Shown here piece after piece: positions 1 to 37,450 of a stretch of 37,450 nucleotides of DNA (its first letter is position 1; each line of letters starts with the position of its first letter). The notes beneath the pieces were generated by a model. The model saw only the letters and a list, made by a program, of their open reading frames with translations. It was not told where the DNA came from and ran no database searches. The DNA comes from Anaerolineaceae bacterium. GTDB taxonomy: Bacteria > Chloroflexota > Anaerolineae > Anaerolineales > Anaerolineaceae. Location: positions 1-37,450 of the forward strand of contig JAFPZX010000036.1 of assembly GCA_017417055.1 (NCBI GenBank). The letters are read 5' to 3'. The translations under genes were made by a program, and so were the position numbers.

Positions 1-330
1 GATCAACCTCAAATCCATCAAGCTTCATTTCCGATCGTGTCTTCCGGAAAAGCGTCCGCACCTTATTATCAATTATTTAGAGATATAATCAATAGCAGTG
101 AACTTCTTTAAATATTTCTATGGAAATTTGAAACAGACACATTGTCACTGTCTTTCAGGTCTGAATGTCAGATAGATTTTTTGAGATGAATGAGTTTCTT
201 TTTCCTTTATTCTTTCTGATATATAATAATTTCATCTGAGGTTAAACACATGCTTATTGCTTGTTTAACTTAAGCATCAGAAATTTTCTCTTGAATGGAA
301 AAAAGAGAAAAGATATGTGAACGGTGAAGT
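1..330. other. Leader / intergenic region with possible partial minus-strand coding end
   Basis: No convincing complete gene is visible. Bases 61 to 1 on the minus strand read without a stop from a GTG (about 20 codons, running off the window), so a divergent gene may begin here, but it lacks a clear ribosome binding site. Bases 241-277 contain two interleaved inverted repeats: 241-248 pairs with 262-269 (8 bp) and 250-256 pairs with 271-277 (7 bp). They lie about 55 bases upstream of the next start. A TATAAT-like string near 222-227 could be a -10 box, with no good -35 box. Confidence 0.4.
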
Positions 331-2397
331 ATGGGAACTATGCTTTTAAAAATGACAGCGGCTACAGCGCTGTATGTAGTAATGACGATTTTCATTTGGA
401 AATTACTGCAAAATAAAAAAATGACCGCCCCGATCATCATTTTAGTCGGAATCGCATATGGTATCGGGTCGGTTCTTTCTACACATTTTGCGGTGGACTA
501 TGAACATATGCTGCTGAATGTCCGCGATATCGGGCCTTTGGCCGCCGGGTTGTTCTTTCATCCCGTTTCCGGTGTAATTGCCGGATTGATTGGCGGTATC
601 GAACGGTATATTGCGGGAACGTATTGGGGAATCGGTTCTTTTACGCGCATCGCCTGCAGTGTTTCGACCTGCCTTGCCGGTTTCATTTCCGTATTTATGA
701 GCATATATATATTCAACAGAAAAAAACCGGGCCCGATATTTGCTTTCTTTATGGGCGCGGTGATGGAAGTTTTCCATATGTATGTCGTTCTCATAACACA
801 TCGTGATGATATGAAAATGGCATATTATGTTGTAAAAATATGCTCTTACCCGATGATTATCTTTACCGGGTTAGGATTAGGCATTATTTCTGTCGCGCTG
901 CAGATGATGAGCGGCGAATGGAAAAACCCGTTCACAAAAATCAAACAGGAAGATTATCATGTCGCGGACAGGTTTCAAAGCTGGATGTTCGGCGGCATCA
1001 TGATTGTTTTTGCTTTTAACTTTTTGATCACTTATGCGATCCAAAGCAATACAGCATATCAGAATGCCCGGGAGCTTTTGACTGATAAAGCTGAAAATAT
1101 CAAAAAGGCATATTCTAAAGTTGTGGATACCGGAAGCGGGATGGATACACTGTATTATTTCTGCAGCGGATCCAACTGTACCTTCGATATTATTAAGCCC
1201 AATGGCGTTATCCTTGAAGGGAATCACAGGAATTTCTCATTGAAAGATGATCAGATCAAATTGATTCAGCAGCAAAGGACAGATCACATATTCCGTGCGG
1301 TATTTTTCAATATAGATTCACTCTGTCGGACGGAAGAATTGAACGATGGGCTGTCGCTGTTGGTTCTGCTGCCGTACAGCGAGGTTTATTCAGACAGAGA
1401 TGTACAGCTATTGGAAACTGCTTACGCGGATATTCTTTTGATGGCTGTGATCTATGTTCTGATTTCTTTACTGGTTCAGCTGATTGTTGTGAATAACCTG
1501 AACCAGGTCAACAAATCTCTGGCGAAAATCACGAAAGGTGACCTTTCCGAAGTCGTTTCAGTTCGCAATTCCTCTGAGTTTGCTTCGTTGTCGGATGATA
1601 TCAATCAGACGGTAGATGTGCTGAAGGGGTATATTGCTGCTGCTGAAAAGCGTATTGAGCAGGAGCTGGAAAACGCCCGCTTGATCCAGGAATCCGCGCT
1701 GCCAAAGAATTTTCAATTTCCCCGCAAAGATTTTGAAATATATGCCACAATGGACCCGGCGAAGGAAGTCGGCGGTGATTTTTATGATTTCTTTATGATC
1801 GATCGGGATAAGCTGGCACTTGTTATCGCGGATGTCGCAGGAAAGGGCATTCCGGCCGCCTTATTTATGATGCGTTCCAAAACAGCGCTCAGAAGCTGTG
1901 CGGAAGAAGGTCAAAGTCCTGCGGAGATTTTTTCCCGTGTGAATGATATCCTTTGCGAAGGCAATGACGCGGAAATGTTCGTGACTGTTTGGATCGGTAT
2001 TATTGATCTGAAAACCGGTTTGATGCACTGTGCCAATGCCGGACATGAGTACCCAACAATCAAGCGCGCTGATGGTGCATTTGAATTACTGAAAGATAAA
2101 CATTCGCTTGCGCTGGCTGCCATGCCCGGTGTCCGCGCACGGGAATATGAGCTGCAAATGAACCCCGGCGACAGGCTGTTTGTCTATACGGATGGTATTC
2201 CGGAAGCGATCAATAAACAGGTTGAGCAGTATGGGACCGATCGGCTGCTTGCTGTTTTGAATTCCGAAAAGGATGAACGGATGGAAAAAATATTGCCGGA
2301 TGTCCGCGAAAATATCCTTGAATTTGCTGACGGAGCGGAACAGTTCGATGATATCACCATGCTTGGTTTTACTTATTTTGGTGAAAGAGCTGCGTGA
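331..2397 (+). CDS. LytS-type membrane sensor fused to SpoIIE/PP2C serine phosphatase
   Basis: Predicted membrane-bound phosphatase that dephosphorylates a protein target, often an anti-sigma antagonist, in partner-switching pathways. The N-terminal ~200 residues are hydrophobic and match the 5TM-5TMR_LYT region (RDIGPLAAGLFFHP, then IAGLIGGIERY). An extracytoplasmic stretch of about 120 residues follows, then a second membrane segment near 368-388 and a HAMP-like linker. The catalytic SpoIIE domain spans about 470-685 and shows the metal-binding motifs VGGDFYDFF, ADVAGKGIPAALF, NAGHE, YTDGIPEA and FDDITM. All key acidic residues are present, so it should be active. The start is uncertain: ATG 331 and ATG 340 are both possible and neither has a strong Shine-Dalgarno sequence. 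No anti-sigma factor or STAS partner lies nearby, so the target is unknown. Confidence 0.9.
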   Translation: MGTMLLKMTAATALYVVMTIFIWKLLQNKKMTAPIIILVGIAYGIGSVLSTHFAVDYEHMLLNVRDIGPLAAGLFFHPVSGVIAGLIGGIERYIAGTYWGIGSFTRIACSVSTCLAGFISVFMSIYIFNRKKPGPIFAFFMGAVMEVFHMYVVLITHRDDMKMAYYVVKICSYPMIIFTGLGLGIISVALQMMSGEWKNPFTKIKQEDYHVADRFQSWMFGGIMIVFAFNFLITYAIQSNTAYQNARELLTDKAENIKKAYSKVVDTGSGMDTLYYFCSGSNCTFDIIKPNGVILEGNHRNFSLKDDQIKLIQQQRTDHIFRAVFFNIDSLCRTEELNDGLSLLVLLPYSEVYSDRDVQLLETAYADILLMAVIYVLISLLVQLIVVNNLNQVNKSLAKITKGDLSEVVSVRNSSEFASLSDDINQTVDVLKGYIAAAEKRIEQELENARLIQESALPKNFQFPRKDFEIYATMDPAKEVGGDFYDFFMIDRDKLALVIADVAGKGIPAALFMMRSKTALRSCAEEGQSPAEIFSRVNDILCEGNDAEMFVTVWIGIIDLKTGLMHCANAGHEYPTIKRADGAFELLKDKHSLALAAMPGVRAREYELQMNPGDRLFVYTDGIPEAINKQVEQYGTDRLLAVLNSEKDERMEKILPDVRENILEFADGAEQFDDITMLGFTYFGERAA

Positions 2398-2503
2398 AAA
2401 AGCAGAAAAGTAAATAATTGTTCAAAACGGTATACATTGAGGATCGGCACCTTGCTGTCGCAAAAACAACGCAAGTGTGCCTGTTCTTATGTGTGTTATT
2501 TAA

Positions 2504-2595
2504 GGAATCACTGATTAATTGAGGTTCGGGGACGGTTCTCCCGAGGAACGAGGGGAACTGTCCTCATGCCTTTATCGGAATTAATCAGCGTTTCC
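2504..2595. repeat. 92-bp imperfect palindromic (REP/MITE-like) element
   Basis: Outer arms 2504-2520 and 2579-2595 are reverse complements at 15 of 17 positions. Inside, GGACGGTTC (2530-2538) faces GAACTGTCC (2555-2563) with one G-T pair. It lies between two convergent genes and could act as a bidirectional terminator or be a dispersed palindromic repeat. The rest of 2398-2714 has nothing recognisable apart from the heptamer array next to the following gene. Confidence 0.6.
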
Positions 2596-2680
2596 GTAAA
2601 AATTGGATGATTACGAATCATTTCGTAATAAATCATTTGTCGGAAGAAAATCGGCGGTTATATTCAGTTATGCTTTTCAC

Positions 2681-2720
2681 TGACACCTGCCACCTGACAC
2701 CTGAAACCTGATCCCTAATT
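2681..2720. repeat. Heptamer array E1 (CCTGANA units)
   Basis: Five units of 7 bp in strict phase from 2686 to 2720 (CCTGCCA, CCTGACA and relatives), all beginning CC. The last unit, CCTAATT, contains the TAG stop codon of the minus-strand thioredoxin gene (complement of 2715-2717). It has the same word type as arrays E2 and E4. Confidence 0.75.
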
Positions 2721-3419
2721 ATTGTTCTTCAGATATTTGCTCATGTGTGCGTCATAAATTGCCGGGGAAGCGCCGATGATGGGTGCACCGATGATTTTCC
2801 CTTCTTTATCGATAAAATAGGTAACGGGGAAAAACTGTGTCGGCAGCTGTCTGTATATGTCATCGTTCGGTAAAATAGTCAGGATGGTAAGACCTAAATC
2901 TTCGAGAATTTCTTTTGCTTCCTGTATCTGGTCTTCTTCAATCGCGTCATAGACAAGACTGATGACCTGACCGCCTTTTGGTTTGTATTCCCGGTTGAGC
3001 CTGGCCAGTTCCGGCATTTCACTGATGCAGGCAGAACAGGTCACAGACCACAGGTTGAGCATGGTTACACTGCTTTGATTGAAGATTTCAGAACTGAAAA
3101 CCGGAATCCCGTTCAGGTCTGTTGTTCTGAAATGAATCAGATCTCCTGTTTTCGCCGGTCCAGATAAAGATAATTGATTCGGATAGATGAAAGTAGAATC
3201 GCAGCCTACCTCACTGTCGCAAATCTGCACGCCGTTCTCGTCCTGTTCTGCAAGAGACTGGAGCAGAAACACATTGACATCATCAAGCGCGGGGACATCT
3301 GCTGAGATGCTGCTTTTCCCGTCGGATCCGATGGTAGGCTGAGCCATCTGTGCATTTGCTTTGCAGACACTCAGAAAAAAAATCAGAATTGTAAAAAGGT
3401 TTCTTGCGGTGGTGCTCAT
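2715..3419 (-). CDS. TlpA/ResA-like thioredoxin-fold protein, exported
   Basis: Predicted extracytoplasmic thiol-disulfide oxidoreductase. Residues 1-24 form a signal peptide (hydrophobic core then KANAQ). The thioredoxin fold begins around residue 85 and carries the redox motif C128-S-A-C131 in LWSVTCSACISEMPEL, typical of AhpC/TSA-redoxin TlpA proteins. A later TQFFPVTYFIDKEGKI supplies the cis-Pro strand. Two extra cysteines (67 and 73) in the N-terminal region could form a disulfide. The length of 234 residues is ordinary. There is no cytochrome maturation gene nearby, so the substrate is unknown. The start follows a strong -10 box by only 8 bases and has an in-frame stop just upstream, so the message may be leaderless. 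The stop codon lies inside a heptamer repeat. Confidence 0.85.
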   Translation of the reverse strand: MSTTARNLFTILIFFLSVCKANAQMAQPTIGSDGKSSISADVPALDDVNVFLLQSLAEQDENGVQICDSEVGCDSTFIYPNQLSLSGPAKTGDLIHFRTTDLNGIPVFSSEIFNQSSVTMLNLWSVTCSACISEMPELARLNREYKPKGGQVISLVYDAIEEDQIQEAKEILEDLGLTILTILPNDDIYRQLPTQFFPVTYFIDKEGKIIGAPIIGASPAIYDAHMSKYLKNNN

Positions 3420-3427
3420 TTGCTATC

Positions 3428-3455
3428 ATTATACACAACAATTGCTGATTGTCAC
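3428..3455 (-). promoter_or_regulatory. Sigma-70 type promoter of the TlpA-like gene
   Basis: On the minus strand GTGACA (3455-3450) and a perfect TATAAT (3433-3428) are separated by 16 bp. Transcription would begin near 3421, two bases before the ATG at 3419. Confidence 0.6.
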
Positions 3456-3568
3456 ACATTTATCGTAAAATAATAGGTGTGGTGTTCTTTTAATGGTTAC
3501 GATTTATGCGTCTTACGGCGGGGTCGGACCTTCAGGGCTATCCCCATCATCTTCAGGATTATAGATTA

Positions 3569-5389
3569 ATGAGAAATATTCAGAAACTATATAACTGTTC
3601 TTTTATAAAATTGTTAACTTATTTTTTCTGTCTGTTATTTTTGCTTACTTTTTCGGGGTGTTCCTTCGGGCAGGAGCCTTATTTTACGGATGGTACGCAA
3701 TTATCTGCTTATCTGGATTCGAATAAATCCGGACAAAATCAGTTTGAATTTACCTGCAGCGCTGATTTTTATGAAAAATTAAAAGCAGACGATTTTTTCG
3801 AACTTTATCATGTGATCGTCAGAGGTGGAATTGATTATGCTCAGGTGATGATTTCGTATAATGATTTTCGACATTTTATACAAATCAGCAATGCAGCTCC
3901 TTCTTCCTATCCCTGGGCGGACTGTGCTGATCTGGATGATGTCCGTCAGGCTGCATTGGATCTGGCGCGGAATCAGAATGGTTTTATCCTGTTGTGCCCG
4001 TGGAACCTGACAGACAATTTGTCGGAAGGAAATACGTTTCATCGTGTGCTGATCCGGAGCGGAATCGAATCGTATCGCGTTTCTTTCAGCGTTGATGCAG
4101 GAATCATCCGTGTAAGCGGGATCAATTATCTGGAAGTTCCTTATGCGGTGGTACAGGATTATGCACAGTTCGCTTCCGCTGCGGCTGGTTTTGAGACAAT
4201 GGGGATCAACGATTTTTATATTGTCTTTGATGCTGATCTTTTTGAAAGGATCACAAATGATCCGCAGCAATACACAATTATGGTTGGATCAAGCCGGTTG
4301 GGCAGTTACCGCAGTGCGGTTGATCCGGTAAGCCTTACCATTCGGTTTTCTTCTGTTGAATTTACGGATGCTCCACGGGAAATCTGCCGCACTGTTGCGG
4401 ATGTTCCGGAAGCGATAAAACGAATGGGTGCAGCGGGAATCCGTGATTTCGAGCTGATTTTCCCGGACACACAGGTTTTTGATGCGCTGTACAGGAACGA
4501 TTTTGAGCTGCTGCTGACATTGGAAGCACGAGCCGGCATGAGCGACGGAAAAATTTCCTACAGCACCTCTTCCGACCGGATCATTTTCAGTGACGCGGTT
4601 ATCACAGCCGATGCTGTGATGCTGGCTTCTCTTTCAGATGCAATTACGTATGTGGATGCTCAAATGGCTGCCGGTGAAAATGATATCCATTTGTTTTGCA
4701 CGGAAGAATTGTTTTATGCTTTGATGGGCGACTTGATCGATTTTGCTGTTGTCCACAATGGCATGAACCGGATATATGATCTGATTGCTCATAATGGGAT
4801 TTTCAAATATGATCTTTCCTCGGTTCGTGCCTCTCATGTTATCAATATCCATATCAATCAGCGTTATCCGGGAACTGCGGTCATGCAGGCTGTCAGAACG
4901 GGGAACAGCTCCGGTCTGAATGCAAGAGAGCATGAACTGTGGAATGTGGCTGCTGCCACCGCCTCAGGATTGCAGCGGGAGGATCCGCTTACTACTGCCC
5001 GTGCTATCCATGATTGGCTTTGTGAACATGTGGTTTATATAGATGAAGAGTTTTCGGAAGAAGATGACAATGCCATTGGCGCGGTTCTGAACGGCCGGGC
5101 TAATTGCGATGGGTATTCGGATGCGTTTTATCTGCTTGGGAGCCTTGCCGGGTTGAACATACGCTATCAGCATGGGGACAGTTATTATAAAGATCCGGAA
5201 CAGCTTTCCTCTGCTTCTACGCATTTGTGGAACCTGCTGGAGATCAATGGAGAATGGCATATGGTGGATGTCACCTGGGATGATCAATCCTGGGGTATAA
5301 CCTATGAGTTCTTCAATATCGGCCGCGCTGCAGCACGTGAAAAGTACTTCTGGAACGAAGATATGACTGTTCCTATCGCAGAAAATTAG
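3569..5389 (+). CDS. Transglutaminase-like lipoprotein with tandem N-terminal repeats
   Basis: Predicted secreted lipoprotein with a papain-like transglutaminase core at the C terminus. From ATG 3569 a signal peptide ends in the lipobox LTFSGC; the upstream ATG at 3506 would add 21 unlikely residues. The C-terminal domain has the triad C513 (RANCDGYSD), H552 (THLWNL) and D567 (HMVDVTWDD). A region LTTARAIHDWLCEHVVYID precedes it, as usual for the family. Residues from about 30 to 440 hold roughly five diverged copies of a unit of about 85-95 residues, with a pattern like DFxLxFxxxLFxxL followed by GIxxYxxxYS. These may form a surface or binding module. Function could be protease, cross-linking or peptidoglycan-associated; the substrate is unknown. 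It is a single gene, followed by a hairpin element. Confidence 0.82.
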   Translation: MRNIQKLYNCSFIKLLTYFFCLLFLLTFSGCSFGQEPYFTDGTQLSAYLDSNKSGQNQFEFTCSADFYEKLKADDFFELYHVIVRGGIDYAQVMISYNDFRHFIQISNAAPSSYPWADCADLDDVRQAALDLARNQNGFILLCPWNLTDNLSEGNTFHRVLIRSGIESYRVSFSVDAGIIRVSGINYLEVPYAVVQDYAQFASAAAGFETMGINDFYIVFDADLFERITNDPQQYTIMVGSSRLGSYRSAVDPVSLTIRFSSVEFTDAPREICRTVADVPEAIKRMGAAGIRDFELIFPDTQVFDALYRNDFELLLTLEARAGMSDGKISYSTSSDRIIFSDAVITADAVMLASLSDAITYVDAQMAAGENDIHLFCTEELFYALMGDLIDFAVVHNGMNRIYDLIAHNGIFKYDLSSVRASHVINIHINQRYPGTAVMQAVRTGNSSGLNAREHELWNVAAATASGLQREDPLTTARAIHDWLCEHVVYIDEEFSEEDDNAIGAVLNGRANCDGYSDAFYLLGSLAGLNIRYQHGDSYYKDPEQLSSASTHLWNLLEINGEWHMVDVTWDDQSWGITYEFFNIGRAAAREKYFWNEDMTVPIAEN

Positions 5390-5400
5390 GTTACTGTTCA

Positions 5401-5475
5401 CGGAATATCCACGGGACAGGCCTTTGGGCCTGTCCCACTGTGAAGTATATAGAGACAATTTTATAGAAATATTGG
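5401..5475 (+). repeat. Dispersed hairpin element copy A (terminator-like)
   Basis: A perfect 10-bp stem, GGGACAGGCC (5413-5422) with GGCCTGTCCC (5427-5436), is followed by conserved flank ACTGTGAAG and TTTTATAG. The same element with the same spacing is found at 30501-30575. Both copies lie 24-30 bp after a + strand stop codon, which fits a terminator or an mRNA 3' end. Confidence 0.7.
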
Positions 5476-5533
5476 TTACCCCTTAAAAAGTGACAAAATT
5501 AGCGGCTGATTTTCAGTAACCGCTAAGTGAGAC

Positions 5534-5562
5534 TTGTTTTTTCCTATTTATTGCGATAAAAT
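5534..5562 (+). promoter_or_regulatory. Promoter of the PD-(D/E)XK nuclease gene
   Basis: TTGTTT (5534-5539) and TAAAAT (5557-5562) are separated by 17 bp. The expected start of transcription coincides with the ATG at 5569, and there is no Shine-Dalgarno sequence, so the mRNA is probably leaderless. Confidence 0.5.
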
Positions 5563-5568
5563 ATATTC

Positions 5569-6558
5569 ATGGATAAGAAAAAGTTGCTGACTTATCAATA
5601 TGATGCAAGTGTGAAAAAGATTCTGGCAAATAAAAAGATTCTTGCCTGGATCTTGAAAGAGTGTGTCTCTGAATTTAAAGATATTCCGGTGGATTATATT
5701 GCAAAGCGTTGTATTGGGAAAACTGAAATTTCTATAACAGCAGTTGACCAGGATGAAGAGGATCAAAAAGAAGATCATAATGAAAAAATAGTTGGGTTGA
5801 ATACTGAAGATAATTCTGAAAGAGAAGGTAAAATCTTTTATGATATCCGATTTAACGCTGCCGTACCCGGTGATAATCAGCTAATTCATTTGATCATCAA
5901 TATAGAAGCTCAGAAAGATGGCAATCCGGGATATCCGTTAATTAAGCGCGCTGTTTATTATGCCAGCCGTCTGATTTCTGCCCAAAAGCATACTGTTTTT
6001 ACGAAAAGCGATTATGGGAAAATTCGGAAGGTATATTCAATCTGGATCGAGATGAATGTTCCGGATGAAAAAGCAAACACGGTAACAGAATATTACATTT
6101 GCGAAAAAAATGTTATAGGTAATGTACATGAAAAACATGAAAGCTATGACCTGATCAATGTGATCATGATTGGTCTTGGAAAAGAAGACAGTATCATAGA
6201 AAAATCTATTTTGCGGCTTCTAAATGTGATGTTTTCAAAAACTGTGGATAAAAAGAAGGTCAATAAAGTTTTAATTGATGAATTCGGGATCTCACCACGT
6301 GGGTTTCTGGGAAAGGAGATCAATACTATGTGTAATCTTGGCGAAGGATTATACGAAAGCGCGTATCAGGAAGCGTATCAAACAGCTTCTGAGAAAATAT
6401 CTGATGAAACACAGACAAAAACCTGGGTTGAGTCAGCAATAAATGTTATGAATGTTTTCAATGTTGATGCACAGCAGGCTGTTGATGCACTGAAAATTCC
6501 GCAGGAAAAGCGGCAAACAGTTCTGACTCAGATCGAGGCTGCTTTAGCTCCGGTATAG
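5569..6558 (+). CDS. PD-(D/E)XK nuclease family transposase (Rpn-like)
   Basis: Resembles the abundant Rpn/'PD-(D/E)XK nuclease family transposase' proteins of gut and rumen anaerobes. Homologues of this group open with an LLT-QYDASVKKIL motif. The nuclease core appears as D92 in FYDIRF, then E113-A-Q115 in NIEAQKDGNPGYPL, followed by RAVYYASRLISAQ. Residues 60-88 are acidic and variable. The C-terminal third is helical (EAYQTASEKISDETQTK). Rpn proteins promote recA-independent recombination; some may act in phage defence. No terminal inverted repeats are visible, so it is probably not a mobile unit by itself. It is flanked by its own promoter and a terminator. Confidence 0.8.
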   Translation: MDKKKLLTYQYDASVKKILANKKILAWILKECVSEFKDIPVDYIAKRCIGKTEISITAVDQDEEDQKEDHNEKIVGLNTEDNSEREGKIFYDIRFNAAVPGDNQLIHLIINIEAQKDGNPGYPLIKRAVYYASRLISAQKHTVFTKSDYGKIRKVYSIWIEMNVPDEKANTVTEYYICEKNVIGNVHEKHESYDLINVIMIGLGKEDSIIEKSILRLLNVMFSKTVDKKKVNKVLIDEFGISPRGFLGKEINTMCNLGEGLYESAYQEAYQTASEKISDETQTKTWVESAINVMNVFNVDAQQAVDALKIPQEKRQTVLTQIEAALAPV

Positions 6559-6626
6559 GTAATTCCCTTTTCGGAGTTTGCGCATCTGTCTTCATGTGCT
6601 CTAAAAGTTTTTTTATAATAAGCAAT

Positions 6627-6658
6627 GCACCAAATTTCAGCTTTTGGTGCTTTTTTTT
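6627..6658 (+). terminator. Rho-independent terminator
   Basis: Stem GCACCAAA (6627-6634) with TTTGGTGC (6643-6650), followed by eight T. It ends the nuclease gene, 68 bp after its stop. Confidence 0.85.
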
Positions 6659-6736
6659 ATTTATAGATGATTTGTGATGTTCTGTATCAATTCAGTCGTT
6701 TTTATAGACTTTTTGGAGCGGTCTTTTCGAATAAAG

Positions 6737-6765
6737 TTGCTAATTTTTGTCGAAAATGCTATAAT
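6737..6765 (+). promoter_or_regulatory. Promoter of the liv operon
   Basis: TTGCTA (6737-6742), a 17-bp spacer, then TATAAT (6760-6765) preceded by an extended -10 TGC. The predicted leader is about 32 bases and includes AAGGAGG at 6788-6794. Confidence 0.7.
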
Positions 6766-6803
6766 CCATTTCACTTCAAATTCATGTAAGGAGGACCGCC
6801 ATC

Positions 6804-7667
6804 TTGGAAATTTTCTTGCAGGCTTGTGTCAACGGTCTGTTGATGGGTGGTTTCTATTCCCTGATGGGAATGGGACAGAACGTTATTTTCGGCGTGATGA
6901 AGATCGTAAACTTCTGTCATGGCGAAATGCTGATGGTAGGGATGTACCTGACCTATGTTCTTTCCACCACCTTTAAACTGGACCCGTATGTATGTGTGCC
7001 ATTGGTCGCCATTATCATGTTTTTCCTCGGAGCACTGATCCAGCATACGCTCATCACCCCCTCTCTGGGAACGAAGAGCTTCACCAATCTGCTGTTTCTC
7101 ACGGTCGGGCTTGGACTGCTGCTTTCCAATGGAGCGTTGGTGCTGTTCGGTTCTGAATACCGGACCATTCCGACTTCCTATCAGCAGACCTTTATTTCGC
7201 TTGGCCCTGTCAACATCGCGCTTCCACGTTTAATCAGTTTCTGTGTGCTGATTGTGATCACGATTGTGCTTTTCGCTTTTCTGAAATACACGACGACCGG
7301 TAAACAGATCCGTGCGGTTTCCCAGAATCCTGTCGGAGCTGAGGTGGTCGGTATCAATACCAAGCGCATTTATATCCTGACTTATGGAATCGGTACCGCG
7401 CTTGCCGGAATCGCAGGAGCCCTTCTGACCGGGTTTTACACCATTTTTCCGACTGCGGGTGCCAGTTTCGGTTTCCGGGCGTTGATCGTGGTGGTGGTTG
7501 GCGGACTCGGATCGATTCCCGGTGCCTTTTTTGCAGGAATATTCCTTGGCTTGTTGGAAACGATGGTTGCTCTGTTTGTCAGCCCTTCATACAGTGATCT
7601 GATCGTGTTCATCACTTTTATTGTGATTCTGGTCGTCCGTCAGCTCATTATCCTCAGGAGGAAGTAA
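6804..7667 (+). CDS. livH: Branched-chain amino-acid type ABC permease LivH
   Basis: Inner-membrane permease of a hydrophobic amino-acid ABC importer. It starts at TTG 6804, placed 9 bp after a strong AAGGAGG; no ATG fits better. The protein (287 residues) begins MEIFLQACVNGLLMGGFYSLMGMG and includes the family's VNFCHGEMLMVGMY region. Further features are the cytoplasmic coupling segment (RAVSQNPVGAEVVGINTKRIYI) and the terminal VVGGLGSIPGAFFAGIFLGLLE. About eight membrane helices are apparent. It is the first gene of livHMGFK, two bases before livM. Substrate specificity cannot be read from the permease; Leu/Ile/Val, other amino acids, urea or short amides are all transported by relatives. 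Confidence 0.93.
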   Translation: MEIFLQACVNGLLMGGFYSLMGMGQNVIFGVMKIVNFCHGEMLMVGMYLTYVLSTTFKLDPYVCVPLVAIIMFFLGALIQHTLITPSLGTKSFTNLLFLTVGLGLLLSNGALVLFGSEYRTIPTSYQQTFISLGPVNIALPRLISFCVLIVITIVLFAFLKYTTTGKQIRAVSQNPVGAEVVGINTKRIYILTYGIGTALAGIAGALLTGFYTIFPTAGASFGFRALIVVVVGGLGSIPGAFFAGIFLGLLETMVALFVSPSYSDLIVFITFIVILVVRQLIILRRK

Positions 7668-7669
7668 CG

Positions 7670-8734
7670 ATGAATGAAAAAGTGAAAGCAGTCCGCAATT
7701 ATCATCGGAATCTGACCTTCGTACTGGGGCTGATTCTGCTCATATTTTTATTGATTCCTGTATTTGTAAAGTCTCCTTACATTCTGAACATTTTTATTCT
7801 GGTTTTTTACATGTCAACCTTGTCTATGGCGTGGAACCTGTTGGGCGGGATGACCGGACAGAACTCATTAGGGCATGCGGCTTATATGGGACTTGGTGCT
7901 TATGTTTCCTGTATGCTCATCACAAAAGCGCATTTCAATCCCTGGCTCTCCGCGTTGTTGTGCATGGTTGTTGTCGGTCTGGTAGCTGGTGTTATCTTTT
8001 TCCCGTGCTTTATCCTGCGTGGCCCATATTTCACGCTGGTTTCGATTGCATTTGGGGAAGCGCTGAGACAATTCATTATCAACTCGACTTTCTTTGGCAG
8101 GGCGAGCGGTATCGGTTTGCCGTTTAAGAAAGGAGATTCATTCCTTGATGTCCGCTTTGCCAGCAAAGTGCCCTATTACTATATTGGTTTTGTCATGCTG
8201 ATCCTCGTTTATCTTTTCATGAAAAAAATCGAACGCTCCCGCATGGGATATGCGCTGCGTACGATCCGTGAAGATGAGGATGCCGCAGCAGCAATCGGTA
8301 TTAATCCGATCCGTTATAAAGTTATGGCAGTCGTTGTTTCCGCGATGGTAGCGGCGTTGGTCGGTTTCTTCTACGCCAGTTATACGCGTTATATCGATCC
8401 GGAATTGATGGTGCAGGCAAAATCAACGGAATCGGTTCTGCCCGCTGTTGTCGGTGGTGCTGCTTATGTTGAAGGACCGCTGGTCGGCGGTTTGATCATG
8501 ATCCCGCTTTCCGAATTCCTGCGTGCGAAATACAGCGCCATTCTGCCGGGTATCAACATGCTGCTCTATGCTATTGCTCTGCTCGCGGTTATTCGCTTCC
8601 GTCCGACCGGTATTCTGGGTTGGTACATGAACAGTAAGGCAAAAACTTTTGTCGATACCAAAATTCTCAGAAAACCGCCTGTAGAAGTATTCGAAGCTGT
8701 TGAGATGGAACGTAACAGCAGAAAGGGGGCTTGA
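7670..8734 (+). CDS. livM: Branched-chain amino-acid type ABC permease LivM
   Basis: Second permease of the importer, 354 residues with about ten membrane helices. It contains the family hallmarks NLLGGMTGQNSLGHAAYMGLGAY, RGPYFTLVSIAFGEALR and the coupling loop SRMGYALRTIREDEDAAAAIGI. The loop VLPAVVGGAAYVEGPLVGG is also present. AGGAGG at 7656-7661 precedes the ATG. The C-terminal ~40 residues are charged and cytoplasmic. Its TGA overlaps the region where livG begins, so translation is probably coupled. Confidence 0.93.
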   Translation: MNEKVKAVRNYHRNLTFVLGLILLIFLLIPVFVKSPYILNIFILVFYMSTLSMAWNLLGGMTGQNSLGHAAYMGLGAYVSCMLITKAHFNPWLSALLCMVVVGLVAGVIFFPCFILRGPYFTLVSIAFGEALRQFIINSTFFGRASGIGLPFKKGDSFLDVRFASKVPYYYIGFVMLILVYLFMKKIERSRMGYALRTIREDEDAAAAIGINPIRYKVMAVVVSAMVAALVGFFYASYTRYIDPELMVQAKSTESVLPAVVGGAAYVEGPLVGGLIMIPLSEFLRAKYSAILPGINMLLYAIALLAVIRFRPTGILGWYMNSKAKTFVDTKILRKPPVEVFEAVEMERNSRKGA

Positions 8735-8736
8735 TT

Positions 8737-9393
8737 ATGGAAAAGACTCCGATTATTGAAGTTCAGCATATTACCAAACGATTCAAGGGCTTGACCGCGG
8801 TGAAGGATGTCTCTTTCACGATCCGTGAAGGCGGCATTACCGGAATGATCGGTCCAAACGGCGCCGGCAAATCCACGACGTTCAATATGATTTGCGGTTA
8901 CTATCCGCCTACTGAAGGGAAAATCTTCTTCCGTGGTCAGGATATCACGAACAAAAAGGCTTATGAATATACAAATATGAAGATTGCCCGCACTTTTCAG
9001 ATCATGAAGCCTTTGAAGAATCTCAGTGTTCTGGAAAATGTAGTTGCTTCGTCTTATTTTGGACATGCAGCCGCGAAAAATGATCGTGAAGCCCGGGAAC
9101 GCGCGATGGATATTCTTCAGTTCACCGGTTTATACGAAAAACGCCATGTTCTTTCCAAAGATATGGGTACACCGGACCAGAAGCGGCTTGAAATGGCTCG
9201 TGCGCTGGCAACGAAGCCGGAAATGCTTTTCCTCGATGAAAATATGGCTGGGCTGAACCCCGCAGAAACGGAAGACGCTATCCGCCTGATTCGTGAGATC
9301 AATGCTTCCGGTGTTACGATTTTCCTCATTGAGCATATTATGAAGGCAGTTGTCAGCCTTTGCGAAGAGGTGATCGTGCTCCATCATGGATAA
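8737..9393 (+). CDS. livG: ABC ATPase LivG, C-terminally shortened by an in-frame stop
   Basis: ATP-binding subunit of the importer. The start chosen is ATG 8737, after AAAGGGGG; a TTG lies 6 bp earlier. Walker A is GPNGAGKST (39-47) and the Q-loop segment is ARTFQIMKPL. The switch His is in FLIEHIMKAV. The signature region is unusual (MGTPDQKRLEMARAL instead of an LSYGQQ-type motif), and Walker B is followed by DENMAGLNP rather than DEP. The frame meets TAA at 9391 straight after VIVLHHG, although the same frame then continues as KIAEGTPQQVMNDPYVMEVY up to 9483, a classic LivG C terminus. The core ATPase is complete, so the protein may still work. Confidence 0.88.
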   Translation: MEKTPIIEVQHITKRFKGLTAVKDVSFTIREGGITGMIGPNGAGKSTTFNMICGYYPPTEGKIFFRGQDITNKKAYEYTNMKIARTFQIMKPLKNLSVLENVVASSYFGHAAAKNDREARERAMDILQFTGLYEKRHVLSKDMGTPDQKRLEMARALATKPEMLFLDENMAGLNPAETEDAIRLIREINASGVTIFLIEHIMKAVVSLCEEVIVLHHG

Positions 9394-9483
9394 AAAATCG
9401 CTGAAGGGACTCCGCAGCAGGTCATGAATGATCCTTATGTGATGGAAGTTTATCTCGGAAAAAAGGAGGTGGCGCATGCTTAA
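9391..9483 (+). other. Remnant 3' end of livG beyond the premature stop
   Basis: After the TAA, 29 sense codons in the livG frame encode the expected LivG tail (IAEGTP, then NDPYVMEVYLG). The frame ends at a TAA (9481-9483) that overlaps the livF ATG by 8 bp, a typical operon junction. This indicates a single substitution, a sequencing error, or stop readthrough rather than a natural end. Confidence 0.8.
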
Positions 9484-10183
9484 AGTTACTGATTTGAGTG
9501 CGGGATATGGTGCAATCAAAATTCTCTGGAATTTGAATTTTGAAATCGCTGAAGGTGAAATCGTTGCCTTCCTGGGATCCAACGGTGCCGGAAAAACGAC
9601 AACCGTCCGTGCTGTAACCGGTTTGATCCGTCCTTCCTCCGGTTCCGTGACCTTCAATGGGGAAGAACTGGCAAAGAAAAATTCCCGTGCCATCCTGGAC
9701 AGCGGAATCGTTCAGGTACCGGAAGGCCGTCAGCTGTTTACGGATATGACGGTGTTGGAAAATCTCGAGATGGGTGCTTTTAACAAGATAACACGGGAAC
9801 ATTTCAAGGAAAACCTGAAGACTGTTTATAAGTGGTTCCCCAAGCTGGAAGAGCGGGCGAACCAATCTGCGGGTACCCTTTCCGGTGGGGAACAGCAGAT
9901 GGTTGCAGTGGCTCGTGCACTTATCGGAATGCCGAAGCTCTTGATCCTGGATGAACCGTCACTTGGTTTGGCTCCGAACATTGTGGATGAGATTCTTGCT
10001 GTAGCCACTTCTATGGCGAAAAATGACGGTATTTCCGTGATGCTGGTGGAGCAGGATATTACCAAGGCCCTGGCTTGCGCAGATCGCGGGTATGTGATTG
10101 AAAACGGACGGATCGCTTTGGAAGGTACATCCGATTCACTCAGCGCGAATGAACACGTCAAGAAAGCGTATCTGGGAATTTAG
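9476..10183 (+). CDS. livF: ABC ATPase LivF
   Basis: Second ATPase of the importer, 235 residues, the usual LivF length. It shows Walker A GSNGAGKTT, a Q-loop region (VQVPEGRQLFTDMTVLENL, the LivF hallmark) and the complete signature LSGGEQQM. Walker B is LLILDEPSLGLAP, with a switch His replaced by Gln in MLVEQDI, as is normal for LivF. AAAAGGAGGT (9461-9470) precedes ATG 9476. Its TAG stop (10181-10183) is the first three bases of heptamer array E2. Confidence 0.94.
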   Translation: MLKVTDLSAGYGAIKILWNLNFEIAEGEIVAFLGSNGAGKTTTVRAVTGLIRPSSGSVTFNGEELAKKNSRAILDSGIVQVPEGRQLFTDMTVLENLEMGAFNKITREHFKENLKTVYKWFPKLEERANQSAGTLSGGEQQMVAVARALIGMPKLLILDEPSLGLAPNIVDEILAVATSMAKNDGISVMLVEQDITKALACADRGYVIENGRIALEGTSDSLSANEHVKKAYLGI

Positions 10184-10277
10184 TTGTTAGTGGTCAGTGG
10201 CCGGTGGTCAGGGTTTGGTGGTCTGCAAAAGGTTCTCGTATGCCTGGCACCTGAAACCTGACACCTGAAACCTGACA
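10181..10277. repeat. Heptamer inverted-repeat element E2
   Basis: Left array 10181-10222: six G-rich 7-bp units of the type YAGTGGT, beginning at the livF stop codon. Right array 10243-10277: five C-rich units alternating CCTGAAA and CCTGACA. The two arrays are imperfectly complementary, separated by about 20 bp. The element fills the first half of the livF-livK gap. Confidence 0.75.
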
Positions 10278-10339
10278 CTGAGATCACTGCAAAGCGGTAA
10301 TTTGCGCCGTGGCAGTTCGGCGCTAATGAAAGAGGGAAT

Positions 10340-10354
10340 GTCACCTATGGTGAC
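10340..10354. promoter_or_regulatory. Palindromic operator-like site upstream of livK
   Basis: GTCACC (10340-10345) and GGTGAC (10349-10354) form a perfect inverted repeat with a 3-bp centre, 46 bp before the livK start. It could be a protein-binding site or a small leader hairpin. Nothing identifies the regulator. Confidence 0.4.
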
Positions 10355-10399
10355 TGTCTCGAAATAAAAGATAGATTTAAAAATACAAAAGGGAAAAAT

Positions 10400-11647
10400 A
10401 TGAAAAAAGCTATTTCTTTGTTTTTCATTGTTATGACCATTGCTGTGCTGATGGTCTCTGCAGCATTCGCTGATGAAGAACCGATTCGAATCGGTACCAT
10501 TTATGCCATGTCCGGCGGTAATGCCGCGATTGGTGAAAACATTCTTCGCGGTATTGATTTCGCTGTCGCTGAAATCAATGCCCAGGGCGGCGTCAATGGC
10601 CGTATGCTGGAAGTTGTCCGCGGCGACCATGCCGGTGATCCTGCTCAGGGTCGTTCCGAAGCTGAACGTCTGATCACCCAGGAACACGTCGATGTCATGA
10701 TGGGCTGCCATATGTCCACCGTCACCGAAGTTGTTGCCCAGGTCTGCACCCAGTACGGTGTGCCGATGATCACTGCTATTTCCACGCTGGACCGTCTGAC
10801 TGACGCAGATCATGAAGATATGGATTTCTTCTTCCGCCTCTGCCCGCTCAACTCTGTTTATGTGGAAGATATGCTCAAATATTTGAAAGACTCCGCAGAA
10901 CAGACCGGCGAAGAAATCAAGAAGATCGCCATCTTCACCGACCGCGCTGCCATTGGTCAGGAATTGATCCGCTGCGTTGAACTGTTCGCTGCTGATTATG
11001 GCTTCGAACTTGTCGCCACTGTTGACTATTCCAGCAATGCCACTGACCTGAGCGCTCAGGTTCTTGCTCTCAAACAGGCTGATCCGGATGCTATCCTCTG
11101 CGATTCCTACATCGGCGATGCAACTCTGTTTGTCCAGACCCTCAAGGCTCAGAACTACACCCCGAAGATGATCGTTGCCAAAGCCAACGGTTTCACCGAT
11201 CCGGCTTTCATCGCCAACCTCGGCACTGCTGCCAATGGCGTTGCTTCCGTTGTTGAATTCAACCCCGACCTCATCAATGGTAAGGAAATCAACGAAGAGT
11301 TCAAAGCCCAGTACGGTGTCAACATGAACGGTCACTCCGCTGAATCCTACACCGTTGTCTGGATCTTCAAGACCGCTATCGAAGCTGCCGGTTCCACCGA
11401 TGGTGAAGCTGTCCGTGATGCCCTTGCCGCGCTGGATATCCAGGGTGAATTCCCCGGCGGACGCAAGATCGTCCTGCCGTACGACCGGATCAAATTTGAA
11501 AACTATGAACTGGCCGGTGCCCCGCACTATCGCGACAACACCTCTGCGTCCGTCGCGATTGCCCAGGTTCAGGATGGCGAATGGAAGACTGTCTGGCCGT
11601 TTGACTTCACCGATACCCAGATCCTGTATCCCGCACCGCTTCAGTAA
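10400..11647 (+). CDS. livK: Periplasmic-type amino-acid binding protein of the liv importer
   Basis: Extracellular substrate-binding protein (Peripla_BP_6 / LivJK family), 415 residues. A Sec signal peptide (MKKAISLFFIVMTIAVLMVSAAFA) precedes the mature start DEEPIRIGTIYAMSGGNAAIGENILRG. The first lobe has AEINAQGGVNGRMLEVV and RSEAERLITQEHVDVMMGCHMS, both typical. There is no lipobox, which is odd for a monoderm unless the protein is tethered otherwise. AAAGGGA lies about 9 bp before ATG 10400. The 216-bp gap after livF contains E2 and a palindrome, so the gene may have its own control. Codon use is strongly biased to C-ending codons, unlike upstream genes, consistent with very high expression of a binding protein. 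Confidence 0.92.
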   Translation: MKKAISLFFIVMTIAVLMVSAAFADEEPIRIGTIYAMSGGNAAIGENILRGIDFAVAEINAQGGVNGRMLEVVRGDHAGDPAQGRSEAERLITQEHVDVMMGCHMSTVTEVVAQVCTQYGVPMITAISTLDRLTDADHEDMDFFFRLCPLNSVYVEDMLKYLKDSAEQTGEEIKKIAIFTDRAAIGQELIRCVELFAADYGFELVATVDYSSNATDLSAQVLALKQADPDAILCDSYIGDATLFVQTLKAQNYTPKMIVAKANGFTDPAFIANLGTAANGVASVVEFNPDLINGKEINEEFKAQYGVNMNGHSAESYTVVWIFKTAIEAAGSTDGEAVRDALAALDIQGEFPGGRKIVLPYDRIKFENYELAGAPHYRDNTSASVAIAQVQDGEWKTVWPFDFTDTQILYPAPLQ

Positions 11648-11734
11648 TTCAGCTTTTTGAGACGATCAGATATAACTGCCAAAAAGAAATCTGAATCGTT
11701 TTCGATGATGTAACTCAGGGATTTCGAAATCCCG

Positions 11735-11781
11735 AAAAAAACAGCATAGGCTCAAAATACAAACGCCTATGCTGTTTTCTT
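11735..11781 (+). terminator. Rho-independent terminator of the liv operon
   Basis: AAAACAGCATAGGC-type arm (ending 11751) pairs with GCCTATGCTGTTTT (from 11765), followed by CTTGTTTTT. The A-rich left flank makes it bidirectional, so it may also serve the convergent minus-strand gene. The rest of 11648-11935 shows no gene. Confidence 0.85.
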
Positions 11782-11935
11782 GTTTTTCTGTTTCATCGGC
11801 TGTATGAACTCACTGATGTGGTTTTTATACGTTCGGTGCAATTGTGGATTCATTCAACGGCAGAAATTGATTGTGAATAGCATTGTTCTCACGCTGAGTG
11901 CTTCAGATAACGCTTGTTATCGACAGAAAAATCAT

Positions 11936-13432
11936 CTACTTCAGCACGAGCCAATACCCCCCACGCGCAGATCCTTTCCGCAGCAGGAAACCATCTTCAC
12001 GGAGCTGCCTGATGTTTTTCTCCACGGCCCGGGACGTAAGCGACAACTTCTCCGCCATCGCGGCGGCGGACAAACTGTTGTCTGTGCGAATCAGCCCCAT
12101 GATTTTTCTCTTTGTGACGCTGAGGTCAGCATATTCCGAACTTAACTCCGAAGTGATCACCGAACCTTTCCCGTAAAAATCATGTGGATCATAAGATTCT
12201 TCATCTTCTCTGAGCATAGAGCCCTCCGGAACAGACGGCTCATATTGCATCCCGTAAATCGGCTGCCGATACAAGTTGATTCTGAAAGAACTCGCGCTGT
12301 CAATAAAAACAGGTTCACGAAGCTTATACGCCTTCGCTTCCCGTTTGATTTTTCTCAGCCCCGTCCCCCATGACTCAATCAATCCCATTTGATAAAAGAC
12401 CTCGGCAATAGCTCTGTTCCGCTGTTTTGAGTGGCCTTCCAAAGCTTCCTCTAATGTCAACCCAAGATAAAGACCTCCCGGTGAAGTAACCTCAAGCCTG
12501 TCCTCAAAAATCGCCACTTGAACACAGGCAGGCTCAAGAAAGTTCCGATGACAATGTGCGTTGATGATCATTTCCCGAATCGCATCCGGCGGCAATTCGT
12601 ACTTTTCCCTGCGGATCAGCCCCTCAACCTTTGCGCTGATGCGGATGTTCCTGAGAACAAAATCAAACGCTTCCTCGATTTGTTCGTAAAGAGGTCCTGT
12701 AAAATCCCTTTTATCAATGAATTCTCCCCGTTCTGTCCCGGCAAATACCGCACACTGTGTTTTGGAAAAACGGAAATGAGATCCGGTCAGGAGAGCAAAG
12801 GCGTTGGATGCCAGGCATGTTTCCTGGTCATATTTGATGATTCCCCAATTTTCAAGCTGGGTTCTTGTTACTTTTGGCAGCTTTTTCCCCGAACCGCGAA
12901 TGGATTGCACCTCTTTCCGATAGCGGTTGATATCCCTGCACAGTTTTGTGACTGCTGCGTCTGTTACCGGATAACCAACGCAGGTCAGCTCATCCCACGA
13001 AATGCGGGAACCTTCGTATTCCAACTCTCTGATTTTTTCCGAATCTGCCTGTCGTGAGGTTCCGGCCACCCGGATATAGGTACCAAGTTCTTTCCCTTTT
13101 GTTTTCAGATAATAAGGTCTGGACTGGCCGGGTGACACCGTTACTGTGATCACGGTCTTCCCTTCGAGTGTTTGAAAAGTAATACCCGGAACAATTTGAG
13201 GAGTGCATAAAGCTGAAACAGCATTGGCGATTTGATCCATGATTTTGAAAACTTCTGCATCATCAACGCCGACAACCGTACGGGTTTTGTCTTCAACACC
13301 GACAATCAGTTGACCGCCCTGCGTGTTGGCAAAGGCGATGATAGTTTTGACATATTTCTCCGAATCATGAGGCAGGGCTTCTTTAAATTCGATAGTTTTT
13401 GATTCTCCGTGTAAAATTTCTTCGATTGTCAT
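11936..13432 (-). CDS. AlbA_2/Schlafen-domain ATP-binding transcriptional regulator
   Basis: Predicted regulator of the 'ATP-binding protein, putative DNA-binding (AlbA_2/divergent AAA_4)' family, 498 residues. The N-terminal AlbA_2 domain shows ESKTIEFKEALPHDSEKYVKTI and FANTQGGQLIVGVED. The middle carries the HATPase_c_4-like segment (PPDAIREMIINAHCHRNFLEPACVQVAIFEDRLEVTSPGG then HSKQRNRAIAEVFYQMGLIESWGTGLRKI). The C terminus (from about 435) is a winged helix (VTKRKIMGLIRTDNSLSAAAMAEKLSLTSRAVEKNIRQL). Starts at ATG 13432 after AGGAGGAGG. It is monocistronic between terminators, with phased CCGAAC repeats in its promoter that suggest autoregulation. Confidence 0.88.
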   Translation of the reverse strand: MTIEEILHGESKTIEFKEALPHDSEKYVKTIIAFANTQGGQLIVGVEDKTRTVVGVDDAEVFKIMDQIANAVSALCTPQIVPGITFQTLEGKTVITVTVSPGQSRPYYLKTKGKELGTYIRVAGTSRQADSEKIRELEYEGSRISWDELTCVGYPVTDAAVTKLCRDINRYRKEVQSIRGSGKKLPKVTRTQLENWGIIKYDQETCLASNAFALLTGSHFRFSKTQCAVFAGTERGEFIDKRDFTGPLYEQIEEAFDFVLRNIRISAKVEGLIRREKYELPPDAIREMIINAHCHRNFLEPACVQVAIFEDRLEVTSPGGLYLGLTLEEALEGHSKQRNRAIAEVFYQMGLIESWGTGLRKIKREAKAYKLREPVFIDSASSFRINLYRQPIYGMQYEPSVPEGSMLREDEESYDPHDFYGKGSVITSELSSEYADLSVTKRKIMGLIRTDNSLSAAAMAEKLSLTSRAVEKNIRQLREDGFLLRKGSARGGYWLVLK

Positions 13433-13459
13433 GGTTTCCTCCTCCTGTTATTATCTGAA

Positions 13460-13534
13460 ACTCCGAATTTGTTCTTTGATTTCTGCCTTTATTATACCAA
13501 TAATCCGAACTAACACCGAACAAACTCCGAACTT
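13460..13534 (-). promoter_or_regulatory. Promoter with phased direct repeats
   Basis: A minus-strand TATAAT (13496-13491) lies about 55 bp before the start. Just upstream, CCGAAC-type cores (read on +) start at 13505, 13516 and 13527, exactly 11 bp apart, one turn of the helix. A fourth related copy (ACTCCGAATTT) lies downstream at 13460-13470. This looks like an operator array. Confidence 0.55.
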
Positions 13535-13681
13535 ATATTACAAAGTTCTCAAAATTCCGTGGAATATTCTGAATTTGTATGTTGTTTGTTTTGCAAAGCT
13601 TCAACCGTTATTGTTTTGAGTAAATCATATTATTTCGCGGCGTTTTGAAGACATGATTCTGATAATAAAATTTTGGAATAA

Positions 13682-13772
13682 TAAAAAAAGACCGGCCCTG
13701 ATGCCGCAGCAAAATAGGCCGGACGATAAATGCTCAGATCCCTTATGTGGATTTTTCAGCAGCAAGGGATCT
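13682..13772. terminator. Terminator pair at the end of the pentose region
   Basis: GACCGGCC (13690-13697) with GGCCGGAC (13717-13724) is followed on the minus strand by a T-run (13682-13689), ending the minus-strand ABC operon. A second perfect stem, CAGATCCCTT (13735-13744) with AAGGGATCTG (13763-13772), has a long T-run on the + strand side. Apart from these and the promoter above, 13433-13796 holds no gene. Confidence 0.75.
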
Positions 13773-13796
13773 GTTTTATATTTTTTTTTGTTTTTT

Positions 13797-14768
13797 TTAT
13801 TTGATGACCTTCAGCGCTTTGCGGTCAATGGTGAGCGCGACGAAAATCAGGAAGATCACACCCTTGATGAGCTGTTGGGTAGCGGAGTCGTAACCCATCA
13901 TGACCAGTCCATTGTTCAGTACTGTGTACATCAGCGTACCGACGACGATATTGGAGAAGCGAACCTTCGCCCCGCCGGTGATTGGCAGACCGCCCAGCAC
14001 CAGGGAAATCAGGATCTGGGTTTCCAACTGATTCCCAGCGGTGGAGGTGATGGAACCGACCTTGATGACGTTCACAAAAGCAGCTAAACCGGTCAGGGCG
14101 CCGGCTGCGACGAAGACCATGAACTTCACGAAATCAGTGCGGACACCGGAAAAGCGTGCAGCGGTCTCACCGGAGCCTACAGCTTTCACATCGCTGCCGA
14201 TTCGGGTGAACTGGAACAGGAAAAAGGCGATTACCAGCACGACCAGAGTGATGGTGATCTTCAGCCAGTCCAGGTCCAGCGCCTTGATAGCTTTGGATGC
14301 CGGAACGGCTGTTTCCGTCGTCAGGTATGCACACACACCTCGGAAAAGGTACATCGTACAAATCGTCACGATAAAGCTTGGCAGCTTGAATTTGACGTGG
14401 AAGAAACCGTTGACCGCGCCGATGGCAGCGCCGGTCAGGATACCGCCCAGAATTGCCAGCGGGATGCTCTTGAAGGAAAGCATGGAGATCACGATGGAAG
14501 CTACACCCAGTGTAGAGCCTTCCGTGAAGTCGATCGATCCCAGCGTCATGATAAAGAACACACCGGTTGCCACAATTGCCGGGTAATACACCTGGGAAAG
14601 CAGCAGACGCATGCGTTTCGGCGTCAGAATCTTGCCTTGGGTCAGGATGTTCATGACCACGATGATCACTACCAGTCCGATAAACGGCAGCAGTGCTTTG
14701 AATTGATCTCCGCTGAAAAAGGCGCGGAGTTTAGACTGTCCATTGTTTTTCGATTTAATACTTTCCAT
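13797..14768 (-). CDS. CUT2-type sugar ABC permease (second importer)
   Basis: Membrane permease of the RbsC/XylH/MglC family (BPD_transp_2), 323 residues with about nine helices. The segments VVMNILTQGKILTPKRMRLLL, TLGSIDFTEGSTLGVASI, ETAARFSGV and LVLGGLPITGGAKVRFSNIVVGTL are typical. It is the last gene of the importer, 12 bp after the ATPase, with AAGGAG before its ATG. It pairs with the permease at 16293-17243 as a probable heterodimer. Substrate is inferred to be a pentose from context only. Confidence 0.88.
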   Translation of the reverse strand: MESIKSKNNGQSKLRAFFSGDQFKALLPFIGLVVIIVVMNILTQGKILTPKRMRLLLSQVYYPAIVATGVFFIMTLGSIDFTEGSTLGVASIVISMLSFKSIPLAILGGILTGAAIGAVNGFFHVKFKLPSFIVTICTMYLFRGVCAYLTTETAVPASKAIKALDLDWLKITITLVVLVIAFFLFQFTRIGSDVKAVGSGETAARFSGVRTDFVKFMVFVAAGALTGLAAFVNVIKVGSITSTAGNQLETQILISLVLGGLPITGGAKVRFSNIVVGTLMYTVLNNGLVMMGYDSATQQLIKGVIFLIFVALTIDRKALKVIK

Positions 14769-14780
14769 GATATCCGCTCC

Positions 14781-16280
14781 TTACACCATTTTTGCGATCA
14801 GATCATTTTCATCCAGCTGCTTGCTGCGCTTGAACTCGCCATTGATTTTCCCGTCCTTCATAATGAAGATACGGTCAGACATACCGAGCAGTTCCGGAAT
14901 TTCCTCGGAAATCATAATGATGGATTTCCCTTCATCCTTCAGGTCTTGCATCAGGGCGTAAATTGCCTGTTTGACTTTCACGTCAATGCCGCGGGTCGGG
15001 GAGTCCAGCACCAGGATATCGGAACCCTTCCCAAGCCAGCGTGCGAGGACGACTTTTTGTTTATTTCCGCCGGAAAGGTCAGAGATAAACTGATGGACAG
15101 AAGCCATCTTTGTCTGCATATCATCTGCGTGTTTTTTAGCGAATCTTGTCAGCTTGCGCCCGTTCAGCATTTTGTGATTAGCCAGATCATCGATCGAAGG
15201 CAGCACAACATTATTGCGGATGGATTCATTGAGGATAATGGATTCATTATCGCGGTCTTTGGATGCATAAGCGATGGAATGTTTGATGGCTGTTGGAATG
15301 CTGTTGATTTCTGTGCCATCAGCAAGCGTTACACTGCCTTTCCTGTTCCAGGATGCACCGAAAATCGCCTTGCCGACTTCGTGCATGCCACATTCGGAAA
15401 GTCCGCCGATCCCGAGAATTTCGCCTTTGTGCAGGTCAAAACTGATATCGTAGATCTGCTTCGGAACAGTAACATTCCGGATTTTCAGTACTACTTCATC
15501 AGAAACCGGAGTGCCGTAATCAGTGCGGTAGTAAGCGTTCCCGATTTCACGCCCGACCATCAGGCGTTTGAGGTCGTCTTCACTTACGTCTTTTGAATTG
15601 ACGGTGTCAATATATTCGCCGTCGCGGAGAATCGTTACCGTATCGGTATGGTCCAGAACTTCACCCAGGTCGTGGGAGATGAAGATCACTGAACGTCCGT
15701 CATCGCGGACCTGATGCATGATCTTGTAAAGTTCCATACGTCCATTCTGTGAAAGAGCGGTGGTAGTTTCATCGACGACCAGGATCTTCGGTTTCATGTA
15801 GGTAGCTTTGACGATTTCGATCAGCTTGCGGTCTTCAAAATTGTACGCGTCAATCATGGCCGCGGCGTTAATGCGCCCGAATCCGTATTCGTTCAGCAGG
15901 CGCTGTGCTTCTTTGTTCATTGCGGCGGTGTTTTTCACCACACCGTTCATGAAAGGCTCTTCATGTCCGAGGAAGATGTTTTCCGCTACCGTCAGACCGG
16001 AGAGCGTTCCCATTTCCTGAACGATAATAGCAACACCCTCGTTGTTGGCTTCTACCTGATTGCGGACATGGAGTTCCTTGCCGTCCAGCTTGAAGGTTCC
16101 TCCTCCAATGCTGTAAATACCGCAGAGCATCTGGGAAAAGGTGCTTTTTCCGGATCCATTTTCACCGATCAGACCACGGATTTCACCCGCGTCGATGGTC
16201 AGGGAAACGTTGTCTACAGCATGAGTGATGTCAAATTTCTTGTCGATGTTTTCAGCGACCAATAAGGTTTTCTTTTCCAT
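14781..16280 (-). CDS. CUT2-type sugar ABC ATPase, tandem domains (second importer)
   Basis: Two fused nucleotide-binding domains of the RbsA/XylG/MglA type, 499 residues. The first domain has Walker A GENGSGKST, but its signature is degenerate (YNFEDRKLIEIVKA) and its Walker B reads VVDETTTALS instead of DEP. The second domain lacks a canonical Walker A (GIGGLSECGMHE), as normal for the family, and has LSGGNKQKVVLARWL and VLDSPTRGIDVKVKQ. Thus ATP hydrolysis would rely on composite sites. GGGAGG precedes ATG 16280; 12-bp gaps on both sides show tight coupling with the permeases. Confidence 0.9.
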   Translation of the reverse strand: MEKKTLLVAENIDKKFDITHAVDNVSLTIDAGEIRGLIGENGSGKSTFSQMLCGIYSIGGGTFKLDGKELHVRNQVEANNEGVAIIVQEMGTLSGLTVAENIFLGHEEPFMNGVVKNTAAMNKEAQRLLNEYGFGRINAAAMIDAYNFEDRKLIEIVKATYMKPKILVVDETTTALSQNGRMELYKIMHQVRDDGRSVIFISHDLGEVLDHTDTVTILRDGEYIDTVNSKDVSEDDLKRLMVGREIGNAYYRTDYGTPVSDEVVLKIRNVTVPKQIYDISFDLHKGEILGIGGLSECGMHEVGKAIFGASWNRKGSVTLADGTEINSIPTAIKHSIAYASKDRDNESIILNESIRNNVVLPSIDDLANHKMLNGRKLTRFAKKHADDMQTKMASVHQFISDLSGGNKQKVVLARWLGKGSDILVLDSPTRGIDVKVKQAIYALMQDLKDEGKSIIMISEEIPELLGMSDRIFIMKDGKINGEFKRSKQLDENDLIAKMV

Positions 16281-16292
16281 AGACCGCCTCCC

Positions 16293-17243
16293 TTATTTCA
16301 CCACGCTGCCCTTGGAACCGCGGGCTGTCAGAGAAACGATAATAAGAAGCGCGGCGCCGGTGACGACATTTTGAATCGTAGTCGGTGCGCCAAGCGCGAT
16401 AAAGCCATTGAAGATCAGGGAGATGATGAATTCACCAACGATAATGGCTGTGATCGGCTGACCGTATTTGCGGAAGGCGATGCCGAAGAAAGTACCCATC
16501 AGCGGCTGGAAGTTGCGGCTCATGGTGCTCATGCCGGTGAGAGCGGTCATCGTGGTCCCGTAGGAAACGGAAAGGATCGCCATGATGCCGACAAAGAAGT
16601 GCAGAAGCATGAAGCCGATCAACTTATACTTTTTCACATCAATACCCATGTTCTTTGCGGTGAATTCGTTGGATCCGATCGCGTTGCAGTAGGTACCGAT
16701 CTTGGTGTAGTTCAGGATAAAATACATCAGCGCAAAAGCCAAAACCGCCAGGATGATGTTGCCCGGAGCTCCGGAGAAGAACCGCAGATTTTCCGGCAGA
16801 GTTTGTTTTTCGCCGCCGGCCGCGAACACCGCTACGGATTCGAAAATCAGCATCAAACCAACGGTAACGATCATCGAAGGGACATTCAGTTTGTTATAGA
16901 GAAAGCCGATGAGCAGCCCGATGAGCGTACCGCAGCCCAGACAGCCGATAATGAACCCGGCATAGCCGAATTTCTTGGCGAGGATCACACCAACGATGGA
17001 AGAAAGGACGATGTTGGAACCGACGGCAAAGTCAAACAGACCCATCACAACGATGAAGTAAAGACCGCATCCGCCGACTGCATAGATGATGGATGATTGG
17101 AGGTATGCGTATAGGTTTGAAGGCGAGCCGAAATTATTCGGGGTCAGGATCTTGAAAACCCCGTAAAAAAATATCAGCATGACCAGCAGCAGACAAAACC
17201 CATAATACCGGCTGCTTTTGAGTTTTTCCAGTTTTTGAGACAT
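16293..17243 (-). CDS. CUT2-type sugar ABC permease (second importer)
   Basis: BPD_transp_2 family permease, 316 residues. It has CGLYFIVVMGLFDFAVGSNIVLSSIVGV, NKLNVPSMIVTVGLMLIFESVAVF, the coupling segment AIGSNEFTAKNMGIDVKKYK and MGTFFGIAFRKYGQPITAIIVGEF. AAAAAGGATT precedes ATG 17243. The 284-bp gap to the upstream binding-protein gene contains the long inverted repeat E3, so the level of this permease-ATPase-permease unit may be set separately from the binding protein. Confidence 0.88.
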   Translation of the reverse strand: MSQKLEKLKSSRYYGFCLLLVMLIFFYGVFKILTPNNFGSPSNLYAYLQSSIIYAVGGCGLYFIVVMGLFDFAVGSNIVLSSIVGVILAKKFGYAGFIIGCLGCGTLIGLLIGFLYNKLNVPSMIVTVGLMLIFESVAVFAAGGEKQTLPENLRFFSGAPGNIILAVLAFALMYFILNYTKIGTYCNAIGSNEFTAKNMGIDVKKYKLIGFMLLHFFVGIMAILSVSYGTTMTALTGMSTMSRNFQPLMGTFFGIAFRKYGQPITAIIVGEFIISLIFNGFIALGAPTTIQNVVTGAALLIIVSLTARGSKGSVVK

Positions 17244-17276
17244 ATCAATAATCCTTTTTCAAAATAAGAAGCAAAA

Positions 17277-17459
17277 AAATAAGAAAAAAGAAATAAGAAA
17301 TAAGAAATCAAAAAACTAATCTATCTGAATAAGATTTTTGATTATCCGGTTCGTATTTCTTATGATGTTCACCTTTTGTCTTATTTTTTTATTATTCGGT
17401 TCAAATTCATAATAATTTGCTGAATAATTGTCTTATTTCTTATTTCTGATTTCTTATTT
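17277..17459. repeat. Heptamer inverted-repeat element E3, 29-bp arms
   Basis: Left arm 17277-17305 and right arm 17431-17459 are reverse complements at 27 of 29 positions. Each arm is made of about four 7-bp units of the word TAAGAAA or its complement. The 125-bp interior is AT-rich and contains two diverged direct copies of a motif around ATTATNCGGTTC (near 17341-17352 and 17392-17403). On the minus-strand transcript it would fold into a long hairpin between binding protein and permease genes. Confidence 0.85.
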
Positions 17460-17468
17460 ATCAAAATG

Positions 17469-17515
17469 CCCCGGAAGGTCGGGACAGCCGCGCCTGGCTG
17501 CCCCTGCCGTCCGGG
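17469..17515 (-). terminator. Nested GC-rich hairpin after the second binding-protein gene
   Basis: Outer stem CCGGA/TCCGG (ends 17475 and 17510) encloses GGGACAGCC (17481-17489) with GGCTGCCCC (17496-17504). There is no U-run, so it may protect the upstream message end or attenuate rather than fully terminate. Confidence 0.5.
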
Positions 17516-17527
17516 ATCGATCAAATC

Positions 17528-18646
17528 TTATTTCGCGTGGCGGGCCACAACGTCTTCGACAGAGAGTTTCGCGCAGGCAGCTGCCAGATCTTCATACGGC
17601 AGTTCAGCCAGAGCTTTGATTTCATCTTCATAGTACGGCAGTTCGGTGCCGGTGAAGTATTCAGCATAGTTTGCGTAATCTTCCGGGGAAGCAACGAACA
17701 TGTACGGGAAGACCATGTCATAGAAACCATCGGTCGCGACTTCGTAGTTACCTTTAATGGCGTTGTAGACCATCAGGAAGGCATAGAACGGGTCGGCATA
17801 GTGACCGCCGGATTCAGCAGCCATAGCGCCGGTTTCCAATTTGACGTCCAGATCGGGGAGGAAGTCAGTGGAAGCAACAGCGATCTTGCCGGTCAGGCCC
17901 AGACCTTCGATACCGGCGATAGCGCCCAACAGGGTGTCGCCGCCGCCGCCCGCAACGATGAGGGCGTCGATATCAGGGTTAGCCTGGATGATGGCTTCAG
18001 CAGTGGCACGGCCGGTGTCGGTGGTGGTGCGGCCGTACTGCGGTTCGAGCAGGACCATCTGATCATCCGGATGGGCTTCATTCCAGGCTTCAACGCCGGC
18101 CTGATAACCAGCCCAGCGGCCGAGGAATGTTGCATCGCCCGGTTCCCAGCCTTCCAAACCGATCTTGCGGCAGCCCTTTTCGCCAAGGATGGTGACGAGG
18201 GTCTTACCATTGTCGAATTCGGATTCGTGGACTGCGCCGACATAGTACGGTGATTCAGAAGCCATTTCGTATTCGTCCGGGTTGGCTTCCGGGTCGATCA
18301 CACGGAAGAACTGAGCGACATACATTTCGTTGTCGTTGGCGGTCTTGATGACGGAACCCATTTCAGCGGAAGCGGAGTTGCAGATGATGATACCATCGCA
18401 GTCAGCCAGTGCCAGGGTTTCGGCAGAAGCGGTGACCTGTTCAGAGATGTGAGCCTGGTCAACCCACTGGGTTTCGACGTCAAGAGCTTCAGCAGCGGCG
18501 TCGATGAGGCGCTTTACTTCGCTGCCCAGGGTGTCGGTGGAGCTCCAAATAGAGATACCGATTTTGATTTTATCGTCCGCGGATGCGGATGCGACTACGC
18601 CGCACAACATTGTCAATGCTAACAGCAAAGCGACAAACTTTTTCAT
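17528..18646 (-). CDS. Sugar-binding protein of the second CUT2 importer
   Basis: Peripla_BP_4 family substrate-binding protein, 372 residues. The signal peptide is MKKFVALLLALTMLCGVVASASA, and the mature protein begins DDKIKIGISIWSSTDTLGSEV. Hinge-type features include CDGIIICNSASAEMGSVIKTAND, GRWAGYQAGVEAW and AIIQANPDIDALIVAGGGGDTLLGAIAGIEGLG. AAGGAG precedes ATG 18646. The sequence is clearly different from the YtfQ-like protein at 26402-27409, so the two importers probably prefer different sugars or anomers. Position directly after araD suggests a pentose. C-ending codon bias indicates high expression. Confidence 0.85.
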   Translation of the reverse strand: MKKFVALLLALTMLCGVVASASADDKIKIGISIWSSTDTLGSEVKRLIDAAAEALDVETQWVDQAHISEQVTASAETLALADCDGIIICNSASAEMGSVIKTANDNEMYVAQFFRVIDPEANPDEYEMASESPYYVGAVHESEFDNGKTLVTILGEKGCRKIGLEGWEPGDATFLGRWAGYQAGVEAWNEAHPDDQMVLLEPQYGRTTTDTGRATAEAIIQANPDIDALIVAGGGGDTLLGAIAGIEGLGLTGKIAVASTDFLPDLDVKLETGAMAAESGGHYADPFYAFLMVYNAIKGNYEVATDGFYDMVFPYMFVASPEDYANYAEYFTGTELPYYEDEIKALAELPYEDLAAACAKLSVEDVVARHAK

Positions 18647-18730
18647 GGTTTATACTCCTTTTTTTTGATCAAACGATTCTCTCAAACCTTAGGCAGGCGC
18701 ACCTGTGTTCGAAACAAACGTCGATTTTAC

Positions 18731-18807
18731 TTAGGTTTCAGGTTTCAGGTGGTTACTTCTTACTGCTACATACCTATAACCTATAACCCACAACCTATAA
18801 CCTAATT
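18731..18807. repeat. Heptamer element E4
   Basis: A short G-rich left part (about three units of AGGTTTC, 18732-18751) is followed by C-rich units in strict 7-bp phase from 18773 to 18807 (CCTATAA three times, CCCACAA, CCTAATT). The final CCTAATT contains the complement of the araD TAG stop, exactly as in E1. Confidence 0.75.
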
Positions 18808-19494
18808 TTGACCGTAATAGGCATTCTTCCCGTGCTTGCGCAGGTAGTGCTTGTCCAGCAAAGCCTGCTGCATATCGGGGAGCGCGGGATAAAGCATTTC
18901 CGCGTGATAATTCATTTCAGCCACGGTTTCCATCACCATCATGTTGTGGACCGCGTTGAATGCATCGGTACCCCAGGCAAAGGGACCGTGTGAATGAACG
19001 AGCACACCCGGGATGGCATCCGGATCCAAATCACGGAAAGTCTCCGCAATCACGTTGCCGGTTTCCAGTTCATACTTCCCTTTGATTTCCGCTTCTGTCA
19101 TCCGGCGGGTGCAGGGAATGGCACCATAGAAATAATCACCGTGGGTTGTTCCGAGCGGACGGATCGGCACACCGGCCTGGGCGTAGGAAACAGCCCATTT
19201 AGAGTGTGTATGAACAACTCCGCCGATGTTCGGGAATGTGTTGTAGAGGACGACATGCGTATCGGTGTCGCTGGAAGGTTTGTATCTTCCCTCAACCTTT
19301 TCACCGGTCTCAATGCTCACGACGACCATATCTTCCGGTTTCAGTTCGTTATATTCCACACCGCTGGGCTTGATGACCATCAGGTTGGATTCGCGGTCGA
19401 TCCCGGAAACATTCCCCCAGGTGAAAATGACCAGGTTGTATTTCGGCAGAAGCATATTGGCTTCATAAACTTGTTGTTTCAGTGCTTCAAGCAT
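18802..19494 (-). CDS. araD: L-ribulose-5-phosphate 4-epimerase
   Basis: Class II aldolase/adducin-family zinc enzyme converting L-ribulose-5-phosphate to D-xylulose-5-phosphate, 230 residues (E. coli AraD is 231). The zinc ligands are H95 and H97 in VVHTHS and the later VHSHG (H167/H169). D76 and the C-terminal tyrosines (226/227) match catalytic positions of the E. coli enzyme. GNVSG and KPSGVEY form the phosphate/substrate loop. It begins 3 bp after the kinase stop with GGAGG ahead, so the two genes are coupled. Its stop sits in a heptamer unit. Confidence 0.95.
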
Positions 19495-19497
19495 GAA

Positions 19498-21048
19498 TTA
19501 AAACCTCCGGATCGCTGTTTTTTCCACTTCCAGACAATTTTTGTACTGTCTGATGAATTGATTGAATCCGTCCACTTCATCCGGATCTGCCATCACGGTT
19601 GAGGAAGCGCAGCCCGCGAACACTTTATTGTCGAGGTAATCCTCCAGTGTTTCGTTTTCACCGCGCCATAAGGCGTAGGCACACAGCAGCGCCATGCCAT
19701 AGGGACCGCCTTCTCCGGCTGTCTGCATCACGCTGACAGGGGTGTTGATGGCAGCGGAAAGCATACGCTGACCGACTTCTTCTGTCTTGAAGAAACCGCC
19801 ATGACCGTAAATCTTGTCGATTTCCACCTTTTCTTCACTCAGGATGTCCATGCCGATCTTGAGCGTGGCGAGCGCGCTGTAAAGATGGGTGCGCATAAAA
19901 TTGGCCAGGCTGAATTTGGAATCAGCCTTCCGCAGGAAGAGCGGGCGTCCCTGATCCAAATCGGTCACGCCTTCACCGGAATAGTAGTTGTAGCTCAGCA
20001 GATCGCCGCAGTCTTTGTCCCCATCGAGGGCAACGCGGAACAATTTTGTGTAAAGCGTATCTGTATCAACAGTAAAACCGAAGAGGTCGATGGATTCCCG
20101 GAACAGGCTCACCCAGGCGTTGATGTCACTCGTGCAGTTGTTGCAGTGAACCATGGCGACAGGCTTGCCGACCGGTGTGGTGACCATGTCGATTTCGCGG
20201 TGGACTTTGAGCTTTTTGTCGACAACGACCATGGCAAAGTCACTGGTCCCGGCGGAGACATTCCCGGTGCGGACACGGACGCTGTTGGTGGCAACCATAC
20301 CGGTTCCGGCATCCCCTTCGCAGGGAACCAGGGGAATCCCGGCTTTCAATTCGCCGCTTGGGTCGAGATATAATGCGCCTTCCGTGGTCAGTGTTCCGGC
20401 ATCATCTCCGGCAGAAAGAACTTCCGGCAGCAGGCTCAGCAGATCTGCGCCTGTCAGGTCATTGAATTTTTTGACCATTTCCGCGTCGTACTGATTCGTC
20501 GTGCTGTCAATGGGGAACATGCCGCTGGCTTCACCGACGCCCATCACTTTTTTGCCCGTGAGTTTGTAGTGAACATAGCCTGCGAGGGTGGTGATGTAAG
20601 CGATGTTCGGAACATGCGCTTCCTTGTGGATCATCGCCTGATACAGATGGGCGATGGACCAGCGCTGCGGAATGTTGAACCCGAAGAGATGGGTCAACTG
20701 TTCAGCTGCTTCCGCGGTGATGGTGTTCCGCCAGGTGCGAAATTCGCATAGTTGATTATCGTCTTTATCAAAAGGCAGATACCCGTGCATCATGGCGGAA
20801 ATGCCAATGGCGCCGGTGGTGGTCAGATTTTGCGCGTATTTTTCCTTTACGTCGCGTTTCAGGTCCGCAAAGCAGGCCTGCAGACCGTTTTGAACTTCTG
20901 TAAGAGAGTAGGTCCAGATCCCATTGACCAGGCTGTTTTCCCAGGTAAAGGAGCCGGAGGCAAGGACCTGATGATCCCTGCCGAGCAATACAGATTTAAT
21001 TCGGGTAGAACCGAGTTCAATTCCGATAACAGTATCTTTGAGGTTCAT
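19498..21048 (-). CDS. FGGY-family carbohydrate kinase, probable L-ribulokinase
   Basis: Cytoplasmic sugar kinase, 516 residues from ATG 21048; an earlier in-frame ATG (21072) would overlap the end of araA. The N-terminal phosphate-binding segment is [16 protein letters not shown]. The middle has [11 protein letters not shown] and [14 protein letters not shown], and a C-terminal FGGY segment contains [21 protein letters not shown] and [17 protein letters not shown]. It differs from classical E. coli AraB and looks like the shorter kinase type that sits beside araA and araD in Firmicutes. The position between araA and araD makes L-ribulose the likely substrate. Xylulose is the alternative. Confidence 0.87.
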
Positions 21049-21052
21049 AAGC

Positions 21053-22516
21053 TTACCGCAGCTTCCAGGCAATATCTTTAATGAAGAGTTCGTCTTCTAA
21101 TTTTTCAACGGTAGTTTCTTTGTCGATGTGGACAAATTCGATATCCATGAATTTGGCAAAGTCACGCAGCATTTCCGGAGTCACATCGTAGCTCAGCACG
21201 GTGTGGTGGGCACCGCCAGCGGTGATCCAGCATTCCACGCCATCGGTGAGGTCAGGCAGCGCGCGCCACATCACACGGGCAACCGGCAGGTTGGGCATGG
21301 GCATGATGGGTTTCACAGCTTCGATGTCCTGAACGATCAGGCGCAGACGTCCGCCCATATCGATGAGGGAAGCGACGATCCCTTTTCCTTCCTTACCTTC
21401 AAAGACCAGACGGGCGGGATCCTTTTCGTTCATGCCGATACCCAGATGGTGTGTTTCGATGCGGGGTTTGTCAGCTGCCAGTGACGGGCAGACTTCCAGC
21501 ATGTGAGCGCCGAGGGAATATTCGTGCCCTTTGACCAGATGGTAGGTGTAGTCTTCCATAAAGCCGCTGGCGCCATTGCCGCCTTCGCCCATGGCTTTGA
21601 GGATCGCGGTCATAGCGGAGACTTTCCAGTCGCCTTCACCACCGTAGCCATACCCCTGTGCCATCAGGTGCTGGGAAGCCAGTCCCGGCAGCTGTTCCAT
21701 GCCATAAAGATCCTGGAAGGTGTTGGAGAAGGCCTTGCAGCCGTTGCGGTCCATCATTTTCTTGATGGCGATTTCTTCACGGGCCTGATATTTGATGGCG
21801 TAGATGTTATCGGTGTTGATGTCATAGGAGGCTTTGTATTCATTGAAGAGCGCTTCCACTTCCTCATCGGTGACGGCGTTCATTTCCTTCACAAGGTCTC
21901 CGACTGCCCATGTGTTGACTTCCCATCCGAGCTTCTTCTGGACTTCGACCTTGTCGCCTTCGGTCACAGCCACGTCGCGCATGTTGTCACCAAAGCGCAT
22001 CACCTTCATATGTTTGGAGAAATTGACACCAATCGCGACTTTCTGGAATTCAGCCAGCCGTGCGATCACTTTTTCGTCTTTCCAATAACCGGCAATGACC
22101 TTACGGGGCTTGCGGAGTCTCGCACCGATGAATCCGTGTTCCCGGTCACCATGGGCAGCCTGGTTGAGGTTCATGAAATCCATATCGATTTCTTCGTTGG
22201 GAATTTCCAGATTGTATTGGGTCGCGAAATGGCACCAGGGTTTCTGGAGCAGTTCGAGTCCGTTCAGCCACATCTTGGAGGGGGAGAAGGTATGGCACCA
22301 GGTGACGACACCGACACAGTTATCGTCAAAATTGGCTTCCTTCATCACGGATGTGATCTGGTTGGAGCTCATCGCTGTCACTTTGTAAATCAGCGGATAA
22401 GGCAGCTTTTCGCTGAGCCAAGCGGCCATTTCAGAACCGCGTTCCGCTACAGTCTTTAAAACATCTTCACCGTAAAGGTCCTGAGAACCCACGACGAACC
22501 AAAATTCTTTATTCAT
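21053..22516 (-). CDS. araA: L-arabinose isomerase
   Basis: Converts L-arabinose to L-ribulose, manganese-dependent, cytoplasmic, normally hexameric. The 487 residues are the normal length. Diagnostic motifs are [17 protein letters not shown] at the N terminus, [34 protein letters not shown], and [29 protein letters not shown]. Also present are [27 protein letters not shown] and [15 protein letters not shown]. These contain the conserved metal-binding Glu and His residues. AAGGAG precedes ATG 22516. An internal promoter, a 5' hairpin and a CRP-like palindrome lie directly upstream, so the gene may be expressed independently of the transporter genes before it. Confidence 0.96.
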
Positions 22517-22532
22517 GTTTTTGTCTCCTTAA

Positions 22533-22561
22533 ACGCCTTTGTTTCAGGCGTATCAATTATA
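22533..22561 (-). promoter_or_regulatory. Predicted araA promoter -10 and 5' hairpin
   Basis: Minus-strand TATAAT occupies 22561-22556; the -35 region is weak, as in activator-dependent promoters. The transcript would begin near 22549, so the small stem ACGCCT/AGGCGT (22533-22538 with 22546-22551) would be at the very 5' end, just before the Shine-Dalgarno sequence. Confidence 0.5.
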
Positions 22562-22583
22562 AAATGAAAAAAAGGTTGTTTCC

Positions 22584-22599
22584 TGTGACTAATTTCACA
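22584..22599. promoter_or_regulatory. CRP/FNR-family-like operator upstream of araA
   Basis: Perfect half sites TGTGA (22584-22588) and TCACA (22595-22599) with a 6-bp centre, the consensus layout of CRP sites. Its centre is about 42.5 bp upstream of the predicted start of transcription, close to the -41.5 of class II activation. Confidence 0.6.
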
Positions 22600-22618
22600 T
22601 ATTTTTTATGACAAATGA

Positions 22619-22653
22619 ATTACCGGAAACCTCATTTTGAGGCTTCCGGTAAT
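22619..22653 (-). terminator. Strong hairpin between permease gene and araA
   Basis: 16-bp arms (22619-22634 and 22638-22653) pair with one mismatch around a 3-base loop, 6 bp after the permease stop. There is no clean U-run. It probably ends or stabilises the transporter message. Confidence 0.65.
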
Positions 22654-22658
22654 GTCTA

Positions 22659-23708
22659 TTAAAGCTTCTTGCGCGTACTGTAATTGGTGATGAAGGTCTG
22701 GATGCTGATGAACAGCAGCAGCAGCAAACCGGTCGCGATCTTCCCCCACCAGGAAAGCAGGTTACCATTGAAGGTGATGAGCGTCGGGATGACGGACTTC
22801 AGCAGCACGCCGACCAGTGTACCGAGCATGTTGCCGACACCACCGGTCAAAAGGGTACCGCCGATGACCGCACTGGAGATAGCTTCCAGTTCACCGCCCT
22901 GCAGAGAGAGGTTCCAGCCGGATTTTACATAAAGCGCGTATGCAACCCCGGCCAGGACGGAGCAGAAACCGTTGAACCCGTAAACCAGAACCTTGGTGCG
23001 GCCAACGGGAAGCCCCATCAGCTTTGCGGACTGTTCATTGCCGCCGATAGCGTAGATGTTGCGGCCGAAGCGGGTGCGCTGCAGGATAAAGAACCCGATC
23101 AGGATCATCGCGATAAAGAGAATGAAGTTCAGGTTGATGAAGGCAATCGGCTTGATCTTGACCCATTCGCCATCCACCATATGCATGAAGTATAACTTCC
23201 AGCCTGCCAGTGAATCGATCCACGGATGGGAGATGGTCAGAGATTCCCGGCTGATGAGGGAGCAGACACCGCGGGCGAGGAACATACCGGTCAGCGTGGT
23301 AATGAAAGGCGGAACGTTCAGGTAATGGATGGTCACACCCATCAGCAGCCCAAGCCCGATGCCGATGACAAAGGAGAACAGGATGCAAATCGCCGGATGG
23401 ATCCCCAGCACCCCGGTTCCGTAGGCGATGATCATGCCGGTGAGGCTGGCTACAGCCGCCACGGACAGGTCAATGCCGCCGGTGATCAGCACCATGGTCA
23501 TCCCGACAGCGGAGATGCCGTAATAGGAATTGTCAATGAACATGTTGATGAAGGTCCGCAGCGTTGTGAAGCCGACCTTTCCATACATGATCGCGCCGAA
23601 AGTATAGATAATGAGGAAAATCAGGATGGCTGCGTAAACCATGATGAAATTCGGGTTGAAAAGCTTATTCCAGAAAGTCTGGCGTTTTGATGTAGTTTTT
23701 CCTGCCAT
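22659..23708 (-). CDS. CUT2-type sugar ABC permease, YjfF-like (first importer)
   Basis: BPD_transp_2 permease, 349 residues. It shows MTMVLITGGIDLSVAAVASLTGMIIAYG, HYLNVPPFITTLTGMFLARGVCSLIS, coupling segment AIGGNEQSAKLMGLPVGRTKVLVYGFNG and GGTLLTGGVGNMLGTLVGVLL. It begins 1 bp after the preceding permease gene with AAGGAGG ahead. With the 23710-24777 product it forms the likely heterodimeric channel, as YtfT/YjfF do in E. coli for furanose sugars. Substrate here is probably arabinose or an arabinofuranoside, from context. Confidence 0.88.
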   Translation of the reverse strand: MAGKTTSKRQTFWNKLFNPNFIMVYAAILIFLIIYTFGAIMYGKVGFTTLRTFINMFIDNSYYGISAVGMTMVLITGGIDLSVAAVASLTGMIIAYGTGVLGIHPAICILFSFVIGIGLGLLMGVTIHYLNVPPFITTLTGMFLARGVCSLISRESLTISHPWIDSLAGWKLYFMHMVDGEWVKIKPIAFINLNFILFIAMILIGFFILQRTRFGRNIYAIGGNEQSAKLMGLPVGRTKVLVYGFNGFCSVLAGVAYALYVKSGWNLSLQGGELEAISSAVIGGTLLTGGVGNMLGTLVGVLLKSVIPTLITFNGNLLSWWGKIATGLLLLLFISIQTFITNYSTRKKL

Positions 23709-23709
23709 C

Positions 23710-24777
23710 TTATGCCTCCTTCACAACAGCGTGTCTTTTCGCGAATTTCTTTGAGAAGAAATTGCGCACCGGTTCGGACTGCAGGACGATGACAACCGCG
23801 ATGATGAGGGCTTTGAATGCCATCGTGGCTTCGGAAACGATGCCGAAATAGTAAACGAAGGTCACGATCGTGCGGATGATGATGGATCCGATGACCGTTC
23901 CGGCCAGGCTGAATTTGCCGCCGTTCATATTGGTTCCGCCGATAACCACCGCCAGAATTGCGTCCATTTCGTAGTTCAGCCCGGCATTGTTGGAGTCATT
24001 GGACATGATGCGGCTGGAGTAGATCAGCCCGGAAATGGCGGAAAGCAAACCCGTGATCGCGTAAACGATAATGATGACCATGCGTGCGTCAATACCGGCC
24101 AGGCGGCTGGCGCTGCGATTGATGCCGACGGATTCAACAAAGGTACCGAAAGCGGTCTTGCGGACGAAGACATACATAATGATGATGACCGCTATCGTGA
24201 TGATGATCGGCATAGGCAATGCGAGAAAATGTCCCTGACCAATCATGCGGAAGGGTGAATACTGTGTAGTGAACTGTTTCCCGTTGGTGACGATCTGTGC
24301 CACACCGCGTCCGCAGACCATCAGGATCAGGGTCGCGATAATTGGCTGGATGTTGCCGACGCCGATCAGGAAGCCATTGAACATGCCCATGAGAATGCAG
24401 ACAAAAATCGGGATCAGGATCGCCATCCAGAACGGTTTTACAGTGTAGTCACCCGGGGTGTTGTAAACCAGCACATCCCAGCGCATATATTTCAGAGCGA
24501 TGGCGCCTGCGACGGCGACCATAGCGCCGACCGAAAGGTCCGTGCCGCCAAGGGCGATGACCAGTGTCATACCGAGGGCGATAATGGTGATTTCCGCTGA
24601 ACGGTTGATGATGTCGATAAGGGAACCGTAAAGCATTCCGGTTGCCGGCTGATAGCTGATCTTGAAGAAATCGGGACGTTTGAGCAGACAAACGAGGAGG
24701 ATCAACAATTCAGCGACCACTGCCCAGAAGATTTTTGATTTGGTAATATCAGATAAGTTGAACTTCTTTTTGCTCAT
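23710..24777 (-). CDS. CUT2-type sugar ABC permease, YtfT-like (first importer)
   Basis: BPD_transp_2 permease, 355 residues, with IIALGMTLVIALGGTDLSVGAMVAVAGAIAL, GNIQPIIATLILMVCGRGVAQIVTNGKQ, the coupling segment SVGINRSASRLAGIDARMVII and AVVIGGTNMNGGKFSLAGTVIGS. Its ATG overlaps the ATPase stop (ATGA), so translation is coupled. A cytoplasmic N-terminal segment rich in Lys precedes the first helix. Confidence 0.88.
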   Translation of the reverse strand: MSKKKFNLSDITKSKIFWAVVAELLILLVCLLKRPDFFKISYQPATGMLYGSLIDIINRSAEITIIALGMTLVIALGGTDLSVGAMVAVAGAIALKYMRWDVLVYNTPGDYTVKPFWMAILIPIFVCILMGMFNGFLIGVGNIQPIIATLILMVCGRGVAQIVTNGKQFTTQYSPFRMIGQGHFLALPMPIIITIAVIIIMYVFVRKTAFGTFVESVGINRSASRLAGIDARMVIIIVYAITGLLSAISGLIYSSRIMSNDSNNAGLNYEMDAILAVVIGGTNMNGGKFSLAGTVIGSIIIRTIVTFVYYFGIVSEATMAFKALIIAVVIVLQSEPVRNFFSKKFAKRHAVVKEA

Positions 24778-26297
24778 GCTTTCACCTCTTCGCCTGCTGA
24801 AGATCCTTCAGCAATGATGTTCAGAATGTCCTGCTGTGTGCAGTTTTCGCCGTTGACCTCAGCGACCTTCTTGCGGTCCCGCATGATTTCAATGCGGTTG
24901 GAGCAGCGGATGATTTCGTCCAGTTCCGAGCTGATGAAAATTACGGACTGTCCTTCTTTGCACATTTCCAGCATCAGGCGCTGGATCTCTGCCTTTGCGC
25001 CTACGTCGATACCGCGGGTCGGTTCATCAAGGATCAGTACGTCCGGGTCGGTTGCCATCCAGCGGGCGAGGATCACTTTTTGCTGATTACCGCCGGAAAG
25101 TTCACCGATTTTCTTTTCTGCGTCCGGAGTGGCGATTCCGAGGGCTTTGATGAATTTATCGGCAAGTTCGTCCTGTTCTCTTCGGCTGATAGGGTGGAGG
25201 AAGCCCCTGCGGGCCTGCAGTGCGAGGGAGATGTTCTCACGGATGGTCAGGTCGCTGATAATGCCGTCACGCTTGCGGTCTTCCGGACAGAAGGCGATCT
25301 TGTTGGCAATGGCATCGTGCGGCTGGCGGAGGTTCACCTGCTGGCCGCTCTTTTCGATCTTCCCGGTTTCTGTTCCCTTGACGCCGAAGAGCATTTCAGC
25401 GGTTTCCGTACGTCCGGAGCCCAGCAGCCCGGCGAAGCCCATCAGTTCGCCTTTCTTCAGACTGATGGAGACGTCCTCAACGGATCCTTTGATTCCGATG
25501 TGGCTGGCGGTGAGCATATAAGGCGCATTCGGGTCAACGTTAGCCCGCTTGAGGTTGAAGATCGTGTCCATATCTTTACCGACCATCTTGGTGACCAGTT
25601 CGACTTTGGAAAGCTCATCAATATTATAGGAACCAATCAGGTGCCCGTTGCGCAGGATCGTCATGCGGTCCGAAATCTGATAAATCTGGTCCAGAAAGTG
25701 GGTGATGAAGATGATCCCCATGCCTTCCGCTTTCAGTTCCCGCATCACTTCAAAGAGCAGCTTGACTTCGTTGTCATCCAGGGAGGATGTCGGTTCATCA
25801 AGGATCAGGATCTTCGCTTTGATGTCAACCGCGCGGGCGATGGAAACCATCTGCTGCACGGCGGTGGAATAAACATACAGAGGGCGGGTGACATCGATAT
25901 CCATATGGAAACGCTGCATCAGTTTTTCCGCTCGTCTGTTGATCTCTTTCCAATTGATCTGTTTGTGTTTCATCGGCTGCCGTCCGGCAAAGATGTTTTC
26001 CGCAACGGTCAGGTTCGGGCAGAGATTGATTTCCTGGAACACGGTGGAAATGCCCATCGTAATAGCATCCTGCGGTGAGGTCGGGGTGATTTCTTTTCCA
26101 TCCAGAATGATTTGCCCTGCGTCCTTGTGGTTTACACCGGTCAGACATTTGATCAGTGTGGATTTTCCGGCCCCGTTTTCCCCCAGCAGGGAGTGAACTT
26201 CACCGGCTTTCAGATTGAAATCGACTTTGTCCAGCGCTTTGACGCCCGGGAACTGGATTTCGATCTGTTTCATTTCGAGAATATAGTCGTTAGCCAA
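24774..26297 (-). CDS. CUT2-type sugar ABC ATPase, tandem domains (first importer)
   Basis: YtfR/RbsA-like double ATPase, 507 residues. It starts at TTG 26297 (MANDYILEMKQIEIQFPG), placed 5 bp after AGGAGGG. The first domain has Walker A GENGAGKST, a degenerate signature (YSTAVQQMVSIARAV) and Walker B ILILDEPTSSLD. The second has LLGSGRTETAEMLFG in place of Walker A, then CPEDRKRDGI, LSGGNQQKVILARWM and VLILDEPTRGIDVGAKAEI. It follows the binding-protein gene after a double hairpin, a layout that usually lowers ATPase output relative to binding protein. Confidence 0.92.
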   Translation of the reverse strand: MANDYILEMKQIEIQFPGVKALDKVDFNLKAGEVHSLLGENGAGKSTLIKCLTGVNHKDAGQIILDGKEITPTSPQDAITMGISTVFQEINLCPNLTVAENIFAGRQPMKHKQINWKEINRRAEKLMQRFHMDIDVTRPLYVYSTAVQQMVSIARAVDIKAKILILDEPTSSLDDNEVKLLFEVMRELKAEGMGIIFITHFLDQIYQISDRMTILRNGHLIGSYNIDELSKVELVTKMVGKDMDTIFNLKRANVDPNAPYMLTASHIGIKGSVEDVSISLKKGELMGFAGLLGSGRTETAEMLFGVKGTETGKIEKSGQQVNLRQPHDAIANKIAFCPEDRKRDGIISDLTIRENISLALQARRGFLHPISRREQDELADKFIKALGIATPDAEKKIGELSGGNQQKVILARWMATDPDVLILDEPTRGIDVGAKAEIQRLMLEMCKEGQSVIFISSELDEIIRCSNRIEIMRDRKKVAEVNGENCTQQDILNIIAEGSSAGEEVKA

Positions 26298-26316
26298 GGT
26301 GCCCTCCTTTTTTCAA

Positions 26317-26384
26317 AAAATACAGGACGGAGGAGCGCTTTCTCGTCCGCCCTGTATTTTGAAGCTCCCCTTTCGGGGAGCTTC
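26317..26384 (-). terminator. Double hairpin between binding-protein and ATPase genes
   Basis: Stem 1: GAAGCTCCCC (26361-26370) with GGGGAGCTTC (26375-26384), perfect 10 bp with a 4-base loop. Stem 2: 26317-26331 with 26346-26360, 14 pairs with one mismatch. In the transcript both follow the binding-protein stop and precede the ATPase ribosome binding site. The likely role is 3'-end protection and partial termination. Confidence 0.7.
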
Positions 26385-26401
26385 GGAAACATTACATTCG
26401 A

Positions 26402-27409
26402 TTAGTACTGGCGTTCGTCGATGACGTCGGCAGCTTTGATGGAGGTGGTGGAGCCGCCATCATTGTCAGCGAGGACAATGCCGCCATCCATATCGTAGAC
26501 GAATTCTTCGGGGTGGACGATTTCTTTGGAGAACTGTTCACCAGCTTCGATGCGTTCGATGAAGGATTCAACGGTCGGGCCATACAGCGGTGTGCATTCG
26601 ACTGTGCAGTTCATTTCGCCGGCGACGATCGCGTCGAAGGCAGCCTTCACGGAGTCGCAGCCAACGATGATGATGTCTTTACCGGGGACGAGGCCGGCGG
26701 CCTTGATGGCGTCGATGGCGCCGAGGGCCATGTCATCGTTCTGGGCGATGAGGACGTCGATCTTGTCGAGGGACTTCAGCCAGGATTCCATAACAGCCTG
26801 ACCTTCAGCGCGGGTGAAGTTACCGGACTGCTGGGCAGCGAGTTTCAGGAAAGGATACTGTTCCATGGCAGCGAGGTTACCTTCAGTGCGGCCGACCTGA
26901 GCGCCGGAACCGGTGGTACCTTCCATGATGACAACCTGGACGTCTTCGCCGTCACGGCCGAGGGACTTCAGATATTCACCAGCCCATGCAACCTGGCGAT
27001 AGCCTTCTTTGACGAAGTCACCACCGAAAGCGGCAACGTAGTCAATCTGATCAGCGCAGGAGGGCATGCGGTCCAACAGGATCAACGGAATTTCAGCTTC
27101 GTTGACTTCCTTCAGAACTTCGTCCCAACCGGTTTCAACAACGCCGGTGAAGAGGATGTAGTCAACACCCTGGGTGATGAAGTTGCGCAGAGCTTTGATC
27201 TGGTTTTCCTGCTTCTGCTGAGCATCGTCATAAACCAGGGTCCAGCCTTCATGGGCTTCGATGGTGCCATTGACACTGTCGGTGTTGGCAGTTCGCCAGT
27301 CAGATTCCTGACCGATCTGGGAGAAAGCAATGGTCAGATCCTTTGCTTCCACGGCAACGCAGCTGATTGCTAAAACAACAAGCATTGCAAATACGAATAA
27401 CTTTTTCAT
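26402..27409 (-). CDS. YtfQ-like sugar-binding protein (first importer)
   Basis: Peripla_BP_4 protein, 335 residues, strongly resembling YtfQ. Shared features include LTIAFSQIGQESDWRTANTDSVNG, DDAQQKQENQIKALRNFITQGVDYILFTGVVETGWDEVL and EIPLILLDRMP. Also shared are MEGTTGSGAQVGRTEGNLAAM and NDDMALGAIDAIKAAGLVPGKD. E. coli YtfQ binds galactofuranose; relatives bind arabinofuranose or other furanose sugars. The signal peptide is MKKLFVFAMLVVLAISCVAVEA; the C in LAISC is a borderline lipobox. AAGGAG precedes ATG 27409. It is the first and probably most expressed gene of the pentose region, and a paralogue of the lipoprotein at 29386-30483. Confidence 0.9.
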   Translation of the reverse strand: MKKLFVFAMLVVLAISCVAVEAKDLTIAFSQIGQESDWRTANTDSVNGTIEAHEGWTLVYDDAQQKQENQIKALRNFITQGVDYILFTGVVETGWDEVLKEVNEAEIPLILLDRMPSCADQIDYVAAFGGDFVKEGYRQVAWAGEYLKSLGRDGEDVQVVIMEGTTGSGAQVGRTEGNLAAMEQYPFLKLAAQQSGNFTRAEGQAVMESWLKSLDKIDVLIAQNDDMALGAIDAIKAAGLVPGKDIIIVGCDSVKAAFDAIVAGEMNCTVECTPLYGPTVESFIERIEAGEQFSKEIVHPEEFVYDMDGGIVLADNDGGSTTSIKAADVIDERQY

Positions 27410-27430
27410 CTTTATTACTCCTTTTTGATT

Positions 27431-27446
27431 CTCCCGTTCGCGGGAG
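27431..27446. promoter_or_regulatory. 5'-leader hairpin of the YtfQ-like gene
   Basis: CTCCCG and CGGGAG pair with a 4-base loop, located just upstream of the Shine-Dalgarno sequence on the minus strand. It is analogous in place to the small hairpin before araA and may stabilise the 5' end. No promoter is obvious in 27410-27787; that gap otherwise holds array E5 and AT-rich DNA. Confidence 0.5.
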
Positions 27447-27460
27447 TTTAACCACTACGT

Positions 27461-27603
27461 CAGGTTTCGGGTTTCTAGTGTCAGGTTTTAGGTTTCAGGT
27501 GTTTGAAAAAGGGAAGAAATGCCGACCTGTTTCCCTGTTGCCCATTGCCAAATGCCTAATGCCTAATGCCTAATGCCTATCTCCTATTTCCCGTTTCCTG
27601 AAA
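27461..27603. repeat. Heptamer element E5 in the divergent control region
   Basis: Left array 27461-27502: six units in strict 7-bp phase, mostly CAGGTTT. Right array 27534-27603: ten consecutive units all beginning CC, including CCTAATG three times in a row. The arms are G-rich and C-rich respectively but use different words. The element lies between the divergent YtfQ-like gene and histidine kinase gene, where their promoters should be. Confidence 0.8.
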
Positions 27604-27759
27604 TTATTGTAAATGCCTGTCTGAAAAATAACATTCAGTTTCTTTTGATGTTTGCTTGAAAAATTTTTGTTTTTTTAAAATAAATTAATTGAAAAATGAT
27701 AAAAAATTTTGAAAAAGATGTGTTTTTTTTAGATTTTCGAGGAGCGCAGCAGAATCTGT

Positions 27760-27765
27760 TATAAT
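27760..27765 (+). promoter_or_regulatory. Putative -10 box for the histidine kinase
   Basis: A perfect TATAAT lies 22 bp before ATG 27788. The -35 region (around 27735-27742) is poor, so an activator may be needed. There is only a weak GAAG as ribosome binding site. Confidence 0.4.
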
Positions 27766-27787
27766 CTTCAAAACAGAAGTTATAATT

Positions 27788-29260
27788 ATGGAAAAACAAT
27801 CTGACTCCCAACTTGGAAAACAGAGCATTACCCAGCAGATCAATGGCCTGCTGCTGCCAATTTTTGTTGTGATGGGCGTGATGGTGGCGGTATTCAGCGT
27901 GATGCTGCTTTCCATCAACTACCGCTACGAAGACGCGATGCAGAGCGCTGTGCTCGCCGCAGATTTTAATAAAGAATTCAAAGATACACTGGACCTGGCT
28001 ATGTACAACCACGTCATCCAGCCGCGTACGAAAAATTCGATCGCGCAGCTGCCGATGGAGGAGCTGGATAAGGCGGAAGCTGTTTTGACCAGGCTCGAAA
28101 CAGTGACAACGCTGCCGGACAACAAGTGGCGCATCCAATCCATGCTTTACATGTGCCGGAACCTGCGGATGTATATGACTGAAATCGCGCTGACAGAGTC
28201 TTATGATCTGCGCATGGAGATGTTGGACAAAAACATCCGCGGCGAAACCGGCCTGACGACACTGATAGAAAGGTATATGCACGATTTTGTGGGCGATGAG
28301 GTGGAGGAACTGGCGCGGCTGCGGGTTTCCCTGAACCGGCAAAGCGCTGTCTTGATCGGTGCCACAGTGATCAGCATGATCATCTTGTTTGTAATCATTG
28401 TCACCTATTCCATGGTCGTGAACCGGCGGATCACCAACCCGATCATCGCGCTGACGGAAAAGGCCAAGCAATTCGGGAAAAGAGATTTTTCCCAGGCAAA
28501 GCCGATCCATACCAATATAACCGAGCTGGAGATTCTGGATGACAGTTTCAACGAGATGACCGGCCACATTACCTCGCTGATGAAAAAGCAGATCGAAAAT
28601 GAACGCTCTCTTCATCAAGCCGAACTGGAGCTTCTCCAGGCGCAGATCAATCCTCATTTCCTTTATAATACGCTGGACTCCATCGTGATTTTGGCGGAAT
28701 CCGATCGCTCGGAAGACGCTGTTGATATGATTACCAGTCTGAGCACTTTTTTCCGTAATTCTCTCAGTGAAGGGGCAGACATTCACACGATCCGTGCTGA
28801 ATTTGCTCAGGCAGAAAGTTACCTGAAAATTCAGCAGATCCGATACAGTGATATATTGGCTTATTCTATAAACGTATCGGATGAAATTCAAAACCGGCTG
28901 ATCCCCAAGCTCATCCTGCAGCCCTTGATAGAAAACGCGCTCTATCACGGCATCAAAAACCGGCGGGGAAAGGGACTGATCACCATTACCGGCACGAGGG
29001 AAGGAGAAAAAATATTCCTGCGTGTACATGACAACGGTGCCGGGATGGATCAGGAACGGCTGGATATGCTGCAAAACGGCATCTATCAGGAAAAACGGGG
29101 CAGCTTCGGGCTCTGGAATGTTCACCAGCGCATCCGCCTGTATTGCGGAGAATCCTACGGTCTTTCCTTTGAGAGCACTCCCGGCGAGGGGACGACCGTC
29201 ACCGTCACCCTCCCCGCGGAAGGAGTGATTGGAAAGGAAGAAGTAAGAAGTAAGAAGTAA
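27788..29260 (+). CDS. YesM/LytS-type sensor histidine kinase
   Basis: Membrane sensor kinase, 490 residues. Membrane segments at about 21-43 and 178-203 flank an extracellular helical sensor region. A HAMP domain follows (NRRITNPIIALTEKAKQFGKRDFS). The His_kinase domain has the phosphoacceptor H290 in LQAQINPHFLYNTLDS. The HATPase domain has LIENALYHGIKNRRGKG, DNGAGMDQ and GSFGLWNVHQRI. Such kinases usually act with an AraC-type (YesN) response regulator, but none is in the window; the next gene is a sugar-binding lipoprotein. The divergent pentose operon is the obvious target. The last seven residues (EEVRSKK) and the stop codon are encoded by a heptamer array. Confidence 0.9.
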   Translation: MEKQSDSQLGKQSITQQINGLLLPIFVVMGVMVAVFSVMLLSINYRYEDAMQSAVLAADFNKEFKDTLDLAMYNHVIQPRTKNSIAQLPMEELDKAEAVLTRLETVTTLPDNKWRIQSMLYMCRNLRMYMTEIALTESYDLRMEMLDKNIRGETGLTTLIERYMHDFVGDEVEELARLRVSLNRQSAVLIGATVISMIILFVIIVTYSMVVNRRITNPIIALTEKAKQFGKRDFSQAKPIHTNITELEILDDSFNEMTGHITSLMKKQIENERSLHQAELELLQAQINPHFLYNTLDSIVILAESDRSEDAVDMITSLSTFFRNSLSEGADIHTIRAEFAQAESYLKIQQIRYSDILAYSINVSDEIQNRLIPKLILQPLIENALYHGIKNRRGKGLITITGTREGEKIFLRVHDNGAGMDQERLDMLQNGIYQEKRGSFGLWNVHQRIRLYCGESYGLSFESTPGEGTTVTVTLPAEGVIGKEEVRSKK

Positions 29261-29561
29261 GAAATATTTGGTGCTGGGGACTTGGGTCTGGAGAAGTAAA
29301 AAGTATGACGTATGATATTAGATGGATGACGTATTATGGTAGATGGATACAGGCAGCGATTATTATTGGAAAGAAGGCTAAAAATATGAGACAAAATTAT
29401 AAATTTCATTTTACTGATGGAAAGGTCACCGGAAGAATATTCCATCTTACGTCTTACTTCAAGCGTCTTACGTCATCCATCATACGTCTAACGTCTAAAA
29501 ACTTACGTCTAACGTCTAACATCACCCTTCTTACTTCTTACTCCTTACTCCTTACTTTCCT
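29234..29561. repeat. Heptamer inverted-repeat element E6 (largest copy)
   Basis: Left arrays: AAGTAAG units at 29234-29261, which include the histidine kinase stop, and eight phased units at 29292-29347 with words TGACGTA and AGATGGA. Right array: 17 consecutive units from 29443 to 29561 in one phase, running from CGTCTTA through CGTCTAA to CTTCTTA and CTCCTTA. Nested pairings are 29242-29257 with 29527-29542 (16 bp perfect), 29307-29316 with 29479-29488 and 29321-29333 with 29469-29481. The right array is translated in the next gene. Confidence 0.85.
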
Positions 29562-30483
29562 CCTCTCTTCCTGTGCCTCACCGCAAAAGGCTGTACCGGG
29601 AGAAAAGGAACTGATCGTTGTCGGTTTTTCCCAGGTCGGGTCGGAAAGTGACTGGCGGAACGCGAATACAGTCAGCATGGAAGAGGCATTTTCAACGGAG
29701 AACGGCTACCGCCTGATTCTGGATGATGCCCAGCAGAAGCAGGAACGTCAGATCACAGCCATCCGGAACTTTATCAATCAAGGTGTGGATTACATTGTTC
29801 TGGCGCCGATCACCATGGAAGGCTGGGACACAGTGCTGACAGAAGCCAAAACCGCCGGGATCCCCGTGATCATCGTGGACCGCATGATCGACACCGACGA
29901 CCCGGATCTGTTTACCTGTTGGGTCGGCAGCGATACCCACCGGGAAGGAAGCACGGCGGCGGAGTGGATGGAAAAGAATCTGACAGGACCGCTCAATATT
30001 GTCCATCTCCAGGGCAACATCGGTTCATCACCGCAAGTCGGGCGGACGGAAGGTCTGGATGAAGGGCTGGAGAGAAATGCGGATTGGAATCTTGTTTTCC
30101 GGGCTTCCGGTGATTTTGTCCAGGCGAAAGGTCAGGAGCTGATGGAGGAGGTACTGCGGAAGGGGATCGATTTCAACGTGATCTACGCGGAAAACGACAA
30201 CATGGCTTATGGCGCGATCGATGCTCTGAAGGCGCATGATATCGTCCCGGGCAAGGATGTGACGATCATCAGCTTTGATGCCGCGCACGATGCGCTGAAG
30301 CTGGTACTTGCGGGGGAACTGAACCTGGATGTGGAATGTAACCCGCTGCATGGTCCCCGCGTCCGTGCACTCATTGAGCAGCTGCACAGCGGCAAAACGC
30401 CCGAGAAATTTACCTATGTCGATGAAGTCTACTTTGATGCCTCCAACCTGACCGAACACATCATTTCTTCACGGGGATATTAA
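29386..30483 (+). CDS. YtfQ-like sugar-binding lipoprotein, putative sensor partner of the kinase
   Basis: Peripla_BP_4 protein, paralogous to the binding protein at 26402-27409 (shares VGFSQVGSESDWRNANTVS, DDAQQKQERQITAIRNFINQGVDYIVLAPITMEGWDTVL and QVGRTEGLDEG). The start chosen is ATG 29386, 8 bp after AAGAAGG; ATG 29305 lies in repeat DNA. The lipobox is LLSSC with Cys 63, so the pre-cleavage part is three times the normal length. It reads as five copies of a seven-residue LTSxxxR-like unit because 21 bp equals three heptamers. Position after the kinase suggests an XylFII-LytS-like arrangement in which the binding protein presents sugar to the kinase. It has no transport genes on its own strand. 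Confidence 0.85.
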   Translation: MRQNYKFHFTDGKVTGRIFHLTSYFKRLTSSIIRLTSKNLRLTSNITLLTSYSLLLTFLLSSCASPQKAVPGEKELIVVGFSQVGSESDWRNANTVSMEEAFSTENGYRLILDDAQQKQERQITAIRNFINQGVDYIVLAPITMEGWDTVLTEAKTAGIPVIIVDRMIDTDDPDLFTCWVGSDTHREGSTAAEWMEKNLTGPLNIVHLQGNIGSSPQVGRTEGLDEGLERNADWNLVFRASGDFVQAKGQELMEEVLRKGIDFNVIYAENDNMAYGAIDALKAHDIVPGKDVTIISFDAAHDALKLVLAGELNLDVECNPLHGPRVRALIEQLHSGKTPEKFTYVDEVYFDASNLTEHIISSRGY

Positions 30484-30500
30484 TAAATCGTTACGATTCT

Positions 30501-30575
30501 CGGCAAATCCCCGGGACAGGCCTCCGGGCCTGTTCCACTGTGAAGCACCAGCAGACATTTTTATAGCAATACCGA
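30501..30575 (+). repeat. Dispersed hairpin element copy B
   Basis: GGGACAGGCC (30513-30522) pairs with GGCCTGTTCC (30527-30536, one G-T pair). It aligns without gaps to the copy at 5401-5475, including ACTGTGAAG and TTTTATAG. It follows the lipoprotein stop by 29 bp. Confidence 0.7.
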
Positions 30576-30630
30576 CAGCTTCATGAATTGTTATAATAAT
30601 TTATAATCAAATCAACACAGAACGCTTTTT

Positions 30631-30658
30631 TTGTGGTCATTCGATTCTATGATATAAT
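30631..30658 (+). promoter_or_regulatory. Promoter of the toxin-antitoxin pair
   Basis: TTGTGG (30631-30636), a 16-bp spacer, then TATAAT (30653-30658) with an extended -10 TGA. AAAGGAG follows near 30689, before ATG 30701. Confidence 0.6.
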
Positions 30659-30700
30659 TTGATATATAGCTAACATAGCCAGGAATGAAAGGAGTATGGA

Positions 30701-30943
30701 ATGACACAGGTAAATGTACTTGAAGCGAAAAACAATCTTTCACGTTTGATCCGTCTGTTGGAATCAGGTGATGAAGACAATATTATTATTGCCAGAGATG
30801 GGGTTCCTATTGTTCAAATGACACTGCTGCCCAGGACTGAAAAAAAATCAATCTTTGGCGTTGCCAAGGGTGAATTCAAATGCCCGGACGACATTCATTA
30901 TCTGGATGATGAAATAGCAGCTATGTTTGAGGATTCCCTATGA
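30701..30943 (+). CDS. Phd/YefM-family antitoxin
   Basis: 80-residue antitoxin. The N-terminal part (MTQVNVLEAKNNLSRLIRLLESGDEDNIIIARDGVPIVQMTLL) is the Phd/YefM DNA-binding and dimerisation fold. The acidic C terminus (DDEIAAMFEDSL) would wrap the toxin. Its stop overlaps the toxin start (ATGA), the usual layout. The pair probably represses its own promoter at 30631-30658. Confidence 0.9.
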   Translation: MTQVNVLEAKNNLSRLIRLLESGDEDNIIIARDGVPIVQMTLLPRTEKKSIFGVAKGEFKCPDDIHYLDDEIAAMFEDSL

Positions 30944-31341
30944 AGATTCTGCTTGATACACATATACTGATGTGGCTTTTCTCCGGCGATGACAGGCTTT
31001 CTCAAAAAGCGCTGTCCCTGATTAATAACAGTGATGAATTATTGTGCAGTGCTGCTTCAATTTGGGAAATATCGATTAAACATTCGCACGATCCGCATGG
31101 ATTTGATTTATCTGCGGAAAAAATGATCCGGTTGTGTGAAGAAAATGGCGTTCATCAATTACCGGTATTTTTCAGACATATTCCGGCATTAAGTTCACTC
31201 ATTCGTCAGGAAAATGCCCCGATTCATAATGATCCGTTTGACAAAATAATGATAGCACAGGCCAAGGCTGACAATTTATTCTTCATGACTCACGACAGTC
31301 TCATAAAATATTATGAGGAACCCTGTATTCTTTTTGTCTGA
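30940..31341 (+). CDS. PIN-domain toxin (VapC-like, Sll0205 type)
   Basis: 133-residue PIN ribonuclease toxin. Acidic metal ligands are D6 (LLDTHIL), E43 (SIWEISIK), D98/D101 (NDPFDKIMIAQA) and D119 (THDSLI), so the active site is complete. It would cleave tRNA or other RNA when the antitoxin is degraded. This subclass pairs with Phd-type antitoxins, as here. Confidence 0.9.
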   Translation: MKILLDTHILMWLFSGDDRLSQKALSLINNSDELLCSAASIWEISIKHSHDPHGFDLSAEKMIRLCEENGVHQLPVFFRHIPALSSLIRQENAPIHNDPFDKIMIAQAKADNLFFMTHDSLIKYYEEPCILFV

Positions 31342-31401
31342 AGGGAATATAATTAGCAGTAACTGAAGGAAAACGTATGAGCTGACCCTTTTATCAGATA
31401 T

Positions 31402-31431
31402 TTGATGAATCCCAAAAACATGCAGTATAAT
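31402..31431 (+). promoter_or_regulatory. Promoter of the kinase-FHA-radical SAM operon
   Basis: TTGATG (31402-31407), an 18-bp spacer, then TATAAT (31426-31431). The leader would be about 38 bases with GGAG at 31466. Confidence 0.55.
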
Positions 31432-31475
31432 TTGAATAACGACGAACAAAATCAGGCGAAAAAACGGAGCTTCGG

Positions 31476-34400
31476 ATGGACCACGAGGAAAACGCCAGAC
31501 TGAATTACTGTTTCAATTGCATGCGGCGGCTGGGAGAGGATGAAACGCTCTGCCCGGACTGCGGCTATGACAACAGCCGACGGCAAAACCCGGAAAACAC
31601 ACTGCCGGAAGGGACGATCCTTGCCGGAAAATATTTTGTCGGGAAAATGCTCGGACACGGCGGTTTTGGCATTACCTATCTGGGGCGTGATCTGGCTCTG
31701 GACGTTCCGGTAGCGATCAAAGAGTATTTTCCCGTGGGCGTGGGAATAAGATCCCCTCATTCCATCCGTGTAACCTCAATTTCAACGGCGGTGGATCCGG
31801 AAGGCTTCCGGAAAGGCTGCGATGAGTTTCAATCGGAGGCGCAGACCCTGGCTCGTTTCAACAGTCCGAACATCGTCCATGTGCGCGACTACTTTCGTGA
31901 AAACGGCACCGCGTACATCATCATGGATTATGTTCGCGGAAACAGTTTGACGAAGGAAGTGGAAGTAAACGGCGGAAAAATTCCATGGGAGCGTGTGATC
32001 AGCCTTTTCAAGCCACTGATCCTCGAACTGGATAAGCTGCACAAACAACACGTGATCCATCGGGACATTAAGCCGGACAACCTGCGTATCGCGGTGGATG
32101 AATCGGGTGCGGAACGGTTGGTGCTGCTGGACTTCGGTGCGGCGCGCAGCTTTCTTTCAGCACAGGTGACCAAGACCTATACAGCCATGGTGACACCGGG
32201 CTATGCTCCGTTGGAGCAGTACAGTCCGAAAAGCCGCCAGGGACCTTATACGGATGTTTATGCACTGTGCGCCACCATGTATGCCGCGATTTCCGGTGTT
32301 GTGCCGGCTGTTGCCACGGACCGCGTAGTGGGTGAGGCTGATCTGGATAACTTCAGATCGTTTGATCTGGCGGTGCCGGAAACGGTTGAAGCTGCTATCA
32401 CACATGGGCTGGCGGTGAAAAGCGCGGATCGTCCGCAGAGCATGGCGGAATTATACAAAGAACTGACCGGTGAAGGCACGCCCGGTGCTGTGGAAAAGCC
32501 GGCGGATCCTGTTCCGACGGTACAGCGGGACTGGAATAAAGTGAAGCGGGTCGATGACCTGCCGGAGCGGCCGGAACCGAAAAAATCTGGAAAGATATGG
32601 CTGCTTGTTCCGCTGCTGCTGATTCTGGCTGCAGGCGGTTTTTCCATTTTCCGAAACCTGCAGCAGAATCAAAAAAACACCGCTTCGACGCAGACCGCTG
32701 TTTTCCTTACGGATCAACAGAATACCCGGGAAATTGAGACTAAAACTGCTGTTGATGCGGAAAATACAACCGCTGCTCAGCAGAAGCTGACTGAAGCAGC
32801 GCAGAAGGTCCTTTTCGCGGAACAAACGCAAACGCAGGGAGCCTTAGATGAGGAACGAACCGCTACGACCTGGATGGAAACCGTCGAGTCGCAGCTGCAA
32901 ATGACGCAGACGCAGTCAGCACGTGACCTGAACAGTACCCGAACGGTACAAGCCGGTGAAATGCAGCAGACGGTCCAGGTTGAAACGCAGTCATCACTTC
33001 AGACACAGGAAGCACTTCAGGCTAAGCAGACCGCCACAGCCTGGTTCGCCGCGGAGGAGGCGAAACTCAACCAGACACAGACGCAATCCGCCTTTGATGT
33101 ACAGAACACGCAAACGACGGCTGCTGAGCAGACAGCACAGGCAAAGGGTACCGCTGCGGCACTGGAGCGGACCCGGGAGGCAGAGCTGCACCTGACGGAA
33201 ACGCAAGCGGCCATGGATGCGCAGCGCACACAGGAAGCACAGGCACAGCAGACTGCGCAGGCGGAGCGTACCGCCGCGGCCTGGAAGGGTACGCAGGACG
33301 CGATGTTCGGTCTGCAGACAGAAATTGCCGGAACGCAGGATGCCTTCCATGCCACGGAGACCATGTCGGTCATGAACCTGACACAGGATGCCATGAATTT
33401 GCTGCGCACGGAAATGGCGCAAACACAGGTGGCCTTCAGCGCCATGCAAACGCAAGCTGCCCGGCCAACAGCCACGTCCACCAAAACGCCGCAGCCGACA
33501 ACGACCAACACCTTACGTCCCTCAGCAACTACAGCACCGTCACTGACTCCTACCGCGAGCGGACCTTTTCTGTACACCGTTCAGGAAGGTGACAACTGCT
33601 GGTCAATTATTGTTGAATTCGGCGTTCCGCTGGATGTGTTCCTGATAATCAACAATCTGCCATTATCCTGCCCGATTGAAATTGGTCAGGAACTGTTGAT
33701 CCCGGCTCCGGATCAGGAGATGCCGACAGCCACACCGATTCCATTGGATCAGTACACTATCGGTCAGCAGATTGAATATACGGTAGAGATAAATGACACT
33801 TATCCGGAAATCGCATCCAAATTCAACACGACGCTGGATTCTATTCAGCGACTGAATGACATTGAAGATATTACTTCCTTCCCGACTTTTGGGCAGACAC
33901 TGATCATCGCGGTCAATCTGGTCACGCCCACGCCTTCCCCGGTACCGACTTATACGGAAATCCCTATGGATGTCCGGGTAGGAGATATCATCACCTTTGG
34001 AAAATACGAACAGGACAACGATCTCTCAAATGGTCCCGAACCCATCGAATGGCAGGTGCTGGATGTAGAAAACGGTCGTGCTTTGTTGATCAGTAAATAT
34101 GGGTTGGATAATAAGCCGTATAATGAAAAATCTGAAAGTGTGACCTGGGAGACGAGTACGCTGAGAAAATGGCTGAACGGGGAATTTTATGTTGATACGT
34201 TCAACGACAACGAAAAAGAAGCTGTCCTGCAGGTGTTGAGTGATAACCCGGACAATTCGGATTATAAAACAAAAAGTGGAAGCAATACTTGGGATAGAAT
34301 ATTTTTACTGAATATTGATGATGTAAACAAATATTTTCCGTCAGCAGAATCCCGAAAATGTCTGTCAACTGCTTATGCAAAAGAGAACGGGGCTTCCGTA

Positions 34401-35225
34401 AATAAAGAATACAGTACATCGTGGTGGTGGCTGCGGTCTCCCGGCTACAGCAATGGTCAGGCCGCATACGTCGGTACATTGGGCTCTGTAAGCTCTTATG
34501 GTGATAATGTTGACCTCAATGATGCCGTTGTGCGTCCCGCTTTCTGGCTGGACCTTAAAAATGGAGAAGTGAGTAAAGCATCACATCTGACTGATGGAAT
34601 ATCTCAGTCTGCGAATGCACCTGTTCCAACATTTGCTGCTCCGCAAGTTGGTGATATTATCACTTTTGGAAGATACGAACAGGACAATAACCTCGACAAC
34701 GGTCCCGAACCCTTCGAATGGCAGGTGCTGGATGTGGAAAATGATCGCGCACTTGTGATCAGTCGCTATGGGTTGGACACGAAAACGTATAATGAAAAAT
34801 ATAAAGAAGTGACTTGGGAGACAAGTACGCTGCGGAAATGGCTGAACGGGGAATTCTACAACAGCGCATTCAGTCAAAGTGAGCAGAGAGAGATCCGAGA
34901 GGTAACAAATGAAAACCTGTCTAATCCGAAATACGGGACAAAAGGAGGAAACAGGACACAGGACAAGATCTTTTTATTAAGTATCAATGAAGTGAATAAA
35001 AACTTTACGTCAAATGAAGCGCGGAAATGTTGGGCGACAGAGTATGCAAAAGAAAATGGAGCATATATTTATAATTTGTATTACACGTCGTGGTGGTTGC
35101 GTTCTCCCGGCTATAATCGTGGTACAGCCGTAATTGTCGATACATTTGGCGAAGTCAAAACGATTGGCACTAGTGTTGATAATACTAGTGTTGTCGTACG
35201 CCCAGCTTTTTGGATGAATCTGTAA
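31476..35225 (+). CDS. Membrane Ser/Thr kinase with TQ-rich stalk, two LysM and two DUF6273 domains
   Basis: 1249-residue transmembrane Hanks-type kinase. It opens with a zinc ribbon (C12, C15, C26, C29). The kinase domain spans about 50-330: glycine loop G60-H-G-G-F-G65, K82 in VAIKEYFP, H195-R-D197-IKPDN, D219-FGAAR, then TPGYAPLEQYSPKSRQG. All catalytic residues are present. One membrane helix (about 374-392) follows. Outside the cell lie a stalk of degenerate TQTQ/AxxTxxA repeats (about 400-660), a Thr/Pro linker and two LysM-like domains (about 700-743 and 767-808). The C terminus has two tandem DUF6273 domains (about 831-1026 and 1055-1249), each ending near VVRPAFWxxL. The exterior probably binds glycan or peptidoglycan and signals inward. 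An FHA gene and a radical SAM gene follow. Confidence 0.9.
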   Translation: MDHEENARLNYCFNCMRRLGEDETLCPDCGYDNSRRQNPENTLPEGTILAGKYFVGKMLGHGGFGITYLGRDLALDVPVAIKEYFPVGVGIRSPHSIRVTSISTAVDPEGFRKGCDEFQSEAQTLARFNSPNIVHVRDYFRENGTAYIIMDYVRGNSLTKEVEVNGGKIPWERVISLFKPLILELDKLHKQHVIHRDIKPDNLRIAVDESGAERLVLLDFGAARSFLSAQVTKTYTAMVTPGYAPLEQYSPKSRQGPYTDVYALCATMYAAISGVVPAVATDRVVGEADLDNFRSFDLAVPETVEAAITHGLAVKSADRPQSMAELYKELTGEGTPGAVEKPADPVPTVQRDWNKVKRVDDLPERPEPKKSGKIWLLVPLLLILAAGGFSIFRNLQQNQKNTASTQTAVFLTDQQNTREIETKTAVDAENTTAAQQKLTEAAQKVLFAEQTQTQGALDEERTATTWMETVESQLQMTQTQSARDLNSTRTVQAGEMQQTVQVETQSSLQTQEALQAKQTATAWFAAEEAKLNQTQTQSAFDVQNTQTTAAEQTAQAKGTAAALERTREAELHLTETQAAMDAQRTQEAQAQQTAQAERTAAAWKGTQDAMFGLQTEIAGTQDAFHATETMSVMNLTQDAMNLLRTEMAQTQVAFSAMQTQAARPTATSTKTPQPTTTNTLRPSATTAPSLTPTASGPFLYTVQEGDNCWSIIVEFGVPLDVFLIINNLPLSCPIEIGQELLIPAPDQEMPTATPIPLDQYTIGQQIEYTVEINDTYPEIASKFNTTLDSIQRLNDIEDITSFPTFGQTLIIAVNLVTPTPSPVPTYTEIPMDVRVGDIITFGKYEQDNDLSNGPEPIEWQVLDVENGRALLISKYGLDNKPYNEKSESVTWETSTLRKWLNGEFYVDTFNDNEKEAVLQVLSDNPDNSDYKTKSGSNTWDRIFLLNIDDVNKYFPSAESRKCLSTAYAKENGASVNKEYSTSWWWLRSPGYSNGQAAYVGTLGSVSSYGDNVDLNDAVVRPAFWLDLKNGEVSKASHLTDGISQSANAPVPTFAAPQVGDIITFGRYEQDNNLDNGPEPFEWQVLDVENDRALVISRYGLDTKTYNEKYKEVTWETSTLRKWLNGEFYNSAFSQSEQREIREVTNENLSNPKYGTKGGNRTQDKIFLLSINEVNKNFTSNEARKCWATEYAKENGAYIYNLYYTSWWLRSPGYNRGTAVIVDTFGEVKTIGTSVDNTSVVVRPAFWMNL

Positions 35226-35290
35226 TCTTGCGTCAATGTCTCCTTAACAGTTTAGATACGCAAACTTAAGGACAGAGAGGATGAGTGGTT

Positions 35291-35974
35291 ATGTATCAAA
35301 AAGATATCTTATTCGATGAGGGAACAGTTTATCAAAAAGTTTACCATCTGATTTCAGGCAGCATCGATTTAGCTTTCAAAGTTCCCGGGTGGTACACGCT
35401 TGGACGGGATGACTCATGTGATTATGTTCTGAGCGATCCTGAAATCAGCAGAAAACACTGCAGGCTTGCTGCCGGTGATTCGTTGAGCGTAACTGATTTA
35501 AATTCAACAAACGGTACTTATGTCAATCACAAGTGCATTTATGACAAAAGCACGTTGTTGGAAGATGGAGATGTCCTGTCGATCGGGTTTCTTGAATTTC
35601 GCGTGTCAACAGAACGGATCCCGCAGAAAAAAGCCAATGCATCTGGTTTTATAGAGGAAAGCGGTTTATTTAAAGTATTTACAAATCAAACGCATTGTCC
35701 AAAATGTAAAAAGATATTTAAAGATGAGAATGATAAGTATTGCCGGTACTGCGGTACGGAAAGAAAAAAGCATTTAAAACTGACTTTCGAACAGAGAGCT
35801 TTTGAAGATTGTATGACGATTTACGGACCGCCGCCCGTTACTGTACATTATCAGTGTAATGTCTGCGGAAACAGATGGCAGGGGAGCAACTGGTCAATGG
35901 ACCGTTATTGCCCAAATTGCGGAAATGAATGTGAAAATGACCTTCCGGAAAGAGAATTCCATCGGTATGGATAG
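35291..35974 (+). CDS. FHA-domain protein with two zinc ribbons
   Basis: Cytoplasmic phosphothreonine reader, 227 residues from ATG 35291; a GTG two codons earlier (35285) is also possible. The FHA core is YTLGRDDSCDYVLSDPEISRKHCRL then NSTNGTYVNHK, with the binding residues (GR, S, H, NSTNGT) intact. The C-terminal half carries two CxxC pairs of zinc-ribbon type: CPKCKK with CRYCGTE, and CNVCGNRW with CPNCGNE. It probably docks on the autophosphorylated kinase encoded upstream. Its TAG overlaps the radical SAM ATG by 8 bp, indicating translational coupling. Confidence 0.87.
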   Translation: MYQKDILFDEGTVYQKVYHLISGSIDLAFKVPGWYTLGRDDSCDYVLSDPEISRKHCRLAAGDSLSVTDLNSTNGTYVNHKCIYDKSTLLEDGDVLSIGFLEFRVSTERIPQKKANASGFIEESGLFKVFTNQTHCPKCKKIFKDENDKYCRYCGTERKKHLKLTFEQRAFEDCMTIYGPPPVTVHYQCNVCGNRWQGSNWSMDRYCPNCGNECENDLPEREFHRYG

Positions 35975-37049
35975 TTACGATTTGCTTCAAAATCGTCTGC
36001 AATTTGCCATACACCGCAATCACCTTTTCAAAAACCCGGAGCTGCATTATCTGTTCTTTGAACTGACAGATCAATGTAATCTGCGGTGTTTGCATTGCGG
36101 AAGCAGCTGTAATGCACAGCGAAGCCGGTTTTTGGAGACAAAAAAGGTTATTGAAACGATCTGTGAGACTGCCGGGCACGAAGGGCGTGTTCATGTGGTA
36201 CTGACGGGCGGAGAGCCGCTGCTGCATCCGGGGTTTCAGGAGATTATTGAAGCGCTGCATAATTCAAATCTTTACTGGTCTGTGGTGACCAACGCCATGC
36301 TCCTTACAGATAAAACTGCCGAACAAATGAAGAAAAATCGTATCTATTCTGCCGCGGTGAGTCTGGATGGTAATGCCGAAGAACACAATTATCTGCGCCG
36401 GAATAGCCATGCTTTTGACCATGCGGTTCGTGGAATCAGGATCCTGAAAAACCATGGTATCTACGTTCAGGTGGCCAGTGTGATCACGAAGCGGACACTC
36501 CCGCGGTTGGAGGATCTTTATATCGAGGTGAATGATCTTCACGTGGATTCGTGGAAAGTGCTCAATATTGAACCGATTGGAGAGGCAAGAAAAAACAGTG
36601 AATTGCTGCTTGATCGTGAAGAGTTGTTCCGTTTGTTCAGCTTTATTCAGAAAAAGAGATCGGATTTTGATCAAAAACCCGGTCAGATGGAAGTAACTTA
36701 TGGCTGTTCTCATTTTTTGCCCGATGCCTATGAGGGAAAAATCCGAACGACTCCTTTTATCTGCGGCGCGGGAATTATGATCGCGAGTGTTCAGTGCAAT
36801 GGTGATATCGCTGCCTGTCTGGATATCGAACGAAGAAATGAGCTGGTTCAGGGGAATATTTATCAGGATTCCTTATGGGATGTGTGGCAGAACCGCTTCC
36901 AAATCTTCCGCCGGGATCGGACAACCGACAGTCCGCAGTGCGGGGATTGCAGATATGCCCTTGTGTGCGGAGGGGACAGCCTGCATACCTGGGACTTCGA
37001 GCATAAAAATCCGAATTTATGTTTGTTTCGGGAAAAACTGAATAATTGA
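35967..37049 (+). CDS. Radical SAM/SPASM-domain enzyme
   Basis: 360-residue radical SAM protein. Start taken at ATG 35967 (MDSYDLLQNRL), which overlaps the FHA stop; the longer frame would run far into that gene. The [4Fe-4S]-SAM motif is C37-NLR-C41-LH-C44. TGGEPLLHPGF, SLDGNAEEHN and EPIGEAR follow the family order. The C-terminal SPASM region has Cys in ICGAGIMIASVQCNGDIAACLD and CGDCRYALVCGG plus a final NLC, enough for auxiliary clusters. Such enzymes modify peptides or proteins. The coupled FHA protein and kinase suggest a protein or peptide substrate, but none is identified. An N-terminal ~25 residues could be a small recognition segment. Confidence 0.88.
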   Translation: MDSYDLLQNRLQFAIHRNHLFKNPELHYLFFELTDQCNLRCLHCGSSCNAQRSRFLETKKVIETICETAGHEGRVHVVLTGGEPLLHPGFQEIIEALHNSNLYWSVVTNAMLLTDKTAEQMKKNRIYSAAVSLDGNAEEHNYLRRNSHAFDHAVRGIRILKNHGIYVQVASVITKRTLPRLEDLYIEVNDLHVDSWKVLNIEPIGEARKNSELLLDREELFRLFSFIQKKRSDFDQKPGQMEVTYGCSHFLPDAYEGKIRTTPFICGAGIMIASVQCNGDIAACLDIERRNELVQGNIYQDSLWDVWQNRFQIFRRDRTTDSPQCGDCRYALVCGGDSLHTWDFEHKNPNLCLFREKLNN

Positions 37050-37067
37050 TGTTGAGATATACCCCAA

Positions 37068-37102
37068 ACGGGACGGTTCCCGGGGTCTGTCCCGTTCTTT
37101 GT
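37068..37102 (+). terminator. Terminator after the radical SAM gene
   Basis: ACGGGAC (37068-37074) with GTCCCGT (37089-37095), followed by a T-rich tract (TCTTTGTTC). Confidence 0.6.
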
Positions 37103-37193
37103 TCTATATCCCTACCACATTTTTAAACAAAAGTCAAGGGACAACATTGCCCGTTTACTTTTTCAAATTTCCGCTGTAAACTCTGAATATAAG

Positions 37194-37298
37194 GAGTAAG
37201 AAGTAAGTAGTAAGTAGTAAGGAGTGATGAGGTTCCCGAAGATCAGGGACTGAACGCAAACAACTCCTCACTCCAAACGCCTAACTCCTAACTAACGA
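37194..37298. repeat. Heptamer inverted-repeat element E7
   Basis: Left array 37194-37228: five phased units of NAGTAAG type. Right array 37264-37298: five phased units of the CTCCTAA type. The arms are partly complementary (GGAGTGATGAGG against CCTCACTCC). It ends at the Shine-Dalgarno sequence of the next gene. Confidence 0.75.
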
Positions 37299-37310
37299 AG
37301 GAGGGTTGAT

Positions 37311-37450
37311 ATGAGCGGAACAGTTGAAAAAAGTATCAACGGCGACCGGATCCAGGTGCAGACACCGGATGTGGATGAATTAGCGCATATCACCCGTTTT
37401 GGGACCTGCCGCGACAATGTAGAAGCCGCGCTGAAGATTTACCTGGCAGA
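37311..37450 (+). CDS. Partial gene of unknown function, cut by the window end
   Basis: An ATG at 37311 follows GAAGGAGGG (37298-37306) with ideal spacing and opens a frame to the window edge. The 46 visible residues begin MSGTVEKSINGDRIQVQTP and continue DVDELAHITRFGTCRDNVEAAL. I do not recognise the family. There is no signal peptide. Whether it belongs with the radical SAM gene is uncertain, because a terminator and a heptamer element separate them. Confidence 0.7.
   Translation, partial: MSGTVEKSINGDRIQVQTPDVDELAHITRFGTCRDNVEAALKIYLA

Follow-up and report, generated by a model that had tools for sequence, protein, structure and literature searches.

Heptamer repeat arrays that point inward from gene edges in the intergenic gaps of an Anaerolineaceae bacterium and its relatives

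Cyanobacterial STRR words are known from Calothrix, and the heptanucleotide repeats in P6b of the Nostoc tRNA-Leu intron are reportedly associated with work by Costa from 2002. Heptamer repeats, including inverted pairs, are already known in Xanthomonas, Nostoc and Beggiatoaceae. The sections of Rehm et al. (2015, PMC4692102) used here focus on G-quadruplexes and describe G-rich heptamers, GGGAATC/GGGANTN in Xanthomonas and GGGGA(C/T)T in Nostoc, i.e. one G-rich word whose positions 1-4 and 6 are highly conserved. TAACTGA occurs as direct repeats in Beggiatoaceae, cyanobacteria and Bacteroidetes (MacGregor 2015, PMC4679880); the same excerpted account gives one indirect repeat in BOGUAY and a mixed orientation relative to starts in a Microcystis sample. 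In the Nostoc P6b, degenerate heptanucleotide repeats with word classes base-pair into a hairpin (PMC3488679, in excerpt). Partial accounts also describe Bacillus tandem repeats whose size is constant while their sequence varies, with 52-nt or 20-21-nt units (PMC8161180), and a heptamer satellite, (GATAGRA)n, in Chloroflexus aurantiacus (PMC6749651).

The window, the whole 37,450-nt stretch of DNA analysed here, belongs to a Flexilinea-like Chloroflexota assembly and holds arrays of the same broad kind, bacterial heptameric simple sequence repeats with a 7-bp tandem unit and an intergenic excess. The initial annotation had reported 7-bp-phased arrays at seven loci, and all are present at the coordinates it gave. 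Lag-7 matches of at least 20 in 28 bases are found at 182 window positions, compared with at most 8 at any other lag between 2 and 30 (multiples of 7 aside). A segment scan gives 11 lag-7 segments, every one of which lies within the seven loci. The runs of ~10 and ~17 units recur as the lag-7 segments 27531-27598 and 29437-29556, and the proposed purine-left, pyrimidine-right order is seen in the six two-armed loci, 2680-2719 being single-armed. In the following, R denotes the purine (left, +) arm and Y the pyrimidine (right, -) arm; words refer to the C-poor strand.

2680..2719, - strand: single array, GGTGTCA/GGTTTCA on the - strand, lag-7 segment score 21; extends into the stop codon of the redoxin-like gene 2715-3419 (- strand)
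10180..10207, + strand: left (R) arm, GTGGTCA-type by eye; begins at the stop codon of the ABC-transporter gene 9476-10183
10243..10278, - strand: right (Y) arm, GGTTTCA/GGTGTCA on the - strand
17274..17319, + strand: left arm of the GAAATAA type, lying 30 nt upstream of where the permease gene (- strand, 16293-17243) starts
17431..17459, - strand: right arm, GAAATAA/GAAATCA on the - strand; a GC-rich block present in 5/5 species lies between it and the SBP stop (17528)
18733..18750, + strand: left arm, (AGGTTTC)n (TRF); adjoins the conserved ~85-bp leader of the SBP gene (five-species alignment)
18772..18804, - strand: right arm, GTTATAG on the - strand; begins inside the stop codon of the aldolase gene 18802-19494
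27460..27500, + strand: left arm, GGTTTCA type, in a divergent spacer
27531..27598, - strand: right arm, ~10 units, GGCATTA type on the - strand
29234..29263, + strand: left arm, (GAAGTAA)n; provides the final codons and stop of the histidine kinase 27788-29260
29437..29556, - strand: right arm, ~17 units, GACGTAA, GAAGTAA and GGAGTAA on the - strand; by translation encodes the hydrophobic signal-peptide part of the next sugar-binding lipoprotein
37190..37231, + strand: left arm, GAAGTAA/GTAGTAA
37263..37293, - strand: right arm, GGAGTTA on the - strand; stops just upstream of a Shine-Dalgarno-like GGAGGG and ATG

Two left arms, at 10180 and 18733, show the repeat less strongly. Rfam gave no match at the gathering threshold anywhere in the window.

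In 40 stretches of the same genome outside the window (643,127 bp) we found 70 lag-7 segments, at most 16 at each of the other lags between 4 and 30, multiples of 7 excepted, and no lag-7 segment in dinucleotide shuffles (two per stretch). The autocorrelation check that had been suggested thus gives a clear lag-7 excess across the sampled genome. An enlarged sample of 1,071,462 bp, which includes the window and is called as 85% coding, holds 136 lag-7 arrays versus 0-10 at eight other lags; 109 of these arrays overlap called genes by 15% or less and 9 lie mostly within called genes, so that the family may indeed be called mostly intergenic. Across five species, 198 called gaps bear arrays (267 in total), 139 of the gaps being one-sided and 59 two-sided. 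In a genome from another family (G077) 20 of the 36 heptamer arrays lie in called gaps and 16 were left unplaced; in the first 200 kb of G293, picked as array-rich, only 4 lag-7 arrays turned up, and this genome was dropped from further analysis.

The words differ between loci, as the initial annotation had stated, and the arrays of the source genome nevertheless have one degenerate unit in common, GRNNTNA on the C-poor strand, which is also present in three relatives tested (less sharp in one). Its preferred positions are G1, T5 and A7. GGTTTCA and GAAGTAA each occur in 24 of the 136 arrays; neither GGGAATC nor GGGGA(C/T)T nor TAACTGA is among the 30 commonest units. When arrays were chosen by position only, without a motif label (67 vs 33 arrays), the two resulting motifs were reverse-complementary (r 0.96; same-strand r 0.02), and R-only and Y-only gaps carry the same motif (r 0.93). 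A TNA in each unit, with 7 = 1 mod 3, would place stops in every frame, and at 82 of 145 array ends the stop of the gene is in unit phase, in most cases with a stop supplied by the array. As an all-frame stop cassette, however, the arrays are extremely improbable: position 6 carries C as often as A (0.35 vs 0.33), TCA words such as GGTTTCA hold no coding-strand stop, and Y arrays before starts are left unexplained.

Gene gaps in these gut bacteria often hold heptamer repeats, and these nearly always point inward from the adjoining gene edge. Exactly one gap edge is touched by 157 of the 267 arrays (95 touch neither, 15 both), and in 146 of the 157 the C-poor strand runs 5'->3' into the gap, the other 11 being wrongly polarised. 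The rule holds for 70/75 arrays on the stop side and 39/43 on the start side of codirectional gaps, for 31/31 in convergent gaps and for 6/8 in divergent gaps. Where a gap holds both polarities, R precedes Y in 59 cases and Y precedes R in none; arrays at both edges, each pointing inward, therefore form a purine-then-pyrimidine palindrome. A cruder first count, of arrays no more than 15 nt from the 5' end of a gene, gave 10 vs 3 in G006 and no bias in G000 (9 vs 8); short gaps touched at both edges contribute. The bordering edge may also be non-translated, as with the SBP leader (5/5 species) and the GC-rich block after the SBP gene. In G077, three R arrays begin at stops; of the 15 Y arrays, 13 end within -15 to 36 nt of the next start, and 5 of the 15 also begin within -9 to +15 of the upstream stop; its 8-bp arrays obey the rule poorly. 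Twelve short loci (L154-L165, 18 arrays; L157 from the source genome, the others from other genera), a set too short for statistics, gave R then Y in all three cases with neighbouring opposite arrays; at L159, Y and R arrays lie in the opposite order ~700 bp apart, beyond the 250-bp limit.

The rule speaks against several explanations. Transcription-strand bias is contradicted by the reversal of polarity between stop side and start side, replication direction by single gaps that hold both polarities, and reinitiation by the convergent gaps, which also follow the rule. It likewise speaks against Ku joining and against loss of SbcD, for which a match was found in 14/14 genomes (above cut-off in 13).

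The initial annotation had not recognised the palindromic, word-switching form, but Xanthomonas has inverted heptamer pairs (PMC4692102) and the Nostoc intron degenerate heptamers that form a hairpin (PMC3488679), as the excerpts of both sources state. Like the Xanthomonas/Nostoc heptamers, the arrays form convergent inverted pairs, here always R then Y; they differ in their many GRNNTNA words, in word replacement at orthologous sites and, as far as the sections used describe the earlier repeats, in a polarity rule that covers lone arrays at either type of border. The polarity rule was applied to the genomes analysed here. TAACTGA resembles the arrays in being an intergenic heptamer, in BOGUAY mostly just before start codons, with 7-nt indels between close Cyanothece strains and mixing with other heptamers in some genomes; in contrast, it was studied as a single word in direct repeats, two-sided polarity is absent from the excerpted account (PMC4679880), and its position upstream of starts fits Y arrays only. 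The Nostoc P6b repeats differ in being confined to one intron, non-intergenic and paired in both arms (PMC3488679, in excerpt), and a P6b-type hairpin does not fit the 139 one-sided gaps found here against 59 two-sided ones. The Bacillus repeats share the conserved unit length and variable sequence, but their units are longer and the excerpted description mentions no anchoring at stops or ribosome sites (PMC8161180). (GATAGRA)n is likewise a heptamer family in a Chloroflexota genome, but of single-word origin according to the part of the source used (PMC6749651). In the open-licence PMC literature we found no description of inward polarity at both kinds of gap border.

MacGregor proposed binding of S1, Csp or Csr type for TAACTGA (PMC4679880, in excerpt). 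Sites for such an RNA- or DNA-binding protein, before starts or after stops, would suit the preferred positions of the unit and the Y arrays directly before start codons, where most BOGUAY TAACTGA repeats also lie according to that excerpt. Nevertheless we see only a slim chance for this proposal, as the mRNA motifs at stops and before starts are reverse-complementary, so that one RNA-binding protein would not read both, and convergent gaps hold arrays as well. A protein that binds double-stranded DNA is still compatible with the arrays.

Structural constraint on the palindrome, one of the readings offered in the initial annotation, is not borne out as the leading idea. In codirectional gaps of 60-420 bp the mean folding z was -2.90 and -2.80 for one-sided, -2.69 for array-free and -4.45 for two-sided gaps. 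Because one-sided gaps prevail and, among codirectional gaps, better folding is confined to the two-sided ones, the palindrome probably arises as a by-product. The corresponding alternative is an RNA hairpin, in which the purine arm after a stop would pair with the pyrimidine arm before the next ribosome site and selection would keep the stem while the words change. The better folding of two-sided codirectional gaps, relative to shuffles and array-free gaps, agrees with it, as do the spacer 17244-17527, where heptamers stand in hairpin order in 5/5 species with different words, and G000, where same-locus arms are clearly more complementary than swapped ones (7/20,000). This excess is weak in G011 (651/20,000), however, and not significant in G006 (4758/20,000); one-sided gaps are more than twice as common and fold like array-free ones where tested; and a hairpin needs no common motif in R-only and Y-only gaps, yet the motif is the same. 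We therefore consider it unlikely.

The statement that the two arms of a locus often share a word was borne out in part. In the source genome, same-locus arms share 7-mers at 0.241 compared with 0.064 for different loci (0/20,000 permutations), but 13 of 26 arm pairs have no shared 7-mer, and in G006 the excess is not significant (1133/20,000; 19 pairs). Within the window, sharing is 0.78 at 17274, partial at 29234 (0.24), barely present at 37190 (0.04) and absent at 27460; judged by eye, the arms at 10180 and 18733 have no words in common.

Unit identity at variable positions is 0.714 between neighbours, falls to 0.406 ten units apart and is 0.336 between loci. This decay indicates local growth, unit by unit, and upholds the suggested within-locus slippage as slippage-like growth. 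Words are replaced between species in place, at the same stop codon: at seven loci, arrays stand at the same stop in at least two species with mostly different words. Arrays occur at the aldolase stop in 5/5 species with differing words, and with other words at the ABC-transporter stop in G010 and at the histidine kinase stop in G010 and G009; in the divergent spacer of 27460..27500 no array was detected in G009, G010 or G011. Array-bearing gaps are in the median only 21 bp longer than their array-free orthologues although the arrays total 50 bp (39 discordant pairs), and therefore replacement is involved. The arrays are not mere duplications of local sequence, since the in-phase heptamer outside the array resembles its own first unit (0.283) no more than those of other loci (0.302; 3916/5000; 53 arrays). 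Dispersal of blocks between loci was likewise rejected, and conversion between loci is not supported: heterogeneous 28-mers are shared by 4 locus pairs, whereas a Markov null gives 21-43 (5-95%), a null that is generous because transitions were pooled over loci. Copying from elsewhere could be behind the recurrence of GGTTTCA and GAAGTAA.

Taken together, we favour, with a probability of roughly 0.5, spacer-filling heptamer minisatellites that grow stepwise from gap edges under a unit preference. The arrays lie mostly in gaps, most commonly bordering a gene or some other conserved block. A process at the DNA level would start at a gap edge and add units singly by error-prone copying of the last one, with G1, T5 and A7 constantly preferred. 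RNA hairpins and the coding of signal peptides would be by-products that can be retained. Slippage alone accounts for neither the inward polarity nor the standing grammar. Polarity rule, unit grammar, unit copying and in-place word replacement yield predictions for any sequenced genome and for cultured hosts.

Interstitial telomeric sequences have head-to-head G-rich strands, the same shape as the arrays here. They differ in being eukaryotic and, at the break sites described in the material used, in having a word made by telomerase. By analogy, breaks in gaps could have been trimmed to functional borders, their 3' ends extended with C-poor heptamers and then joined. Such end healing would account for the inward polarity, for lone arms and for loci whose two arms carry unlike words; it also agrees with array gaps that look replaced rather than merely enlarged and with cores between arms that are barely related (38 cores of at least 20 nt, 7 short pairwise matches). 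It is quite unlikely nonetheless: Ku was found in 0/14 genomes of the genus; reverse transcriptase (RVT_1), found in 7/14, is present in four array-free genomes and was not found in the array-bearing G010 and G011; and one G011 array, between a stop and a terminator-like hairpin with a T run (by eye a full terminator), leaves that hairpin intact. As neither Ku joining nor RVT_1 synthesis is supported in the genus (most genomes being incomplete), the healing enzyme would be new. That the arrays are telomere-like healing scars, with 3' ends at intergenic breaks extended by C-poor heptamers of fixed grammar and joined head-to-head, is a proposition we would back only at long odds; if true, with other words, it would explain the heptamer repeats scattered across many phyla.

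The same cores speak against a MITE, whose copies would share a conserved core and terminal inverted repeats. A mobile palindrome that a Y1 transposase moves in trans, be it REP/RAYT or MITE, is very improbable, given the little shared core and the variable length and words. Y1_Tnp is associated with the arrays, being found in 5/5 array-bearing vs 2/9 other genomes of the genus and, phylum-wide, in 15/22 genomes with at least 10 pattern hits vs 121/301 in all (Fisher p 0.007). It is not required, however: 7 of the 22 array-rich genomes, two of them listed as 100% complete, have no Y1_Tnp match, which also speaks against REP/RAYT, and two of the Y1_Tnp genes in G010 adjoin other repeats (~62 and 45 bp).

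The tandem arrays of 7-bp units are genuine, and their signal is particular to period 7. In the window, which is contig C129 of the 4.41-Mb parent assembly (200 contigs), base matching at a 7-nt offset (lag 7) stands alone in the signal, its multiples excepted. In 1 071 462 bp of the window genome (G000) we found 136 lag-7 arrays, compared with 0, 1, 9, 0, 10, 1, 0 and 2 arrays at lags 4, 5, 6, 8, 9, 10, 11 and 13, respectively; in 456 910 bp of the congeneric genome G006 there were 78 lag-7 arrays and 0–2 at each of those other lags. A shuffled 643-kb subset of the window genome yielded no arrays, and the 7-bp periodicity claimed in the initial annotation is thus borne out. The arrays lie mainly between genes: although 85% of the sample was called coding (by simple codon-model calls made for this analysis), 109 of the 136 arrays overlap called genes by ≤15%, and only 9 lie mostly inside them.

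Expectation-maximisation on 81 arrays, with strand and phase left free, gave on the C-poor strand the unit G (0.88), A/G, N, N, T (0.80), N, A (0.75), i.e. GRNNTNA, with a C frequency of ≤0.09 at all positions except 6 (0.35); the best random start returned its reverse complement at nearly equal likelihood. The motif was recovered in the array-bearing relatives G006 (r 0.96) and G011 (r 0.91) and less well in G010 (r 0.76; 20 arrays). A search pattern free of any fixed word, namely four GRNNTNA units followed by G, counted at overlapping places, has 222 matches in the window genome versus 26 for the same pattern read backward. Within the genus group of 14 genomes it matches five, all of 4.0–4.8 Mb, and has no match in the other nine (2.0–3.5 Mb). 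The window's AraA protein shows 96–98% best-segment identity to that of four MAGs (labelled uncultured Chloroflexi RUG13631, RUG13159 and RUG11948, and Flexilinea sp. RGIG2505 from goat jejunum). Across the phylum, 49 of 301 genomes match; in several genomes the backward pattern outnumbers the forward one, so other heptamer grammars exist too.

In the five array-bearing species, 198 of 1618 gene-to-gene intervals carry a total of 267 arrays. We labelled an array R if the strand read is the C-poor strand, and Y otherwise.

Array order in array-bearing gaps of the five species (number of gaps)
Codirectional gaps (n = 148), read along the mRNA: R 69, RY 41, Y 32, RR 3, RRY 2, RYY 1
Convergent gaps (n = 29), read on the plus strand: Y 12, R 8, RY 7, RR 1, RRY 1
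Divergent gaps (n = 21): RY 7, Y 6, R 6, RR 1, YY 1

The order R then Y occurs in 59 of these gaps and Y then R in none. Counting an array as touching an edge if it starts at −30 to +5 relative to a stop or ends −5 to 25 nt before a start, 157 arrays touch exactly one edge, 15 both and 95 neither. In 146 of the 157 the C-poor strand runs 5′ to 3′ into the gap: 70/75 at codirectional stops, 39/43 at codirectional starts, 31/31 at convergent stops and 6/8 at divergent starts. An earlier count had given the same bias at gene 3′ ends (57 versus 6 in G000, 26 versus 4 in G006); at 5′ ends, with a 15-nt limit, it was present in G006 (10 versus 3) and absent in G000 (9 versus 8). As the labels derive from the motif itself, polarity was retested with arrays picked by position alone (67 at stops, 33 before starts): the two resulting motifs are reverse complements (r 0.96) and are unrelated when compared on the same strand (r 0.02).

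Xanthomonas has inverted heptamer pairs that are described as convergent in orientation, with repeats near the preceding gene (PMC4692102); this agrees with the polarity rule, which that description does not itself formulate. In BOGUAY, most TAACTGA repeats stand directly before start codons (PMC4679880). In G077, a 58% GC genome from another family of the same order, 20 of 36 heptamer arrays lie in called gaps. In codirectional gaps, three R arrays start −6 to 0 from stops; the ends of 15 Y arrays fall −15 to 57 nt before starts (within 36 nt for 13 of them), but five of the 15 also start −9 to +15 from the upstream stop. Good support for the rule is thus confined to the Flexilinea group. G077 also holds 24 8-bp arrays, octamers and heptamers thus occurring together in one genome (stretches L256–L265 and L276–L280); the octamers agree badly with the rule, 8 of their 13 Y arrays starting ≤13 nt from a stop.

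Most of the loci had been described as imperfect palindromes, perhaps under structural constraint. Two arms are present at six of the seven, and two-sided codirectional gaps fold better (mean z −4.45, n = 36) than R-only (−2.90, n = 51), Y-only (−2.80, n = 25) or randomly sampled array-free gaps (−2.69, n = 80; all 60–420 bp). Pairing between arms of the same locus exceeds that of swapped arms in G000 (7/20 000; 24 pairs) and weakly so in G011 (651/20 000; 10 pairs), but not in G006 (4758/20 000; 20 pairs). We conclude that the palindrome is probably a consequence of the polarity rule, and that in some species the arms came to match to some degree afterwards.

At variable positions, identity between neighbouring units is 0.714 and drops steadily to 0.406 ten units apart (0.336 between random loci). 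Such decay with distance is the signature of units copied locally, one after another. An array's first unit does not resemble the adjacent sequence. The simplest account is probably growth at the edge of dispensable DNA in single 7-nt steps, by an activity that would favour G1, T5 and A7 and would act on the strand whose 3′ end is directed into the gap; we infer both this direction and a process at the DNA level. A heterogeneous block of >28 nt common to two loci of the window genome (stretches L109, from 3963, and L205, from ~6422) possibly reflects rare copying between loci. None of the candidate enzymes explains the polarity. Ku was found in 0 of the 14 genus genomes, weak evidence given incomplete assemblies; SbcD is present in all 14 (13 above cut-off). 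RVT_1 occurs in seven but was not found in two array-bearing genomes, likewise weak evidence where assemblies are incomplete. Y1 transposases are associated with arrays, yet not required.

The gap border flanking an array need not be a codon. In spacer 18647–18801 the sugar-binding protein gene has an 85-bp leader that is conserved in 5/5 species, and heptamers fill the interval from leader to aldolase stop, with different words in each; in spacer 17244–17527 a GC-rich block separates the binding-protein stop from the array, again in five of five; and in G011 one array has a stop codon on one side and, on the other, a hairpin with T run that by eye resembles a terminator. Array starts peak at −2 from the stop codon (20/145), and TAG closes 56 of 145 array ends versus 203 of 1487 other gene ends; the stop codon is often supplied by the array itself.

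Arrays turn over between species. Among 441 orthologous, mutually non-independent gene-end pairs, an R array is present in both members of 19, in one of 56 and in neither of 366 (odds ratio 9.5); the 19 represent only seven loci, with the aldolase stop accounting for 10 of them. As some orthologues scored array-free carry short sub-threshold arrays, this concordance is a minimum. Word similarity at orthologous stops is barely above random (0.197 versus 0.124; 189/5000). In 39 discordant codirectional gaps the array-bearing member is a median 21 bp longer, its arrays totalling 50 bp, versus a median difference of 1 bp in 213 array-free pairs. Divergent spacer 27410–27787 has arrays in the window genome and in 0/3 comparable relatives, while the flanking blocks look conserved in all four. 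C-terminal length is the same in 24/56 discordant versus 278/366 array-free pairs, so arrays often alter the last few residues. By translation, the Y arm at 29437–29556 encodes the hydrophobic part of a predicted lipoprotein signal peptide, also in G010 and partly in G011, with no heptamer array at the G009 counterpart; the pyrimidine arm at 29437–29600 is an example of a repeat array serving, by translation, as coding sequence.

Other repeats were noticed. A dispersed ~62-bp palindromic repeat (L118:12351–12412 and 14749–14811; G010:C14:44116–45394) is abundant in G009, G010 and G011, and G006 also has some copies. In G010, copies lie on both sides of a Y1_Tnp gene (C14:44444–44773), which gives the look of a REP/RAYT pair. 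Copies of a ~45-bp repeat at window 2525–2569 occur in G010 (C58:18685–19929), adjoining another Y1_Tnp gene (C58:19348–19680), and an ~80-bp palindromic repeat on a GGGACTGTCCC-like basis (L118:15765–15846) has copies in G006 and G011. Window 5569–6558 weakly matches a PD-(D/E)XK nuclease-family transposase, slightly under the Pfam cut-off, and 31476–37049 encodes consecutively a protein kinase (LysM and DUF6273 domains), an FHA protein and a radical SAM/SPASM protein.
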